In this document: positions 1 to 64,000 of the stretch, in pieces
How the letters are laid out: every line of letters starts with the position of its first letter
Numbering within the stretch: the stretch's first letter is position 1
Translations under genes and position numbers: made by a program
Assembly (NCBI RefSeq): GCF_025717535.1
Contig: NZ_JAJIRO010000004.1
Coordinates: forward strand, 372,001 to 436,000
Direction of reading: 5' to 3'
DNA length: 64,000 bases
Source of the DNA: Paucibacter sp. Y2R2-4
GTDB taxonomy: Bacteria > Pseudomonadota > Gammaproteobacteria > Burkholderiales > Burkholderiaceae_C
Notes under the pieces: model-generated
Told to the model about the DNA's origin: nothing
What the model saw: the letters and a program-made list of their open reading frames with translations, nothing else
The model's database searches: none

Positions 1-645
1 CGGGCTGTAAGCCACAAAGGCAAGGCCCAAAGCCGCCGTAGCCGGCAGCATCTGCGCTTCGGCGCCGCGCTCCCAGAGCGAATACTCGCTTTGCAAGGCC
101 GCCACCGGATGCACCGCATGGGCTCGCTGCAAAGTCTCCAAGCTGACCTCGGACAAGCCGATGGCGCCAATCTTGCCTTCGGCCTTCAGGCCCGCCAAGG
201 TCTGCATCACCACTTCAATCGGCACCGTCGGATCACGTCGATGCACGTAGTACAGGCCGATTTGCTCCAGCCCCAAGCGCTTCAACGAGGCCTCACAAGC
301 ACTGCGGATATAAGCCGGCGAATTGTCGATATCGCGCTCATAGCGACCGGGCTGGCGTTTGATGCCGAACTTGCTGGCCACCACCAACTCGGCTCGCTGG
401 GCCGGTGAGAGCTGGGCCAAGAAGCGCCCCAGCAATTGCTCGTTATGGCCCAGGCCATAGGTATCCGCGGTGTCGAAATGACGCTGGCCCAAATCAAAAG
501 CGGCCTGCAAAGTGGCGAGTGACTCGGCATCATCGACCTCGCCGTAAAACTCGCTCATGCCCATCAAGCCCAGGCCTAGGGCAGAGACGGCCTTGCCGGC
601 CAGAGGACGATGGGGGCTCATTGAAGTGCTTTGATCCATATTCAT
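1..645 (-). CDS. Aldo/keto reductase, C-terminus cut by window edge
   Basis: About 215 N-terminal residues of an NADPH-dependent aldo/keto reductase, a cytoplasmic TIM-barrel enzyme reducing aldehydes or ketones. Visible family marks are the early GLGLMGMSEFYG segment, FDTADTYG with the catalytic Asp and Tyr, a later VASKFG with the catalytic Lys, and YYVHRRDP with the His of the tetrad. This pattern is typical of the AKR11/13-like bacterial enzymes that reduce small carbonyls. The start at 645 has AGGAGCA directly before ATG; a second ATG lies two codons downstream. The open frame runs off position 1, so the end is missing because of the window, not because of a mutation. It is followed at its 5' side by the phzF-like gene on the same strand, 26 bases away, so the two may be co-transcribed. 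The substrate cannot be read from sequence. Confidence 0.9.
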   Translation of the reverse strand, partial: MNMDQSTSMSPHRPLAGKAVSALGLGLMGMSEFYGEVDDAESLATLQAAFDLGQRHFDTADTYGLGHNEQLLGRFLAQLSPAQRAELVVASKFGIKRQPGRYERDIDNSPAYIRSACEASLKRLGLEQIGLYYVHRRDPTVPIEVVMQTLAGLKAEGKIGAIGLSEVSLETLQRAHAVHPVAALQSEYSLWERGAEAQMLPATAALGLAFVAYSP

Positions 646-671
646 TGCTCCTGGTTTTGCGTGCTTGAGCT

Positions 672-1508
672 TCAGGCCGCCATCACTCGCGCATGGCCGG
701 AGACACGAATCGAACTGCCCGCCGCAGGCGAAATCTCGGCACGCAACAAGGAGCGCATGCCCATGTCTTCGCCTTGCACGATGTCGATCGCGCCGCCATG
801 CGGCCACGCCAGATCGCGCAGATAGCCGGCAAAGGCGGCGGTGGCGGCACCGGTGGCCGGGTCTTCCAGCACACCGCCGCCGGCAAAGGCATTGCGCGTG
901 TGAAAACGTTGCGGGGTTTCGGCATAGGCCAGCAAGATGGTGGTCAGACCCGCCGCGCGCATCAGGGCTCGGCCGGCATCCAGCTCGTAGTGCATGGCGG
1001 CCAACTGGGCTCGCGACTTGAGCGCCAACACCAAATGATCGGCACCGCCATGCGCCAAGCCCGGTGGCAAGCGCTCGTCCAGATCGGTTTCGCTGAGTCC
1101 AAACAAAGCCAAAGCAGCGGCCAACAAGCCCGGCTCGGCCGGCGCACTGCGGGTCGGGGGCGATTGCAGGGCGGCGCTGATCAAGTCGCCCTCGCGGCGG
1201 CCCTCCACGCTGATCTGCGCCGCATTCAAGACCAAGGGGAAGACGCCATTGCCTTGCTGCAGCGCCAGCGCGGCGCCGAGAGCGATGGTGGCATGGCCGC
1301 AAAACGGCACTTCGTTCTCAGGCGAAAAATAACGCACCCGCCAGGCGGCACCCTGCGGCATGGCGAAGACCGTTTCGGAGAAGCCCAAGTCGGCGGCGAT
1401 GCGCTGCATCTCGGCCGCGCTCGGGTGCTGCTCGGCAATCCAGACACCGGCCGGGTTGCCGCCGATATTGCCGTCGGAAAAGGCCGCTATTTTCAAAACA
1501 GAGTTCAT
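672..1508 (-). CDS. PhzF family isomerase/epimerase-like protein
   Basis: 278 residues matching the PhzF fold (diaminopimelate-epimerase-like two-lobe barrel). Visible family features are the N-terminal GNPAGVW segment, the glutamate region LGFSETVFA, the FCGHATIALG motif around residue 70, and the C-terminal GVLEDPATGAAT loop. PhzF in phenazine producers isomerises a dihydro-anthranilate intermediate, but most PhzF homologues outside phenazine clusters have unknown substrates, and no other phenazine gene is present here. The open frame extends upstream to 2009 in antisense to the LysR gene, but that extension is not protein-like, so the ATG at 1508 is chosen. It is divergent from the LysR gene at 1620, which is a plausible regulator. 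The call of family is firm; the function is open. Confidence 0.88.
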   Translation of the reverse strand: MNSVLKIAAFSDGNIGGNPAGVWIAEQHPSAAEMQRIAADLGFSETVFAMPQGAAWRVRYFSPENEVPFCGHATIALGAALALQQGNGVFPLVLNAAQISVEGRREGDLISAALQSPPTRSAPAEPGLLAAALALFGLSETDLDERLPPGLAHGGADHLVLALKSRAQLAAMHYELDAGRALMRAAGLTTILLAYAETPQRFHTRNAFAGGGVLEDPATGAATAAFAGYLRDLAWPHGGAIDIVQGEDMGMRSLLRAEISPAAGSSIRVSGHARVMAA

Positions 1509-1619
1509 CGCTTCAGATCCAGCTGCAATTGAGAGTGCATGCATCTTGCAGCACGACGCCCACCCCCACCAGCCTCGCAGCGGCACACGGGCTGTGCAGT
1601 CCTGCTTAACAATGCAGGC

Positions 1620-2528
1620 ATGGCCGAACCCGACTTTCAACTCTTGCGCATCTTCTTTGCCGTGGCCGAGGCGCGCAGTTATCGGCGTGCCGCGCTCACG
1701 TTGGGCCTGAGCCCCTCGGCCGTCAGCCAGGCCATGCGCCGGCTGGAGGCCCAGCTCGGCATCGCCCTGTTGAACCGCAGCACCCGCAGCGTGGCGCTGA
1801 CCGCCGCCGGCCAGCGCCTGTTGGACGAGGCCGGGCCCGCCTTGCAAAGCCTCAGCCAGACCTTTGCCGGCCTGGGCGAGCTCAGGGCCGAGGTCAGCGG
1901 CGCCTTGCGCCTGTCGGTACCGCGCAGCGCCGCGCGGCTCTGTTTGATGCCACTGCTGGCCCGCTTCAACAAACAGCATCCGCAGGTGCAAGTGGAGCTG
2001 AGCACGCAAGACGGCCTGGTCGATATCGTGGAGCTTGGCTTTGATGCCGGCGTGCGCTTCACCGAACGGTTACCGGCCGATATGGTGGCCCTGCCGCTGG
2101 GACCGGCGCAGCGCTTTATCGTCGTCGGCAGCCCAGAGCTGCTGCAGCATCGCGAGGCGCCGCAGCAGCCCGCGGCCTTGAGTGCCTGGCCCTGCATACG
2201 GCAACGCTTCGCCAGCGGCGCACTGTTCCGCTGGGCCTTTGCCGAACCGGGCAGCGGCCAAGCGGTGGAGATAGAGGTCAGCGGGCCCCTGACCGTGGAC
2301 GATCAAAGTGTGGCCCTGACAGCGGCCTTGGACGGCCTGGGCTTGGCCTATGTTTACGAGACGGCCGCGCAAGAAGGCTTGCGCAGCGGCCGCCTGCAAC
2401 AAGTGCTGCCCGAGTGGACAGCGCCAGGCACCGGCTTTGCCCTCTACTACCCCGGCCGCCGGCAGGCCAGCCCGGCCTTGCGAGCGCTGATCACCTGCAT
2501 CCAAAGCGCCCCGCAAAGCTCTGTCTAG
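1620..2528 (+). CDS. LysR-family transcriptional regulator
   Basis: 302 residues. Residues 3-62 form the LysR winged helix-turn-helix (FQLLRIFFAVAEARSYRRAA then LSPSAVSQAMRRLEAQLG and a STRSVALTAAG wing), followed by a two-lobed effector domain. The extended frame would start at 1539, but the 27 extra residues are Pro/Arg-rich and the LysR domain normally begins within the first few residues, so ATG 1620 is chosen; no strong ribosome site is visible before it. It is divergent from the phzF-like gene with a 111-base spacer, the usual arrangement for a LysR regulator of its neighbour. The inducer is unknown. Confidence 0.9.
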   Translation: MAEPDFQLLRIFFAVAEARSYRRAALTLGLSPSAVSQAMRRLEAQLGIALLNRSTRSVALTAAGQRLLDEAGPALQSLSQTFAGLGELRAEVSGALRLSVPRSAARLCLMPLLARFNKQHPQVQVELSTQDGLVDIVELGFDAGVRFTERLPADMVALPLGPAQRFIVVGSPELLQHREAPQQPAALSAWPCIRQRFASGALFRWAFAEPGSGQAVEIEVSGPLTVDDQSVALTAALDGLGLAYVYETAAQEGLRSGRLQQVLPEWTAPGTGFALYYPGRRQASPALRALITCIQSAPQSSV

Positions 2529-2642
2529 CGCGCTGTTGGAGGCAAGTCAAAGCTCCCCCAATAGGGAGACTCGCCGGCCTCCCGTTGCGCTGAGGCCGCG
2601 TGCTAGCATTTATTTTTCCATTCACTTGGGGTGCTCTTCTCG

Positions 2643-3836
2643 ATGCTTGCTCGCTCTTTCTTGCGCTTCGCTGCTCAGCCCGGTTTGCAGTTGGCCCGCG
2701 GTCTGACCCTGTCCCTCTGCCTTGGTTTCTTGGGCACTGCGGTGCGGGCCGAGCCCGGCGGCGACCACCCAGAAGTCCCCCGCTACCCAGGTGCCGTCAT
2801 GAAGGCCTATGACTTGAAGGACTACGAAGAAGCGCAGCTTTTTCTGAGCCGCCCGGTCCTTCGTGGCAGTGAGTACACGGCAGACAAGCTTTTGCCCCTG
2901 GAAGGCCGGGTCACCTTCATCCGCTACGAGATGTCCAACACGGTGTCGGCTCTGCAGATTTTTCGCAATTACCAATCGGTCTTGCGGCGCAGCGGCTTCA
3001 AAGAACTGTTCAGCTGCGACCGCCCCTGTTCCACCTACAACCTGAGCAATCTGCGCAAGACCATGAAGTTGGAGCGCGTCAGCCTGAGTGGTGACACCGA
3101 CAACCAGTACCTGGCGGCGCAACGTGGCAACACCTATGTCTCGCTGTGGGTGAATGTCTACGGCGGCGACCCTCAGGCTTGGCTGACCGTGGTGGAAAAA
3201 GGCAGCCTGGACACCGAGTTGATGGCGGTCAGCGGCGACAGCCCCATGGCGCGCGCCCTCAGTGAACAAGGTCGGGTGGATGTATACGGCTTCCAGTTCG
3301 ACACCGGCAAATCGCAACTGAAGCCCGAGTCTCAGAGCAGCTTGAAGGAACTGGGTCGAGTCTTGCAAGACAACCCCCAGCTGAAAATCGCGCTGGTGGG
3401 TCACACCGATGATGTGGGCGGCCCCGAAGCCAATTTGAAACTGTCCGAGGCGCGGGCACGCGCGGTCGCTGAAGCCCTCTCCGTTTCAGCCGGCATTGCC
3501 GCCGAGCGACTCAGCAGCCGCGGCGCGGGCCAAAGCCAGCCGGTGGCTGCCAATAGCGATGAGACCGGACGCGCCAAGAATCGCCGCGTCGAGATCATTG
3601 CCAGCGTGCCCAATGGGGCCACGGCGAACACGGCTTTTGGCGCGGTCGGCGCCAATACAAACGCTCGTCCGAGCGCTTCGGCCAACCCAAGTGCCGCGCG
3701 TCCTGCGCCTGGCGCTCCCAGCGCCAGCAAAGCCGAGCCCGCCAAACCGGTCGCGGAAGAAGCCAACAGCGCCATCGACTCAGCCAACAAGTTGCTGGAC
3801 ACCGCCAACAAGCTGCGCGGCCTGTTTGGCCGCTGA
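2643..3836 (+). CDS. OmpA-type envelope protein with DUF4892-like N-terminal domain
   Basis: 397 residues. A Sec signal peptide (hydrophobic stretch to about residue 35, cleavage near VRAEP) is followed by a DUF4892-like domain (about 40-190; YPGAVMKAYD, FRNYQSVLRRSGFKELFSC), then an OmpA peptidoglycan-binding domain (about 215-325) with FDTGKSQLKPES, the VGHTDDVGG motif and the LSEARARAVAEAL helix. The tail is Ala/Pro-rich and ends in two related amphipathic segments (SANKLLD, TANKLRG). Likely role: a periplasmic or outer-membrane protein anchored to the cell wall. GTG at 2631 in the same frame is an alternative start, but ATG 2643 lies about 11 bases after a GGGG tract and gives a cleaner signal peptide. 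It is convergent with psd, 20 bases away. Confidence 0.85.
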   Translation: MLARSFLRFAAQPGLQLARGLTLSLCLGFLGTAVRAEPGGDHPEVPRYPGAVMKAYDLKDYEEAQLFLSRPVLRGSEYTADKLLPLEGRVTFIRYEMSNTVSALQIFRNYQSVLRRSGFKELFSCDRPCSTYNLSNLRKTMKLERVSLSGDTDNQYLAAQRGNTYVSLWVNVYGGDPQAWLTVVEKGSLDTELMAVSGDSPMARALSEQGRVDVYGFQFDTGKSQLKPESQSSLKELGRVLQDNPQLKIALVGHTDDVGGPEANLKLSEARARAVAEALSVSAGIAAERLSSRGAGQSQPVAANSDETGRAKNRRVEIIASVPNGATANTAFGAVGANTNARPSASANPSAARPAPGAPSASKAEPAKPVAEEANSAIDSANKLLDTANKLRGLFGR

Positions 3837-3856
3837 GTCGTCCTGAGTAGGTGAAC

Positions 3857-4717
3857 TCAGCGAGTGGCCATGGCCTCGCCGAGTTTCACCGCGCTGCCGG
3901 GACGGCCCAGGTCTTCACCCGTCCAAGCCGGATTGAAGGCCCATGGGCCCTTGGGGAAGAGCATCACCACGGTGGAGCCGAGTAAGAAGCGGCCCATCTC
4001 CTCGCCCTTCTTCAGCTTCACCGCATCACCCTCATAACGCCACTCGCGCACGGTGCCGGGGCGCGGCGGGTTCACCACCCCATGCCAGGCGGTGGACATG
4101 CTGCCCACGATGGTGGCCCCCACCAGCACCAGCACCCAAGGGCCATGAATGCCCTCGAACACGCAGACCACCCGCTCGTTGCGGGCGAACAAGCCCGGCA
4201 CGCCACGCGCCGTGACCGGGTTGACCGAGAACAAATCGCCCGGCACATGGATCATGCGCGTCAAGCGGCCCGCGGCCGGCATATGAATGCGGTGGTAGTC
4301 GCGCGGGCTCAAGTAGATATTGGCGAAAACGCCGTCCTTGAACTGCGCGGCCAGCTCGGCATCGCCGCCCACCAAGGCGGTGGTGCTGAAGCTGTGGCCC
4401 TTGGCCTGAAAAATTTGATCGCCCTGGATGGCGCCAAACTGGCTGATGCGGCCGTCCACCGGGCAGATCAGCTCGGCATCGGCCAGCGGCCTTGCGCCGG
4501 GCTTCAGGGCGCGGGTGAAGAACTCATTGAAGGTCGGGTAGGCGGTGATGTCCGAATTGGCCGCCTCGGCCATGTTCACGTCGTACCGCGCCACAAAGCG
4601 GCGAATGATGCCGGTGGTGATGCTGCCCATGCGTGCCGAGGCTACAAGGCCCGCGAAGCGCGTCAACGCTTGTTTTGGGGCCAGGTATTGCAAGAGCACG
4701 GCAAGGCGATCAGACAC
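3857..4717 (-). CDS. psd: Phosphatidylserine decarboxylase proenzyme
   Basis: 286 residues, a normal length for the bacterial type. The enzyme decarboxylates phosphatidylserine to phosphatidylethanolamine at the inner membrane. The self-cleavage motif LGST is at residues 246-249, so Ser248 would become the pyruvoyl group of the small alpha chain. The Asp of CPVDGR (Asp88) and the His of YHRIH (His145) complete the Asp-His-Ser set used for autocleavage. TFNEFFTRALKPGARP near residue 62 is also a family hallmark. It stands alone, convergent with the OmpA-type gene. No phosphatidylserine synthase gene lies in the window. Confidence 0.97.
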   Translation of the reverse strand: MSDRLAVLLQYLAPKQALTRFAGLVASARMGSITTGIIRRFVARYDVNMAEAANSDITAYPTFNEFFTRALKPGARPLADAELICPVDGRISQFGAIQGDQIFQAKGHSFSTTALVGGDAELAAQFKDGVFANIYLSPRDYHRIHMPAAGRLTRMIHVPGDLFSVNPVTARGVPGLFARNERVVCVFEGIHGPWVLVLVGATIVGSMSTAWHGVVNPPRPGTVREWRYEGDAVKLKKGEEMGRFLLGSTVVMLFPKGPWAFNPAWTGEDLGRPGSAVKLGEAMATR

Positions 4718-4791
4718 GACTAAATCCTTTGTTAAGCCCTGAGATCAGGGGCCGCGATTGTAGCGAGCAGTCCCCCAAACCCATCAGCCTC

Positions 4792-5424
4792 TCATGCGGC
4801 GCCCGAGCGCGCCCGCAGCTCCCGCAAGAGCGGCAGGAGGTCCTCATCCGGCCGCGCAGCCAGCTTGCGGTACTCGCGGCCGCCGTCGCTGCGGCCCAGC
4901 AGCTTCATATTCACCAACTCGCGGCGCAGCGTGCAATGGTCACCAAAGCCGTGGTGGGCGTTGAGGATTTCATTGACCTCGGGCTCGGTGTAAGGGCGCC
5001 GGCTGTCGAAGTGAATCCACAAGCCCCACAAGGCATAGCGCTGCACCTGATGGCGGCTGGGCCAGCGGGCCAGGCGGCCTTGGGCATCGAACTGACGCAG
5101 CGCCCGGTCGGCCAGCTCGCTCATCTCGGGATGGCGCGGGCCGCGCGCAGGCGGCGCATGCTTGGGGCTGAGCTTGCTGGGCGCGGGCGATTCAATCGGC
5201 GCCTGCGTCTCGGCAGCCGCCTTCAAGGCCTGAAAGTTGCGGTGGCCGGCGGCACGGGCCAGCATGTTCAAGAGGCTCAGATGGCTGGGCACCTGAATGG
5301 GCACTTCGGCGCGGGCATGCGGCTTTTCATCAGCCTCGTCGAAGGAGGACTGCAGCTGGCTGCGCAGGGCTTTGGCAAAGGTCGAGAGGTCTTCGACCCT
5401 CAATGGGATCAATTCACGAGGCAT
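4792..5424 (-). CDS. DUF2087 domain protein
   Basis: 210 residues. The C-terminal third (about 115-200) carries the DUF2087 signature: ALWGLWIHF, a YTEPEVNEIL segment, HHGFGDHCTLRRELV, then LGRSDGGREYRKL. This small fold is found alone or fused to HTH domains and is thought to be DNA-binding or regulatory; no biochemical role is firmly known. The N-terminal part (1-60) has a helical segment, LSLLNMLARAAGHRNFQALKA, seen in related proteins. A Pro/Ala-rich linker separates the halves. No signal peptide. The upstream spacer faces the cysteine desulfurase fusion gene, with no evident functional link. Confidence 0.8.
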   Translation of the reverse strand: MPRELIPLRVEDLSTFAKALRSQLQSSFDEADEKPHARAEVPIQVPSHLSLLNMLARAAGHRNFQALKAAAETQAPIESPAPSKLSPKHAPPARGPRHPEMSELADRALRQFDAQGRLARWPSRHQVQRYALWGLWIHFDSRRPYTEPEVNEILNAHHGFGDHCTLRRELVNMKLLGRSDGGREYRKLAARPDEDLLPLLRELRARSGAA

Positions 5425-5747
5425 GGTTGAGCGTTCTCCACATCACACGTGTGCCCTTCAACCCACTGAGCGAAACAAGTGGGTGCTGGTGCTTGCCGGC
5501 TTCCAGCTGGGCACGCGCACAAAGCGGGCTCAGCCTGATGATGATGAAGACCATCATCGAAACATACAAAAGATCGATTGCCTGGCAGGTTTAGCTCGCG
5601 ACTCGTGCCGCGCGGCAAGGCCTGGGTGTTCTGCCGACCCTGGCCCCGCAGTATATGGGCTCTGAAAGGGGGCTCAAAATCGGCGCGCAGTTACGATTGC
5701 GGCTGTACACGCCCTCTTCGCCAGGCCCACAAGGCCCGCCCCCAGCC
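5425..5747. other. Divergent intergenic region with two small inverted repeats
   Basis: About 320 bases between the DUF2087 gene and the cysteine desulfurase fusion. Two short inverted repeats are visible: ACCCACT at 5461-5467 with AGTGGGT at 5478-5484, and GATGATG at 5540-5546 with CATCATC at 5552-5558. Open frames here lack protein-like composition. In-frame codons upstream of 5748 could extend the fusion protein to 5655, but the N-terminus at 5748 matches the family. Presumably holds both promoters. Confidence 0.4.
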
Positions 5748-7793
5748 ATGGAAATCTATCTCGACGCCAACGCCACCACGCCGGTGCTGCCCCAAGCCAA
5801 GGCAGCCGCCATTCAGGCCATGGTGGAGGACTATGGCAACCCCAGCAGCGTGCACAGCACCGGCCTGAAAGCCAAGGCCTTGATCGACGGCGTGCGTGCG
5901 CGTGCGCAAAGACTGCTGGACACCGGCGACGGCGCCCTGCTCTTCACCAGCGGCGCGACCGAGGGCATACAAACCGCCGTGCTGTCGGCACTCAGCGCCC
6001 TGCGCGGCAATTTGAATGCCGACTATTTGCTCTACGGCGCCACCGAACACAAGGCAGTGCCAGAGGCGCTGAAACACTGGAACGCGGTGCTGGGCCTGGG
6101 CCTGCAGATTCTGGCGATACCGGTCGACGCCCAAGGCCGTCATGACTTGGAGTTTTTGCGCCGCCATGCGCCGCGCGCCGGCCTGGTCTGCACCATGGCG
6201 GCCAATAACGAAACCGGCATCGTCAGCGACTTGGCCGGCATTGAAGCAGCCTTGGGCGACAGCGCCTGCTACTGGCTGGTGGACGGCGTGCAAGCCCTGG
6301 GCAAGCTGTCTTTGAAGCTGCGCAGCAGCCGCATCGATTACGCGCCCTTCTCCGGCCACAAGCTCTATGCGCCCAAAGGCATTGGCCTGCTCTATGTGCG
6401 CGCCGGTGCGCCCTTCACGCCGCTGATGGCCGGCGGCGGGCAAGAAGGCGCGCTGCGCTCGGGCACCGAGAACATGTCGGGCATTGCCGCGCTGGGCGCG
6501 GTCTTGGCCGCGCTGGAAGACGGGCAGACGCTGCGCGACTCGGCCACGATGCAGGGCTTTCGCCAGCGCCTGGCCGATGCCTTGTGCGAAGCCTTCCCCG
6601 GCTTGGTGTTCAACGCCCCCTTGGACGTGAGCCTGCCCACCACCTTGAACTTTGCGGTGCCGGGCCTGAGCTCGCGCCTGCTGCAAGACTTGTTCGACGC
6701 GGCCGATGTGCGGGTCAGCGGCGGCTCGGCCTGCAGCGCCGCCAAGGCCGCACCCAGCTTTGTGCTGCAAGCCATGGGCCTGCCGGACTGGCAAGCGGCC
6801 GGCGCGGTGCGCCTGTCCATCGGGCCGGCGGTGGACGAAGCCTTCATCGATGAAGCCTGCGCCCGCATCCGTGCCTGCGGCGAATCGCTGCGCCGCCATT
6901 GCCTGAGCCCCGCCGACAATCTGCCCACCCTGGGCGAAGGCATCACCCGCTTCATGCATGACGGCGCCTGCTGCTATCTACTGGCCGACAGCGCCAGCCG
7001 CCGCTGCGTGCTGATCGACCCGCGCCCCGAGCAGGTGGACCGTTTGGTCCAGGCCCTGCATTGCCAAGACTACCCAGTGCTGGCCATCCTCAGCAGCAGC
7101 GGCGAGGCCGAGCACGCCGAGGCCCGCGGCTTGTTGATGGACTTGCTGAACGCCCCGCTGCGCCCAACAGTCGCGGTGGACGCTTTGGGCTGGCCCAACG
7201 GACAAGAGGCGCTGCACCTGGGTGAACGCCGGCTGCTGCGCAAACCCTGTACCCAGGGTCAGGTCTTGCTGCTGAACGCCCCCCAAGCGCCTGACACGAG
7301 CGCGATTGCCTTCACAGGCATGCTCGACGCGCAAGCACTGCGGGCGCTCGCGCTGCCGCTGGCAGCCTCCTGCTTCCTGGCCCCCGGCCGTGATGAGGCG
7401 CAGCAAGTCGTGCTGGGCTTGGCCGAGGCCGCCGACACCCCGCATCTGCTGACTGGCGCGCAACTGCAGAGCTTCATCAAACAGCATCCGAACGCCTTGC
7501 TGGTCGATGTGCGCGAGCCTTTTGAGCAGTTCCTGAGCCAAACGCCCGAACTGGCGGGCGCGCAAATGCAGGCCGTGGCCTTGTCGCGTTTGATGAATGC
7601 GCTGCCGGAATGGCTGGATGAGCCCGGCCGACCCTTGCTGTTCTTCTGCCGCAGCGGCAATCGCAGCCGCCAAGCGGCGCAAGCCCTCACCCGCCTGGGC
7701 CACCCGAATGCCTGGACGCTGAACGGCGGCCTGGCGCTCATGCCAAGTTTCAGCGCCAAGGCGCCCGCTGCCGACCCTGCGCTTTATGTCTGA
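5748..7793 (+). CDS. Cysteine desulfurase fused to a degenerate metallo-beta-lactamase-like domain and a rhodanese domain
   Basis: 681 residues, far longer than a normal NifS/IscS (about 390-400). Residues 1-395 are a class V aminotransferase-fold cysteine desulfurase: it opens with YLDANATTP, has the PLP lysine in SGHK (Lys205) and the persulfide-forming cysteine in SGGSACS (Cys329). Residues about 415-580 resemble a metallo-beta-lactamase of the persulfide dioxygenase type but the metal motif is lost (Ser451, Glu453, Glu455, His456 in place of H-x-H-x-D-H). Residues about 590-675 are a rhodanese with the active loop CRSGNRS (Cys634). The logical role is moving cysteine-derived sulfur from Cys329 to Cys634 within one polypeptide. 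Its stop overlaps the trhO start by 8 bases, so the genes are translationally coupled. The start at 5748 matches the family N-terminus. Confidence 0.88.
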   Translation: MEIYLDANATTPVLPQAKAAAIQAMVEDYGNPSSVHSTGLKAKALIDGVRARAQRLLDTGDGALLFTSGATEGIQTAVLSALSALRGNLNADYLLYGATEHKAVPEALKHWNAVLGLGLQILAIPVDAQGRHDLEFLRRHAPRAGLVCTMAANNETGIVSDLAGIEAALGDSACYWLVDGVQALGKLSLKLRSSRIDYAPFSGHKLYAPKGIGLLYVRAGAPFTPLMAGGGQEGALRSGTENMSGIAALGAVLAALEDGQTLRDSATMQGFRQRLADALCEAFPGLVFNAPLDVSLPTTLNFAVPGLSSRLLQDLFDAADVRVSGGSACSAAKAAPSFVLQAMGLPDWQAAGAVRLSIGPAVDEAFIDEACARIRACGESLRRHCLSPADNLPTLGEGITRFMHDGACCYLLADSASRRCVLIDPRPEQVDRLVQALHCQDYPVLAILSSSGEAEHAEARGLLMDLLNAPLRPTVAVDALGWPNGQEALHLGERRLLRKPCTQGQVLLLNAPQAPDTSAIAFTGMLDAQALRALALPLAASCFLAPGRDEAQQVVLGLAEAADTPHLLTGAQLQSFIKQHPNALLVDVREPFEQFLSQTPELAGAQMQAVALSRLMNALPEWLDEPGRPLLFFCRSGNRSRQAAQALTRLGHPNAWTLNGGLALMPSFSAKAPAADPALYV

Positions 7794-8646
7794 GATTGCG
7801 TCCCCCATGAGCGCCGAAGCCCACGTCCATTCATCGTTCTACAAATTCGTCTCGGTGGCCGACCCCGAGGCGGTGGCCGCGCGCCTGCGAGAGCTGAGCT
7901 TGCCCAGTACCGGCATTGGCGGCAATATCTTGGTGGCCCTTGAGGGCATCAGCGGCGCCATTGCCGCGCCGGCGGCCGCGCTGGCCGCCTTCGAAGCGGC
8001 GCTGCAGCAAGACCCGCTGTTTGCGGGCGCATTCAGCGATATGGTGTTCAAACACAGCGCCTGCGCCACCCAGCCCTTCACCTTGATCAAGGTGCATTGC
8101 AAGCCCGAGATCGTGGCCTTTGGCGTGCCCGGTGTCTCCGGCCTGCCCGACCCGAGCAAGCCCAACACGCATGTCTCGCCGCAAACCTGGCGCGAGCTGA
8201 TCAAGCAGCCCGATGTGCTGGTGATCGACAACCGCAACAGCTTTGAATACAAGCTGGGACACTTTGAAGGCGCCATCGACCCGCAGGTGGCGCATTTCCG
8301 CGACTTCCCGGCCTATGTGGCCGAGCATGCCGATCAATGGAAGCGCAGCGGCAAGCGTATCGCCATGTACTGCACCGGCGGCATCCGCTGCGAAAAAACC
8401 AGCGCCTGGATGCAAGACCAGGGCCTGGATGTCTACCAACTCGACGGCGGCATCGTCAGCTACTTCGAGGCCTTGCCCGATGCAGCGGCGGACTGGAAGG
8501 GCGAATGCTTTGTCTTCGACAAGCGCATCGCCATCGACACCCATTTGCAAGAAACGCCCACCACCGCCGAAGAGGTCTACGGCGCCGACCCGGCCGACGC
8601 CTGGCGTCTGGCTCGGGCCCGACGCTTGGACCCTAAAGGCAAATAG
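7786..8646 (+). CDS. trhO: tRNA uridine(34) hydroxylase (rhodanese family, TrhO/YceA)
   Basis: 286 residues. TrhO proteins perform oxygen-dependent hydroxylation of uridine 34 in certain tRNAs on the way to 5-methoxy or carboxymethoxy uridine. An N-terminal acylphosphatase-like domain (FYKFVSVADPE, GGNILVALEGISGAI) precedes a rhodanese domain with VLVIDNRNSFEYKLGHFEGA and the active loop CTGGIRCEK (Cys196, Cys202), then DGGIVSYFE, all diagnostic of this family. The start overlaps the upstream fusion gene by 8 bases; a second in-frame ATG at 7807 is possible. Its stop is only 3 bases from the stop of the convergent M13 peptidase gene. Coupling to a sulfur-transfer enzyme is notable because the known reaction uses no sulfur. 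Confidence 0.95.
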   Translation: MSEIASPMSAEAHVHSSFYKFVSVADPEAVAARLRELSLPSTGIGGNILVALEGISGAIAAPAAALAAFEAALQQDPLFAGAFSDMVFKHSACATQPFTLIKVHCKPEIVAFGVPGVSGLPDPSKPNTHVSPQTWRELIKQPDVLVIDNRNSFEYKLGHFEGAIDPQVAHFRDFPAYVAEHADQWKRSGKRIAMYCTGGIRCEKTSAWMQDQGLDVYQLDGGIVSYFEALPDAAADWKGECFVFDKRIAIDTHLQETPTTAEEVYGADPADAWRLARARRLDPKGK

Positions 8647-8649
8647 CCA

Positions 8650-10749
8650 TCACCAGACCTTGCAGCGCTTGGCGTCCGGCTTGACCATGGCCTGACCGGG
8701 CTTGCAGGCAAAGGCCTTTTCAAACTCGGGCATGTTCACCGCCACGCCGTTGATGCGGTAGCGGCCGGGCGAGTGCGGGTTGGTCAGCGCCTGCACGCGC
8801 AGCGCCTCGGGGCGCGCGTTATTGCAGTCCCATTGCGCAAAGCCGACGAAGAAGCGCTGCTCGGGCGTCAGGCCGTCTTTGCTCTCGAGCTTCAGGCCGG
8901 CCACATGCTGCTTCCAGGCGGTCAAAGCCAAGACCAGGCCGCCCAGGTCGGCGAGGTCTTCGCCCAGGGTCAGCTGGCTGTTGATCTTGATGTCGTCCAC
9001 CACCGTGTACTGCGCGTACTGGTCGGCCACGCAGGCGGCGCGTTTTTCGAACTCGCGGCCGTCTTTCTTGCTCCACCAATCCTTCAGATTGCCCTTGGCA
9101 TCGAACTTACGGCCTTCGTCATCAAAGCCATGCACCAGCTCGTGGCCGATGGTGCCGCCGGTGTTGCCGTAGTTGGGCGCGGCGTCCATCTTGGGGTCGA
9201 AGAGCGGCGGCTGCAGCACGGCGGCAGGGAAGTTGATGTCGTTCATCTGCGCGTCGTAATAGGCGTTCACTGTTTGCGGTGTCATCGCCCATTCGCCGCG
9301 ATCCAGCGGCTGACCGATCTTGCCCAATTGCCGCTTGAACTCGAAGCGATGGCCGGCCTGCACATTGGCCACAAAGCTGTCGCGGCTGACGCTCAAGCCG
9401 CTGTAATCGCGCCAACGCTCGGGGTAGCCCACCTTGTTGACGATGCTGCCCAGCTTGGCCAGCGCCTGCTTCTTGGTAGCGGCGCTCATCCAGGGCAAGG
9501 CCTTGATGCTGTCGGCCATGGCGGCTTCGATCTCGGCCGTCATGCGCTCGGTCTGCTGCTTCAACTCGGGGCTGAAGCTGCGCGCCACAAACTCCTGGCC
9601 CAGCGCCTCGCCCATCTGCACATCGACCAACTCAACACAGCGCTTCCAGCGCGGTTTCAGCTGCGGCGTGCCGTTCAGCGTTTGGCCAAAGAAGTCAAAG
9701 TTGGCCTGCACCATCTCAGGCGCCAGATAAGCCGCATGGCTGCTGATCAAAGCCCAGTTCAGATAAGTCTTGATCTCACCCAAGCTCATGGCCTGCAAGC
9801 GCGCATCCAGCGCCTTGAAGAAGCCGGGCTCGGTCACATTGGTGGCGCCCACGGGGCCGGCCATGCCCAGCGCGGCGCGGTAGGCCGCCCAGTCGAAACC
9901 GGGGGTCAGGTCTTGCAAAGCCTTGGCATTGAGCTTGTTGTAGGTCTTGTAGGGGTCGCGCTTTTGCACCTGGGTCAAGGTGGCACGAGCCAGCGCACGC
10001 TCGGTGCTGAGCACGCTGCGCGCGGCCTTGGCGGCGGCCTGCGGCGTTTCGCCCGAGAGCTCAAACAGGCGCGCCACATGGGCCTCGAACTGCTTGATCA
10101 TGGCCAGCGAGCGAGCATCGCGCTTCACATAAAAGTCGCGGTCTGGCAGGCTCAGGCCCGCCGCCACGGCGAAGGCAATCACCTGGCTGGAGTTGCCAAA
10201 GTCCTGGCCCGAACCAAAGCGGAAGAAGAAGCGCTCGTTATTGGTGGCCAGGTGCAGCGCGGCCAACAAGGCCGGCAGTTGGTCCTTGGACGTCAACGCC
10301 GCAATCTGCTGCTGCAGCGGCTGCAAGGGCGCCAAGCCCTGGCTGCGCGCCGCGTCTTCGTTCATGCAAGCGCCGAAGTAATCGGCCATCTTGGCTTGGT
10401 TGGCCGTCAGGCTGCTGCGCTCGGGGCTGCTGGCCAGCTTGTCCAGAATGCCCCAGAGAAAGCGCTGATTCTCCACCGCCAACTTGCCGTAAACCGACCA
10501 GCGCGACTGATCCTCAGGAATGGGGTTGTTCTTGATCCAACCACCGCAAGCGTATTGATAAAAATCTTCGCAGGGGTCCACGCTGCGGTCCATGGACGGC
10601 ACATCCAGGCTGGGCGTGTAAGGCAGCTGGTCCAGAGGCGTTTCTGCAGCGGCTGCAGCAGCGCCCGACAGTGCGAACAAAGACAAGGCGAGCGCGGTGG
10701 CCCGGAACTTGTTGGAGGCAGGGAAAGCGGGGGACGAGCGCTGGGTCAT
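8650..10749 (-). CDS. M13 family (neprilysin/PepO-like) zinc endopeptidase
   Basis: 699 residues. It cleaves oligopeptides using one zinc ion. A signal peptide (FRATALALSLFALSGAAAAAA) makes it periplasmic. N-terminal VDPCEDFYQYACGGW is the M13 hallmark; the zinc motif HELVH lies at residues 536-540 with GFDDEGR after it, the third-ligand region GEDLADLGGL follows, and NAYYDAQMNDINFPAA precedes. It ends in CKVW, as M13 enzymes typically do. The open frame continues far upstream in antisense to the tapT-like gene but that part is not real; ATG 10749 immediately precedes the signal peptide. It lies 65 bases downstream of the DTW gene on the same strand. Substrates are unknown. Confidence 0.95.
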   Translation of the reverse strand: MTQRSSPAFPASNKFRATALALSLFALSGAAAAAAETPLDQLPYTPSLDVPSMDRSVDPCEDFYQYACGGWIKNNPIPEDQSRWSVYGKLAVENQRFLWGILDKLASSPERSSLTANQAKMADYFGACMNEDAARSQGLAPLQPLQQQIAALTSKDQLPALLAALHLATNNERFFFRFGSGQDFGNSSQVIAFAVAAGLSLPDRDFYVKRDARSLAMIKQFEAHVARLFELSGETPQAAAKAARSVLSTERALARATLTQVQKRDPYKTYNKLNAKALQDLTPGFDWAAYRAALGMAGPVGATNVTEPGFFKALDARLQAMSLGEIKTYLNWALISSHAAYLAPEMVQANFDFFGQTLNGTPQLKPRWKRCVELVDVQMGEALGQEFVARSFSPELKQQTERMTAEIEAAMADSIKALPWMSAATKKQALAKLGSIVNKVGYPERWRDYSGLSVSRDSFVANVQAGHRFEFKRQLGKIGQPLDRGEWAMTPQTVNAYYDAQMNDINFPAAVLQPPLFDPKMDAAPNYGNTGGTIGHELVHGFDDEGRKFDAKGNLKDWWSKKDGREFEKRAACVADQYAQYTVVDDIKINSQLTLGEDLADLGGLVLALTAWKQHVAGLKLESKDGLTPEQRFFVGFAQWDCNNARPEALRVQALTNPHSPGRYRINGVAVNMPEFEKAFACKPGQAMVKPDAKRCKVW

Positions 10750-10814
10750 GGGAATGAAGCTCTTTTGTGAAGTGCGGCCATTCTCCATCAGGCACCGCAC
10801 CCGGGGCTGCTCGC

Positions 10815-11558
10815 TCAAGTAGGCGCCACGGCCAGCGCCCGCAAGCGCTGATGCGCCTCGTCCTCCCAAGCAATCGGCTGATTGTTCTTGGCCTGCAGAT
10901 AGTGATGAGAAAACACGTCCAGATAAGCCTCCAGCGTCTCGCCCGCCCGCGTCTCGCCGGCCAGGCTCATACACAGCGCCGCCACCTCGCTGGTGCAGAA
11001 ATGATCGTCCCGCCGCGAGCGGCGCAGCTTGTATTGCGAGACCTGCTCCAGTTGCAGGCTCAGCACCGGCAAAGCGTCGAGGTAGGGGCTCTTGCGAAAC
11101 ATCTTGCGCGCCTCGCCCCAGGTCGCATCCAGCAAGATAAAGAGCGGGCGCTTGGCCCCTGGCGCCGGGTTCACAGTGTCCTGCGGCAAGTCGGTGATGA
11201 CCCGCCCCGGCGCCACAAACTCGCCCGGGAACACCACAAACGGCTGCCACTGCGGGTCTTGCAGCAGCGCCAGCAAGGTCGGGTCCACCACCGTGCGCGC
11301 CCAACTGAAGGCAAAGGTATCGGCCACCAAGTCGGCGATCAACCAACCGGTATTGCTGGGCTTGAGCGGCTCAATATCCGCCATCAACAAACACACCCCC
11401 GCCCGCGTCGCCACCCGCGGCATCAACGCACACATGCAATGGCTGGGCAGCAGCCGGCAACGCTCGCAGCGCTCACTCTTGAAGCCGCCAGGGGCGCGGT
11501 AAGGCGTGTGGGTGCGCGCCAGACGGGCGGCGCGCAGCCGGGAGACGGCGTGGGGCAT
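10815..11558 (-). CDS. tapT: DTW-domain tRNA-uridine aminocarboxypropyltransferase
   Basis: 247 residues. The DTW family transfers the 3-amino-3-carboxypropyl group of S-adenosylmethionine to tRNA uridine (acp3U). A cysteine-rich N-terminus, CERCRLLPSHCMC (about residues 30-42), matches the family metal-binding element. The defining DxTW-type motif appears as LLDATWGEARKM (about 142-153). The C-terminal stretch with SEVAALCMSL and an HHYLQAKNN end is also typical. It lies upstream of the M13 peptidase gene on the same strand, probably an independent function. The symbol follows E. coli TapT (YfiP); the exact tRNA position is inferred from the family. Confidence 0.9.
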   Translation of the reverse strand: MPHAVSRLRAARLARTHTPYRAPGGFKSERCERCRLLPSHCMCALMPRVATRAGVCLLMADIEPLKPSNTGWLIADLVADTFAFSWARTVVDPTLLALLQDPQWQPFVVFPGEFVAPGRVITDLPQDTVNPAPGAKRPLFILLDATWGEARKMFRKSPYLDALPVLSLQLEQVSQYKLRRSRRDDHFCTSEVAALCMSLAGETRAGETLEAYLDVFSHHYLQAKNNQPIAWEDEAHQRLRALAVAPT

Positions 11559-11841
11559 GGGGACAGCAGGTCTTGACTTGGATCAGCGAAAAGGGAATGC
11601 GTGCCCAATCAAAGCGCACACCGCAGGGCTCAGTTTCGCACCGTGCACCCGCAGCCCGCATGCATCCGGTGTCGGCAGGCCTGCGCCCTAAGTCGTATCG
11701 CAGGGTTTCAGGCCTGGCCAGGGCATCCACCAATATGTGCGGTTTGGACGCAATGGAAGAATTAAAAAATCAACCAATAGCCTGGACATTTGGCGCTTGC
11801 CGGGCCATTCCTAGAACTTCACTTCAGGGAACTCAAAAAAG
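11559..11841. other. Divergent spacer between DTW gene and PEP-CTERM gene
   Basis: About 280 bases. Small open frames cross it on both strands but none has a ribosome site or protein-like composition. The part next to 11842 is AT-richer than the flanks (AATTAAAAAATC near 11760), consistent with a promoter for the PEP-CTERM gene. Nothing else seen. Confidence 0.35.
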
Positions 11842-12810
11842 ATGAGCACTGCCTTTGATGCACGTCACGCCGCAATCAGCGGCCTCGCAGGCCTGATGCT
11901 GTGGGTGGCAACTTCAGCCTCCGCTGCCACCAGCTACAGTGAGCCAACGCTTTTCAGCCGCCCCGGCTTCAGCATCACGCAGCCCTGGGACATCAATGAC
12001 AGCGGAGTGATCGTCGGTCAATCCGACAACATGGGCTTCATCTACAGCGCGGGCGTTTTCAGCAGTCTGGTCCATCCGAATGCCACGGCCGGCACGCACC
12101 TAAGCGGCATCGCCAATGACGGCACCCTGGTCGGCGGCTACTGGGAAGGCGACTTCGAGACCGGCAAATCGCATGCCTTTGTCTATAACGGCGGTGTCTT
12201 TACGGAGTTCGCAGTGCCCGGTGCACGTGACACCTATGTTCGCAATATTTCATCCAATGGACGCTATCTGACGGGTTACTCCAACCCAGAGGATGGATCG
12301 GCCGGCGTCGGCTTTGTCTTTGACCGAAATACTCAAACACTGACGCAACTCAGCGTCGCCGGTGACACGATAACGATTGCTCAAGGTGCCAACTCATACG
12401 GGCTGGTCACGGGCAGCTTCTCACGCGCCGGAGGTTCCGGCTCCTTCATATTTGATCTGAACACGAAGACCCGCACCGAGTATTTCGGCATTCCCGGTGT
12501 CGGCGTGCCGCGCTTTCGCGACATCAATGACGCGGGCCTCATCTCCGGATTTGCAGGTTCTCAAGCGATGGTGGGCCGGCCCGGTGATTGGACTTTCATC
12601 GCACCCATCTACGGGACTTCGGCACTTGGCTACGGCACCAACAATGAAGGCTTCTTGGTGGGCTACAGCGCTGACCCTGTGTCGGGCGATGTCCTTGGTT
12701 GGCTGGCAACGCCTGTCCCCGAGCCAGCAAGCTGGGGTTTGATGGCGCTGGGCCTGCTCGGCCTGGGCCTGGGCAAACGGCGCATGCCGCGTGCGCTCAT
12801 GGCCCCGTGA
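11842..12810 (+). CDS. PEP-CTERM sorting-domain protein with HAF-like repeats
   Basis: 322 residues. Signal peptide (about 1-28, ending SASAAT), then repeated segments of the HAF-type extracellular repeat, such as WDINDSGVIVGQ near residue 50 and FRDINDAGLISGF near 228, spaced among Phe/Tyr-Asn-Gly strands, suggesting a beta-propeller-like secreted domain. The C-terminus has VPEPASWGLMALGLLGLGLG followed by KRR, a complete PEP-CTERM sorting tripartite signal (PEP motif, membrane helix, basic end). Such proteins are processed by exosortase and usually exported to the surface or matrix. No exosortase or polysaccharide genes lie nearby, so it is an orphan target. The only ribosome-site-like sequence is CAGGGA about 14 bases before ATG. 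Confidence 0.88.
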   Translation: MSTAFDARHAAISGLAGLMLWVATSASAATSYSEPTLFSRPGFSITQPWDINDSGVIVGQSDNMGFIYSAGVFSSLVHPNATAGTHLSGIANDGTLVGGYWEGDFETGKSHAFVYNGGVFTEFAVPGARDTYVRNISSNGRYLTGYSNPEDGSAGVGFVFDRNTQTLTQLSVAGDTITIAQGANSYGLVTGSFSRAGGSGSFIFDLNTKTRTEYFGIPGVGVPRFRDINDAGLISGFAGSQAMVGRPGDWTFIAPIYGTSALGYGTNNEGFLVGYSADPVSGDVLGWLATPVPEPASWGLMALGLLGLGLGKRRMPRALMAP

Positions 12811-12893
12811 GCCAGCATCCAAAACTCTGAATCCCACACAACTGCAACTCACAAAGAACGAAGGCACACCGTCCTTCTCTTCGTCGCCGGACC

Positions 12894-12923
12894 GGGCCTA
12901 GGCGCAAGCTGCGCGCTAGGCCC
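12894..12923. terminator. Hairpin between convergent genes
   Basis: GGGCCTAG at 12894-12901 pairs with CTAGGCCC at 12916-12923, with additional GCGC pairing inside. It sits exactly between the stop of the PEP-CTERM gene and the stop of the alcohol dehydrogenase gene. There is no clear T-run on either side, so it is a possible two-way terminator rather than a textbook one. Confidence 0.5.
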
Positions 12924-13949
12924 TCAAAACCCCTCCAACACAACCTTCCCCCTTGCCTTGCCGCTCTCCAGCAAGGCATGCGCACGGCGCAGGTTCTCGG
13001 CCGTGATGCGGCCGAAGTGTTCGCCCTGGGTGCTGCGCAACCGGCCGGCGTCGACCAGGCGGGCCACTTCGCTGAGCAGGCGGTGTTGTTCGATCTGGTC
13101 GGGAGTGTCAAACAGCGAGCGGGTGAACATCAGCTCCCAGTGCAGAGAAACGCTCTTGCGCTTGAGCTTGCCGATGTCGATGCTGCCCGGTGCGGGGTCG
13201 TCGATCAGGCCAAAGCGGCCTTGCGGGGCGATCAGCTCGGCGATCTGATCGAAGTGTTGGTCGGTCTGCGTCAGGCTGACCACATACTGCGGCGCGGGCA
13301 GGCCGGCGTCCTTCAGCTGTTGGGCTAGGGGCTGGCTGTGGTCCAGCACCTGATGCGCGCCCAAGTCACGCACCCATTGCGCCGTCTCGGGCCGCGAGGC
13401 GGTGGCGATGACTTGCAGGTCCGTCAGTTGGCGGGCCAGCTGGGTCATGATGGAGCCCACGCCACCGGCCGCGCCGATGATGAGCAGGCTTTCTTTTCCG
13501 CGAGTCGCCTCACCCGCGCGCGGCACACCCAGGCGCTCGAACAGCATTTCCCAAGCGGTGATGGCGGTGAGTGGCAAGGCGGCGGCCTCGGCGTCCGACA
13601 AGGACTGCGGGGCCAGGGCCACGATGCGCTCGTCCACCACATGCAGCTCGGCATTCGCGCCAGCGCGATGCAAAGCGCCTGCGTACCAAACCCGGTCGCC
13701 CGGCTTGAACAGGCTGACCTGCGCGCCCACGCTCTTGACGATGCCCACTGCATCCCAACCCAAGATCTTCCATTGACCGGGCTCGGCGCTCACGCCCTTG
13801 CGGACCTTGGTGTCCACCGGATTGACGGCAATGGCTTTCACCTCCACCAGCAGATCCCGCGGGCCGGGCTGCGGCGCCGGCAGCTCCACCTCCTGCAAGG
13901 CCAGCGCGTCGCTGAGGGGCAGGGCGTTTTGATAGGCAATGGCTTTCAT
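12924..13949 (-). CDS. Zinc-binding alcohol dehydrogenase family (quinone oxidoreductase-like)
   Basis: 341 residues of the medium-chain dehydrogenase/reductase superfamily. The N-terminal GroES-like domain reads VKAIAVNPVDTKVRKG and GWDAVGIVKSVG; the Rossmann fold shows the NADPH motif IIGAAGGVGSIMTQLAR (about residues 157-173). The cysteine and histidine zinc ligands of true alcohol dehydrogenases are not obvious, so despite the family name it is probably a zinc-free NADPH quinone or enone reductase. The gene lies 75 bases downstream of the alkene reductase gene on the same strand, and the two could jointly deal with reactive enones or quinones. GGAG six bases before the ATG supports the start. 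Confidence 0.9.
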   Translation of the reverse strand: MKAIAYQNALPLSDALALQEVELPAPQPGPRDLLVEVKAIAVNPVDTKVRKGVSAEPGQWKILGWDAVGIVKSVGAQVSLFKPGDRVWYAGALHRAGANAELHVVDERIVALAPQSLSDAEAAALPLTAITAWEMLFERLGVPRAGEATRGKESLLIIGAAGGVGSIMTQLARQLTDLQVIATASRPETAQWVRDLGAHQVLDHSQPLAQQLKDAGLPAPQYVVSLTQTDQHFDQIAELIAPQGRFGLIDDPAPGSIDIGKLKRKSVSLHWELMFTRSLFDTPDQIEQHRLLSEVARLVDAGRLRSTQGEHFGRITAENLRRAHALLESGKARGKVVLEGF

Positions 13950-14024
13950 ATGGGCTTCTCCTGAGGAATGGTTTCGTAGACGTTTGAATAAAAAGTTAGC
14001 AGAACATTGGCAGGCGAAACTGGC

Positions 14025-15134
14025 TCAAGCCGACACGCGCTCTTGCCAAGCCGGGTAATCGCTATAGCCCACGGTGCTGCCGCCAAAGAGCTGGGTGGCA
14101 TTGAAGCCGGCCAAGGGCAGTTGCTGGCGGTAGCGCTCGGGCAGATCGGGGTTGGCGATGAAGGGTCGACCAAAGGCGACGGCATCGACGAGTCCGCTGG
14201 CAACGATGGCCTGGGCGCGCTCTTCGTCGTAGCCCCCGGCCACGATGATGCGGCCCGCAAAGGCAGCGCGCAGTTCATGGCGAAAGCCCTCCGGTACTTG
14301 GGGCGCGTTGTCCCAATCGGCCTCGGCCAAATGAAGATAGGCCAGGCCCATGGCGGACAGCGCCTTGGCAGCTTGCACGATGGTGGGAATGATGTCCGGG
14401 CAAGCCATATTGCGCGCGGTGATGAAAGGCGCGAGCCGCACACCCACTCGCTGCGCCCCCACCTCGTCGGCCACCGCTTGCGCCACTTCGAGCAAGAATC
14501 GCAAGCGCTTGTCGCGACTGCCGCCGTAGGCGTCATCGCGCTGGTTGGAGGTGCTGCGCAAGAACTGGTCAATCAAATAGCCATTCGCGCCGTGGATCTC
14601 CACGCCATCAAAACCAGCCCGCAGGGCATTGGCGGCCGCGCGGCGGAAGTCCTGCACGATGGCGGCAATCTCGTCCGTGCCCAGCGCACGCGGCAGGGGG
14701 CAATCCAACATGCGGCCCACACCGTCCTCGCCGGCCACCCACACCTTGGCGCCAGACGCCAAAGCCGAGGGCGCCACCGGCGCATTGCCGCCATGAAAGC
14801 TCTGATGCGAGATGCGGCCCACATGCCACAGCTGCAAGAACATGCGTCCGCCGCGGGCATGCACCGCATCGGTCACCAAGCGCCAGCCTTGCACCTGCGC
14901 TTCGCTGTAAATGCCGGGGGTAAAGCTATAGCCTTTGCCCTGCGGCGAAATTTGCGAAGCCTCGCTGATGATGAGGCCGGCGTCGGCGCGTTGGGCGTAG
15001 TACTCGGCCATCAAGGCATTGGGCACATCACCCGGTTGGCTGCTGCGGGCCCGCGTCATCGGGGCCATCAGCACCCGATGCGGCAATTGCAGTGAATCCA
15101 AACTCAAAGGCGAGAACAGGGAGGCAGTCGACAT
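14025..15134 (-). CDS. Old yellow enzyme-type alkene reductase (NemA-like)
   Basis: 369 residues, the usual length. A flavin mononucleotide TIM-barrel that reduces activated C=C bonds or nitro compounds with NADPH. Visible are the start LFSPLSLDSLQLPHRVLMAP, MTRARS, the substrate-binding FDGVEIHGANGYLIDQFL, TSNQRDDAYGGS, and the FMN phosphate region VDAVAFGRPFIANPDLPERY. The substrate pair seen as His-Asn in most OYEs is probably His-Gly-Ala-Asn at HGAN. It is divergent from the LysR gene at 15242 by 107 bases; that regulator is likely its controller. Probable role: detoxification of electrophiles. Confidence 0.95.
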   Translation of the reverse strand: MSTASLFSPLSLDSLQLPHRVLMAPMTRARSSQPGDVPNALMAEYYAQRADAGLIISEASQISPQGKGYSFTPGIYSEAQVQGWRLVTDAVHARGGRMFLQLWHVGRISHQSFHGGNAPVAPSALASGAKVWVAGEDGVGRMLDCPLPRALGTDEIAAIVQDFRRAAANALRAGFDGVEIHGANGYLIDQFLRSTSNQRDDAYGGSRDKRLRFLLEVAQAVADEVGAQRVGVRLAPFITARNMACPDIIPTIVQAAKALSAMGLAYLHLAEADWDNAPQVPEGFRHELRAAFAGRIIVAGGYDEERAQAIVASGLVDAVAFGRPFIANPDLPERYRQQLPLAGFNATQLFGGSTVGYSDYPAWQERVSA

Positions 15135-15241
15135 GGAGAAGTCCTTTCTTGGCGTGCATCAAAGCATGCCGCCAGTGTGCGCATTTGCAGCCTCGAAACC
15201 CAGGTCTTCTGGGACGATTCACTTTCAATGAAAATCGAACG

Positions 15242-16153
15242 ATGAGTCGAATTGCTGATTTGGAATTGCTGCTGCGCACCGCCGAGTTGGGCAGCCTCAC
15301 TGCGGCGGCCAAGGCCTTGGACCTATCGCCAGCCGGCGCCAGCGCCGCCATCAAGCGGCTGGAGGCGCAGTGGGGCGTGGCCTTGTTTGTGCGCAGCACC
15401 CGCAGCCTGCGGCTTTCGGCCGAGGGCGAGCGCCTGCTGCCGCACTTTCGCCAGGCGCTGGAGGCGATTGCCGCCGCCCGCGAGCTGGCCTCGGGCACAC
15501 GGCGCGGCGCCGTCTTGCAAGGCGAGCTGCAAATGGCCCTGCCCTCGGACCTGGGCCGCAATGTGCTGCTGCCGCACCTGGAGGCTTTTCAGCAGCGCCA
15601 CCCGCAACTGGCCCTGCGCCTGCACTTGTCCGATCGCCATGCCGATCTGATGCGCGCGCCAGTGGATCTGGCCCTGCGCTATGGCGCGCCCAGTGACTCG
15701 GCGCAGGTGGCGCTGCCGCTGCTGCCCAACAACCGCCGTCTGCTGGTGGCCTCGCCGGCCTACATCGCCCGTAACGGGCTGCCGGCCTCGGCGGCCGAAC
15801 TGGCGCAGCATGAGGCGCTGCGTTTTATGCTGCGCGATGAACTGCCCAAGAGCTGGCGGCTGCAGATCGGCGGCCAGTGGGAGGACGTGCCGGTGCAGGG
15901 CCGGCACTCGGCCAATGACGGCGAGTTGGTGAAGCGCTGGGCCCTGGCCGGCATTGGCATTGCCTACAAATCGCAGCTGGACGTGCACGCTGAGTTGCGC
16001 AGTGGCCAGCTGCAGCATCTGCACCCCGACTGGCTGGGCGAGCCCTCGCCGCTGTATTTGGTGGTGCCCGGCCGCCGCCAGCTGACACCGGCAGCGCGTG
16101 CGCTGCGCGACTGGCTGCTGCCGCGCTTGGAAGCCCTGCAGATGGCGAGTTAG
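15242..16153 (+). CDS. LysR-family transcriptional regulator
   Basis: 303 residues. The LysR winged helix lies at residues 1-60 (IADLELLLRTAELGSLTAAA, then SPAGASAAIKRLEAQWG and a STRSLRLSAEG wing), with the substrate-binding-protein fold after residue 90. The frame extends upstream to 15092, but the extra 50 residues overlap the divergent alkene reductase and do not look like protein, so ATG 15242 is chosen. It belongs to the group that usually represses or activates a divergent oxidoreductase, here the alkene reductase gene. It is convergent with the oxoprolinase gene, 8 bases away. Confidence 0.92.
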   Translation: MSRIADLELLLRTAELGSLTAAAKALDLSPAGASAAIKRLEAQWGVALFVRSTRSLRLSAEGERLLPHFRQALEAIAAARELASGTRRGAVLQGELQMALPSDLGRNVLLPHLEAFQQRHPQLALRLHLSDRHADLMRAPVDLALRYGAPSDSAQVALPLLPNNRRLLVASPAYIARNGLPASAAELAQHEALRFMLRDELPKSWRLQIGGQWEDVPVQGRHSANDGELVKRWALAGIGIAYKSQLDVHAELRSGQLQHLHPDWLGEPSPLYLVVPGRRQLTPAARALRDWLLPRLEALQMAS

Positions 16154-16161
16154 CGACTGGC

Positions 16162-19100
16162 CTAGTCTTGCGCCCGCCCATAGCCGCCCCCGCCCGGCGT
16201 GCGAATCGCAAACACATCGCCGGGCTGCATTTCGACCTGGCCCAGATGCGGCAGCGACTCGATGCTGCCATCGGCGCGCTCCACCCAGTTCAGGCCCGGC
16301 GCACCGGCTTCGCCGCCAGCCATGCCAAAGGCGCCTGACTTGCGGCCATTGCTGAGGATGGAGGCGGTCATCGGCTCCAAGAAACGGATCTTGCGCAGGC
16401 CGCCATCGCCACCACACCATTGGCCTGCGCCGCCGCTGCCAGCGGCGATCTCATACGACTCCAACCGCACCGGGAAGCGCCATTCCAGCACCTCGGGGTC
16501 GGTCAGGCGTGAGTTGGTCATATGGGTTTGCACGACGCTGCGGCCGTCAAAGCCTGGCCCCGCGCCGGAGCCGCCGGAGATGGTTTCGTAATACTGGTGC
16601 TGCGCATTGCCGAAGGTGAAGTTGTTCATCGTGCATTGCGCCGAGGCCATCACGCCCAAGGCGCCGTAGAGCGCATTGGTGACACAAGACGAGGTCTCCA
16701 CATTGCCGGCCACCACCGCTGCGGGCGCGCAAGGGTTGAGCATGCAACCCGGCGGCACGATCACCTGCAGCGGCTTCAAACAACCCGCGTTGAGCGGGAT
16801 CTGGTCGTCCACCAGGGTGCGGAAGACATAGAGCACCGCCGCCATGGTGATGGAACGGGGTGCGTTGAAATTGTTCGTCAGCTGTTGCGGGCTGCTGCCG
16901 GTGAAGTCGATACGTGCGCTGCGTGCTTGGGCGTCCACCTGCACCGCCACCTGAATTTTCGCGCCGTTGTCCAGCGCCAGCGTGAAGGCGCCGTCTTGCA
17001 AACGGCTGATGGCGCGGCGCACCGATTCCTCGGCGTTGTCTTGCACATGCTGCATGTAGGCCGCCACGGTAGCGGCGCCGTATTGGTCGACCATGGCCTG
17101 CAGTTCTTGCACGCCTTTTTCATTGGCGGCGATCTGGGCACGCAGATCGGCCAGGTTCTGCGCCGGCTTGCGCGCGGGGTGCGGCCCGCTGGTGAGCAGC
17201 GTGAGCATCTCGGCCTCGCGCAGCTGGCCCCGGTCCACCAGCTTGAAGTTGTCGATCAAGACGCCTTCTTCCTCGATGCGGGTGGAGAAGGGCGGCATCG
17301 AGCCGGGCGTGATGCCGCCGATGTCGGCATGGTGGCCGCGTGAGGCGACGAAGAAGTCGGGCTTGGGAGGCTCTCCCGTGACGAGTTCAGTGCCCGCTCG
17401 GCGCAGAAACACCGGCGTCACCACGGTAATGTCGGGCAGATGGGTGCCGCCCTGGTAGGGATCGTTCAGCACATAGACATCGCCCGGCGCCATCGCCGGG
17501 TTGCGTGCCATCACCACCTGGATGGACTCGCTCATCGAGCCCAGATGCACCGGGATGTGCGGCGCATTGGCAATCAACTCGCCGCGCGCGCTGAACAAGG
17601 CGCAAGAGAAGTCCAGCCGCTCCTTGATATTGACCGAGTGCGCGGTGTTCTGCAGGCGCAAGCCCATCTGCTCGGCGATGTTCATGAAGAGGTTGTTGAA
17701 GACCTCCAGCATCACCGGGTCCACCTGGGTGCCGATGGCGTGAAGGGTGCTGCGCGGCAGGACGCGGCGCATCTCCAGACCGCCGTCGCTCAGCAGCCGA
17801 GCCTGCCAGCCGGGGTCCACCACGGTGGTGGCGTTCTGCTCGGCCAGGATGGCCGGGCCGTCGATCAAAGCCCCGGGGCGCAGGTGTTCGCGGCGATGCA
17901 AGGCCGCAGGCCGCCAGCCGGCTGGGCCGGCATCATCGGCCGGGCAGTACATGCGACGCAGCGCGGCGGGCTCGGGCTGGTAGGGCTCAAGCGATGCAGC
18001 CGTGTCCACACGAGCGCTTGCATGCGGCGTCGGGTCGATGGCCGTGCACTCCAGCGCCACCGCCTCGATCACCAAGGCGCGGCCCGGCATCAGGAAGGCA
18101 AAACGCTGGCGGTAGGCGGCTTCGAATGCGGCTCGCAAGTCGTCCAAGCCAGTCTGCGGCAGCAGCTCGCAAGGCAAGGCGGTGTCGGTGCCGTGGTAGC
18201 GCAGCAGCAAGCGCGCGCGGCTGCGCAAGGCATGGGCCGGCGCGCCCTGTGCCAGCAATTCAGCCTGCGCCTCTTGGTCCAACAGCATTGCTTGCGCGCG
18301 CGCCGCCGCGAGGCCGGCCTCGTCCAGCAGCCGCTCCACCGAAGCTTCGCGCAGCGCGCCTTGCTCGGCCAGGCCCATGCCGTAAGCGCTCAACACACCG
18401 GCCAAGGGATGCGCCAACACCCGGCTCATGCCTAAAGCGTCGGCCACCAGGCAGGCCGCCTGGCCGCCCGCGCCGCCAAAGCACTGCAAGGTGTAGGCCG
18501 TCACGTCATAGCCGCGCGCCACCGAGATGCGCTTGACCGCATTGGCCATGCTGCCCACGGCGATTTGCAGCGCGCCGCTGGCCAGTTCTTCAGCCGAACT
18601 GGGGCCGCCTACCGAACTGCTCGCCTGGGCCAGCTCGGCAAAGCGCGCGGCCACGGTGTCGCGGTCCAGCGGCTGATCGGCCGTTGGGCCAAAGAGTGCC
18701 GGGAAGAAATCTGGCTGGATGCGGCCCAGCATCACATTCGCATCGGTCAGCGCCAGCGGCCCGCCGCGCCGGTAGCTGGCCGGACCAGGGTTGGCGCCGG
18801 CCGACTCGGGGCCGACGCGCAAGCGTGCGCCGTCAAAACGGATGATGCTGCCGCCGCCGGCCGCCACCGTATGGATGCTCATCATTGGCGCGCGCATGCG
18901 CACGCCGGCCACCTCGGTGTCAAAGGCGCGCTCATAACTTGCGGGATCGGCGGCGATATCGCCTTCGTGCTTGTAGTGGCTGACATCGGTGGAGGTGCCA
19001 CCCATATCGAAGCCAATCAGTTTGGCCTGCCCCGCCGCCAGGCCGGTACGCACCATGCCGACAATGCCGCCGGCCGGGCCGGACAGAATCGCGTCCTTGC

Positions 19101-19896
19101 CTTGGAAGCGGTGCGCCTCGGTCAGGGCGCCCGAGCTTTGCATGAAGAACAGCGGCACGCCCGGCATCTGCTCGGCCACCTGCTCGACATAACGGCGCAG
19201 GATGGGGGACAGATAGGCGTCCACCACCGTGGTGTCGCCGCGCGGCACCAGCTTCATCAGCGGACTGACCCGGTGCGAAACCGAGACCTGGGTGAAGCCG
19301 ATCTCGCGGGCCAGCGCCTCGGCGCGCAACTCATGCACCGGGAAGCGGTAGGCATGCATGAACACGATGGCGCAGGCGCGCAGGCCGGCATCAAAAGCAG
19401 CCTGCAGTTCGGTGCGCAGCGCGGGCTCGTCCAGCGGCCTCAGGCATTCGCCCTGGGCACTCAATCGTTCCTGGGCTTCGATGACGCGGCTGTAGAGCAG
19501 CTCGGGCAGCACGATCTTGCGATCAAACAAGCGCGGCCGCGCCTGGGTGGCGATGCGCAGTGCATCGCGAAAACCGCGAGTGGTGACCAGCAACGTGGCG
19601 TCGCCCTTGCGCTCCAGCAAGGCATTGGTGGCCACCGTGGTGCCCATCTTCACGCATTCCACCTGCTGCGGCGTGATCGCTTCGCCGGGCCTCAGCCCCA
19701 GCAGGCGGCGAATGCCCTCGACCGCCGCATCGCGGTACTGCTCGGGGTTCTCGGACAGCAGCTTGAGGGTGCGCAGCGCGCCATCGGGCGCACGGCCAAC
19801 CAGATCGGTGAATGTGCCGCCACGGTCGATCCAGAACTGCCAGCGCTGGGCTGCAATAGGCGTGGAGATGTCAGCGTTAGCGTCGGCAGGGCACAT
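16162..19896 (-). CDS. oplA: ATP-dependent 5-oxoprolinase, fused hydantoinase A/B type
   Basis: 1244 residues, typical of the single-chain OplA. It opens 5-oxo-L-proline to glutamate with ATP. The first half is HyuA-like: [19 protein letters not shown] (ATP-binding glycine loop), [31 protein letters not shown] (actin-like fold), and [10 protein letters not shown]. The second half is HyuB-like from about residue 715 ([46 protein letters not shown], and the C-terminal [13 protein letters not shown]). No split or frameshift is visible. The LysR gene at 20007 lies 110 bases upstream on the same strand and may regulate it. A broader hydantoinase activity cannot be ruled out. Confidence 0.93.
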
Positions 19897-20006
19897 GGGC
19901 GAAGGCCTCGAGTTCGGATTCGACAGGCATTGTGCGAGCCGATGGCGCCGCGATCAAACAACAAAATTTCTGTTGGACTGATCGAATTTTTTAATGAAGT
20001 AGTCGT

Positions 20007-20942
20007 TCAGCCTTGCTCCGCAAAGGGCAGCGCCGAGGCCAGCAGCTCCTCAATCAAGCCCGAGGCTGGGTCCGGGCGGTAGCTGGCATGCATCAGCAAA
20101 GGCGCCAGCTCGAAGTTGCAGGGCAGGATCTGCAGCGCCACCGCAGGCGTCTGCTGCTGCACGACCCGCTGCGCCACCGCCAGCGGCAAGGTCGCAATGC
20201 CAAAGCCGGCCTGCACCAGCTGCAGCATGGCCGCAATCGAGGAGATGGTGTGGATGCGCGGAGGCTCCAGCGCCGCGTCTTGGAAGAGCTGCAACAAAGC
20301 TTGGTGCGGCTGCGAACCACGCTGAAAGGTCAGCAGCTCCTGGCCGGCCAGGTCTTTCAGGCTGTAGCGGCGACGCCGCCCCGGCAAGGGCGGCAGGTGT
20401 TGCGGACCCAGGCAAGCCATAGGCATGCTGGGCAGCGGCCGGCTGCGCAGCGCGGCGGTATCGGCGGCCGGCAAGGACGCGAACACCAGATCCAGCTGCC
20501 CGCGCCGCAGCTGTTCCACCAGCTCCAGCGAGGTTTCCACCGTCAGCGCCAGCTCAAACTCGGGCAGGGTCTCACGCACGCTCAGCAGCCAGTCGCTCAA
20601 CCAGCTGTGCAGCACCGACTCGATGGCGCCAACGCGCAGAGGCACCGGCCGGCGCGGGCCGGCCTCCTTGTCGGCGCCGTCGCCATGGCGGCCCATTTCT
20701 TCCTTCACCTGGCGCTGCAAGCGCAGCATCTGTTGCGCCAACCCATGAAAGCGCTGGCCGGCCTGGGTCAGGCGGAACTGCTGCTTGTCGCGCCGGTCCA
20801 GCAAGACCACGCCCAGCTCTTGCTCCAGCGCCGCAATCCGCGCCGACAAGGCCGACTGGGTGAGGTGCAAGCGCTCGGCAGCGCGCGTCACGCTTTGCAA
20901 GGACACGGCCCAGTGAAAGGCTTCGAGAAATCGTAGGTTCAT
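20007..20942 (-). CDS. LysR-family transcriptional regulator
   Basis: 311 residues. LysR helix-turn-helix at residues 1-60 (LRFLEAFHWAVSLQSVTRAA, LTQSALSARIAALEQELG, LLDRRDKQQFRLTQAG), then an effector domain from about residue 95. It contains a short charged insert after residue 80 (GRHGDGADKEAGPRR) at the linker. It reads into the oxoprolinase gene with a 110-base spacer, so it may share a transcript or act from its own upstream region, where two near-identical palindromes lie at 20982 and 21042. The inducer is unknown. Confidence 0.9.
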   Translation of the reverse strand: MNLRFLEAFHWAVSLQSVTRAAERLHLTQSALSARIAALEQELGVVLLDRRDKQQFRLTQAGQRFHGLAQQMLRLQRQVKEEMGRHGDGADKEAGPRRPVPLRVGAIESVLHSWLSDWLLSVRETLPEFELALTVETSLELVEQLRRGQLDLVFASLPAADTAALRSRPLPSMPMACLGPQHLPPLPGRRRRYSLKDLAGQELLTFQRGSQPHQALLQLFQDAALEPPRIHTISSIAAMLQLVQAGFGIATLPLAVAQRVVQQQTPAVALQILPCNFELAPLLMHASYRPDPASGLIEELLASALPFAEQG

Positions 20943-20981
20943 GGCGGGGGCAGTTCTTTGTTCTTGGAGCCATCGATGTGC

Positions 20982-21053
20982 CCCACTTGGGATTTCTCGT
21001 TCGACCGTGACTCGGCATCTGATGATCTACAGGCGCTCAACCCCACGTGGGAT
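20982..21053. repeat. Paired palindromic 12-mers upstream of LysR gene
   Basis: CCCACTTGGGAT at 20982-20993 and CCCACGTGGGAT at 21042-21053, exactly 60 bases apart. The core CCCAC-GTGGG of the second copy is a perfect palindrome; the first differs at one centre base. Sixty bases places both on the same DNA face at a near-integral number of turns only approximately. They lie 40-110 bases upstream of the LysR start, in the spacer before the gene at 21187. Confidence 0.45.
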
Positions 21054-21186
21054 GGACTACCGGACAGACAGTCGTTCAAATTTGCCACTGAAGGGTCTGC
21101 GTCGGCCAGCCTCGCAGAGCTGCAAAACGCGTCGGCCGCTCAACTCCGCCTGGTGCCGTAGGCCCATTCGAGCGCGAGATTGGGCA

Positions 21187-22014
21187 TCATTGAGCGGCGG
21201 CATGCAGTCTGGGTAGGCGGCGAAGTGCAGCACAGTCTTTGACTGCGCCAAGTTCACTTTCTTGGCGCACCGGCCCATCGTAGATTTGGTCGTACTTTTC
21301 GCCCAACACGAATGATGCCCAGAGGCGGCCGGCTGACTCCCAGCGATCTGCCTTGACGCCAAATGACGCTAGTGATTCAGCATCCAGCAGCCAAGCACGA
21401 CACAGGGGGTCGCGTTGTCCTTGCAGTTGAAATGCGAAATTTCCAGCAGACTCCTCTTTGTATGCAACTTCCACCTGTGATGTGGAGGTGAGAAGGTACA
21501 TAAAGTTCATTGAATTTCGGTTGACGCCCGTTGCATCAAAGTAAGCAGTCATCTCGTCCCTTAGCGAACCAAGGGTACCGAGCAAGACTTGCCGTGCAGC
21601 ATTTGGAAGATTCAAAAGGCCACCTTCACGCTGTGCAGATAAGAAAGCGCCTTCTGCTGCTGCATGCATCGCGATGACACTTCCGTCCTTAATCTTCAAG
21701 ATATGTGCGCCAGGAAGTATCAGTTGAGCGCACGCAGATGCACACAGGCCGACAATTTCAACATTAAGTTGCTTAGCCTTCAGAGTCTTCCCGATCCGCA
21801 TCGCTTCGAGCAGCAATCCACCGGGTGACCGCACTTGTACAAGTTGTATGTCGTCGGTCAGTGCTCTTTCAAACGCCTCAGCATCGCCCGCGTCAATCGT
21901 GCCTCGCATCTCCAAGGTGCTGCTTCGGATGGAGATCGTCGCTGCTCGCGCTGATTCTTCCATTCCGGACAAAGCAATGGCCGATACGAGCAAAGCCATA
22001 AAAACAGTACGCAT
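21187..22014 (-). CDS. Secreted ClpP/SppA-fold protein of unknown role
   Basis: 275 residues. A signal peptide (MRTVFMALLV to SARA) precedes a crotonase/ClpP-like domain of the type catalogued as predicted periplasmic protein COG3904: RSPGGLLLEAMRIGK (about 62-76) followed by the nucleophile-elbow-like CASACAQLILPGA (Cys91, Ser93, Cys95) and an MHAAAEG segment with a candidate histidine. If Ser93 is the nucleophile this could be a periplasmic serine peptidase, but a Lys or Asp partner cannot be assigned by eye. Base and codon use is visibly less GC-rich than the flanks (many AT-ending codons), suggesting recent acquisition. The frame extends to 22113 with two other possible starts; 22014 is chosen because it begins the signal peptide, though no ribosome site is clear. 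Confidence 0.65.
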   Translation of the reverse strand: MRTVFMALLVSAIALSGMEESARAATISIRSSTLEMRGTIDAGDAEAFERALTDDIQLVQVRSPGGLLLEAMRIGKTLKAKQLNVEIVGLCASACAQLILPGAHILKIKDGSVIAMHAAAEGAFLSAQREGGLLNLPNAARQVLLGTLGSLRDEMTAYFDATGVNRNSMNFMYLLTSTSQVEVAYKEESAGNFAFQLQGQRDPLCRAWLLDAESLASFGVKADRWESAGRLWASFVLGEKYDQIYDGPVRQESELGAVKDCAALRRLPRLHAAAQ

Positions 22015-22370
22015 GGGGCGGGCACGCCTTGTTAGGCTTAAGGACTGAGCGAATCGGCTTGCGCCAAAGTCAGGAAGTATGAAAAGCATAAAAAAGCCGC
22101 GTCGCAACGCCACTGCAATTCTGAAGAAGTGATTCCTTAGGCGACAACGAGCCCAGGAGGATACATGCGCGTGCTGCCGGCCGGTACCAGCATATGAGGT
22201 TGCCTGCCGGACTGCAGCTATTGGGTCAGCCTCAAAAAGGCTGGCCGAAGCCTTCGCAAGGACAACCGAGGTTGAATCCCCTAGCCAACGCGCCTTCCAC
22301 CCCTAGGCTAAGATCCTGCCCCATCGTGATCGCACGCCACACCCTCCCCGCCAACACCAAGCCCCGCCGT
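22015..22370. other. Divergent intergenic region before the metal-uptake operon
   Basis: About 355 bases between the ClpP-fold gene and the small His/Cys protein. The half near 22080-22150 is AT-rich and may hold the ClpP-fold gene promoter. I searched by eye for a Zur-like AT-rich palindrome upstream of 22371 and did not find a convincing one. Open frames crossing it are not protein-like. Confidence 0.35.
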
Positions 22371-22712
22371 ATGGACGCCCGCGTCTTGTGGGTCTTGTGC
22401 TTGGCCTTGCTCGTGCCGCTGGCGCAGGGCTGGTCGGGCTGGCATGCGTTCTCGCACCTGAGTCCGTCGACGAACAGCACGCAGAGCAGGAAAGACGGCA
22501 GCGAACGCGAAAGCAGCGCGCTGCATCTGGCGCATTGCGAGCTCTGCTTGGCCGCTGCGGCCATCGACGCGATCGCGCCGCCTGCGGCTGCCCTGCACTT
22601 TGCCCCGCCCAGCCTGGGCGAGACACTGGCCCTGTTCACCCCCGGCCAAGGCCCGTCCAAGCGGCCGCTGCGCGCCTATCAAAGCCGCGCCCCTCCTGCT
22701 CGTTTCGTCTAA
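22371..22712 (+). CDS. Small secreted His/Cys protein at head of metal operon (DUF2946-like)
   Basis: 113 residues. N-terminal signal-like helix (VLWVLCLALLVPLAQG, then GWHAFSHL), a Ser-rich middle, and HLAHCELCLAAAA near residue 54, which is the His/CxxC pattern of DUF2946-like proteins often found beside metal transport genes. A role in metal binding or delivery in the periplasm is inferred, not shown. The frame extends upstream to 22194 but that part is Pro/Gln-rich and lacks structure, so ATG 22371 is used. It is followed 152 bases later by the outer-membrane protein gene on the same strand. Confidence 0.55.
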   Translation: MDARVLWVLCLALLVPLAQGWSGWHAFSHLSPSTNSTQSRKDGSERESSALHLAHCELCLAAAAIDAIAPPAAALHFAPPSLGETLALFTPGQGPSKRPLRAYQSRAPPARFV

Positions 22713-22864
22713 AGCCAATCCTGGTGTTTTGGTCGCGCGCGGCCAAGCGCCCTTTTGCCTTTGCCGGCCCTGGCACCCGCGCGCCACGATAGCGACTTCT
22801 CGTCGCTGTCACGCTGGGCGCTACTGGGGGCCACTGGGCCGCAGACCCTACGAGATTTCTGAAC

Positions 22865-24271
22865 ATGCACAAGCTGATTCCCGCGAGCTTCGCGCTCGCC
22901 ATGGCCATGCCTATGGCCGCCCACGCCCAAACTCCGGCCGCAGAGACCGCCACCGACATCAAAGCCCTGCGCCAGGAAATGGAGGCCATGCGCGCCGCCT
23001 ACGAGGCGCGCATGCAGGCCCTGGAGCAACGCCTGCGCTCGGCTGAAGCCAGCGCGACAGCAGCGGCCAAGCCGGCTGCAAGTGCAAGCCCGGACGCAGC
23101 GACCGCCGTTGCCGCAGCCCCTGTCAACAACAAGACGGCCGGCGCCAATGCCTTCAACCCAGCCATCTCGCTGATCCTCTCGGGCACTTATGCCAACACC
23201 TCCCAAGACCCCGAGAACTACCGCATCACCGGCTTCCACCTGCCCACCGACGGCGAGTTCGGCCCCGGCACCCGCGGCCTGAGCCTGGCCGAATCGGAGC
23301 TGGGCATCTCGGCCCAGATCGACCCCTTCTGGCGCGGCGCGCTGCAACTGGCCCTGCACCCCGACAACCAGGTCTCGGTGGAAGAAGCCTATGTGCAGAC
23401 CACGGCGCTGGGCCACGGGCTGACGGCCAAGGCCGGACGCTTCTTGTCCGGCATGGGCGCCATGAACTCCCAGCATGCCCACACCTGGGACTTTATTGAC
23501 AACGCGCTGGCTTACCAAGCCTTGCTCGGTGGGCAATACGGTGACGACGGCCTGCAAGTGAAATGGCTGGCGCCACTGAACCAGTACCTGGAGCTGGGCG
23601 CCGAGATCGGCCGCGGCCGCAGCCACCCCGGCACCGACACCTCGCGCAACAGCCCCGGCATGTGGGCACTAACCGCCAAGACCGGCGGCGATATCGGCGA
23701 GAGCCACAGCTGGCGTTTGGGCGCTTCGCTGCTGAACGCCAAGGCCAGCGCGCAAGAGCTGGTAGGCCTGAATGCCGCCGGCGAATCGGTGCACAGCGCC
23801 TTCAATGGCGACACCCAGGTCTGGGTGCTGGACGCGATCTGGAAATGGGCGCCGAACGGCAATGCCACCCGCAGCAACTTCAAGCTGCAAGGCGAATATC
23901 TGCAAAGCCGCCGCAAGGGCAGCCTGCTCTATGCCGCCGACAGCGAAGCCGCCAGCAGCGGCGACTACCGCGCCACCTTGTCGGGCTGGTATGCGCAAGG
24001 GGTCTATCAGTTCATGCCCGCTTGGCGCGTCGGCCTGCGCACCGAACGCCTGGACGCCGGCCGCCCCGACTACGGCCTGAACAGCGATCTGTACGCGCAA
24101 AGCCGCTACAAGCCCGCCAAGCATTCGCTGATGCTGGACTACAGCCCCAGCGAGTTCTCGCGCATCCGTCTGCAACTGGCACAAGATCGCTCGCGCGAAG
24201 GCGTCAGCGACCGCCAGCTGATGTTGCAATACCAAATGAGCTTGGGCGCCCACGGCGCTCACAGCTACTGA
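22865..24271 (+). CDS. Outer-membrane porin-like protein of metal-uptake operon
   Basis: 468 residues. Signal peptide to MAAHAQ, then a short coiled coil (about 28-60, IKALRQEMEAMRAAYEARM) and an Ala-rich linker, a pattern seen in trimeric porins where the coil may touch peptidoglycan. From about residue 95 alternating strands with aromatic ends (ISLILSGTYAN, RGALQLALHP, VEEAYVQTTALG) indicate a beta barrel ending at HSY. It resembles the zinc-regulated outer-membrane receptors found beside ZnuA-like genes, but there is no TonB box or plug visible. Histidines are enriched at HAHTWDF and HGAHSY. It sits 23 bases before the binding-protein gene, in one operon. Confidence 0.75.
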   Translation: MHKLIPASFALAMAMPMAAHAQTPAAETATDIKALRQEMEAMRAAYEARMQALEQRLRSAEASATAAAKPAASASPDAATAVAAAPVNNKTAGANAFNPAISLILSGTYANTSQDPENYRITGFHLPTDGEFGPGTRGLSLAESELGISAQIDPFWRGALQLALHPDNQVSVEEAYVQTTALGHGLTAKAGRFLSGMGAMNSQHAHTWDFIDNALAYQALLGGQYGDDGLQVKWLAPLNQYLELGAEIGRGRSHPGTDTSRNSPGMWALTAKTGGDIGESHSWRLGASLLNAKASAQELVGLNAAGESVHSAFNGDTQVWVLDAIWKWAPNGNATRSNFKLQGEYLQSRRKGSLLYAADSEAASSGDYRATLSGWYAQGVYQFMPAWRVGLRTERLDAGRPDYGLNSDLYAQSRYKPAKHSLMLDYSPSEFSRIRLQLAQDRSREGVSDRQLMLQYQMSLGAHGAHSY

Positions 24272-24294
24272 GCGCGCGCCAGGAGATGTTTGCG

Positions 24295-25257
24295 ATGAAC
24301 CAATCATTGAACCAAAGCCGGCTGGGTCTACGGCGCCTGCTGGCCGGGCTTTGCCTCGCCGCCCTGCCCTTCAGCGCAGCGCATGCCGCGCTGCGCGTGC
24401 TGGCCTGCGAGCCCGAATGGGCGGCGCTCACGCAAGAGCTGGGCGGATCGCTGGTGGAGGTCAACTCGGCCACCACCGCGCTGCAAGACCCGCATCAGAT
24501 CCAGGCCAAACCCAGCCTGATCGTGCGGGCACGCAATGCCGATCTGCTGGTTTGCACCGGCGCCGAGTTGGAGGTGGGCTGGCTGCCCATCCTCTTGCAG
24601 CAATCGGGCAATGCCAAGATCCAAGAAGGTCAGCCGGCTCACTTTGCCGCCGCCGACTATGTGCGCAAGCTGGAAGTACCGCCCCAGTTGGACCGCTCGC
24701 AAGGCGATGTGCATGCCAGCGGCAACCCGCACATCCAGACCGACCCACGCCAGATCGCTGCGGTGGCCAAGGCCTTGAGTGCGCGCTTGCAGCAGGTGGA
24801 CCCCGCCAATGCGGGCGCCTACGCCAAGGCCTACAGCGACTTCAGCAAGCGCTGGGAGCAAGCCATGGCTCGCTGGACCGCCCAGGCCGCGCCGCTGAAG
24901 GGTGCCTCGGTGGTCTCGCAGCACAAGGCCTTTGTCTACTTGCATGACTGGTTAGGCCTGAACGAGGTGGCGGTGCTGGAGCCCAAGCCCGGCGTCGAGC
25001 CCAGCGCCTCGCATTTGCAAGGCGTGATGGCGCGGCTGAAGGCCAAGCCGGCCAGCATGGTGCTCTACGCGGCCTATCAAGACGGCAAGCCGTCTGAATG
25101 GTTGAGCAAGAACGCCGGCTTGCCTGCGGTGAAGATCCCCTTCACCGTCGGCGGCAGCGAAGGCGCCAAAGACTTGTTCGGCCTGTTTGACGACACGCTG
25201 GCGCGCCTACTGGCAGCGCAAGCCGGACAGGCTGCTCAGAGCGGAGCGAAGAAATGA
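24295..25257 (+). CDS. Metal ABC transporter substrate-binding protein (ZnuA-like)
   Basis: 320 residues. Signal peptide to SAAHA, then a cluster A-I metal-binding protein. Likely ligands are His67 in LQDPHQIQ, His146 in GNPHIQTDP and His210 in SQHKAFVYL, in the order of the three histidines of ZnuA; the fourth, acidic ligand in the C-terminal lobe is less clear. The His-rich loop of ZnuA is absent. AGGAG lies nine bases before ATG 24295, which decides this start over ATG 24286. The stop overlaps the permease start as ATGA. Zinc or manganese is the expected ligand. Confidence 0.87.
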   Translation: MNQSLNQSRLGLRRLLAGLCLAALPFSAAHAALRVLACEPEWAALTQELGGSLVEVNSATTALQDPHQIQAKPSLIVRARNADLLVCTGAELEVGWLPILLQQSGNAKIQEGQPAHFAAADYVRKLEVPPQLDRSQGDVHASGNPHIQTDPRQIAAVAKALSARLQQVDPANAGAYAKAYSDFSKRWEQAMARWTAQAAPLKGASVVSQHKAFVYLHDWLGLNEVAVLEPKPGVEPSASHLQGVMARLKAKPASMVLYAAYQDGKPSEWLSKNAGLPAVKIPFTVGGSEGAKDLFGLFDDTLARLLAAQAGQAAQSGAKK

Positions 25258-26006
25258 ACTGGGCGGCCATGGATTGGGCCATCCTCGGCCCGGCTTTGAT
25301 CGCGGGGCTCTTGGTCTTGTCCACCCATGTGCCGCTGGGGGCCAAGGTCTTGGACCGCGGCATCGTCTTCATCGACCTGGCGATTGCGCAGATCGCCGGC
25401 CTGGGCGTCATTGCTGCCGATGCCTTGGGCCTGCCGGAAGGCGGCCCCGCGGTGCAGGCCGCGGCCGTCACCGCCGCGCTCTTGGGCGCCTGGCTGCTGA
25501 CCTGGACCGAACGCAAAGCGCCAAAGCAGCAAGAAGCCTTGATCGGCGTGATGTTCATCCTGGCGGCCTGCGCCGGCATCTTGATTCTGGCCGGCAACCC
25601 GCATGGGGGCGAGCATCTGAAGGACTTGCTGGTCGGCCAGATCCTCTGGGTCAACCACACGCAGCTGCTCTGGCTCGGCGGCGTCTCGGCCGCCTTGCTG
25701 CTGGCCATGCGCCTGGGCTGGGTGGAGCGACTGGGACGTTTTGGCTTCTACGCCGTCTTCGCCCTGGCCGTCACCGCCTCGGTGCAACTGGTCGGCGTCT
25801 ATCTGGTCTTCGCCAGCCTGATCATCCCGGCCCTGGGCACCGTCAAGCTGCAGGGTTCGGCGCGCTTGCTGGCCGGCTATGGCATTGGCATCGTCGCCTA
25901 TGGCCTGGGTCTGGCCTTGTCGGCCCTGTTGGACCTGCCTTCGGGCGCGGTGATTGTTTGGGCCCTAGCGATCTGCAGCCTGGCCGCATCGTTGATCAGG
26001 CGCTGA
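25254..26006 (+). CDS. Metal ABC transporter permease (ZnuB-like, ABC-3 family)
   Basis: 250 residues with about seven hydrophobic segments. Family marks are the early VLSTHVPLGAKVL and IVFIDLAIAQIAGLG, the coupling-like GEHLKDLLVGQILWV segment, and VYLVFASLIIPALG in the later part. It forms the membrane pore for the ion handed over by the ZnuA-like protein, overlapping its gene by 4 bases. No ATPase gene follows; the next gene (patatin) is convergent 11 bases away. The ATP-binding subunit must be elsewhere, or shared. Confidence 0.88.
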   Translation: MNWAAMDWAILGPALIAGLLVLSTHVPLGAKVLDRGIVFIDLAIAQIAGLGVIAADALGLPEGGPAVQAAAVTAALLGAWLLTWTERKAPKQQEALIGVMFILAACAGILILAGNPHGGEHLKDLLVGQILWVNHTQLLWLGGVSAALLLAMRLGWVERLGRFGFYAVFALAVTASVQLVGVYLVFASLIIPALGTVKLQGSARLLAGYGIGIVAYGLGLALSALLDLPSGAVIVWALAICSLAASLIRR

Positions 26007-26017
26007 TCCGGCGCTGA

Positions 26018-27193
26018 TCAAACAAAGCCGCGCAGGTGCGCCAAGCTGACATGCCGCTGTGCATAGGCCTGGCCCACTTGCTGAATGGCGGGGATGTGCT
26101 TGACCGAATCCATCAGCTGCACATCCTTGGCACGAATGCCGTCCAGGCCCAGCTGATCCAGCCCGGCCTGTGACACATTGGGGTCGTAACGCACATAGGC
26201 GAACTGCTTGTGGCCGCTCCAGTTGCTGGCAGTGGTGTCGGGCGCCTGCACCATATCGCCGACTTCATTGTCCAGATGCCCGCCATAACGGCATTCGCCC
26301 AGGGTGCGGCAGGCCATGTCCCAGCCGGCCGCCGCCGCGTTCATCAAGGCGCCGGGGATGTTCTTGGCATGGTCCAGCAGCCACAAATCATCAGCCTGCA
26401 AATCGGGCCGAGCGTTCGCCACCTGGCCGGTGCCGACCGAGACGATCAAGAGCTGATTCACCCCGGTTTGCCAGCCCACTTGATAAGGCGCGGCCGTCGC
26501 CATCTGGAAGGCCAAGAAAGCGGCGTTGTTGTAGGTGGTAACGCCGCCATCGACAAAAACGAACTGGTACTCGTTGGGCGTGTCGGGCGCAAAAGTCACC
26601 ACCTCGGGCGGGAAGAAAGTGGGCGCCGCTGTGCTGGCCCTCACCAGCTGCCAGAGCGGCAGATTCAGATTGCAGTCAATCCGAGCCTTCTGGTTGTACT
26701 TGGCGAAGGGGTTGTTGCTGACCGGCCAGGGCGAATCGGTCGTGTGGTTGCGCATCACCATCATCAAGAGGCAGCGCAGTTGCTCGTCACCCAGTGTGGC
26801 GGGCGCGGCATCCGCCGGGTAGCCCAGCGCTTGGTTCAGCTGCGTGCGCAGCAACTGGGCCAGCGGCTCGTCGTTGTAGTTGTAGCGCAGTCGCTTGAGC
26901 AGCGAAGCCTTGTCGAACATCTGCTCACCGCTGCCGACGTAAAACTGACGCAGCGTGGCGGTGTCCATGCCGGTCGCGATGCAGGCGGCGATGATGGCAC
27001 CGGTGCTGGTGCCGCAGACAAAGTCAAAGTAGTCGGCCAAGACCAGGCTGGGGTTTTGGGTCTGCTGGCGCAGATCGGCCTCCAGCTTGGCCAGAATCTC
27101 CACGCTCATCAGCCCCAAGATTCCGCCACCATCGCAGCTGAGAATTTTCTTAGCGCCCGGGGACTTGATGCGATCAATGATTCGTTGACTCAT
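26018..27193 (-). CDS. Patatin-like phospholipase
   Basis: 391 residues. A cytosolic-looking patatin with all catalytic elements: oxyanion loop CDGGGILG (residues 20-27), nucleophile elbow GTSTG with Ser63, and VDGG with Asp215. It would release fatty acid from phospholipids by a Ser-Asp dyad. There is no signal peptide or membrane helix. The N-terminus (SPGAKKILSCDGGG) and length resemble stand-alone patatin effectors (CapV-type) of nucleotide-signalling systems, but no cyclic-oligonucleotide synthase is next to it. It ends a same-strand run: methyltransferase, DUF4062 protein, deoxyribosyltransferase-like/TPR-S protein (33 bases upstream), patatin. No strong ribosome site is visible before 27193. 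Confidence 0.92.
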   Translation of the reverse strand: MSQRIIDRIKSPGAKKILSCDGGGILGLMSVEILAKLEADLRQQTQNPSLVLADYFDFVCGTSTGAIIAACIATGMDTATLRQFYVGSGEQMFDKASLLKRLRYNYNDEPLAQLLRTQLNQALGYPADAAPATLGDEQLRCLLMMVMRNHTTDSPWPVSNNPFAKYNQKARIDCNLNLPLWQLVRASTAAPTFFPPEVVTFAPDTPNEYQFVFVDGGVTTYNNAAFLAFQMATAAPYQVGWQTGVNQLLIVSVGTGQVANARPDLQADDLWLLDHAKNIPGALMNAAAAGWDMACRTLGECRYGGHLDNEVGDMVQAPDTTASNWSGHKQFAYVRYDPNVSQAGLDQLGLDGIRAKDVQLMDSVKHIPAIQQVGQAYAQRHVSLAHLRGFV

Positions 27194-27226
27194 GACGTAG
27201 ATCTAAAGGGTTAGACATTGCTTCAC

Positions 27227-29227
27227 TCACCACAGCTTGCGCGGATCAATCCAACTGACCCGCCCGGTGTGGCGCCGCACCTCTTGCACCATATGCGCGG
27301 TGCCGCCAGGGCCATCGCCACCACCGCCATTCCAGAAGGTGAGCAGATTCAGCTTGGCCAAGCCCCAGGACATGGCCGAATACAGCAGCCAGAGATTGCA
27401 GCGCTCATAGGCGTTGACGCCCTCGGGCAAAGGGCCCAGCGCATCCGGCATCAATCGAAGCTGGTCCGGCCGCAAGCCCTGAACCACTTGGTAGTAAATC
27501 TCCCGCCAAGCGGCGCTATTGCTGCTGCGCGAATCGATGGAACGCTGAATGAACTCCGCCTCGCCAAAGGGCAAGAGGATCTGGCAGCGCAGGCCGCGCG
27601 CCTGCGCCGCTTGCAAGAACAAAAGATCGCTGCCCGCCGAGGCTTGGCATAAGGCCAGATCCTCGGGGCCGGCGCCCATGTCATCCAGGGCCACTTCAAT
27701 CGCCTGGGCCACCCGAGCTTGCTTGTCGGCCGGAAAGCGCGGCTCCAATCGGCCGGGCTCGTCCACCATATGGCCGCTGAACAGAATCACCTTGCGCGGC
27801 TGCCAAGGGCCGGCGGGCGCTTGCAGCTTGGCCAAGGCCTTGTCGAACACGGCCAGGGCGGCCGCCACCGGCTCGGGCCTGAAACCCAATTCGGCCAGCA
27901 AAGCCAGCTGCGCCCGGCTGGACTTGAGCGCGAAGCCATCGCCATCATGCTTGGCCACCGCCTCGCGGTAGGCGGCCCGCACCCGCTCCAGCGAGCCGCC
28001 TTGCAGCAACTCGACATCGGCCAGCGTCACCCAGGCCCAAAAAGCCTGCGCTGCATCGGGTTCGTTTGAAGCTGCGAACTGCACCGCGCCTTGCAGGGCG
28101 GGCAGCTGGCCCGCGTAGCGCTGGTCGGCGCACAAATGCTCATGCAAATGCATCAAGCTCAGGGCATTGATGCCGGAGAAGTAATGGCCGGGATGTTTGC
28201 GGTAGGCCTGGGCATAACTGTCAATCGCTGCGCGGAGCAAGGCGGCCTGCTCGATCGCCTCTTCGCGTCTTTGCTCGGGCGACAACTCGGCCCGCAGCCA
28301 ACTCTCGGTCCAGGCGTCTTTGTCGACCCGGCCCAGCAAGGCCAGGGTTTCGGCATCCGCCGGGAAGTCCTTTAAGACCGCTAGGTAATGGGCCCGTGTC
28401 CGCGCGAGGGAATGACCTTCTTGCTGAGCTTGGGCCAGGCGCTGCAGGCATATGCCCTTCTCGCGCAGGCCGACCAAGTTTTTGGGCTCGATGGCCAGAC
28501 CCAACTCCAGCTGCTCCAGCGCAAAGCGAAAACGCTCAGCCTTGCGCAGGGCGATGCCGGCCTTGATCCAGGCCTCGGCACGGAAGGCCGCCACCGGCGC
28601 TTCATCGGCCAGCACCAACAAGTCGCCGATCAGGCCCTGCTTGCGCGCCAGGTCGACACGTGCCGCCCATTCCTCATGCTGGACCCAGAACTCTTGCGCA
28701 CAAGCCACGCGGACCGACTTCCAATCCGGCTCTTGCAAATAGGGCAGCAGGGAATAAACCGGGCTGATCTTGCGGCCGGTCCAAGACTGCATCGTCGCCT
28801 GAATCATCTGGCTGAGCTTGGCGATATCGCTGGCCAATGTGACCGGGTCGGGCGCGCCATCTTTCAGCCCGTAACGCAGTTTTCGATCGGTATAAACATC
28901 AAAAGCGGTGGTGGCCCGTCCGCCCATCACCAGCACCACACCTCGGGCGCGCAAAGCATGGCGCACACCCAGCTCGTACCAGACATTGGGGTTGTCGATG
29001 CTGAGGTCGGCCACCACCAAGTCGGCGATCAGCAGCTCCTGAAACATATCGGCGCGAATGTCACCGGCCTGCTGCTCCTGGTCGGCCCGAAAGGCGCTCA
29101 AGCCAGCCGCTTCGATCGCCGGCGCGATGTATTCGGCATAGACGCGGTTGAAGTCGATCAACTGCCCATCCGGGCCTGGCTTGCTGCCGAAAGGCATGGC
29201 GACAAAGGCATGCGGGCGAATGCTCAT
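27227..29227 (-). CDS. Deoxyribosyltransferase-like / TPR-S (TRAFs-binding) / SLOG-like three-part protein
   Basis: 666 residues, no signal peptide. Residues 5-105 form a Rossmann-like domain akin to nucleoside 2-deoxyribosyltransferases and TIR-type folds: AFVAMPFG, LLIADLVVADLS, and NPNVWYELGVRHAL with Glu85 at the position of the catalytic glutamate. Residues about 180-450 are helical, TPR-like (the TPR-S or TRAFs-binding/DUF4071 region). Residues about 480-565 are a second Rossmann-like domain (VILFSGHMVDEPGR, PRFPADKQ, GSDLLFLQAAQARGL) related to SLOG-type nucleotide-binding domains. Known family logic ties such domains to nucleotide sensing or processing in conflict systems. It lies 98 bases after the DUF4062 gene and 33 before patatin, in the same direction, supporting a shared function. 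Enzymatic activity is unproven. Confidence 0.78.
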   Translation of the reverse strand: MSIRPHAFVAMPFGSKPGPDGQLIDFNRVYAEYIAPAIEAAGLSAFRADQEQQAGDIRADMFQELLIADLVVADLSIDNPNVWYELGVRHALRARGVVLVMGGRATTAFDVYTDRKLRYGLKDGAPDPVTLASDIAKLSQMIQATMQSWTGRKISPVYSLLPYLQEPDWKSVRVACAQEFWVQHEEWAARVDLARKQGLIGDLLVLADEAPVAAFRAEAWIKAGIALRKAERFRFALEQLELGLAIEPKNLVGLREKGICLQRLAQAQQEGHSLARTRAHYLAVLKDFPADAETLALLGRVDKDAWTESWLRAELSPEQRREEAIEQAALLRAAIDSYAQAYRKHPGHYFSGINALSLMHLHEHLCADQRYAGQLPALQGAVQFAASNEPDAAQAFWAWVTLADVELLQGGSLERVRAAYREAVAKHDGDGFALKSSRAQLALLAELGFRPEPVAAALAVFDKALAKLQAPAGPWQPRKVILFSGHMVDEPGRLEPRFPADKQARVAQAIEVALDDMGAGPEDLALCQASAGSDLLFLQAAQARGLRCQILLPFGEAEFIQRSIDSRSSNSAAWREIYYQVVQGLRPDQLRLMPDALGPLPEGVNAYERCNLWLLYSAMSWGLAKLNLLTFWNGGGGDGPGGTAHMVQEVRRHTGRVSWIDPRKLW

Positions 29228-29325
29228 GGCGGGCGGCGTCTCCGGGCGGCTAGCGCGTCAATCAAGAAGGGTGCGCCAGCGTAGTTGGCGGCGCGTGCAA
29301 GCGTCAAGGCCGGAGCCTGTTCAAA

Positions 29326-30462
29326 TTAGGGTGCGCTGGCGGCCTCGGCCTGGATGCTGCGCACAATGCGCGCACGTGCCTGTGCATGTTGAAGCAGTAA
29401 GTCGCGCTGGCCGGAACGGTCCAGCCAGTCAAAAAAACGCTGCACGGCATAGCGGGTGCTGCCGGCATCCCGGCAATTGGCCAAGAGCACCAGCTGGATG
29501 CGCTGCACCGGGTCGGCCACATAAACGCCAAAACCGGTGGACACCACGGTGGCATCCGGGAAGCCCAGCAGATCGGTGGCTTGCTTTTCGGTGGCGGTGC
29601 GGTGGCAGGCGATCAAATGCACCGGGCCGGCCGCTTCGGGCAAGGCCTTGGCCGAGGGCAAGTGCAGATGGTCGGAGAGAAACGGCCGGCCGACCATCTC
29701 GCGCGCCGCTGCGGTGGAGGTGGCGGCGGGAATGGCGTGCACGCAGATCAGCAAGTCGGCCGCATCTGCTTCGCCCAGCAAGACTTGATGGGGCTGACCC
29801 ACCACGGGCCGTGCAGCAGAACGATCCAGCAGCGCCGCGCTGCAGCTGGCTTCCATGGCGGCCTTGCGGCCTGAGAAGGACAAGCGACTCCAGGCCAGGG
29901 CCTCACCGAGCGCATAGCTGTCCTTGCTCAAGACCGCGCTGCCACCGCGCACCAAAGCAGCCACCGCTTGGCCCAAGCTCTGCCGCGCCAGCGCCAAGGC
30001 CTGGTCCGCGGTCTCAACCGGCGCGCCGCTGAACAAGGCCTCTTGGGTGAGCAGCTCTGCAAAACGTTCATCGCGCCGGATGCTTTTTGCCGAGCTCAGC
30101 GGCAGCTGGATCACCCGCGTGCGCTCGCGGCCGGACTGCAGTCCCGCCATCAGCTCCGCATGGCAGATACCCACATCGGCCGGGCCTTTGGACCAGCCGG
30201 CGGAGCCGTTGTAAAGCGCAATCACGATCTGGGCGCGGCGGGCTTCCTTCAAGCAGACATCCCACAAATCCAGGGCGGCCGATTTGGCGGGTTCCTCTTC
30301 GTTGATGAAGCACTCGAAGATGGGCTCGCCGAAGAGCTGCGTGGCCTCGATCTCGCGCTTCAAGTCCTGGCGCAGCTGGGCGAGTTTGAAGAGCTTGCCG
30401 TCCGGACCTTTGTAGTCCTTGCAACGGCTGGAAATCATCACGCGAATCTTGTCGACCGGCAT
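29326..30462 (-). CDS. DUF4062 domain protein
   Basis: 378 residues from ATG 30462. The N-terminal 110 residues (IRVMISSRCKDY, then QLRQDLKREIEATQLFGEP, and RAQIVIALYNGSAGWSKG) are DUF4062-like, a TIR-related Rossmann fold often placed at the front of NACHT/STAND-type proteins. The remainder (about 120-378) is unassigned, with alternating helices and strands (RPFLSDHLHLPSAKA, VVSTGFGVYVADPV). GGGAGG six bases before 30462 favours this start over the ATGs at 30492 and 30486. It leads the run to the TPR-S protein and patatin. Role unknown; a sensor or scaffold is the inference. Confidence 0.72.
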   Translation of the reverse strand: MPVDKIRVMISSRCKDYKGPDGKLFKLAQLRQDLKREIEATQLFGEPIFECFINEEEPAKSAALDLWDVCLKEARRAQIVIALYNGSAGWSKGPADVGICHAELMAGLQSGRERTRVIQLPLSSAKSIRRDERFAELLTQEALFSGAPVETADQALALARQSLGQAVAALVRGGSAVLSKDSYALGEALAWSRLSFSGRKAAMEASCSAALLDRSAARPVVGQPHQVLLGEADAADLLICVHAIPAATSTAAAREMVGRPFLSDHLHLPSAKALPEAAGPVHLIACHRTATEKQATDLLGFPDATVVSTGFGVYVADPVQRIQLVLLANCRDAGSTRYAVQRFFDWLDRSGQRDLLLQHAQARARIVRSIQAEAASAP

Positions 30463-30567
30463 CTGCGCCTCCCAGGCTTGGCTCATAGGCATCAGCGGTT
30501 CTTGCCGGCCTGATACCCAAGCTGAAAGCCGCTGTGTTGGCAGATTATGGGCTGCTTTGATGACGCC

Positions 30568-31815
30568 TCAAGCGGCCAAAGCACCCAAGCGCCACAACGA
30601 AGTCAGCTCGACTGAGCGCGCCGCGAACAGCGGGTCGCTTTCATCGCTGGCTCGTGCATGCTGAGGTTTGGCATCACTGCGGCCCAGCACTTGCAAACCG
30701 GCTTCGTGGATCCAGCCCAGCAGCTCTTCGCGACTGCGCAAGTCCAGATGCTCGGCCAGGTCCGACAGGATCAACCAGCCCTCGCCGCCCGGCGACAAAT
30801 GCGCGGCCAAGCCGCTCAAGAAGCCACGCAGCATGCGGCTGTCAGGGTCATAAACCGCATGCTCCAGCGAAGACTCGGCCGGCCAAGGCAGCCAGGGCGG
30901 GTTGCACACAATCAGCTGCGCCAAGCCCTCGGGGAACAAATCAACACTCAGCAACTGCACCCGCGGACTGAGCTTGAGCAAGGCCAGGTTGTCGCTGGCG
31001 CAGGCCAGGGCGCGGTCTTGCTGATCGGTGGCCACCACCTGGCGTACCCCGCGCTGCGCCAAGACTGCGGCCAGAACGCCGCTGCCGGTTCCGATGTCAA
31101 AAGCCACGCCGGCCTTGCCACTGCTCTTCAAACAGGCCGGCAAAGCGGTGTCTGCCACCAGGTCGACATACTCGCCGCGGACCGGCGAGAACACCCCGTA
31201 ATGCGGCGAAATCGCGGCCTTCAGGGCCGGGATGTAAACACCCTTCTTGCGCCACTGATGCGCGCCAATCAAGCCCTGCAATTCGCGCAGCGAAGCCACA
31301 TAGTGCTCGCCAATGGCGCCACGCGCCTGCGCGCCGGCCTCACGCACATCGGCCGCACGGGGCAGCGGCACACTGTGGTCGGCATCAAAAGGCAGCAGTA
31401 ACAAACCCAGCACCCGCGCGCGCTGCGCCTGCGTCTTGCGCTGCTGCACAAAGGCGGCGTACATGCTTTGCGGGCGGGACTCGTCCGCCGTAGAACCAGG
31501 CTTGGCCTTAGCTTTGGGCTTCTTGCTCGATTGGCGGCGTGCCTGAACATCCAGCCGCCGCACCAGGGCCTGCATCATCAAGCGGGCGTTCTGATAGTCG
31601 CCACACCAGAGCAGCCCCACGCCCTCGTTGGCGAGCCGAAAGGCGGTGTCGGCGCTCAGGCCATCGTCCACCATCTGCACCCGCTGCGGCGGCGGGCTGT
31701 CGGCCAAGGAGCACCAACGCGCTTGTTGGACGCAATCGTCGGCGTCGCGCCATTGCAAGTAGGAATGGGCTTTCGCGGGGACGGCGGCAGAAGCCGTGCT
31801 GGGGAATAGAGTCAT
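30568..31815 (-). CDS. Class I SAM-dependent methyltransferase (MTS/HemK-like)
   Basis: 415 residues. The C-terminal half is a Rossmann methyltransferase: IGTGSGVLAAVLAQRG (SAM loop, about residue 240), VVATDQQDRALACASDN (acidic ribose-binding end), and VCNPPWLPWP, where NPPW is the catalytic loop of N-methyltransferases acting on amides or exocyclic amines (HemK, RsmC and RlmG types). The N-terminal 200 residues hold a separate helical domain with FRLANEGVGLLWCGDYQNARLMM. Substrate could be rRNA, a protein glutamine, or a nucleoside. It is 105 bases upstream of the DUF4062 gene on the same strand. Functional link to the patatin run is possible but uncertain. Confidence 0.85.
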   Translation of the reverse strand: MTLFPSTASAAVPAKAHSYLQWRDADDCVQQARWCSLADSPPPQRVQMVDDGLSADTAFRLANEGVGLLWCGDYQNARLMMQALVRRLDVQARRQSSKKPKAKAKPGSTADESRPQSMYAAFVQQRKTQAQRARVLGLLLLPFDADHSVPLPRAADVREAGAQARGAIGEHYVASLRELQGLIGAHQWRKKGVYIPALKAAISPHYGVFSPVRGEYVDLVADTALPACLKSSGKAGVAFDIGTGSGVLAAVLAQRGVRQVVATDQQDRALACASDNLALLKLSPRVQLLSVDLFPEGLAQLIVCNPPWLPWPAESSLEHAVYDPDSRMLRGFLSGLAAHLSPGGEGWLILSDLAEHLDLRSREELLGWIHEAGLQVLGRSDAKPQHARASDESDPLFAARSVELTSLWRLGALAA

Positions 31816-32045
31816 CCCGCATTCTCAAGGACTTTTGAAATCGCAATCCCTGAGCCTGGCTTTATTCACCTTTTGCGCGAGCCTCAAGGCTCCAGCCTAC
31901 ATCCTTAAGTGTTAACCCGAGCCCAGGCTGGAGGGAAGCGGTATCGATGGGGATTGACCCCTATCGGCCGCACAGTTACAACTACTTACATTTCGCGCCA
32001 ACAGAGCGGACGATCGATTCGCCAGGCCGTGTCAAGGGAGCTTCC

Positions 32046-33686
32046 ATGTCAGATCCAGTGCGGCAGGGCGAGCTGCCGCCAGCCCCAACACCGCTGCCTC
32101 TACGCGGCGAATGGCCTTGCGCTGTCATGGCCCAGCTGAGCCTTGAGCTGCGCCAGCGCCTCCCTTGGCTGTTCAGGCTGAAGCTCGCGCCACAGTACAA
32201 AAAAATTGTCGCGCTGCTGATGTCGGCCCTGTTTGTGGCCAGCGCGGTGCACCTGCTGGGCCCTGTACTCAACCCTTTGGAGTCGCCCGCGCAACTGGCT
32301 TTGAGACTGGCCAGCACCCATCTCAATGGCGCCAGCGACCCGAATGCTGACTTATCCAAGCGTTTGCTGGTGTTGAAGATTGATCGCCAAACCTTCCTCG
32401 CCAAAGCCAGCCCGCAAAGTCACCAGCAATTCAATGGCACCAGCCCACTGGACCGCTGCGTGCTGCGCAATTACTTGCAAGCTACGCTCGAGGCCATTCC
32501 CGATCTCGAAGTGCTGGGGATTGATGTGGACCTCTCCCCGACCGGGCTTGCCGGTCAGGATGGATGTGCCGAGGAAATCCTGGACTTGCTGTCCAAAAAG
32601 GAAAAGCTCAAAAGCGTCTTGATCTTGCCCGTGGAAAAGCAAGATCGAGAGGAGCACCGATTCTGGCCTGGCTACTTGCGCAGCAAAGGCCTGCACGTCG
32701 CACACCCAGACCTGCTGCTCGAATTTGGCCTGGTGCGTCGGCATCTCGAGGTCAGCGATGGCTATCGCAACCTGGGGGCTGAGATGCATTGGGCTCGGTT
32801 CGTGCCCGAAAAAAAGTACATCCGGCCGACGGCGAGTTGCACTTGCAATGACGAGCAAGGGCTGCCGCTGCCGCGCGAGGGCCGCCAGTGCAAATATGCC
32901 AATGCCAACTTGAAATGCGAGCCCGAGACGGCACCCGTGGATGGGGATGCCAAGCACGAACGGAACATTGCTTTTCACTTGATCGCGCACCGGCTCGCCG
33001 TCCCGGAAAAAGACCCCGTCAGCGGCAAGATCAAGCCTTTGTGGGAGCAACTTCAGCGGCCCGGCATCAAGAAAGTTCATTGGGCCATTTTGGGCGCTGA
33101 CTACGACCGCAGCGACAGCTTTCGCACGCCTTTGGGTGAGGTGTCGGGCGTGGAGGTCCACGCGACCATCGCGGTCGAACCCGATGAGGAGCATTGGAAG
33201 TGGCTGAGCTTTGCCATCGACGTGCTTCTGGGCATGCTGTTCGGCTATGTGGTGCACCACATCTGGACACACTACTTCGAGCGTCGGTTGGACTTGCATA
33301 CGCCCAAATATCCCGACTCGGCGCAGCGCGCCTATCTGATCTTGATCGGCTTGGGCTTGCTATGGCTTCTTCTGGCCCTGCTCGCCTTGCCCGCCTTGAG
33401 TGTGACGGCGCTGCTGTGGGGGGGCATTTGGATCAACCCGGTGCCCATGCTGATCGGGATGAGTTTGGATGCCTTTGTGGTCGGCAGCGTCAAGGTCTCC
33501 CTGGAACTGATGAAGAAAAAGGCCCAGCCTGGTGCTGCGGCACCCCAGGTCGGGCACCCACCGCCGACGCCGGATTCGCGCCCATGTTGGCTTCGTCTTT
33601 GGCATGGCGTGCTGAACAACGCGCCCATGGCTTGCTGGGTCTTGGTTCTTGCCCAGGCCCTCGAGCACTTGGCACATGGGAATTGA
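32046..33686 (+). CDS. CHASE2-domain membrane protein without output domain
   Basis: 546 residues. One transmembrane helix (about 54-73, IVALLMSALFVASAVHLL) leads to a large periplasmic CHASE2-type sensor domain (about 90-380; RLLVLKIDRQTF, VLGIDVDLSP, a Cys-rich loop with SCTCNDEQG). Three C-terminal hydrophobic segments (about 386-408, 440-465, 472-495) follow, and a short cytosolic Pro-rich tail. Usual CHASE2 proteins end in a kinase, cyclase or adenylate domain; none is present here. AGGGAGC eight bases before ATG 32046 decides the start; the extended frame to 31947 has none. It faces away from the methyltransferase gene and leads the operon to the small secreted protein and M48 lipoprotein. 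Confidence 0.75.
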   Translation: MSDPVRQGELPPAPTPLPLRGEWPCAVMAQLSLELRQRLPWLFRLKLAPQYKKIVALLMSALFVASAVHLLGPVLNPLESPAQLALRLASTHLNGASDPNADLSKRLLVLKIDRQTFLAKASPQSHQQFNGTSPLDRCVLRNYLQATLEAIPDLEVLGIDVDLSPTGLAGQDGCAEEILDLLSKKEKLKSVLILPVEKQDREEHRFWPGYLRSKGLHVAHPDLLLEFGLVRRHLEVSDGYRNLGAEMHWARFVPEKKYIRPTASCTCNDEQGLPLPREGRQCKYANANLKCEPETAPVDGDAKHERNIAFHLIAHRLAVPEKDPVSGKIKPLWEQLQRPGIKKVHWAILGADYDRSDSFRTPLGEVSGVEVHATIAVEPDEEHWKWLSFAIDVLLGMLFGYVVHHIWTHYFERRLDLHTPKYPDSAQRAYLILIGLGLLWLLLALLALPALSVTALLWGGIWINPVPMLIGMSLDAFVVGSVKVSLELMKKKAQPGAAAPQVGHPPPTPDSRPCWLRLWHGVLNNAPMACWVLVLAQALEHLAHGN

Positions 33687-33737
33687 CCTGCGCCGGGCAA
33701 TGCATTGTTTGATCAAACACTCAGGAAAGGTCCCCCC

Positions 33738-34211
33738 ATGACGGTCACATCCAATGCCCGCCGACTCATCCCCTTCTTGCTTTGTGGCGTCATGGCCTGG
33801 CCCGGGATGAGCCGAGCCCAAAGCCCATCGGCCGAGGCCAAGCCACCGGTCTGCGACCCCCACGCCACCCTTGCCAACCTGCAAAAAAACGCTTCCTTCA
33901 GCCAGGTGTTCTTGGCCGGCCCAGACACCTGCAATTCATTGCTGAACGTTCTCAAGCGGCTCACCGTCTCGCCCGTCAGCGGCGGCAAAAAGCTGGAAGC
34001 CAGCAAAGCGCTGGACCCCGTGGCTGCCGGCCGTGAGCGTGCGGCCGCGCGGGCCGAGCCGGAGTTTGCCGCTGAGCTGGCGAAGCTGCTCGCGCCTGAG
34101 ACGGAGCCCGCGCGCCGCCTGATCCTCGAAGCGGCTCTGCTCGACGAAAACGGCAAATACGCGGCCCGCGACCTGGTCCTGAATGAAATCCAAACCTTGA
34201 TCGGGAGGTGA
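33738..34211 (+). CDS. Secreted protein of unknown function
   Basis: 157 residues. A signal peptide (RLIPFLLCGVMAWPGMSRAQ) precedes a mostly helical mature region. Two cysteines (in PVCDPHATLANL and GPDTCNSLLNVL) could form a disulfide. An Ala/Arg/Glu-rich stretch (about 95-125) looks like a helix pair. AGGAAAGG lies nine bases before ATG 33738, which supports this start. It sits 51 bases after the CHASE2 gene and 1 base before the M48 lipoprotein gene, so the three likely form one operon. No family was recognised. Confidence 0.7.
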   Translation: MTVTSNARRLIPFLLCGVMAWPGMSRAQSPSAEAKPPVCDPHATLANLQKNASFSQVFLAGPDTCNSLLNVLKRLTVSPVSGGKKLEASKALDPVAAGRERAAARAEPEFAAELAKLLAPETEPARRLILEAALLDENGKYAARDLVLNEIQTLIGR

Positions 34212-34212
34212 G

Positions 34213-35583
34213 ATGAAACACGCAATTCCACGGCGGGCCTGGGTCCTGGTGATTCCCTTCTTGGGCGCTTGCGCCCAGCAAGGGGTCTTGAACTTTCCGG
34301 CCACCAGCGCGGGCAACAGTGCCAGCACGGCGTCGAGCAGTAGCAGCACCAACAACAGCGCCCCGGCGCTGCACAGCGCGGTGGCTGGCGGCAGCATCCA
34401 GGTGGGCGCCAAGTCCAAACAGATGTCCAGCGCGGAGGTCGACAGCAAGTGCGAACGCTTGGTCGCGCCTTTCGAGCTGAGCAGCAATGCCATCGAGCTG
34501 GCCCAGCTGGGCACCTCCATCGCCTCTGAACAGTTAAGCGGCAAGATCAACGCCACGATTGAGCAGTTGATCTCCGGCTCGCCACCCGCCGCCGGCAACA
34601 AGGGGCCGGTGCTGCAGGTGCCGCATGCAGAACTGCGCCTGGCCGCCAAGCGCATGAATTGGTTGCCCATGGATGTTGAGCTGCAATACGGGCGCTATTT
34701 GCTGGAACAAAAAGACAAGACGGGCGGGCTGCTGAGCCGAAGCGGCAAGAAAAATCTGCAGCTTTACCAAAGCGCCAACAAGATGTTGGAAGAGGTTTTA
34801 AGCGGTGTCCAAGAACCCCATGCTTACCGCTTCGAGCTCTACATCAGTACCGACTCAGGCACTAACGCCGCGGCCTTGCCTGGCGGCATCCTCTTGATCG
34901 ACCGCGCCTTGGTCGAGAACCCCGCGCTGCGCGACAAGGCCTACTTCGCCCTGGCCCATGAAATCGCCCATGTACTGCAAAGGCATGAAACCCGTGCGAT
35001 CCAGGCCAAGGCCTTTGACGCCATGGCGCTCAAGTCCAGCCAGCCCGAGATGGTGAAAACCATGCAGTCGGCCGGCAAGGAATCGGCGGCGATCTTGAGC
35101 TTGTTGGTCCAGGGCAAGCTGCTCTTCGAGCGGCATTCGGAGGCGCAAGAGTTGCAGTCCGACGCCTGCGCGGTGCGCCTGCTGGATGAGAGCTTCAAGA
35201 AGGACGATGCAAAGTTGCGCGCCGCTTTGCAGGGCTTCATCAATGGACTGCCCAAGCCAGAGGCCGAAGGCGGAGCGGCAGGCAAATCGGCTTCGGCAGC
35301 CAGCAAGAGCTCCGGTACCGCACTTCAAGGCGGCACCGCTTCCGGGCTGAAGACCAGTGCCACCGCCAAGGCTTCGGCGGCCAACGCCATGGAGGCCTTG
35401 GGCAGCGCCGTTGATTTGGTGACCCGTCCCATCGACACCCACCCTAGCACTGAGGCACGCGTGACCCTGCTCAACGAGATGCTGGCCGAGCTTCGCAAAC
35501 GCTCACCTGCACCGACCAGCAAACCGGAAAAGCCCAGTACTGGCCCAACACCGAAGCCGGCCGCTGCAATCAAAAAGAGTTGA
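34213..35583 (+). CDS. M48 family lipoprotein zinc metalloprotease
   Basis: 456 residues. The signal sequence ends in a lipobox LGAC with Cys20 as the lipidated residue. A Ser/Asn-rich linker follows, then the peptidase domain with HEIAH at 249-253 as the zinc motif and EAQELQSDACAV as the third-ligand region (Glu before the Asp). The C-terminal quarter (from about 350) is Ala/Ser-rich, with DTHPSTEARV near 415, where M48 proteins commonly carry the DxHP motif. It is periplasmic, anchored in the outer membrane, and close to BepA/LoiP-type quality-control proteases. It is the last gene of the CHASE2 operon, with an intergenic gap of one base. Confidence 0.92.
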   Translation: MKHAIPRRAWVLVIPFLGACAQQGVLNFPATSAGNSASTASSSSSTNNSAPALHSAVAGGSIQVGAKSKQMSSAEVDSKCERLVAPFELSSNAIELAQLGTSIASEQLSGKINATIEQLISGSPPAAGNKGPVLQVPHAELRLAAKRMNWLPMDVELQYGRYLLEQKDKTGGLLSRSGKKNLQLYQSANKMLEEVLSGVQEPHAYRFELYISTDSGTNAAALPGGILLIDRALVENPALRDKAYFALAHEIAHVLQRHETRAIQAKAFDAMALKSSQPEMVKTMQSAGKESAAILSLLVQGKLLFERHSEAQELQSDACAVRLLDESFKKDDAKLRAALQGFINGLPKPEAEGGAAGKSASAASKSSGTALQGGTASGLKTSATAKASAANAMEALGSAVDLVTRPIDTHPSTEARVTLLNEMLAELRKRSPAPTSKPEKPSTGPTPKPAAAIKKS

Positions 35584-35658
35584 TCCCAGCGGCCGCTGTG
35601 GCAGTGTCGGCAGGCTACGCCGAATCTGCCAAATCTGCCAAATCCGCCTATTGCGGTC

Positions 35659-36918
35659 TTACTCGGTGTACATCGCCGCGTACTTGGCGCCGAAGTACAA
35701 GATGAAGGCATAGCAAGCGGCCGGCAGCAAGAAGGACATCTGCACGCCCAGGCTGTCGGCCAAAGCGCCTTGCGCAAAGGGAACCAAGGCGCCGCCGACG
35801 ATGGCCATGCACAGAATGCCCGAGCCTTGGCCGGTGTACTTGCCCAGGCCGTTCAGCGCCATGCTGAAGATGGTCGGGAACATGATGGAGTTGCAAAGAC
35901 CCACCGACAAAATGGCCCACATCGCCACCGTGCCCTTGCCGAACACCGCCGTCGACACCAAAGCAATCGCCAACAAGGAATTGAAGGCCAAAGTCTTGCC
36001 CGGGCTGACCGAACGCATCACCGCAAAGCCGATGAAACGACCCACCATGGCGCCACCCCAGTAGATGCTGACATAACTGGCAGCATCCGCGTGAGACAGC
36101 GAGGCGATGTGCGACTCGCCCAAGAAGTTCACCAAGAAGCTGCCAATGCTGACCTCGGCGCCCACATACAAAAAGATGCCAATCGCGCCCAGCACCAAAT
36201 GGCGGTGCGACCAGGCCGAGCCATGGCCTTCACCGGGCAAGGCCACATCTTCGCTGTCAGCAATCTGCGGCAGCTTGGCGGCCCAGAACAAAACGGCCAG
36301 CAAAACCAAGGCAGCCGCCAAGCCCAGATAGGGGCCGCGCACGCTAGCCGCATCGGAGGCCACGCCCACGGCCGACAAAATCAACATGCCGCCCACGGCC
36401 GGGCCGATGGTGGTGCCCAGCGAGTTGAAAGCCTGGGTGAGCGTTAAACGGCTGGATGCCGTGCGGGCTGGGCCGAGCACGGTCACATAAGGGTTGGCGG
36501 CCACCTGCAAGACCGTGATGCCCGAGGCCAGCACAAAGAAAGCGAACAGGAACAAGGCATAACCGCTGGACGAAGCGGGATAGAACAAGGCGCAGCCGGT
36601 GGCAGCAATCAGCAAGCCGGTCACCGCCCCCTTTTGATAACCAATGCGCCGAATCAAGGCGCCGGCCGGCAGCGAGACGATGAAGTAAGCGCCAAAGAAG
36701 CAGAACTGCACCAGCATCGCCTGCACATAAGTGAGGGTGTAGATGGCCTTCAGGTGCGGGATCAAGACGTCGTTCAGCGAGGTGATCAGCCCCCACATGA
36801 AAAACAGCAGGGTCACGATGATCAGCGGGCTGGTATTGCTTGCCCCAACTTGCGCTCCGTCCCCGCCTCCCTCCTGTTGCGGCGCGAGGCTCGCGCTCTT
36901 ATGTGCCATGTTTGCCAT
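35659..36918 (-). CDS. FucP-type major facilitator sugar transporter
   Basis: 419 residues with 12 expected helices. The FHS (fucose/glucose/galactose) group marks are [40 protein letters not shown], and [14 protein letters not shown]. These are proton symporters for hexoses. Given the mannosidases upstream and the mannose-to-fructose enzymes, mannose, fructose or glucose is the likely substrate. AGGAG lies eight bases before ATG 36918. A run of five TTCG tetramers lies about 50 bases upstream. It is the last gene of the minus-strand locus, 93 bases after the GH92 gene. Confidence 0.92.
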
Positions 36919-36963
36919 CTTGTCTCCTGGAATTGAAATGCTCGGTCAATCGTTGTTGGATCG

Positions 36964-36991
36964 GTCGTTCGTTCGTTCGTTCGTTCGCTCG
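36964..36991. repeat. (TTCG)5 tetranucleotide tract before the MFS gene
   Basis: Five perfect TTCG copies at 36968-36987, flanked by the near-copies GTCG and CTCG. It lies 50 bases upstream of the MFS start and 20 after the GH92 stop. Tetranucleotide runs like this can change copy number and so alter promoter or leader spacing. Confidence 0.75.
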
Positions 36992-37011
36992 CCTGGCCGC
37001 AGGCTTGCACT

Positions 37012-39492
37012 TTAGGGTGCAATGCCCGCGGGCGGATGGGGCAATTCCCTTCCCTTGGTTCCCCAGCCTTGCGGATCGGGCTGCGCTGACAGCTCGAAGC
37101 TCAGAGTATCGGCGGCCTGCAACTGCTCCCAGTCCAACCACACTTGCTTGTGCGCACTGCCGCCCCAGCGCACCGACTTCACAAAGCGGTGCTCGCCCGG
37201 CTTGGCCTCGGCGGCGTTGATGCGCAGGGTCCGCCCCGGCGCCAGGTCAATCTCGGCGCGAGCAAAGCGCGGCGCATGCAGCAAGAAGCGGCCGCTGCCG
37301 GGTGTGTCGGGGTAGAGGCCCAGGGCGCTGAACAAATACCAGGCGGACATGGTGCCCAGATCGTCGTTGCCGGTCACACCATTGGGTGCATTGCCAAACA
37401 GAGTTTCGGCCGCGCGCAGCACCGTGGTGGTCTTCCAGGGTTGACCGAGCAAGGTATAGACCCAAGGCGTGTGCAGATCAGGTTCATTGTTAGGGTTGTA
37501 GCGGAACTGGCTGTAATAGCTGTAGGGCCCAACGACCCAGGACTTGCGCACGGCTGTCGCGGGGTCCGCCAGCAAGGCGGGGTAGTCGAAGAAGTGATCC
37601 AGGCGTTGTGCCGCTTGCTCCTGCCCGCCCATGGCCTCCACGAGGCCAGGAATGTCCTGACGCACCAACCACTGGTACTGCCAAGCCGTGCCTTCGTGAA
37701 AACCACGCTCCGAGCGCGGGTCATAGCCGCCGTTTGCCAACGTCACCTCGCTGAACCAAGTTCCATCGGCCAGGCGCGGGCGCGGGAAGCCGCGCTGGCC
37801 AGTCGGGGCGTCTTGCACCTGCGCGTCCCAGACCTTGCGCCAATTTAGGGCGCGCTGATCCAGCAATTGCGCATCCTTCTTGTGGCCGAGTGCACGGGCC
37901 ATCTGGGCCAGCGAAGCATCGGCCAGCGAATACTCCAGCGTGGCCGAGGCGCCATGGTGCGGGTCCACGTCCATGCCCTTGGCTGGATAGCTGCGGTCAT
38001 ACTGAACAAAGCCCTGACTCAGATAGCTGGGGTTGCCGGCCCGGCCCTCGGGGCGCAGCAGCTTGCGCGGCACGCCAAAAGCGTTCTCGCGCAGGGCGGC
38101 ATAAGCCTCTTGCTCACGGCCTTTCAGCGCCCCATAACGCCAAAGATCGACGAGGAAAGGCGTGACCGGGTCACCGGTCATGATGTTGGTGTCGAAGTTG
38201 GCATAGCCCCAACGAGGCAGCCAGCCGCCTTGCTCGCGAATCTTCAGCACCGAGTTGGCGATGTCGCGGGCGCGCCCCGGGCGCAGCAAGGCCAGCAACT
38301 GGTTTTGTGTGCGGTAGGTGTCCCAGAGCGAGAAGAACTCGTAGTAGGTCCAGTCCTTGCCTTGGTGCTTGGCGCTGTGGATGCGGTCGTCATAGCCCCG
38401 GTAGCGGCCATCGGCATCGCTGCCGGTTAGCGGCTGAAGCAGTGAGTGATAGAGCGCCGTGTAGAACACGGTGCGGTCATCCGTGCTGCCGCCCTCGATG
38501 CGCACGCTGTTCAACTCACGTTGCCAAGTCGCCTGCGACTGTCCGCGCATGGTGTCGAAACTCAGCGCTGTCCCTTGCGCCGTCAGACCTTCAGCACGCA
38601 GATTGACGCGCGCGCCTTCGGCATCCACATGCGATATGGCGCTGACCGCGGTCACCGCCGGGCTGCTCTTCAGATCAAAGCTCAGCCACATGCCATGTGG
38701 GCGGGCCTCCCCTTGTTGGCTGGGACCTTTGGCGCCGGGCCAGCCGCCGCGATCGTCCCAAATGCCGTGGGCGACAAAGGGCCGATCGAAGGTCATGCGG
38801 AACCAGGTCGTGTACTGGGCGCCGCCGCAAAAGCTCTTGGTGGTGATCCTGCCTTCAACGCTGCGGCCGTCCTCCAGCACCTTAAGTTCGCTGCCGACCA
38901 CCGAGTGTTTCTCGTTGGCCTGGCCCAAGTTCAGTAGCAAATGGCCGGCGGGCGTTCCGGCGGCAAAGGTGTAGCGCTCGGCCGCTGCGCGGGTCAGGGC
39001 TGTGGTCTCGGCGCTGATGCCGCCATAGCTGGTCAGTTGAACTTTGTAGTAACCGGCCTGGCCGATTTCTCCCTCATGGGTGTATTCAGCGGCGTAGCGT
39101 TTGTGGTCGAAGCTCTCGGCCTTGGCGGTGTCAAAGTCTCCGCCGGGGCCGATGCGCCCGGTGACGGGCAGCACCGAGAGTTGACCGCCCTGCTCCCAGC
39201 AACCTGCGCCCGACAAATAGGAATGGCCGAAACCGCGGATACGGGTGTCGCTGTAGCGCCAGCCGGCATAGTGCTCACCGGTGGGGCTGACCTGGATCAT
39301 GCCGAAAGGGGCCGAGGCGCCGGGGAAGGTGTTGCCTTCATCCTGGGTGCCGATGAAGGTGTTGACAGGCGTGGGGTTGGGGGTGGCGGCGTGCAGCAAT
39401 GCGCTTGGCAAAGCAAACAAAGCCAGCAGGCAAGTTCGCAAGTACGAAGAGTTGGCGAGGCTGCGGGCGATGGGTGGGCGCGTCCACTTCAT
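37012..39492 (-). CDS. GH92 alpha-mannosidase
   Basis: 826 residues from ATG 39492. A signal peptide (LRTCLLALFALPSALLHA) precedes the GH92 pair of domains. N-terminal family marks are NTFPGASAPFGMIQVSP and GFGHSYLSGAGC; the C-terminal catalytic barrel holds the acidic GNDDLGTMSAWYLF motif and LGLYPDTPGSG. GH92 enzymes are calcium-dependent exo-alpha-mannosidases (mostly alpha-1,2 or alpha-1,3) acting on N-glycan mannose. The open frame runs upstream to 39774 through an inverted-repeat element; TTG 39774 or ATG 39756 (with GAGGGG nine bases before) would add 88-94 residues before the signal peptide, so the real start is uncertain. The best ribosome site near 39492 is weak. The operon context and the signal peptide favour 39492. 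Confidence 0.93.
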   Translation of the reverse strand: MKWTRPPIARSLANSSYLRTCLLALFALPSALLHAATPNPTPVNTFIGTQDEGNTFPGASAPFGMIQVSPTGEHYAGWRYSDTRIRGFGHSYLSGAGCWEQGGQLSVLPVTGRIGPGGDFDTAKAESFDHKRYAAEYTHEGEIGQAGYYKVQLTSYGGISAETTALTRAAAERYTFAAGTPAGHLLLNLGQANEKHSVVGSELKVLEDGRSVEGRITTKSFCGGAQYTTWFRMTFDRPFVAHGIWDDRGGWPGAKGPSQQGEARPHGMWLSFDLKSSPAVTAVSAISHVDAEGARVNLRAEGLTAQGTALSFDTMRGQSQATWQRELNSVRIEGGSTDDRTVFYTALYHSLLQPLTGSDADGRYRGYDDRIHSAKHQGKDWTYYEFFSLWDTYRTQNQLLALLRPGRARDIANSVLKIREQGGWLPRWGYANFDTNIMTGDPVTPFLVDLWRYGALKGREQEAYAALRENAFGVPRKLLRPEGRAGNPSYLSQGFVQYDRSYPAKGMDVDPHHGASATLEYSLADASLAQMARALGHKKDAQLLDQRALNWRKVWDAQVQDAPTGQRGFPRPRLADGTWFSEVTLANGGYDPRSERGFHEGTAWQYQWLVRQDIPGLVEAMGGQEQAAQRLDHFFDYPALLADPATAVRKSWVVGPYSYYSQFRYNPNNEPDLHTPWVYTLLGQPWKTTTVLRAAETLFGNAPNGVTGNDDLGTMSAWYLFSALGLYPDTPGSGRFLLHAPRFARAEIDLAPGRTLRINAAEAKPGEHRFVKSVRWGGSAHKQVWLDWEQLQAADTLSFELSAQPDPQGWGTKGRELPHPPAGIAP

Positions 39493-39700
39493 GTCCCCCG
39501 TCCGCTGCGCGGCCTCCTCCTTTACTTCCGTGGCCGCACCCACCCACCACCCGCCGCGATCCACCACTTCCCTATTCGGAAAACCATGGCTCATCGCTCC
39601 CGCGAAGCAGGCTGGCGGTGCGCCCCTGCGACGTAAGTAAAGGAGGAGGCCGCGCAGCGGACGGGGGACATGGAGTCGCAGGGGTGCGCCGGCAGCCTGC
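39490..39700. repeat. Alternating inverted-repeat element at the GH92 5' end
   Basis: Arm A, 38 bases, at 39490-39527 is the exact reverse complement of A' at 39635-39672. Arm B, 25 bases, at 39607-39631 pairs with B' at 39676-39700 at 22 of 25 positions. The order A-B-A'-B' means the two stems cannot form together in a simple fold. The first arm includes the likely GH92 start codon, and the frame stays open through the element. Confidence 0.85.
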
Positions 39701-39770
39701 GACTCAGGCGCCAGCACCCTTGGCTGCGGCGCTTGGTGATGTTTGAACTCGGTCATCTTTAGCCCCTCAC

Positions 39771-41240
39771 TCAACGCGCCTGCACTGGCGCCGTCAAGCG
39801 CAGCGGATGGGCTTCGGTATTGAAAGTGACCGCGTCAAAGTCCAGAGCAGACTTCGGCGCGAACAACAGATAGAAGTACTTGAAAGTCTCGGCAAAAACA
39901 AAACTCTCCATCGAGTCTTCTTGCACCTTGGTGCGCACATCCTTCAGTGCGGCATAGCCCGCTTCGCTGCGGCAGTAGCGCACAAAGGCTTCGAAGAACT
40001 CACGACCCATGGCGCGGTAGCGAGAATCGCCGGTGTAGTGATGCAGGTAGTAGGCCGACTCGACGATCTCGGGGCGCAGCGCATATTCGGGCGACAGAAC
40101 CTTCATGCGACGGTAGTCCATGGACTCGGGCTCAATGCCGTGCAGGCGCCACATGCGCAGGCCAGACTCTTGCAGCTTCTTGGCGCGCGGCACATCGCCG
40201 CCCAAGGCCAGCAGGGCCGGCATGAAGGCGTCCAGCGCGCCGTACTGCGTCTTGGTGCGGCGGCCGGTGTTCATATCGGCGTGGCCATACCAAAAGCCGG
40301 TTTTTGTCTCCTCACCCAGCACCTTGTTGACACCGGCAATGCTGTGGTCCCACATGGTTTTGCATTCCGCATCACCAAACAGTCGCCAGCATTTGTACAA
40401 ATACTCGTAGTAGGAATCGATGCCGCCGCCGATGTGCGCATCGGTGCGCTCCCAACGGCCAGTTTCCACATTGATGGCCGAGCCCACCACGCCATCCGCT
40501 GAGGCGCGGCGGTAGGTTTCAACCAGCGCACGCTTGGCCTTCTCAAAGTAGATGGGCTGGCCAGTCAGCTGACTCAACATGCCGAACTCAAGAATCAGCG
40601 TGCCGGTTTCGGCCGGGTTGCTGACCTTGCCGCTGACCTTGCCGGTGCGCAGATTCACATGGGTATAGGGCAGACCGGTGGGCGACTCGAAGACCGGCAG
40701 CAGGCGCTTGCCCAGGTCCTCGGCCTTGGCCAATAGGCGGGCATCTCCACTGAGTTGGTAGGCAGAAATCAGGCCCCCCAGCAAGCGAATGGTGATCTCG
40801 AAGTTCTGCACCGGCATGTCTTGGTCAAAAGACAGCTGGCTGGCGATCAGTTCGCGCGCTTCGTCAGACTCTTCCTTGAGACCCATCAGCAGCAGCGTGC
40901 TGAGCGCATCCACCGGCGTCATCAAGAGCGAGGCCGAATACCAGTCGTGGCCCTTCTTGCTCAGGGGCTTGAGCGCGTCATGACCCCAGGCGTATTGCTT
41001 GTAGCCTTTCCAAGCGTGCTGGGCTTCTTCCTTGACACGCTGGGCCAGCACGGCCGACTCGGCCTCGGTGACGGGTTGGAGCGCAGCCATCTTTGCGGAA
41101 GACGCGGAAGCAGTGTTTGCCGCTGTGGCCAAGACCGGCAGCACAGCCAAAGCCGCAACACACAAGCCCTTCAGCGCGAATCGAATCGGGCGAGCGGAGG
41201 AGGAGGACGAAGAAGGGCGGAGCGATGAATGTTGACTCAT
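39771..41240 (-). CDS. GH47 alpha-1,2-mannosidase
   Basis: 489 residues. A signal peptide (long Ser-rich n-region, then GLCVAALAVLPVLATA). GH47 marks run through the chain: GGGIDSYYEYLYK, LRPEIVESAYYLHHYTGD, ESFVFAETFKYFYLLF and the terminal FNTEAHPL with the calcium-ligand threonine. GH47 enzymes are inverting, calcium-dependent alpha-1,2-mannosidases; the family is mainly eukaryotic (ER/Golgi N-glycan trimming) and uncommon in bacteria. It overlaps the PfkB gene by 4 bases (ATGA) and lies directly before GH92. AAAGG nine bases before the ATG supports 41240. Confidence 0.95.
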   Translation of the reverse strand: MSQHSSLRPSSSSSSARPIRFALKGLCVAALAVLPVLATAANTASASSAKMAALQPVTEAESAVLAQRVKEEAQHAWKGYKQYAWGHDALKPLSKKGHDWYSASLLMTPVDALSTLLLMGLKEESDEARELIASQLSFDQDMPVQNFEITIRLLGGLISAYQLSGDARLLAKAEDLGKRLLPVFESPTGLPYTHVNLRTGKVSGKVSNPAETGTLILEFGMLSQLTGQPIYFEKAKRALVETYRRASADGVVGSAINVETGRWERTDAHIGGGIDSYYEYLYKCWRLFGDAECKTMWDHSIAGVNKVLGEETKTGFWYGHADMNTGRRTKTQYGALDAFMPALLALGGDVPRAKKLQESGLRMWRLHGIEPESMDYRRMKVLSPEYALRPEIVESAYYLHHYTGDSRYRAMGREFFEAFVRYCRSEAGYAALKDVRTKVQEDSMESFVFAETFKYFYLLFAPKSALDFDAVTFNTEAHPLRLTAPVQAR

Positions 41241-42175
41241 GATGAAACCTTTGTTGCTTCAAGCATCTCGAACAGGCCACGCATGGCCTGTGAATCTGGA
41301 GGGGTAGCACCCGACTGCAAACAGGCGGCCGAGCCGGCGGCCAGGGCCGCGTGCAAATGGGACTGCAATGAGCGCTCGGGGTGGCGGCTCAAGCTGAAGA
41401 GCAGACCGGCCGCGCTGGCATCGCCAGCACCGACCGTGTCCACCACGGCCACGGCCGGAGCCATGGCATCGGCACGGGCCTCGCCTCGGTAAAGGCTGGC
41501 CCCCTGCCCGCCGCGGGTCAGCAGGCATAAGGTGTGTTCGGGTCTGGGGTTGAGCGCGCGCAAGCGCTGCAGCGCCTCTTCCAAGGGCAGGCCGGGGAAG
41601 AGGCCGCGCAAATCATCGTCGGAGACCTTGATCAGGTCGGCCAAGGCGGCCATGCGATGCAGCGTCGGCGTGTAGCGCTCGTCCATCACCTTGCGGAAAT
41701 TGGGGTCGTAGCTGATGGCCACGCCTTGGGCCTTCAGGCTTTCGGCCAAGGCCACCAGCTTGGCGGCCAAAGGCTCACGCGCCAGGCTGATGCCGCCGAA
41801 GTGAGCCCAACGCAGGCCAGACGACCAGCCGGCGGGCAAGGCCTGCGCATCGAAGTAGAGGTCGGCGCTGTCATCGCCGATGAAGAAGTAACGCGGCGGC
41901 TCACCCTGCTCAACCATGGCCAGCAAGGGCGAACGCTCCACACGCTGCAGCAGTCGCAGGTCCAGGCCCACCGCCTCGCTGGCCGCCCACAGTTCATCGC
42001 CAAAGCGGTCTGCACTGATGGCCCCGGCAAAGGCGGTGCGCTCGCCCAAGGCCGCCAGAGCGCGGGCCACGTTCCAAACCGAACCTCCGACGCGCGCGAC
42101 CCAGTGCTCCTGGCCCTGGTGGATCATGTCGGTGAGCGCCTCGCCGGCACAGAGCATCAGAGGCGCGTCATGCAT
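41237..42175 (-). CDS. PfkB-family sugar kinase (probable fructokinase)
   Basis: 312 residues. Ribokinase fold: GEALTDMI at the start, GGSVWNVARALAALG (substrate-binding Gly pair), SYDPNFRKVM in the middle, and DTVGAGDASAAGLLF with the catalytic Asp. PfkB enzymes phosphorylate fructose, ribose or ketosugars. Because it overlaps an AGE-type isomerase gene (8 bases) and a mannosidase gene (4 bases), fructose to fructose-6-phosphate is the most sensible reaction. A mannokinase role is possible. Confidence 0.9.
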   Translation of the reverse strand: MHDAPLMLCAGEALTDMIHQGQEHWVARVGGSVWNVARALAALGERTAFAGAISADRFGDELWAASEAVGLDLRLLQRVERSPLLAMVEQGEPPRYFFIGDDSADLYFDAQALPAGWSSGLRWAHFGGISLAREPLAAKLVALAESLKAQGVAISYDPNFRKVMDERYTPTLHRMAALADLIKVSDDDLRGLFPGLPLEEALQRLRALNPRPEHTLCLLTRGGQGASLYRGEARADAMAPAVAVVDTVGAGDASAAGLLFSLSRHPERSLQSHLHAALAAGSAACLQSGATPPDSQAMRGLFEMLEATKVSS

Positions 42176-43397
42176 GGCCGGGGCCCTCGTCCAACACCGC
42201 GGCGATGTCGTAGCAAGCGCCCATGGTGTGATAGTCCACCTTGCCGGCAGGGCTCTTCTCGTCGCTGTACTTGCGGTTTTGCGAATCCAGAATGCGGAAC
42301 CAGGCGCCGTGCTGATGGTCGACGAAATGCGTCCAGCTGTAGGCCCAGAGGCGCTGGTACCAATCCCAGTAATAGGGATGATTGGTGCGCTGCGCCAGCA
42401 AGGCCGCTGCGGCGGCGCTTTCGGCCTGCACCCAGAAGTATTTGTCTGAGTCGCACACGCTGAGGTCAGGGGCGAGCGAGTAGCACAGGCCGCCGCGCTT
42501 GGCGTCCCAGCCCTTTTCCATCGCCACCTTGAACAGTCGCTCGGCCGTTGGGCGCGCCCAGCTCAAGTCCTTTTCCAGCACCGCGCCGCGGGCCTCCAAA
42601 AGAATGAGCAGCTTGGACCACTCGGTGAAGTGCCCAGGCTGATAGCCCCAGGGCCGGAAGAGATGGGCCGGGTCATCGATATTGAACAACCAGTTCGGCT
42701 GCCACTGGGCGTCGTAATGCTCCCAGATCAAGCCGCCACAGCGCTCGGCCTGGCGCTGACTGATGTTGTAGGCTACGGTGTAAGCGCGCTCCAGATAACG
42801 CTGATCTCCCGTGGCTTGGTGCGCGGCCAGCAGCGCTTCGCAAGCATGCATATTGGCGTTTTGTCCGCGGTAGCTGGAGCGCTCACTCCAGTCGCGACTG
42901 GCTTCGTCGGAGTAGAGGCCGGCCTGCTCATCCCAGAAGCAATGCTCCATCATCTCGAAAGCTTCTGCCACCCAGGGGCGAGCTTCCTCCAAGCCCGCCA
43001 TCAAGGCGTGCGAGTAAGCCAGCAGCACAAAGGCCTGGCCATAGGCGTGCTGCGTGCCGTCCAGCACCTCGGCCTTGCCGTCTTGCCAGTTCAGCAGCCA
43101 GGTGTAGCCGCCGCAAACTTGGTCCCGATGCGCCTCGCGCAAGAATCGCAGCGCGTGCTTGAGGCCGTCCAGATAGGCCGGGTCGCCAAAGTGGCGGTAA
43201 GCCATTGCATAGGTGAACACAAAGCGGGTGCTGCTGACCAGATGCCGCTGCTGCGCGTCATAGACCGTCCCGTTGTCCTTGAAGAAGTGATACATGCCGC
43301 CGCTGGGGTCGATGCAGCGCGGGTGATAGAAGCTCATGCTGTGTTGAGCATGGGCGAGCAGCGCCGCCCGAGAGCGGAAGTCGGGGAAATTGAACAT
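42168..43397 (-). CDS. AGE-family aldose-ketose isomerase (probable mannose isomerase)
   Basis: 409 residues, cytosolic. N-acylglucosamine 2-epimerase superfamily, an alpha6/alpha6 barrel: HPRCIDPSGGMYHFF, LVSSTRFVFTYAMAYRHFGD, LLNWQDGKAEVLDGTQHAYGQAFVLLA, and GHFTEWSKLLILLE, all typical of YihS/mannose isomerase-like members. Active histidines are probably those of TQHAYG, PGHFTEW and HTMG. The superfamily also includes GlcNAc and cellobiose epimerases, but the neighbouring mannosidases and PfkB kinase favour mannose to fructose. It lies 37 bases after lacI. Confidence 0.88.
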   Translation of the reverse strand: MFNFPDFRSRAALLAHAQHSMSFYHPRCIDPSGGMYHFFKDNGTVYDAQQRHLVSSTRFVFTYAMAYRHFGDPAYLDGLKHALRFLREAHRDQVCGGYTWLLNWQDGKAEVLDGTQHAYGQAFVLLAYSHALMAGLEEARPWVAEAFEMMEHCFWDEQAGLYSDEASRDWSERSSYRGQNANMHACEALLAAHQATGDQRYLERAYTVAYNISQRQAERCGGLIWEHYDAQWQPNWLFNIDDPAHLFRPWGYQPGHFTEWSKLLILLEARGAVLEKDLSWARPTAERLFKVAMEKGWDAKRGGLCYSLAPDLSVCDSDKYFWVQAESAAAAALLAQRTNHPYYWDWYQRLWAYSWTHFVDHQHGAWFRILDSQNRKYSDEKSPAGKVDYHTMGACYDIAAVLDEGPGHA

Positions 43398-43434
43398 GGT
43401 GAATGGAAGGGTTAGGGGCGCGTCGTCTGTTTGA

Positions 43435-44424
43435 CTAGTCGTCGCAACTGCTTTCCCGCACGATCATTTCGACCGGCAGGATCATCTCGGCGGGCGGCTC
43501 ATCCGGTTTGAGTCGCAAGAGCAACTCAACCCCGGCGGTGCCCAAGGCCTCTTTGTCAACGCGCACCGTGCTCAGCGGCGGCGAGGCCACGGCCGCATTG
43601 CTGATGTCGTCGAAGCCGACGACCATGATGTCGGAGGGAATCTTCAGGCCTTCATTCAGGCAGGTCTTCATGGCCACCAGGGCGGTGCTGTCGTTGTAGC
43701 AAAACACAGCGTCCGGCCGCTTGGGCAGGCTCAGCAGACTGCGCATGGCCTCCACCACGCCCTCGTCGCCCTCGCCCATGGTTGGGACGATGACCTCCAG
43801 GTCGGGGTCGGCATGCACCTTGGCCTCAAACAGGGCGCGGCGAAAGCCCTTGTTGCGCTGCTGAATGCTGTAGTGCGCCAAGGAGCCCGAGAGCATCGCA
43901 ATACGACGCCGCCCGCTGCGCAAGAGGTGGCGTGTGGCGAGGTAGCCGCCCAGCGCGTTGTCCGGGTTGATCGATGAGAAACCGCGGCGCTGCATGTCCA
44001 CCAGCACCATGGGCTTGCCAGTTAGCATCAAGGCGCGCAAGACCTCGGGCTCGAAGAAGCCGGCACACAAAATCGCATCGGGCTGGTGCACCCGCACCTG
44101 TTCCAGAACCGGCTCGGCCGGGCCTACGACGATGAAAGACAGCGCGATGCCCTCGCGCCGGCAAGCCTCTTCCGCGCCGTGCAGCACTGGTGAGAAGAAG
44201 GGGCTGGAGGCCAAGGTGTTGTGCTGGCTGTGCAGCAAGAAGGCAATGCGACGGATGCGCCCCTTCTTCAGTTGCGAGAAGTCATAACCCAGGCGCAAAG
44301 CGGCATCGCGCACCTTGTTGCGGGTGACCTCGGTCATGCCGGCCTGATTCTTCAAGGCGCGCGACACCGTGCCGATCGACAAGCCCGTGGCTTCTGCGAT
44401 ATCGCGGATGGTGACCTGGCTCAC
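43435..44424 (-). CDS. LacI-family transcriptional regulator of the glycan locus
   Basis: 329 residues. Helix-turn-helix with hinge at residues 1-55 (VTIRDIAEATGLSIGTVSRALKN and TRNKVRDAALRLGYDFSQL), then a periplasmic-binding-protein-like effector domain with PDAVFCYNDSTALVAMKTC and VVGFDDISNAA. Upstream are two GTTTAnTAAAC-like palindromes at 44518 and 44654; the same motif occurs three times in the receptor/ROK-kinase spacer. So it probably represses itself, the downstream AGE-PfkB-GH47-GH92 genes, the receptor and the kinase. The effector is likely mannose or a derivative. Confidence 0.95.
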   Translation of the reverse strand: MSQVTIRDIAEATGLSIGTVSRALKNQAGMTEVTRNKVRDAALRLGYDFSQLKKGRIRRIAFLLHSQHNTLASSPFFSPVLHGAEEACRREGIALSFIVVGPAEPVLEQVRVHQPDAILCAGFFEPEVLRALMLTGKPMVLVDMQRRGFSSINPDNALGGYLATRHLLRSGRRRIAMLSGSLAHYSIQQRNKGFRRALFEAKVHADPDLEVIVPTMGEGDEGVVEAMRSLLSLPKRPDAVFCYNDSTALVAMKTCLNEGLKIPSDIMVVGFDDISNAAVASPPLSTVRVDKEALGTAGVELLLRLKPDEPPAEMILPVEMIVRESSCDD

Positions 44425-44517
44425 AGCGGCGCCTCCTGGCGAGCAGAGCGCTCAAGCCGAGAGGACTGCGCTTGGCTCAGCAGCGAAATCAAGTGCATCG
44501 GGTGTCTCCGGTGTTCG

Positions 44518-44528
44518 GTTTATTAAAC
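44518..44528. promoter_or_regulatory. LacI-type operator, site 1
   Basis: GTTTATTAAAC, a perfect 11-base palindrome with centre T, 94 bases upstream of the lacI start. It matches the motif at four other sites in the locus. Confidence 0.75.
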
Positions 44529-44653
44529 GAATCTTGTGGTGCTTCTGGACGCGATCTGACGCTTGTTTGCCGCGTCATTTCATAGGTACGTTTTATATCT
44601 GCCGGCTTTTTTGGCGTCAATCAAAGCGCTCGAATTGGCGCTTTTTTAGGATG

Positions 44654-44664
44654 TTTTACTAAAC
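44654..44664. promoter_or_regulatory. LacI-type operator, site 2
   Basis: TTTTACTAAAC, within an AT-rich stretch between the PNGase gene and lacI. One base differs from the palindrome consensus. With site 1 it could support looping. Confidence 0.65.
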
Positions 44665-44701
44665 AAACGCAAGCCAGCGTTTTGGGGCCGAGCCAATTCG
44701 C

Positions 44702-46426
44702 TCAGCCGCCCTCGCCCTGCAAAACACCCGAGACATTCCAGGCACTGAAGCTCTCGCCCTCTTTGGGTTCTTGCGGAATCTTCACCGCCAAGTTGTGGCG
44801 GCCGGCCTTCAAATCACCCAAGTCGATATAGACCGGGTTGGTCGCGGTGCCAGGGCACCAATTCGAACGGCTGAAGTCTGAGGACGACAAACCATCATTG
44901 AAGTTCCCAGAGGCCGGGTTGAACAAACGGTAGGTGCCGCAGTCTTGCCGCCAGGGCACAAAGGCAAAGACTTTTTTGCCATTCAAGAGAATGGTGTTTT
45001 TCTTCGGCAGGTACTCGTCGCCGTTTTCCCAGCCGCCATGGCCGGTGACGATATAGCGCAGCTTGGCATTCTTCAGCGCTTGCTTCAATTCAAAACTGAC
45101 TTGCAGGCCCTTCTCATGGTCAAACATGGTGGCATATTCCTGCTTCGCCATCTCCATGATATTGACGGTATTGAAAAGCGGAATCGAAACCAGGCGCTTT
45201 TGCCGCAAGACCTCGCTGGGATGAATACTGATATTCATCGAGATCTTGTGCCCGCCTTGATCGTAATTACCGATAAAGACGCCCACATAAGCGCTTTTGC
45301 CCGACATATGGGAGGAGAGATTGCTGATCTCCATCCGATACGGCGCCCGCTCATGCCAGGTTTTGCCCTTCAGCTGCAAATAGTTGTACTGCTGAATACC
45401 AAAAGGCGTGAAAAAGCGCATCAATTCGATCAGGGGCGAATAGTCCGGGGTCGCCACCACGCCTTGGTATTTCTTCCCGTTGCCGTTTTCATAAACCGGC
45501 AAAGCCGCCACGCCTTGTTGCAAACCATTCAGGAAAGTGCGCTTTTTATCCTCGGGAATCAAAAAGACCGAACCGGTGCGGTCATACGCATCGCCATTCG
45601 ATTGCTCTTGCAATTCGACAAAAACCTGGCTGCCCGCCTTGATTTCAGGAAACTGCACCCGCTTCAGCACCACCGTGCCTTGGGCGAAACGCAAAACCTC
45701 GGCACCCCCGCCCTGCGCTTTGTCCGAGAAATTGATGATTTGATTCTCGAAGATCGAGAGTTTGGTGAAACGGCTTTGCCAAAGCCGGTCTTTGTAGCTC
45801 AGGCTGTCGAGCAGCAAGCGGGCTTTTTGCTGTTCTTTTTTCCATAACTCATTCAAATCCAAACCAGGGATGCGTTCAATTTGGGTGGCGGTGATGACGA
45901 AATTGCCATTGCGCACCTGCTCTAAAACCAAGCCCAAGTTTTGCCCCAAAATCGTCGGGGCGGCTTTGACTGGCGAATCCTCGGCATACCAAAGCTCGAT
46001 GGTGTTTGAATTAACAATGGTTTTGGCTTTTTTGCAGCGGTAACCCTGAATCACCCGGACCTCATCGCTGAACTCGAATACCTGTTTCGCCAGAGCACTG
46101 GCATCCACCGTGGCAACGGATTCATTCGCACTCAATTGAGCGACTTGGGTGATTTCATTCTTGCCCCGGTGAATCCAGGATTGCTCAAAAGGCAGCGCCG
46201 CCTTGCCGGCCTGAATACTTGCGGAGCTGACCAAGGTTTGCGTGGCATCGGCCAAAACCACAATTGGGTCTTGACCTTCCACCACTTTGCCGTTTGAAAC
46301 TCGGGTATAGCTGAGTTTCAAACCCTCTTGAGATTGCGCCAGCACCGGCATTGGGGCGAGGGCAATAAAGACCAATAACAAACTCAGTAAAAATCCAAGC
46401 AAGGCTGTGGCGATTTGTTTTTTCAT
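44702..46426 (-). CDS. PNGase F-like peptide-N-glycosidase with an N-terminal extension domain
   Basis: 574 residues. Signal peptide (residues 1-30). An extra N-terminal region (about 31-240) precedes the PNGase F-type pair of jelly-roll domains. Residues 279-287 (DAYDRTGSV) match the region of the catalytic Asp60 in Flavobacterium PNGase F (Asp282 here). The C-terminal domain has TGHGGWENGDEY with Glu471 placed like Glu206, and ends in SRSNWCPG (Cys524; Cys496 is a possible disulfide partner), a hallmark of the family. The enzyme would cut N-glycans from asparagine between the first GlcNAc and the protein. Extra N-terminal domains are known in PNGase F-II types. The gene is visibly less GC-rich than its neighbours, suggesting transfer. 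It lies 56 bases after GH31. The start has AGAAGAAC upstream. Confidence 0.85.
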   Translation of the reverse strand: MKKQIATALLGFLLSLLLVFIALAPMPVLAQSQEGLKLSYTRVSNGKVVEGQDPIVVLADATQTLVSSASIQAGKAALPFEQSWIHRGKNEITQVAQLSANESVATVDASALAKQVFEFSDEVRVIQGYRCKKAKTIVNSNTIELWYAEDSPVKAAPTILGQNLGLVLEQVRNGNFVITATQIERIPGLDLNELWKKEQQKARLLLDSLSYKDRLWQSRFTKLSIFENQIINFSDKAQGGGAEVLRFAQGTVVLKRVQFPEIKAGSQVFVELQEQSNGDAYDRTGSVFLIPEDKKRTFLNGLQQGVAALPVYENGNGKKYQGVVATPDYSPLIELMRFFTPFGIQQYNYLQLKGKTWHERAPYRMEISNLSSHMSGKSAYVGVFIGNYDQGGHKISMNISIHPSEVLRQKRLVSIPLFNTVNIMEMAKQEYATMFDHEKGLQVSFELKQALKNAKLRYIVTGHGGWENGDEYLPKKNTILLNGKKVFAFVPWRQDCGTYRLFNPASGNFNDGLSSSDFSRSNWCPGTATNPVYIDLGDLKAGRHNLAVKIPQEPKEGESFSAWNVSGVLQGEGG

Positions 46427-46482
46427 AAACGTTCTTCTGAAATTCCTTTGAATCCGCGGGGCGCAGGGCCGGTAAGAACCCC

Positions 46483-48981
46483 TCAAGGCCGAATCTGAAT
46501 CTGCTTGACGCCCTCATGCGGCAAGGTGAGATGCAGGCGCCGCGTCGAGGCATCAAAGCGCAGGCCCTCGCTGACGGCATGGCCGTCGATCAACAACTCC
46601 GCCGGCGCCGCTTCAAGCCCGATGAACTCCAGAGCGGCAACACGCTGAAAACCGGCATTAGCGGGGATATCCAGTTGAAGGCGGGTCCAAGACTGCGCGC
46701 CTGCGGCGGACCCGCGTTCTTGGCGGATGGCGAGCCTGCGGAACTGCCCTTGGCGATAACCATAGCCTTCACCGGCATCTTGAAATACCTCGCCGCTGCC
46801 GGCGGCGCCCAAGGCCACCGTCAGCGTCAGCGGTGTGCGCGGCATGTCGCCGGTGTGCTGCACCACGGCTTGGGTGGGCACACTGGCGCCGGCGCGGATG
46901 AATAGCGGCAAACGGTTCAGCGGGGCTTTGAAGGTGAGCAAGCTGCCGCCTTCATAGCGTCGCCCATCCCACCAGTCGATCCAGGCATCGCCTTTGGGGA
47001 AATAGACCTGGCGCTGCAGCTTGCCTTCTTGCAGCACCGGCGCCACCAAGAGATCCGCGCCCAAGAGAAACTGATCCTCGATCAAGCTGACCTGGGTGTC
47101 GTGAGGATAAGCAAACCACAGCGGGCGCATCGGCGGCAAGCCGCTGCGCTCATTCGCCTCGAACAAGCTGTACAGATGGGGCAGCAAGCGATAGCGCAAC
47201 TCGATGGTGGCCCGGTTGATGGCCTCGAACTCAGGCCCAAAGGCCCAGGGCTCGCGCGGGGCGGACACATCGTTGGAATGGGTACGGAAGTAAGGCGTTA
47301 GCACGGCAGCCTGCAGCCAGCGGGTGTACAGCTCCGCGCTGGGGCTGCCCATGAAGCCGCCGACATCGGCGCCAACAAAAGGCACACCCGAGATCGACAA
47401 ATTACTCAGCATGGGCAGGCTCAAGGCCAGATGCGTCCAGGTGGGCGAGTTGTCTCCGGTCCAAACGGCGGCATAGCGCTGCACACCGGCAAAGCCGGCG
47501 CGGGTCAGCACCATGGGGCGCTTCTCCGGCCGCAGCTGGCGCAAGCCCTCGAAGCTGGCGCGGGCCATCTGCATGCCGTAAGCATTGTGATAGCGCGCAT
47601 GGCTGCCGGGCTGGCCATCGCCGGCGTGGCGGGCATCCAAGGGCAAGGTCTTTTGCGGACCCAGCTCGATGGCCGGCTTGTCGAAGCCATCGGCGGCAAA
47701 GACGCCGGGCTCGTTCATATCGTTCCAGAAGCCGTCCACGCCCAGGTCGAGCGGCGCGGCATAGAGGCGGCCAAACCAGTCGCGGGCTTGAGCTGAAGTG
47801 AAGTCAGGAAAGGCGCAGACACCCGGCCAGACCTTGGCATGCAGCTCGCTGCCGTCGGCATTGCGCATGAAGACGCCGGCATCCCGGCCGCTGCGATAGA
47901 TGGCGAAGCCTTCGTCCTGCTTGATGCCGGGGTCGACGATGGTGACGGCACGAAAGCCCTGCTGGTGCAAGGCGCTGAGCATCTCGGCAGGCTGGGCAAA
48001 GGTCTGCGGGTTCCAGGTGAAGACGCGGAAGCCGTCCATATGGTCGATGTCCAGGTAGAGCACATCGGCCGGAATCTGACGCTGGCGGAACTCACGCGCG
48101 ATGCGCAAGACCTCGTCTTGCGTTTTGTAAGACCAGCGCGACTGCTGGTAGCCCAAGGCCCAGAGCGGCGGCAAAGCGCCTCGGCCGGTCAAGGCGGTGT
48201 AGTCGCTCAGCACCCGCGCCGGGCTGCGCTCGGGCCCGCCGGTGAAGACGAAATAGTCCAGCTCGCCACCCGCTGAGCCAAAGCGGTAGCGCTGCGGCTC
48301 AGTCTTACCCATATCGAACCAGCTGCGCCAGCTGTTGTTGAAGAACAGGCCATGGCTGCGCCCTTCATTCAGGGCGATGAAGAAGGGAATCGATTGGTAG
48401 GACGGGTCATGCCCGGGCGCGTAATCAGGCACGTCGGCATTCCACATGACCATGTGCTGCTGGTGGCGCGAGAGCGGCAGCGCCTTTTCGCCAAAGCCGT
48501 AGTAGAGCTCATAGGCCTCACGCCGCTTGCTGGTTTCAAAGGCGCCCTCTTGGGCGTCAAAGGCGGTGGGGCGCGCGGGGTCATCGGCGCTGATCAAGCG
48601 GCCTGCTGCGTCGTAGATCGCGAGCGAGAACTCCGGGCTTTTGCGAATCAAGACCCGCACGCCGCTGCTCGAGCGCAGCTCCAATGAATTGCCTTGCTGC
48701 TGGACCTTCGCCTGCGCACGCGGCGGCGGCGCCGACAAGGCGTAGCTGGAAGCATCGGGCTCGAAGCGCGCTGTGGAGCTGATGCGCACGCGCAGCACCT
48801 CGGGCGTGACGAAGCCAATCTTTGCCCGTGCGCCACTGCGCAGGCGCAGTTCAACGCCGTCTTCAAGCGTCTTCACCTGCAGCACCGCGCCCACGCTGCG
48901 CAGCGCGGCCGAGGCCGGCATGCCCGTCAAGAACAGCCAGGCGCCCAAACCGAGCGCGGCGCTGAACCGTCCCAGCGTCAT
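46483..48981 (-). CDS. GH31 alpha-glucosidase
   Basis: 832 residues from ATG 48981. A signal sequence (FSAALGLGAWLFLTGMPASA) shows it is exported. The N-terminal beta-domain leads to the catalytic barrel with the GH31 nucleophile motif WNDMNEP (Asp421), IPADVLYLDIDHMDGF, WTGDNSPTW with the acid/base region, and FVGADVGGFMG. Most family members are alpha-glucosidases; ER glucosidase II is also GH31. In this locus it could remove terminal glucose from glucosylated high-mannose glycans, but alpha-xylosidase or sulfoquinovosidase activity is not excluded. Another in-frame ATG at 49008 is possible. It is 43 bases downstream of the GH2 stop. Confidence 0.92.
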   Translation of the reverse strand: MTLGRFSAALGLGAWLFLTGMPASAALRSVGAVLQVKTLEDGVELRLRSGARAKIGFVTPEVLRVRISSTARFEPDASSYALSAPPPRAQAKVQQQGNSLELRSSSGVRVLIRKSPEFSLAIYDAAGRLISADDPARPTAFDAQEGAFETSKRREAYELYYGFGEKALPLSRHQQHMVMWNADVPDYAPGHDPSYQSIPFFIALNEGRSHGLFFNNSWRSWFDMGKTEPQRYRFGSAGGELDYFVFTGGPERSPARVLSDYTALTGRGALPPLWALGYQQSRWSYKTQDEVLRIAREFRQRQIPADVLYLDIDHMDGFRVFTWNPQTFAQPAEMLSALHQQGFRAVTIVDPGIKQDEGFAIYRSGRDAGVFMRNADGSELHAKVWPGVCAFPDFTSAQARDWFGRLYAAPLDLGVDGFWNDMNEPGVFAADGFDKPAIELGPQKTLPLDARHAGDGQPGSHARYHNAYGMQMARASFEGLRQLRPEKRPMVLTRAGFAGVQRYAAVWTGDNSPTWTHLALSLPMLSNLSISGVPFVGADVGGFMGSPSAELYTRWLQAAVLTPYFRTHSNDVSAPREPWAFGPEFEAINRATIELRYRLLPHLYSLFEANERSGLPPMRPLWFAYPHDTQVSLIEDQFLLGADLLVAPVLQEGKLQRQVYFPKGDAWIDWWDGRRYEGGSLLTFKAPLNRLPLFIRAGASVPTQAVVQHTGDMPRTPLTLTVALGAAGSGEVFQDAGEGYGYRQGQFRRLAIRQERGSAAGAQSWTRLQLDIPANAGFQRVAALEFIGLEAAPAELLIDGHAVSEGLRFDASTRRLHLTLPHEGVKQIQIRP

Positions 48982-49024
48982 GCCGCTTTTCTCTTTTCTC
49001 TTCAACATCAGGTCGCCGATCTCA

Positions 49025-51682
49025 TCAGGGTCGCAAGGGCGCAAAAGCGCGCACTTGCAAGGCGCGTCGCAGGGCCGCGTGGCTGGCTTTAGATTTCAGC
49101 CGCAACAGCCGCCGCTCGCCGGGCAAGAGGGTCAGGGCGTTGTCGGAGACTTCCACATCGAGCGAGCCAAAGTCCACCCAAACCGCCCGGGCCAGCGCCG
49201 CCGCTTGCAACTCCACCACCAAGCCCGCTTTATCGCGGCGGAGCTGCGCTTGCAAGCCCGCCTCGGGCCAGGCCATGTCTTTGGCGCGCTTGAAATAGAC
49301 CACGCTGCGGGAGGCCGGTTCACCCTCAGCCTGCAAATCAAACACCGCCACGGTGGAGCCTGCATCGGCCGAGCCCAGCAATTGCTCATCGGCGTAAACA
49401 GCGGCTTGGGTGGCGGACAGCGGCGGCATATCCACTGAACGCTGCTCCTCGCGCAGCACGCGCCCGTCCAGCGTCATCACACGCAGGCGCAGCTCGGCGC
49501 GGCGCGGCTGCGTTCGGTCATTGAGCAGGCTGAGCGTGGTCTTGCCTGCGGCATCGCGCAGCGCAGCCACCGCGACCGGTGCGAAGAAACGCCGGGCATG
49601 AAAATGCAGCGCCTTCCAGCGGCCGAAATGGTCGATGCTGGACCACGAGGCGCCGGGCCACACATCATTGAGCTGCCAGTACAAAGAGCCCATGGTGAAG
49701 GGCCGGCTGGCCCGGTGATGCAGAGCGGCGAGCTCGATGCCTTCGGCCTGCATGGCCTGGCTCAGATCGATGAAATGGGCAAAGTCGCGCGGCGCGCCGA
49801 ACTCGTCATGGACGTATTTCAGCAAGCGCTCATTGCCCTTGCCGGCGAGGAACTTTTGATGCGCCTCGATGACGGGCGTGCTCATGCCTTGCTCGGCGCG
49901 CGTGGCAAAAGCGTCCACCGTGCGCTGCACCGGCCAGGCCTGCAGGCCGTACTCCGACATAAAGCGCGGCGTGATCGCCAGGAACTGGGTGACCGGATGC
50001 GCCGGGTTGCCCCAGACCTCCCAGTAATGCATATCGCCGCTGGCGGGGGTGTTGGCCACCTCGGCCAAGTCATCGCTGGGCGAGCTGGCCCAGTAGGCGG
50101 TGCCGCCGCCCTCTTCGGCCACCACCTGGCGCAAGTCGCGTCCAAAGAGCTGCACATAGCCCTGCCAGACCTGGTCGGCAAAGGCAGGGTCGGCGGCCGT
50201 CATGGCCTTGCCGGGGCCCCAATATTTCCAGGCGATCTCTTCCTCGTTATTGCCGCACCAGAGCGCGAGGCTGGGGTGATGGCGCAGGCGCCGCACTTGC
50301 TCGCGCGCCTCCATGCTCACATTGGCGCGGAAGGCCGGGTCGTAGGCCGGCTGCATGCCGCCGCCAAACATAAAGTCTTGCCAGACCAGCAGGCCGAGTT
50401 CATCGGCCAAGTCAAAAAAGGCCTCGCTCTCGTAGTAGCCGCCGCCCCAGCTGCGCAGCATATTCATGTGCGCATCGCGGGCCGACTGCAGCACGCGCCG
50501 CAGCTGCGCCGGGCTGACGCGCGGCTGGAACATATCGAAAGGAATGGTGTTCGCACCCTTGGCAAAGATCGGAATGCTGTTGACGCGGAAGTAAAAGCTC
50601 TTGCCCTTGTCATCCGGCTCGCGCACCAGCTCGATGCGGCGCAAGCCAGTCCGCAATTGCTTGCGCGCCACAGTGCGTGCACCCTCTAGAACTTCCAAGT
50701 CATAACGGTACAAAGCCTGCGCACCATAGCCGTTAGGGAACCAGAGCTGCGGCCTATCAATTTGCACCGGCAGTTCGATGCGGTTCTCGCCAGAGTGCAA
50801 GTCCAACTGACGCTCGGCCGCCAGGCTGCGGCGGCCATCGGGCGCGGTTTGCCACAGACGCAGCGCAAAGCTGCCGCCGCGCAGCGCATCCACCGAGGCG
50901 ATGGCGAGCAGCTCGGCGCGAGCGGCCTCCACATGGTCTTGACGCAGCTGCAGCTCGGCGATGCGCAGGGTTTGCCAGCTCTGCAAAACAACCGGCTGGC
51001 TGATGCCGGCCGTGACGTAGCGCGGGCCCCAATCCCAGCCATAGTGGTAGCCGGGCTTGCGCACAAAGTTGCCGGTCATCGCGTCCGGCGGCTCGTCGCC
51101 ATAAGGCGAGGGGTAATTGCCCGCCAGCTTCAGCGGCATGGCCTGCACCTGCGGCAGCAGCTTGTTGATCGGCGAACGGAAGACGATGCGCAGCTCATTG
51201 CCCTTGGCCCGCAGCCGCCCCTGCACCGGCACCCGCCAGCGGCGGAAAGCGTTGTCGGCCGCGAGCAGAGGCTCGCCATTCAGGCTGACCTCGGCAAAGG
51301 TGTCCAGCCCTTCAAAGACCAGATCGCTGCGCGCGCCCGCTTCCATAGCACTGCGCGGCGCATCGAAACGCGTGCGGTACTCCCAGTCGGCCAGGCCTAT
51401 CCATTGCAGCGCGGCCTCGGGCGCGCCGACATAGGGGTCGGGGATCACGCGCGCGGCCAGCAGATCGGTGTGCACCGTGCCGGGCACGCTGGCCGGCAGC
51501 CAGTCAGAAACTGCAATCTGCCCCTTGAGTTGACCGCTGCTTGAAGCCTGTCGAAACTGCCAGCTGGTGTTGATTCGAATCTCAGTCGAGTCATACGCAA
51601 CAGCGATTGGTGCAAACGCGATGCCAGTCAGGGCCAAAAGCATTTGGGTGATCGCTCTGCACGTGGAAATTTTCAGCTTCAT
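49025..51682 (-). CDS. GH2 beta-mannosidase
   Basis: 885 residues. A signal peptide ([16 protein letters not shown]). Domain order is the usual GH2: jelly-roll sugar-binding domain (about 30-210), Ig-like domains, then the TIM barrel with acid/base Glu480 in CGNNEEE and nucleophile Glu577 in [10 protein letters not shown]. The YHYGWDWGP motif near residue 215 is characteristic of beta-mannosidases in this family. It would release the beta-linked core mannose of N-glycans after alpha-mannose removal. The start at 51682 has AGGT ten bases upstream; the frame continues to 51763. It lies between the halogenase-like gene and GH31. Confidence 0.93.
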
Positions 51683-51796
51683 TGAAGACCTATTCGCGCT
51701 GAAGAATGGAAGTGCCCCGCGAACGGCACTCAGGAATTCGGAGAGTGCCTGCATCTGCACCAAGCTGAGGTGCTGATGTCCGGCACAAGGCGGGAA

Positions 51797-53320
51797 CTAG
51801 CTCGACCACGCTTGAGCCTTGCAGTTCTGGTTGATGAAATCCTGATGCAACGGCATCGCGGCAACACAGTTCGCGACGACAGTGCGTACGTTTTCGACGT
51901 ACTTGGTCAACTCGCCTTCAGGCATCGAGTCCACGATGGGGTGGTAACCGCGCGGCACGACACGCTGGCCGAGCATGACCTGCACCCAGCTTGGCAATGC
52001 AAAGAAATCATCTGCGAAGCGGAGGTACCGCCCGTCACTTCGAAACAGATCGATCGCCTCGCGCAATGACTCCGGAATCGACATCGTGCGGCAGTAGTTC
52101 CAAAACGGTGAGTCGTCACGCTCGGTCGCGTGGTAGTGCAAGATCAAGAAATCACGCACTCGCTCGTACTCGGACGCGGTGTCCCGGTTGAAGCGGCTGG
52201 CAAGCAATGGGTCGAAGTTGCGATCCGGGAACAGACCAAGCAGTCTCGTGATTCCCGACTGAACCAAGTAAATGCTTGTGGATTCAAGCGGCTCCATGAA
52301 GCCACTGGCCAGCCCCAACGCGACGACATTCTTGTTCCAAAACTTCTTACGGCGCCCGGTGGTGAAGCGTAGCAATCGGGGGTCAGCAAGGGGCTTTCCA
52401 TCCAGATTGGCGAGTAAGGTCGCCGTCGCTTCATCGTCACTGATGTACTGACTTGCGTAGACATGTCCGTTGCCAACGCGATGCTGCAAGGGAATCCGCC
52501 ATTGCCAGCCGGCAGCATGAGCGGTTGAGCGGGTATAGGGCGTTAGTGGAACGCTACTTTCGCTGGGCACGGCGATTGCCCGATCACAAGGCAACCATTG
52601 AGACCAGTCTTCATAGCCGGTCTTCAGGGTCTGCTCAATCAAGAGGCCAACAAAGCCGGAGCAGTCGATGAACAGCTCGCCCTCGATGCGCTCACCGCTC
52701 TCCAGCACCACCGCCTCAATGTGGCCGCTTTCCGCGTTCTGCGTTACGTCGACAATCTTGCCCTCGTTCCGAACCACGCCCCGACTTTCCGACACTTTGC
52801 GCAAATAGCGCGCATACAGGCCGGCGTCGAAATGGTAGGCATAGGCAATGTTAGAGAGTGGCGACCCGGCCGGCGCGTTGGCCGGACTGACCATGAATTT
52901 GTCCAAGGGCGCGGCCACCGTCGGCAGGGCATAGGCACCAATGTCTGGCGCTCTCCCCGCCAAAAACAGCTTCAACCAAAGTTGGTGAAAAGGTAGCGGC
53001 CCGATGCCTTCGCCGATCTTGCCAAAGCCATGAATGTAGGAATCGCCGATGCCACCCCAATTTTTGAACTGGATACCAAGCTTGAAAGTACCCTGCGTTT
53101 CCTTGACGAAGTCGATTTCCCTAATGCCTATGGTCTCCGTGTTGAACACTTTCATCAGAGGAACGCTGGCTTCACCGACGCCCACGATGCCGATCTCCTC
53201 TGACTCAATCAGGCGGATGGAAGCATCTCGCCCAAGGTAGGTTACAAGCGCTGCAGCAGTCATCCAGCCTGCGCTGCCGCCTCCGACGATGACGATCTTC
53301 TTGATCCTGTTGTCATTCAT
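51797..53320 (-). CDS. Flavin-dependent tryptophan-halogenase family protein
   Basis: 507 residues. FAD-binding IVGGGSAGWMTAAAL at the start. The motifs needed for halogenation are all present: Lys80 in QGTFKLGI, GWQWRIP (Trp272, Trp274; the WxWxIP signature), and Glu346 in EPLEST, at the same numbers as in PrnA. Homologues like this often lie beside TonB-dependent receptors in sugar-utilisation loci, where the role is unknown. A flavin reductase partner is absent here. It follows the receptor gene on the same strand with a spacer of 166 bases. Confidence 0.9.
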   Translation of the reverse strand: MNDNRIKKIVIVGGGSAGWMTAAALVTYLGRDASIRLIESEEIGIVGVGEASVPLMKVFNTETIGIREIDFVKETQGTFKLGIQFKNWGGIGDSYIHGFGKIGEGIGPLPFHQLWLKLFLAGRAPDIGAYALPTVAAPLDKFMVSPANAPAGSPLSNIAYAYHFDAGLYARYLRKVSESRGVVRNEGKIVDVTQNAESGHIEAVVLESGERIEGELFIDCSGFVGLLIEQTLKTGYEDWSQWLPCDRAIAVPSESSVPLTPYTRSTAHAAGWQWRIPLQHRVGNGHVYASQYISDDEATATLLANLDGKPLADPRLLRFTTGRRKKFWNKNVVALGLASGFMEPLESTSIYLVQSGITRLLGLFPDRNFDPLLASRFNRDTASEYERVRDFLILHYHATERDDSPFWNYCRTMSIPESLREAIDLFRSDGRYLRFADDFFALPSWVQVMLGQRVVPRGYHPIVDSMPEGELTKYVENVRTVVANCVAAMPLHQDFINQNCKAQAWSS

Positions 53321-53486
53321 TGCTTCATCTCCCCTGGCCCGCGCAAAAATCGGTGAACGTCTTCATACTGTGGGCGCACAGTTCCTGAGCTTACAAACAG
53401 ATAAGACAAGTGGGCAGAGCCAAGTCTCACGACCAGCCGCTGCCCATCCATGCTCCCCAAGTCGAGCGCTTGGGGAGATTTGTCGA

Positions 53487-56400
53487 TCAGAACTTGTACG
53501 ACAGGCCCGTATACAGAACACGGCCGCTGTAATAGTTGCCGACGAGGCGGGCCGTGGTGTCATTGCCCAAGTGCTGCCGGCTCTCAGCCTTGGTCAAGTT
53601 CAGTACCGACGCTGTCAACGATAGATGGTCTGTGAAGTTATAGGCAGCGTTCAAATCGACCTGCGCATAAGGATCTGAGTAAACGGTCATTCCACTGGAC
53701 AGACCGTTGACCACTTCTCCTCGGTGGTTGTAAGAGGCGCGCAGCAACAGATCTTTGGTTTCGTAGAACACCGTCAAATTGGCCTGAGTCTTGGCACTAC
53801 CGGTCAACGGCGACTCACCCAACTGCTGACCGTTGAGGTCGATGGCAGCCTTGTTGGTCTTGTTGTAGGTGTAGTTTGCTTGGAAACCGAGGCCCGAGCT
53901 GAAAGTGTGTTGTGCGTACAGTTCAATGCCCTGCGACACAGCGTTGCGGCCTGCGGCAGTGGTTTGAAAACCCTGAACGATCGCACCTTGTCCATTGATC
54001 ACCTGCGGTTGGTCAACCACCACCGGCACAGCGAAGTTCGCCACGTTCTTGCGGAAAAGCGCGCCGCCCAAGACAGACCCGCGATGGAAGTACCACTCCA
54101 GGCCAAGATCGAACTGGGTGGCTCTGAACGGTTCCAGGTTCTTGTTGCTACCTGAACCTGACCAACCCGGAATGCAGCCCCCACCCGCCAACTGAGATTC
54201 CTGGGCATATTGTGTGGAGCAATAAGTCAGATCGCCGGGGGAAGCAATATCGCCGTACGAAGGCCGAGCGATTACCTTAGACGCGGCGCCGCGCAAAACC
54301 AGATTATTGGAAAGGTCATAAGCCACATTGAGGCTGGGCAAGACGTCGGTGTAGCTTCGGTCCACCGACGTGACCGCATAGGTTTCGACGTTCAGGTCAT
54401 CCTTCACATAGCCGCCTTGGCAGCCTTTACCTGGAACTGGTGAATTGTTCGGATCAGAGCACGGGACGAGGCTGCCGGACGGATCGCGGTAAAGGAAGTG
54501 CCGCTTGTCGTGGACCTTATCGGTCGAATCCGCATGCTGCTTTGTTTGCACCAGCCTCAGACCGACGTTGCCTCGTAAACGGTCTGTCGAAAAATTAGCC
54601 TGGAAATAGCCAGCCCAAATTTTCTCGCCAACGTTGTACACATAGTTCGGCTCGATGCGCGTTCGCATGCTGCCGTAGGTCTTGTTCAAGTAGTCGAGAT
54701 AGGCCTGCTCATTGATCTCCGGAAATGTATTTGCCGAGAAGCCGCCTGGGATATTGGTGGTTGGCTGAGACTGGAAGTAAGCCGCTTGGCCGACTCCGCT
54801 ATCGCATGATTGGAACTTGCTGCTGTCGTAATCGACGAAATTCGGACAGGCCCAGAAGTTGTTTCCAGTGTGACGATGCACACCGCCATCACGATATTTC
54901 AGGCCAAACTGCAAGTTGTCCAACCAGTCAATGGTGAGCTTCTTGGTGAAATCAACCTGCGCGTAGTTTTGCCAAGTCTCATTCGCTGTAAATGAGGAGT
55001 TGGTACCTCCTAGATCAACCTCAGAGATGCCATTCATGAGGTTCTGCTGCAGTTGCGGCGAGAAGGTTGCTGACGGCCGGCCCGTCAAATCCCAAGTGCT
55101 ATCGGTGTTGCCGACGCCCGGCACCCCATTACGGAAGCTTCGCGGATTGATTTGGATATTGAACGCCAGCGGCGAATCAGCCTTGGCCTGTGTACGTCCA
55201 ATCTTGAAGTCGGCATCGATGAAATCGCTGCGCCACTCACCAGCGAAGTCGAAAGTCTGCGACTTGACGGTTTGATGGTGAATGTCAGCGTAAAACGAGG
55301 GCGTCTGCATGACGCAATCGGTCTCACCCCAGCCTGTGGGCGGGTTGACTCCGGCCGCCGCTGCATCTGCATTGGAGCAGATGGGCTTGTTCCTTTGCAG
55401 TTGCTGGCCTGTCACGATGGTTCCACTGGGATCAAAGGTAAAACCCTTGAGGTGCCGACCGGTCTTCGCGGAAGCCGGGCTGTCCCAATCCCAAACATGC
55501 ATATCCCACTCAGCGATCTTCGCTTGGTGAAGGAAGTAATCATCCTTCAGACCGAAATTGAAGTAGTTGGCTGTCAGCGTCAAGTTGTCCGTTGCCTTGA
55601 GCTGCGCGGTCAGCTGCGCACCTGTGCGCTCCTTTTGCTGGTCGTAATCGCGAAACCCTACGGCTGTCGGCATCCAGAAGCCCGAGTAGTGCTGCCCGGT
55701 TTGCGTCGTCATTCCGTTGGTGCAGCAACCTCCCCACCAGGCTCCTGAACCTGAGGGCAGTGCGTGACCATTGACATCCACCGGCTTATTCACCAGACCG
55801 CCATTGGAGTTCTTGTCGCTCCACCAAGCAAAGTTCTCCGTGGAGACCCCCAGGCTGCGATCCTGACGCTTCTGATAGGTCACGCCTCCAAGGAGCCCGA
55901 AACGTTTGTCTTCACTGCGCCATGAATACATGCCGGACAGTTGTGGATCAAATCGTTGCGTGGTATCGGACCAAGTGCCCTCGACGTTGCCAAAGGCGCT
56001 ACCCGAGGGCATATCCAGTGGTCGGCGAGTGTGCAAGATCACAGTGCCGCCAACGCCACCCTCATCCAGACGCGCTTCCGAAGACTTGTACAACTCAGCT
56101 TTGCCAAGCATGCTGGCGGGAAGCAGCGCATAGTTGAATGAGCGAGAAGGGTCACTGTTAGCCTCGCCCGAAGCGATGAAGTTGCCGTTCAACTGGGTCA
56201 AGGTGAGTTCGGGTGACAAACCCCGAACACTGACACTCTTGCCTTCGCTACCAGGCCGTCCACCACTGCTTTCGCGGGAGATCACCACACCCGGCACACG
56301 TTGAAGTGCATCGGCAACGTTTTTGTCAGGGAACTTCCCAATGTCTTCAGCCGTGATCACCTCGATAACCGAGTTGGCATCGCGCTTCTGGGCCAAACTC

Positions 56401-56612
56401 TTCTCAATGGAGGAGCGGTAGCCGGTCACAACCACGGTTTCAAGTTGGCTGGCATCCGTCTTGGCCTCGGCCTTGCTGTCTGCCTTGTTCTCAGCCGGCG
56501 CTGTTTGCGCATGGGCGGCACTCAGCGCCAAGAGCGTGGCACCCACCGCTGCGGCGATGGGGGTTGTGGACCAACGTTGCTGTCGTGAAGCGAGAGAGGT
56601 TCTTGTCATCAT
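53487..56612 (-). CDS. TonB-dependent receptor
   Basis: 1041 residues. A signal sequence of about 35 residues ends near SAAHAQ. A TonB box ETVVVTG lies at residues 58-64. The plug domain follows (VITAEDIGKFPDKNVADALQ, VPGVVISRESSGG, SVRGLSPELT), then a long barrel with many periplasmic turns, ending with SGRVLYTGLSYKF. Large receptors of this kind (over 950 residues) commonly import glycans. AGGAG eight bases before ATG 56612 supports this start. Upstream in 56613-57121 are three copies of the LacI-type operator. It is the first gene of the minus-strand run. Confidence 0.95.
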   Translation of the reverse strand: MMTRTSLASRQQRWSTTPIAAAVGATLLALSAAHAQTAPAENKADSKAEAKTDASQLETVVVTGYRSSIEKSLAQKRDANSVIEVITAEDIGKFPDKNVADALQRVPGVVISRESSGGRPGSEGKSVSVRGLSPELTLTQLNGNFIASGEANSDPSRSFNYALLPASMLGKAELYKSSEARLDEGGVGGTVILHTRRPLDMPSGSAFGNVEGTWSDTTQRFDPQLSGMYSWRSEDKRFGLLGGVTYQKRQDRSLGVSTENFAWWSDKNSNGGLVNKPVDVNGHALPSGSGAWWGGCCTNGMTTQTGQHYSGFWMPTAVGFRDYDQQKERTGAQLTAQLKATDNLTLTANYFNFGLKDDYFLHQAKIAEWDMHVWDWDSPASAKTGRHLKGFTFDPSGTIVTGQQLQRNKPICSNADAAAAGVNPPTGWGETDCVMQTPSFYADIHHQTVKSQTFDFAGEWRSDFIDADFKIGRTQAKADSPLAFNIQINPRSFRNGVPGVGNTDSTWDLTGRPSATFSPQLQQNLMNGISEVDLGGTNSSFTANETWQNYAQVDFTKKLTIDWLDNLQFGLKYRDGGVHRHTGNNFWACPNFVDYDSSKFQSCDSGVGQAAYFQSQPTTNIPGGFSANTFPEINEQAYLDYLNKTYGSMRTRIEPNYVYNVGEKIWAGYFQANFSTDRLRGNVGLRLVQTKQHADSTDKVHDKRHFLYRDPSGSLVPCSDPNNSPVPGKGCQGGYVKDDLNVETYAVTSVDRSYTDVLPSLNVAYDLSNNLVLRGAASKVIARPSYGDIASPGDLTYCSTQYAQESQLAGGGCIPGWSGSGSNKNLEPFRATQFDLGLEWYFHRGSVLGGALFRKNVANFAVPVVVDQPQVINGQGAIVQGFQTTAAGRNAVSQGIELYAQHTFSSGLGFQANYTYNKTNKAAIDLNGQQLGESPLTGSAKTQANLTVFYETKDLLLRASYNHRGEVVNGLSSGMTVYSDPYAQVDLNAAYNFTDHLSLTASVLNLTKAESRQHLGNDTTARLVGNYYSGRVLYTGLSYKF

Positions 56613-56814
56613 CTTCTGTCTCCTGTTCGCACCCAAGAAGGGGCTTTGTTCGGTAGTAGCAGGGATGCCACAGGACTCGATGTATCGAGTCCTCCGGACC
56701 ATCCAACTTGAAGCGCCATGCAAATCTCAGCAACTCAAACCGCCCGGATCCGGCAGCTCGGTTTTGTTTGTCGCCCCAAGGCGCGTGGTCCGCGATTCGG
56801 GGATTACCCTAGGT

Positions 56815-56825
56815 ATTTACTAAAC
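56815..56825. promoter_or_regulatory. LacI-type operator, site 3
   Basis: ATTTACTAAAC, followed by AAACAAA. It lies about 200 bases upstream of the receptor start and matches the palindrome consensus at 10 of 11 positions counted outward from the central base. Confidence 0.7.
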
Positions 56826-56937
56826 AAACAAAACAGCGTTTAAAACCGCTGGGCATTGCATTTCACCCAGGTAAATTTATACAAAGGATGATTAAGACCT
56901 TCAACAAACTTTCATTTTTTGGCCGCAGTTTAGTTTT

Positions 56938-56948
56938 GTTTAGTAAAC
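56938..56948. promoter_or_regulatory. LacI-type operator, site 4
   Basis: GTTTAGTAAAC, a perfect palindrome around the central G. The best copy of the five, at the middle of the divergent spacer. Confidence 0.78.
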
Positions 56949-57104
56949 CAGAATGCGGCGGGCTTGCGACACTTGGCAGGCGCCATGCTCAAACCCTAGA
57001 CTCCGCGCAAGAGCAAGCCCTAGACTGCGCGCCACGCGGGCCTAGCGAGCATTTCAGCTGCTGTATTCAGCGCTTGTTAGGCGGAACAAAATCGACTCGA
57101 GTTT

Positions 57105-57115
57105 GTTTAGCAAAA
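57105..57115. promoter_or_regulatory. LacI-type operator, site 5
   Basis: GTTTAGCAAAA, a weaker copy ending seven bases before the ROK-kinase ATG at 57122, where a bound repressor would block transcription or early elongation. Confidence 0.6.
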
Positions 57116-57121
57116 CACTAA

Positions 57122-58171
57122 ATGAGTTCTCAGACCGCGAGTTGCAGCAAACCTCACGAGGCCTTTCCCATGTCCCCAATTTCCCTTGCCGCAAGCAAAG
57201 CCAAAACCCAGCTCAACTCCATGCCCAATACCCCAGGCGATGTGCTGCTGGCTGATATTGGAGGCTCGCATATCAGGCTGGGACGACTGCGTCAGGGGCA
57301 AGGGTCAGAGCCGACTTGCGAACTGATTGCCACCCTGCCCACGCCCACCCAGGATTGGTCGCTGTTCAGCACGGCCTTGTGCGAGACCGTGCGCCCATTC
57401 ATGAAGTCCGCATCCGCTTTGTCCATCTCAATCGCCGGCCTGGTGGCGCCTGAAACCGGACAAGTCACCGCCGCCAACATCCCCTGCCTGGCCTCGCGGC
57501 CTCTGGCCCAGGAACTGCAGGCTCTATTGGGCCTGCCAGTGATCGTCACCAATGACGCCGATTGCGCCGCCTTGGCCGAGGCCAGGGTCGGCGTCGGGCG
57601 GGGCCACGACGTGGTGTTTTGCGCCATCCTGGGCACCGGGGTCGGAGGTGGATTGGTGGTCAACGAGCGCCTGGTGCGCGGCGCCGGCGGCCTCACCGGG
57701 GAATGGGGCCATGGCCCCGTCGTGAACGAGGCGCTCTTGCGAACCGGCGACGGCCGCAGTGTGACCTTGCCCCGATTCGCATGTGGATGCGGCTTGAGCG
57801 GCTGCGTCGATACCGTGGGCGGCGCGCGCGGCTTGGAGCGGCTGCACAGCTTTTTGCATCAAACGAAATTGAACAGCCGGCAAATCCTAGAAGCCTGGTT
57901 GGACGCCGAGCCCACGGCTGTAGCGACGGTGCAGGCCTATATCGAGCTGGTGTCGGGGCCGCTGGCCTTGGTCGTCAATGTCACTGGGGCCAGCGTGGTG
58001 CCCGTCTGCGGCGGCCTGAGCCGCTGTGCTGAGCTGATCACGGTCTTGGATGTGGCGGTGCGCAAGCAAATTCTGCGCAAAGGCGATCAAGCCCTGCTCG
58101 TGCCCAGCCAGCTGAATGACCAAGCCGGATTGATCGGCGCGGCCTATGCGGCCGAAGCCTTCTTCCAATGA
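57122..58171 (+). CDS. ROK-family sugar kinase (glucose or N-acetylglucosamine)
   Basis: 349 residues. ROK fold: LLADIGGSHIRLG (ATP phosphate loop), VTNDADCAALAEA (catalytic Asp region), GTGVGGGLVV, GEWGHG, and the zinc site CGCGLSGCVD. The last is diagnostic of the family. Likely products are glucose-6-phosphate or GlcNAc-6-phosphate; in an N-glycan locus both are plausible. The first 45 residues look unstructured, so in-frame ATGs at 57170 or 57221 are also possible; no ribosome site is clear for any. It overlaps cutC by 4 bases (ATGA). Confidence 0.88.
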   Translation: MSSQTASCSKPHEAFPMSPISLAASKAKTQLNSMPNTPGDVLLADIGGSHIRLGRLRQGQGSEPTCELIATLPTPTQDWSLFSTALCETVRPFMKSASALSISIAGLVAPETGQVTAANIPCLASRPLAQELQALLGLPVIVTNDADCAALAEARVGVGRGHDVVFCAILGTGVGGGLVVNERLVRGAGGLTGEWGHGPVVNEALLRTGDGRSVTLPRFACGCGLSGCVDTVGGARGLERLHSFLHQTKLNSRQILEAWLDAEPTAVATVQAYIELVSGPLALVVNVTGASVVPVCGGLSRCAELITVLDVAVRKQILRKGDQALLVPSQLNDQAGLIGAAYAAEAFFQ

Positions 58172-58914
58172 GCCAAACCATGCGATTGCTTGATGTGTTG
58201 CTCGAAGTTTGTGTGGACGATGTCGCGGGCATGGAGGCCGCCGTCGAAGGCGGCGCCGACCGCATCGAGCTCTGTAGCAGCCTGGACCTGGGCGGCCTCA
58301 CGCCCTCGGCCGGGCTGATGCGGGAGGCCGCCAAGCTGCCCATCCCGGTGCATGCGCTGATTCGCCCGCGCGCTGGAGGCTTTGTCTACGGCGCGGCCGA
58401 AGAGCGGGTCATGCGCCGAGATATTGAGCAAGCCGCCGAACAAGGTCTGGCCGGCCTGGCCATCGGCGCGATGAACCCTGAGGGCCGCTTGGATCTGCCC
58501 CTGCTGCGGCGCTTGATTCAAGCCGCGCCTGGGCTGCAACTGACCCTGCACCGCGCTTTTGACTTGGTGCGTGAGCCGCAAGCGGCCTTGGAGGAAGCCA
58601 TCTCGCTGGGCTTTCACCGTATTCTCAGTTCGGGCGGAGCGCTGACCGCGCCGGCCGGCACCGCGCAACTCGCCGCCCTGGTCGCACAAAGCCATGGCCG
58701 CATCCAAATCCTGGCCGGCAGCGGCATCCAGGCCGAGAACGTGCAAGCCTTGCTCAGCGCCAGCAACGTGCCGGAGATTCATGCCTCCTGCCGCGCGCCG
58801 GCCCTTGCCGCCACCCCCGAATTGCTGGCCTTTGGCTTTGCCGCCCCCAGCGCCCGCGCCACCTCGGCCGCCTTGGTGCGGGCCTTGAAGGAGCAGCTGC
58901 TGGCGCACCCTTGA
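58168..58914 (+). CDS. cutC: CutC family TIM-barrel protein
   Basis: 248 residues. Family marks are LLEVCVDDVAGMEAAVEGGADRIELC, GGLTPSAGLM, HALIRPRAGGF, TLHRAFD, RILSSGG and AGSGI. CutC was first linked to copper homeostasis in E. coli but that role is disputed, and the conserved TIM barrel looks like an enzyme. It starts in a 4-base overlap with the ROK kinase and lies at the edge of the glycan locus, hinting at a carbohydrate-related role here. That is inference. Confidence 0.92.
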   Translation: MSQTMRLLDVLLEVCVDDVAGMEAAVEGGADRIELCSSLDLGGLTPSAGLMREAAKLPIPVHALIRPRAGGFVYGAAEERVMRRDIEQAAEQGLAGLAIGAMNPEGRLDLPLLRRLIQAAPGLQLTLHRAFDLVREPQAALEEAISLGFHRILSSGGALTAPAGTAQLAALVAQSHGRIQILAGSGIQAENVQALLSASNVPEIHASCRAPALAATPELLAFGFAAPSARATSAALVRALKEQLLAHP

Positions 58915-58930
58915 GTTGCGCAGCAGGCAA

Positions 58931-58963
58931 GAAAAAGGCCCGTCGCCTTGGGGCTACGGGCCT
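58931..58963 (-). terminator. Rho-independent terminator of ssb
   Basis: Stem AGGCCCGT (58936-58943) with ACGGGCCT (58956-58963). On the minus strand the stem is followed by TTTTTC, as expected. It begins 28 bases after the ssb stop. Confidence 0.85.
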
Positions 58964-58990
58964 GATGTTGCGGGATCTGAATAGATCCGG

Positions 58991-59548
58991 TTAAAAGGGG
59001 ATGTCGTCATCCATATCGTCAAAGCCGGTCGCCGACTTCGGCGCTGGCGCCGGGCGAGCTGCCGGTGGGCGCGCTGCGGGTGGGCGAGCTGCCGGAGCAC
59101 GGGCCGGAGCGCTGTACTCGTCGTCGCCGCCACCATAGCCACCACCGCCGCCGCCACGGGCTTCACCACGGCCACCGCCGTAGCCGCCACCGCCGCCGCC
59201 TTCGTCACCGCTGTCGCGGCCGCCGAGCAGCTGCATTTCGGTGGCGATGATTTCAGTCGTGTAGACCTCTTTGCCTTCTTTGTCGGTCCACTTGCGGGTG
59301 CGCAGGCGTCCTTCGACATAGAGCGGGCGGCCCTTCTTGCAGTATTGGCCGACGATTTCAGCCAGCTTGTCATTGAAGACCACGCGGTGCCATTCGGTCT
59401 CTTCCTGCTTCTCGCCGGACTCGCGGTTCTTCCAGCTGCGGGTGGTGGCCAGGCTGAGGGTGCAAAACGCCACGCCGCTGGGGTTGTAGCGCAGCTCGGG
59501 GTCGCGCCCCAAATTGCCGATGAGAATGACTTTATTGACCGAGGCCAT
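58991..59548 (-). CDS. ssb: Single-stranded DNA-binding protein
   Basis: 185 residues. OB-fold at residues 1-110 ([57 protein letters not shown]). The linker is Gly-rich with GGGGYGGG repeats, then a run of PAARP repeats. It ends in DDDIPF, the acidic tip that recruits replication and repair proteins. Tetramer in the cytoplasm. The linker repeats could vary in length between strains. Confidence 0.98.
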
Positions 59549-59740
59549 GATGGGGCTTTCCGCTGACTGTCTGAAGATTCCGACCCAGGATTATGCCGCC
59601 AGCGCTCTCACTCACGGTCCAAGGGCTTGCCCGATGCCGCCCAAACCCCTCCACACCCCAAGCCCGCAGATCAAACCCCGCTTCCCGCACTTAGGCGCCT
59701 GCTTGGGCATTCGAGGCGCGGCCTTGCCTAAGATGCCGCC

Positions 59741-60862
59741 ATGGATCAGAGAATTGTCAGCAATGCCCAGGACAAGCCCAGCCCGCCGCAACGGCGTTTT
59801 TGGCTCGCCTATGCCGGCATCTGCCTGCTGACCTGGTCGCTCTACGTCCTGGCCGGCACCGATTACCAGCGCGGCCCCTGGCTGCTGTGGTCGGCGGTGT
59901 ACGAGGCCACGCTGACGCTGTGGGCGCCGATGTTGCTGGGCACCCTGGTCTGGCCCTGGATGGGCTGGCTGCATCGCCAAGAGCTCGGCATCAAAGGCCA
60001 ATTGGCCGTGCACGGCCTGGCGGGCCTGCTGTTCAGCGCCTGCTGGCTGGGCGCTGATGTGGCGCTGGCCGGCCTGCTGTTCGGCACCGCACATGCACGG
60101 GCCACGCTGGAGCAGGCGGCCGCTTGGCGCTTGCTGACCGGCTTGTTCGTCTATGTGCCCCTGGCGACGGGCTTTGCTGCCGTGCTGAACGCCCGCCAAG
60201 CGCGCGCCAGCGCCATCGCCGCTGCCCAGGCCGAGAGCGCGCTGGCACGGGCCGAGCTGGCGGCCATCAGCGGCAAGCTGAATCCGCATTTTTTGTTCAA
60301 TACCCTGAACTCGCTGATCGCCCTGACCCGCAAGGACGCCAAAGCCGCCGAGCAGGCCTTGATGCGCTTTTCAGACATGCTGCGCTATGTGCTGGCCAGC
60401 AAGCGCAGCAGCGCCGACCGGGTGAGCTTGCGAGAAGAACTCGACTTTGTGCGCGACTATCTGGCCCTGGAGTCACTGCGCTTGGGCGCGCGCCTGCAGC
60501 TGAGCTGGGACATCGCCGAGGACACCCTCGACGACGAACTGCCGCCGCTGACCCTGCAGCCCTTGGTGGAGAACAGCATTGTTCACGGCATCGCCCCGCG
60601 CCTGCAGGGCGGCACCATCAGCATCAGCGCCCGCCGCGATGCCTTGTCCCAAGACTTGAACCTGAGCGTGCACGATGACGGCGGCGGCTGCGACCCGCTC
60701 AGCCTGGAAGGGCCGCCAACCGAAGCCAAGCTCGGCGGCATTGGCCTGGGCGCGCTGCGGCGCCGCTTCAAGCTGGACTACGAAGGCCGCGCACGCCTGC
60801 ACATTCATACCGCCCCCGGCGCCGGCTTTCGCGTCGATTTGAGAATTCCGCAAACGCTATGA
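59741..60862 (+). CDS. LytS-type membrane sensor histidine kinase
   Basis: 373 residues. About four to five N-terminal transmembrane helices (20-155) without a separate periplasmic domain, then the His_kinase dimer region with LNPHFLFNTLNSL (His183) and a C-terminal ATPase domain (LQPLVENSIVHGI, HDDGGGC, GIGLGALRRR). It overlaps its LytTR partner by 4 bases (ATGA). Signal unknown. The pair plus the following gene make one operon. Confidence 0.94.
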   Translation: MDQRIVSNAQDKPSPPQRRFWLAYAGICLLTWSLYVLAGTDYQRGPWLLWSAVYEATLTLWAPMLLGTLVWPWMGWLHRQELGIKGQLAVHGLAGLLFSACWLGADVALAGLLFGTAHARATLEQAAAWRLLTGLFVYVPLATGFAAVLNARQARASAIAAAQAESALARAELAAISGKLNPHFLFNTLNSLIALTRKDAKAAEQALMRFSDMLRYVLASKRSSADRVSLREELDFVRDYLALESLRLGARLQLSWDIAEDTLDDELPPLTLQPLVENSIVHGIAPRLQGGTISISARRDALSQDLNLSVHDDGGGCDPLSLEGPPTEAKLGGIGLGALRRRFKLDYEGRARLHIHTAPGAGFRVDLRIPQTL

Positions 60863-61638
60863 ACCACAGCAACACCCGCATCAGCACCCTGATCGCCGAA
60901 GACGAACCCTTGGCCAGCGAAGCCCTGGCCGAATGGGTCAAGCAGCAGCCGCAGCTGGAGCTGGTGGCCTGCTGCGCCGACGGCATCAGCGCCCTGGCCG
61001 AAATCCGCCGCCTGCAGCCGGCCTTGGTCTTCATGGACATTCAGATGCCAGGCCTGACCGGCTTGCAAGTCTTGCGCGCGCTGGCCGATGCCAATGAGCT
61101 GGAAGGCCAGGCCCAGCCGCGCGTCATTTTCACCACCGCTTACGACGAACATGCACTGACCGCGTTTGAGTTGCATGCAGCCGACTATCTGCTCAAGCCC
61201 TTCTCGCAAGAGCGTTTCAATGAGGCGGTGGAACATGCTTTGCGCTCACTGCCGTCCAGCCCCGGCCTGGGCTCCTCGCTGGAAGCGGCCTCGGCCATGA
61301 GCGACACCACGCCGCTGACTCGCATCTTGGTGCGCGACCAGGGCAAGATCTTCCCGCTGCAGGTGGACGCGATCGAGTACCTGCGCTCTGACATCAAGTA
61401 CACCGCCGTTGCCAGCGCCGGCAAGCAGTTCTTGGTGCGCCTACCGATCGCCGCCTTTGAGCAGCGCCTGGATTCGCAGCGCTTTCTGAAGCTGCAGCGC
61501 AGCTGCATCGTCAACCTGGACTATGTGGTCTCGATGACGCCGGACGAAAACTCGCAGCTGATTGTGCAGATGCAAGACGGCAGCCGCTTCACCGCCAATC
61601 GTGAAGTTTCGAAGATGTTGAGGGAGCAATCGATATGA
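60859..61638 (+). CDS. LytTR-family response regulator
   Basis: 259 residues. Receiver domain (1-120) with TLIAEDEPLA, phospho-acceptor Asp60 in FMDIQMPG, and TTAYDEHALTAF with the switch Thr. A LytTR DNA-binding domain follows (about 150-259; IEYLRSDIKYTAV, and KLQRSCIVNLDYV). It overlaps the kinase upstream and the GIN-domain gene downstream by 4 bases each (ATGA), so it is likely to control that or nearby genes. Confidence 0.96.
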   Translation: MNHSNTRISTLIAEDEPLASEALAEWVKQQPQLELVACCADGISALAEIRRLQPALVFMDIQMPGLTGLQVLRALADANELEGQAQPRVIFTTAYDEHALTAFELHAADYLLKPFSQERFNEAVEHALRSLPSSPGLGSSLEAASAMSDTTPLTRILVRDQGKIFPLQVDAIEYLRSDIKYTAVASAGKQFLVRLPIAAFEQRLDSQRFLKLQRSCIVNLDYVVSMTPDENSQLIVQMQDGSRFTANREVSKMLREQSI

Positions 61639-62423
61639 GTCTGCTAGCGAGTTTGCGTGCTGTCGCCCTGGGCCTGGTGTCCGCCGGGCTGGCAAGCCCG
61701 GGCTGGTCGCAGACGCCGACGGCGCCTGCAACGCCCACAGCGCCAGCAACGGGCGAAGGCCGCACCTACAGCTCACGCCCCTTTGAGCGGGTGGAGTTGG
61801 CGGGCTCGGCCAATGTGCGGCTGTTTCAAGGCGATCGCGACCAGGTCTTTGTGCTCGGCGATGCCGAAGCGCAAAAAGCCATCGAGCTCGATTTCAGCGG
61901 CGACCGACTGCAAATTCGCTCAGTGGACGGTTGGAAGATGTGGCGCAGCCAAAAGCCCATGGTCGACGTGACCCTGCGCAAGCTCTCGCAACTGAGTCTG
62001 TCGGGGGCGGGTGATCTGTACGCACCGGGCACGATGCGCACCGAGCACTTGCAGATCAGCATCTCGGGCGCTGGCGCGGCCCGCTTTGACGATTTGGTGT
62101 GCGATCGCCTGTCCTTTGGCATCTCGGGCGCCGGTGAAGGTCGCTTCAGCGGCCAGGCCAATGAAATGAACCTGCGCATCTCGGGCAAGGGCCGCTTGCA
62201 AGCCGAAAACCTGCAGACCGCCAAAGCCAGCATCAGCATCAGCGGCATCGGCGGCGCCGAGGTCTGGGCCACCGAGATTTTGAAGTTGAGCGTCTCAGGC
62301 TTTGGCCAAATTGACTACTGGGGGCATCCGGAAGTCAGCCGCAATCAAAGCGGCATCGCCAAGATCAATGCCCGTGGCGACAAGGCCATCCCCGCTCGCG
62401 GCGCGCCTATCGCTCAGCCGTGA
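61635..62423 (+). CDS. Secreted GIN-domain (DUF2807) protein
   Basis: 262 residues. A signal peptide (VALGLVSAGLASPGWSQ), Pro/Ala-Thr linker, and a beta-helical GIN region with repeating SGAG units (LSLSGAGDLYA, ISISGAGAARF, FGISGAGEGRF). Such proteins are of unknown function, in the envelope. Its start overlaps the response regulator stop (ATGA). The system may sense or adjust envelope state, an inference from operon layout alone. Confidence 0.85.
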   Translation: MSLLASLRAVALGLVSAGLASPGWSQTPTAPATPTAPATGEGRTYSSRPFERVELAGSANVRLFQGDRDQVFVLGDAEAQKAIELDFSGDRLQIRSVDGWKMWRSQKPMVDVTLRKLSQLSLSGAGDLYAPGTMRTEHLQISISGAGAARFDDLVCDRLSFGISGAGEGRFSGQANEMNLRISGKGRLQAENLQTAKASISISGIGGAEVWATEILKLSVSGFGQIDYWGHPEVSRNQSGIAKINARGDKAIPARGAPIAQP

Positions 62424-62480
62424 GCTTGGCGATTTACTGACCCCGGTCAGTTCCATTGCACGCTCGGTTTGCGCCTAGAA

Positions 62481-62510
62481 AAAGCCCGCGCGACAGCGTC
62501 GCACGGGCTT
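62481..62510 (-). terminator. Rho-independent terminator of PEP-CTERM gene
   Basis: AAGCCCG and CGGGCTT arms at 62482-62510 with additional GCGAC/GTCGC pairing. On the minus strand it is followed by TTTTTC. It lies 50 bases after the stop at 62561. Confidence 0.8.
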
Positions 62511-62560
62511 CTGCAAGCTGTTCTTGAACCAGCCAGCGGGCCGCAAGGGCCCGCCAACGA

Positions 62561-63253
62561 TCAGGCGCGGCGACGCTTGGCCACGGCGGCCAGCAAGCCC
62601 AGACCCAGGGCCATCAGCGCATAGCTCTCTGGCTCAGGCACAGCAGTCGTGAAGCTCAGATTGTCCAAAGACACATTGCCGCCAGTCACGCTGAAAGCGT
62701 AGATGTCAGCCGCATCGCGCTTGAAGCCCAGAAACTGGCCTTCGTTATAGCTGTCGAACGGGGTGCTGATGCTGTAGTTGAAGCTCTCCAGCAAAGCGCC
62801 GTTTTGGCCATAGGCGCTCAAGGTGATGCTGTTGGCAGCGCCTTCAGCACGGTACTGGTTCAAATAGGCGCCAATGCCGTCAACGCCCTGGTTGAAGTCA
62901 AAACGCAGGCCTTCGCTGGCGGTCGCCACGAAGTTGCCGCTGCCGGTGGGCGTGTCCACCAGACCATCGATGGGGTTGCCGCGAGCGCCCCACAGGCCGT
63001 TTTCACCCAGGTCACGGTTGTTGGCGCCCAGCTCCGTGCTGAAGCCGGAGGTCAGCAACACCGAGCTGCCGGTCTCCACCAGACCGACTTCGACCGGATC
63101 CGGCAAGAACAGGCCTTCCAGGCTGTTGAAGGTGACACGCTTGGCGGCGGCGAAGCCAGCGTCCGAATCCACCGAAGCTGCCTGGGCAGCGCCTTGAGCC
63201 ATCAGGCCCACCAAAGTTGCGGCCACCAGGGCCAGGGTCTTTTGTTTGAACAT
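62561..63253 (-). CDS. PEP-CTERM sorting-domain protein
   Basis: 230 residues from ATG 63253. GGAG lies seven bases before ATG. Signal peptide (LALVAATLVGLMAQGAAQA), then a beta-rich domain with FNSLEG, GVDGIGAYLNQYRA and ISTPFDSYNEGQFLGF, typical of short secreted PEP-CTERM proteins. The C-terminus is VPEPESYALMALGLGLLAAV with KRRRA, the full sorting signal. No exosortase lies in the window. The open frame extends to 63523 upstream but adds non-protein-like sequence. Confidence 0.9.
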   Translation of the reverse strand: MFKQKTLALVAATLVGLMAQGAAQAASVDSDAGFAAAKRVTFNSLEGLFLPDPVEVGLVETGSSVLLTSGFSTELGANNRDLGENGLWGARGNPIDGLVDTPTGSGNFVATASEGLRFDFNQGVDGIGAYLNQYRAEGAANSITLSAYGQNGALLESFNYSISTPFDSYNEGQFLGFKRDAADIYAFSVTGGNVSLDNLSFTTAVPEPESYALMALGLGLLAAVAKRRRA

Positions 63254-63342
63254 GGTCTTACTCCAGATTTCGTTGATCTTGGCCGTGTCGATACGAGGGT
63301 CAGGTCTTGCCTCAAGTCCTGACCCCGCGGCCTCGCGGTGAT

Positions 63343-64000
63343 TTAGCTGCCGATGATGCCGCCGTCGTCTTTGGTGATCACGACCACGCTTGAGCGCGGG
63401 CGACCAAAAGGCAAGGAAGTGACGCCATCGGACTCCACGCCCCACTGATTGGCGGGCCACTTGGAGATCTTCTCGGGGTTGGAGGCAGGCGAGCCTTCGC
63501 CCGGGTGCTGCACACCCACCCACATCGTCTTACCGTCCGGGCTCATGGCGATGCCGGTGACTTCGCAACCATTCGGCGAGGTCAGGAAGCGGCGCGCCAT
63601 GCCGGTGTTGGGGTCGGCACAGACCATGCAGTTGGCGCCGAGGTTCTTCCAGTCACCGGACGCATCACCGATCTGGTCGGTCTGCACCCAGAGGCGGCCA
63701 AAGTGGTCGAACCACAGGCCGTCCGGTGCACCGAAGTCGGCGCTGCCGAAGGGGTCGGCCACGATATTGCCCTTGTAGTTATTGGTGGGCTTGGGTGCCT
63801 TGGTGGTCTTGGTGTCACCGGCTTGCAGGAACAAGTTCCAAGTGAAGCTGGTGGCCTTGACGGTGTCGGCATCTTCTTGCCAACGGATGATGTGGCCGTA
63901 GATATTGTCTTCGCGCGGGTTGGCTGCGTCGACCGGCGGGCGGGCCGAACCCGCGGCGGTGGAACCATCCGCCTTGTTGGACGAGGGCGCGTTGGTACCG
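63343..64000 (-). CDS. PhoX-family (DUF839) protein, C-terminal part only
   Basis: About 219 residues, cut by the right edge. PhoX-type secreted alkaline phosphatases bind calcium and iron. Visible are GAPDGLWFDHFGRLWVQTDQ, NGCEVTGIAMSPDGKTMWVG, QHPGEG and the terminal VVVITKDDGGIIGS, all common in this family. The frame is open to position 64000, so the N-terminus and signal sequence lie outside. It is upstream of the PEP-CTERM gene on the same strand, 89 bases away. Confidence 0.9.
   Translation of the reverse strand, partial: GTNAPSSNKADGSTAAGSARPPVDAANPREDNIYGHIIRWQEDADTVKATSFTWNLFLQAGDTKTTKAPKPTNNYKGNIVADPFGSADFGAPDGLWFDHFGRLWVQTDQIGDASGDWKNLGANCMVCADPNTGMARRFLTSPNGCEVTGIAMSPDGKTMWVGVQHPGEGSPASNPEKISKWPANQWGVESDGVTSLPFGRPRSSVVVITKDDGGIIGS

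Follow-up and report, generated by a model that had tools for sequence, protein, structure and literature searches.

The run of genes at positions 35659-58914 of the window, by which we mean the whole 64,000-nucleotide stretch of Paucibacter sp. Y2R2-4 DNA that was analysed, raises the question of whether it forms a system for the use of N-glycans and which of its genes belong to that system. The host is a Paucibacter-type bacterium from freshwater. A Pfam scan placed 13 genes of the locus above their own family cut-offs, with best-match E-values per protein from 3.7e-21 (the MFS transporter) to 3.2e-192 (the halogenase), and all of the genes named in the original prediction were present, at positions that agreed with it. 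Gene families, motifs, conservation, co-occurrence and common palindromes were computed here. The predicted release, trimming and consumption of N-glycans accord with the families to which the proteins belong, with their catalytic motifs and a common operator candidate, and with synteny and co-occurrence. This reading is well supported; the locus very likely serves such a utilisation under the control of LacI.

The release step would fall to a type II PNGase F (44702-46426, or 46486 as scanned; minus strand) that has a signal peptide and, as determined with Pfam, the N-terminal bowl domain PF22252 (PNGase_F-II_N) together with PF09112 and PF09113; it scored 654 bits against PNGF-II (4r4x). Its Gly (in FIGNYD) and Glu (in IMEMA), which are residues of the alpha-1,3-fucose pocket, align with 4r4x chain positions 351 and 390, i.e., Gly380 and Glu419 in the E. 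meningoseptica type II numbering (an offset of 29, counted by hand), and the type II pair is present. PNGase cleavage at Asn first yields a glycosylamine, and the periplasmic enzyme would free the glycan from Asn in this form. According to excerpts of PMC9522356 and PMC12381499, type II PNGases also accept core alpha-1,3-fucosylated glycans.

The glycosidases are encoded on the same minus strand, and we infer the order of their steps and their substrates as follows. The alpha-glucosidase-like GH31 protein (46483-49044; Pfam, signal peptide, WNDMNE motif), whose PDB matches were alpha-glucosidases including glucosidase II, would take off any capping glucose; mature N-glycans do not require such an enzyme, which counts against the main reading. 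The GH47 protein (39771-41240; Pfam 418 bits, signal peptide judged by eye), which has a full-length catalytic domain (profile positions 3-454 of 455) and as its best PDB match 4ayo, a mannosyl-oligosaccharide 1,2-alpha-mannosidase, would trim the alpha-1,2-mannose. The remaining alpha-mannose would then be removed by the GH92 alpha-mannosidase (37012-39492, in an ORF open to 39774; Pfam GH92 and GH92N, GNDDLG motif), whose start was placed by interpretation at the Met preceding a Sec-type signal. Because it is the single GH92 of the genome, all of the remaining alpha-linkages would fall to it unless other families help. Finally, the beta-mannose would be cleaved by the GH2 exo-beta-mannosidase (49025-51763; Pfam, signal peptide, WCGNNE and SEYG motifs), which reached 881 bits against the beta-mannosidase 6bye.

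The original prediction had specified high-mannose glycans, and GH47, which is typical of high-mannose trimming, favours this; the locus need not, however, be exclusive to them, in view of the type II Gly/Glu pair of the PNGase. The same signature could mean that the locus is directed mainly at N-glycans of the plant or algal type (with a core alpha-1,3-fucose or another cap) and not at high-mannose glycans as such, which we consider rather unlikely. The best PDB match of GH92, 7zgm, fits such a substrate: it is the alpha-1,3-mannosidase that accompanies a type II PNGase in Bacteroides massiliensis. In addition, a PNGase of Flavobacterium akiainvivens (L023) stands in the same tree as the window PNGase with 56% identity, and PNGaseL of that species accepts plant, invertebrate and high-mannose glycans, as stated in part of PMC12381499. 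Against it, a GH29 fucosidase is absent from the whole genome, even though fucosylated cores would be expected with a PNGase of type II, and fucosidase and xylosidase domains were otherwise absent from the locus in the Pfam scan.

Analysis of the relatives showed that, of the 18 genomes of the genus, the same five have the PNGase, GH47 and CutC genes, with the gene order largely kept in these carriers. Synteny was found in G371, G374 and G378 (taken as P. oligotrophus CHU3, PBB2 and DJ2R-2), while in G379, the set of the fifth carrier, it was seen in pieces. The neighbourhood comparison that had been proposed thus yielded a syntenic gene set. In the wider samples, GH47 was present in one of 250 genomes of the order, PNGase in one of 299 genomes of the family and CutC above the cut-off in one of 150 genomes of the family, in each case the present genome. 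The gene set is beyond chance, given its synteny in the relatives and the fact that the five PNGase carriers among the 18 genomes are also the five GH47 carriers. The betaproteobacterial origin that had been deduced agrees with the named relatives that the PNGase brought up, namely P. oligotrophus CHU3, Paucibacter sp. DJ2R-2, the Burkholderiales MAG PBB2 and a Rubrivivax MAG. GH92, GH47 and GH2 occur in mannan loci too, and the locus might serve another alpha-mannan (yeast or algal) with the PNGase as a passenger, its gene having the lowest G+C of the locus (0.52) and its product being one of the two most divergent locus proteins among the relatives. We regard this as very improbable: the PNGase is kept in all five carriers, at an unchanged position in the three whose loci are assembled, the best match of GH2 is a beta-mannosidase, and GH76 and GH99 domains were absent from the locus (Pfam).

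Under the N-glycan reading, N-glycopeptides or released glycans would cross the outer membrane through the TonB-dependent receptor (53487-56723, minus strand, with a likely start at ~56612; Pfam; TIGR01782 692 bits, cut-off 310). The released mannose is probably taken up by an MFS sugar transporter of the GluP/FucP type (35659-36918, minus strand; Pfam MFS_1). Its designation as FucP-type came close; in NCBIfam, however, it lies above the cut-off of gluP (glucose/galactose; 375.7 bits, cut-off 202.55) and below that of fucP. In the cytosol, an AGE-family protein (42168-43397, minus strand; Pfam GlcNAc_2-epim) is probably the mannose isomerase that would convert mannose to fructose. Its best NCBIfam model was the D-mannose isomerase, with 240.6 bits against an equivalog cut-off of 600 bits that was not reached, and it is closer to the solved structures 3gt5 and 5x32, its best PDB matches, which were followed by YihS-type proteins. 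The PfkB sugar kinase (41237-42175, minus strand; Pfam PfkB), for which the best NCBIfam model was the fructokinase PRK09434 with a score below its cut-off, is probably a fructokinase that would form fructose-6-phosphate. That the AGE, PfkB and ROK scores all lie below the equivalog cut-offs of NCBIfam counts against the main reading.

The locus is without an enzyme for the GlcNAc-GlcNAc core, as neither GH20 nor GH18 nor a glycosylasparaginase was found in it. The core may be handled by enzymes that are encoded elsewhere, possibly the GH20 that is present in a second TonB-receptor-type locus of the genome. That locus is mixed and also holds GH1, GH3 and GH30, and GH20 therefore need not serve N-glycans; moreover, GH20 is absent from G371, although G371 carries the N-glycan locus. 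Among the absent functions, the whole-genome search covered GH20 and GH29. The extra DNA 5' of lacI in G374, G378 and G379 was also considered as a source of core-GlcNAc enzymes, which was unsupported: 10 of its ORFs (a part of the total) gave three Pfam matches (AIPR; AAA with methyltransferase; beta-lactamase-like) and no glycosidase.

The LacI-family repressor (43435-44424, minus strand; Pfam) is 91-93% identical in four relatives. Upstream of its gene, an exact copy of the operator candidate GTTTANTAAAC (44518-44528) is accompanied by a copy with one mismatch (44654-44664) at a distance of 136 bp, and this pair, spaced 136-137 bp, is kept in four relatives. Two further copies, one with a single mismatch (56815-56825) and one exact (56938-56948), lie between the receptor and ROK genes, and exact copies between receptor and ROK or 5' of ROK were also found in G374 (L036/L107), G378 (L177/L106) and G379 (L105). 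The 64-kb window holds four sites with at most one mismatch against 0.15 expected, and none of 100 shuffles held as many, with the pattern having been chosen from the same promoters in which the sites were then counted. It was the cross-strain scan that revealed the palindrome, which a palindrome scan of the window alone had missed; its shuffles do not preserve the kinship of the strains, which shows the motif in too favourable a light. Exact copies were confined to these loci in the 2.66 Mb scanned, in which stretches partly overlap. The control by LacI that had been predicted thus has an operator candidate common to the promoters of the locus, to which the repressor would bind. As GTTTANTAAAC stands at lacI and in the divergent promoter between the receptor and ROK-CutC, the ROK-CutC pair is probably governed by LacI as well, and the common palindrome makes the regulon testable by one binding experiment.

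ROK (57122-58171, plus strand; Pfam) has as its best NCBIfam model the N-acetylglucosamine kinase PRK13310, with a score below the cut-off, and would phosphorylate the amino sugar. It overlaps by 4 bp with the gene of a CutC-family protein (58168-58914, plus strand; Pfam 239 bits), whose domain is full-length (profile 2-200 of 202). The two are more than mere neighbours, given the operator candidate and strain distribution that they have in common and the recurrence of CutC in such loci. In many unrelated bacteria, CutC stands in N-glycan or amino-sugar operons, where it adjoins glycosylasparaginase, PNGase (as in Persicobacter, from another phylum), GH85/GH92, ROK/BadF kinases and NagA/NagB. 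Its recurrent partners are an amide-cleaving (PNGase, glycosylasparaginase, amidase, amidohydrolase) or GlcNAc-yielding enzyme on the one hand and a ROK, glucokinase or BadF kinase on the other. The shares of CutC loci are not unbiased because the loci and plasmid regions were hand-picked: 39 CutC loci of the phylum out of 69, about one per genus with the enteric and f233 genomes thinned out, and 24 plasmid regions out of 67 matching records, mostly non-enteric and with near-copies among them (three Hymenobacter, three Pseudoalteromonas, two Persicobacter and two Paracoccus). The choice of probe families followed their recurrence at the tested CutC loci, L177 belongs to the window's own genus, and the probes were partly drawn from tested loci (7 of 40), without which the comparison stands at 12/33 against 0/40.

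Based on these neighbourhoods, chances are about even that the main role of CutC lies not with copper but in breaking down N-glycans and amino sugars, as an enzyme that works alongside a sugar kinase. It would act on an amino sugar, a speculative substrate being the 1-amino-GlcNAc from amide cleavage; in its boldest form, the proposal is that CutC acts on the 1-amino-GlcNAc (or its 6-phosphate) that is left by PNGase and glycosylasparaginase. That CutC and ROK are unrelated neighbours and CutC serves copper seems improbable to us, even though the family is named after copper. Cys15 is present in 33 and Cys36 in 36 of 41 CutC proteins, both of them in that of the window, and these conserved cysteines are presumably metal-binding; both are absent, however, in L139, L140, L142, L144 and L145, of which L142, L144 and L145 are glycosylasparaginase operons. 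Amino-sugar and N-glycan genes were absent from the CutC regions of Salmonella, of two Enterococcus and of one Parabacteroides. Among the 40 chromosomal CutC loci, 21 were without a match to any probe. Set against this are the operator candidate common to ROK-CutC and lacI, their occurrence in the same strains and the amino-sugar neighbours repeated in other bacteria. The copper phenotype of E. coli cutC has reportedly been traced to the sRNA MicL. Among the literature matches listed, as excerpted, no sugar role for CutC was found, which is no proof of its absence, and an excerpt of PMC6718126 lists the Xanthomonas cutC (XAC3091) with nix, as a copper gene. A single-sequence structure prediction of CutC was too poor for use (mean pLDDT 40.2).

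The core of the original scheme is well supported, but three points call for revision, namely the restriction to high-mannose glycans, the gap at the GlcNAc core and the membership of ROK and CutC; the scheme also left the halogenase without explanation. This flavin-dependent halogenase-like protein of the Xcc4156/BrvH kind (51797-53320, minus strand; Pfam Trp_halogenase 640 bits; PDB 6y1w, 9luq and 6frl) has its motifs intact (GGGSAG at 13, TFKLG at 78, WQWRIP at 272 and EPLESTS at 343); GxGxxG, WxWxIP and the catalytic Lys and Glu are the functional motifs of such halogenases. Its relatives halogenate indoles, and their native substrate is reported as unknown. In line with this, the protein may act on a small molecule or peptide that is unrelated to glycans and merely share the receptor, which we hold to be a serious possibility, a little short of an even chance. 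The placement of the gene inside the glycan operon in four of five carriers (it was not seen on the G379 pieces examined) speaks against this, as does the TonB receptor within 9 kb of 13 of 17 testable family genes in the order, the window gene included. The search covered an order sample, with at least 20 such genes and at most seven first-look candidates scored per genome; the neighbours were judged using tblastn, HMM and Pfam. Moreover, one Asticcacaulis gene of the family is accompanied by GH2, CutC and a BadF kinase. These observations suggest that halogenases of the Xcc4156/BrvH type may be accessories of TonB-receptor glycan loci.

This type of locus, a TonB-receptor N-glycan utilisation locus, is already known, and the gene combination, here in the Paucibacter group, is a variant of it. 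The likeness in logic to the Xanthomonas nix cluster (with nag), with another enzyme set, was supported by the comparison: both have a TonB receptor, a beta-mannosidase, an alpha-mannosidase and cutC in the region, whereas the Paucibacter locus has PNGase F in place of the glycosyl hydrolase NixF, adds GH47, GH31, the AGE/PfkB mannose route and the halogenase, and is without fucosidase and GH20. Of the nix functions in the excerpted description, no fucosidase, NixF hydrolase, hexosaminidase or galactosidase domain was found among the locus genes (Pfam). With the Bacteroides type II PNGase loci, as described in part of PMC9522356, it shares the bowl-domain type II PNGase and GH92, a TonB-type receptor (SusC) in some loci and GH2 in an associated locus; it differs in its single TonB receptor without SusD, its GH47, its cytosolic AGE/PfkB and its betaproteobacterial host. 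In the excerpt of PMC12381499, the PNGaseRz operon contains a mannosidase and an asparaginase and most of the six PNGase genes are orphans, whereas the Paucibacter PNGase stands in a full locus. As in the CUT loci described in part of PMC1790865, a receptor and a carrier of the inner membrane are found here together with a regulator and degradative enzymes; the Paucibacter locus differs in its putative N-glycan substrate, its 13 genes and the inclusion of halogenase and CutC.

The set is unusual for N-glycan use: a betaproteobacterial locus with one receptor combines a type II PNGase with GH47 and would channel mannose through an isomerase and a fructokinase in the cytosol. It also links CutC and the halogenase, two protein families whose purpose is unclear, to one substrate. 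For the latter, the link provides a physiological setting in which to seek the native substrate of BrvH/Xcc4156. If CutC does act in amino-sugar and N-glycan breakdown, the copper label that it carries on very many genomes would be wrong, and since the family reaches humans, whose homologue has a solved structure, the same step may exist in humans.

The run between positions 35659 and 58914 of the window is a real, conserved N-glycan locus and probably a single regulon. Pfam scans found every gene that the original prediction had named in its place, with the TonB receptor, the halogenase-like protein, GH2, GH31, PNGase, lacI, AGE (a probable mannose isomerase), PfkB (a probable fructokinase), GH47, GH92 and a GluP/FucP-type MFS sugar carrier following one another on the minus strand, and ROK and CutC, which overlap by 4 bp, on the plus strand. 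The PfkB gene shares 8 bp with AGE and 4 bp with GH47. When read by eye, the GH92, GH47, PNGase, GH31 and GH2 proteins have Sec-type signal peptides without a lipobox, and none was seen in AGE, PfkB, ROK, CutC or the halogenase; the cutting enzymes therefore probably work in the periplasm, and the sugars would be metabolised in the cytosol. The frame of GH92 has 94 further open codons upstream (39492-39774), which align in carrier genomes G374 and G378 and have no aligned counterpart in G371, and hence its true start is uncertain.

The source genome is a member of the Paucibacter group. GH47, PNGase and CutC each matched the same five of the 18 genomes of the genus (G000, the window's own, and G371, G374, G378 and G379), which, because the genes are linked, reflects co-inheritance rather than three independent proofs. 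Beyond the genus, GH47 was matched in one of 250 genomes of the order, PNGase in one of 299 of the family and one of 369 of the class, and CutC, above the cut-off, in one of 150 of the family, while a second, weak match fell short of it; in every one of these samples the single genome was the window's own. As the other carriers are absent among these matches, they were not drawn into those samples. G371, G374 and G378 preserve the synteny, with ROK and CutC of G371 lying after the carrier gene and not beside the receptor, while the locus of G379 is in contig pieces that have no receptor or halogenase. Identity to the window proteins was 91-93% for LacI, 87-89% for the sugar carrier, 84-86% for GH47, 80-82% for AGE and 67-72% for CutC, and was lowest for PNGase (60-64%) and the receptor (53-56%), which indicates that the substrate-meeting part changes fastest. 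The PNGase and lacI halves are split in G374 and G378 by unrelated DNA (AIPR, AAA plus methyltransferase, unknown ORFs), and unrelated DNA also lies upstream of lacI on its contig in G379, as if the gap were an insertion hot spot; the stretches concerned are L010 11895-20776, L011 11799-13868 and L033 1-6636. A minus-strand run of patatin, TPR-S, DUF4062 (a weak, below cut-off overlap) and methyltransferase genes at window positions 26018-31815 looks like a defence cluster.

Residues 57-592 of the PNGase match PNGF-II (4r4x, 654 bits), and Pfam places the N-terminal bowl domain in the protein. According to excerpts of PMC9522356, Gly380 and Glu419 (418 in one passage) are residues associated, in type II PNGases, with the ability to accept core alpha-1,3-fucose. 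They correspond to Gly351 and Glu390 of the 4r4x chain, a single offset of 29 fitting both, and in the 4r4x alignment the locus enzyme has both, the Gly in FIGNYD and the Glu in IMEMA. In a tree of 23 rows, which comprised only close relatives detected by a pattern scan, the five betaproteobacterial sequences grouped together (100/99), the other 18 rows being Bacteroidota. This single group, together with a low G+C (0.52 in the PNGase gene, 0.56-0.57 in the receptor and halogenase genes, 0.63 in the window), suggests that the enzyme entered the lineage by one transfer. High-mannose glycans, proposed originally as the substrate, are likely but not exclusive, since excerpts of PMC12381499 report high-mannose, plant, invertebrate and mammalian glycans as substrates of F. 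akiainvivens PNGaseL.

Among the trimming enzymes, GH47 has as its nearest structure 4ayo, a mannosyl-oligosaccharide 1,2-alpha-mannosidase, GH2 most resembles beta-mannosidases (6bye, 881 bits), GH31 alpha-glucosidases, ER glucosidase II among them, and GH92, the only one in the genome, 7zgm. The nearest structures to AGE are 3gt5 and 5x32, presumably a Xylella protein and a Marinomonas mannose isomerase. The best NCBIfam models were D-mannose isomerase for AGE, fructokinase for PfkB and GlcNAc kinase for ROK; all were below the cut-off, and we thus only infer that mannose would pass through fructose to fructose-6-phosphate via AGE and PfkB. No enzyme cutting GlcNAc-GlcNAc was found among the locus genes, and no GH29 in the genome. 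Its one GH20 is located in another receptor-type run (L084 1-18679: TonB receptor, GH3, GH1, ABC-transporter parts, halogenase, GH30, acetylesterase, GH20); G371 had no GH20 match although it carries the locus, which counts against GH20 as a fixed partner. On two Bacteroidota plasmids, GH47 adjoins a pyruvate formate lyase-family glycyl-radical enzyme and its activase (L218 11917-16504; L219 8383-13338).

A comparison of nine promoter stretches from the five strains yielded one palindrome, GTTTANTAAAC, the best seed at length 16 having a mean match of 0.83 against top values of 0.66-0.70 in ten shuffled sets, a contrast that is flattered because shuffling breaks strain kinship. With at most one mismatch, the window holds four sites against an expected 0.15, one pair upstream of lacI and one pair between the receptor and ROK; in 100 shuffles, four were never reached. 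Across 2.66 Mb of partly overlapping fetched stretches, exact copies were confined to this locus in the five genomes, at its lacI and receptor/ROK regions; the pair upstream of lacI is spaced 136-137 bp in all five, one member in the window having a mismatch. No copy was present in the GH47-GH92 gap or in 106 kb of this genome taken from six further stretches, the GH20 locus among them. Together these results support one LacI regulon that would take in ROK-CutC through this candidate operator.

Judged by its sequence, the halogenase-like protein is of the Xcc4156/BrvH kind; its catalytic motifs are intact and its structure matches include 6frl (BrvH) and 6y1w, which we take to be Xcc4156. In nine of 200 order genomes, at least 20 proteins matched strongly (389 bits or more), six of them in this genome, with at most seven candidates scored per genome. 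A TonB receptor lay within 9 kb of 13 of the 17 testable halogenases, the locus one included, and of none of the other four; among 40 control windows taken from other genomes, three had one, two of these being weak matches. Three further halogenases were at contig ends, where the DNA present held no receptor. In a pattern check of 11 other halogenases, eight were receptor-linked, each of these keeping WxWxIP and the Glu motif, and six of them the Lys motif as written. SapC and Cupin_8 genes stand between halogenase and receptor in two of the 13, as a single run in each of two genomes (L086 9286-15628; L098 4238-10755), possibly a receptor-modification set. Of the four halogenases that lack a nearby receptor, three (L087, L092, L101) have a PEP-CTERM protein in their region, and WxWxIP is missing from those of L087 and L101. 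The halogenase papers PMC5945002, PMC7336383 and PMC8269204 do not mention TonB, and excerpts of the paper on TonB-receptor carbohydrate utilisation loci (PMC1790865) do not mention halogenases. In excerpts of the literature, BrvH and the Xanthomonas halogenases are said to have unknown native substrates; the receptor, its ligand or a signal could each be modified.

Because CutC shares its strains and the candidate operator with the locus, it was examined in other bacteria. Excerpts of PMC6718126 group cutC with the nix genes, the Xanthomonas N-glycan cluster, as a copper gene. CutC occurred in 69 of 398 genomes of a phylum sample, and 40 loci were compared: 39 from those 69 (about one per genus, enteric and f233 genomes thinned) and that of G378. 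N-glycan or amino-sugar probes matched 19 of the 40, whereas none matched in 40 control windows, which came from 20 of these genomes; seven loci had supplied probes, and without them 12 of 33 matched. The other 21 matched no probe. In these stretches, each roughly 12.6 kb long, nine of the 40 loci had Asparaginase_2, the superfamily to which glycosylasparaginase belongs, and 15 had a ROK, glucokinase or BadF kinase; one (L148) reads GH92, an unscanned 604 aa protein, GH2, CutC, GH85, Asparaginase_2 and BadF kinase. A plasmid set gave 67 matching records, of which 24 regions, mostly non-enteric, were viewed (three unannotated and Pfam-scanned in part), and 20 of them, from 14 genera, had N-glycan, amino-sugar or sugar-kinase neighbours. 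These included glycosylasparaginase-CutC with GH92 in Hymenobacter (three records), nagA, gluP, ROK, GH20 and nagB in Kozakia, amidase-ROK-CutC and nagA in S. meliloti, GH20, nagB and a Rid hydrolase in Loktanella, and a region in Paracoccus. Asticcacaulis has GH2, TonB receptor, tryptophan halogenase, CutC and BadF kinase, and in two Persicobacter megaplasmids CutC is flanked by SusD on one side and by a PNGase F that lacks the bowl domain on the other, with GH92 next in one. The case is weakest for the three Pseudoalteromonas records, which have only a BadF kinase and a receptor, for Novosphingobium, where one SIS protein was scanned, and for Listeria, with PTS, sugar isomerase and ROK genes; four regions from three genera (Parabacteroides, two Enterococcus, Salmonella) were without such neighbours. 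In Peteryoungia, Loktanella and Palleronia (L231, L233, L234), an M81-family metallopeptidase shares a run with CutC, and two of these runs also have GH20.

E13, E34, H128, R129, D132 and H205 were invariant in 41 CutC sequences, while Cys15 was present in 33 and Cys36 in 36, both being absent from the CutC of three glycosylasparaginase operons. Six invariant residues with variable cysteines suit an enzyme, copper binding being possible for the members that keep the cysteines. PNGase and glycosylasparaginase both leave 1-amino-GlcNAc, and for this reason we propose, as speculation, that CutC would act on this product. CutC is the most valuable lead to come from the locus.
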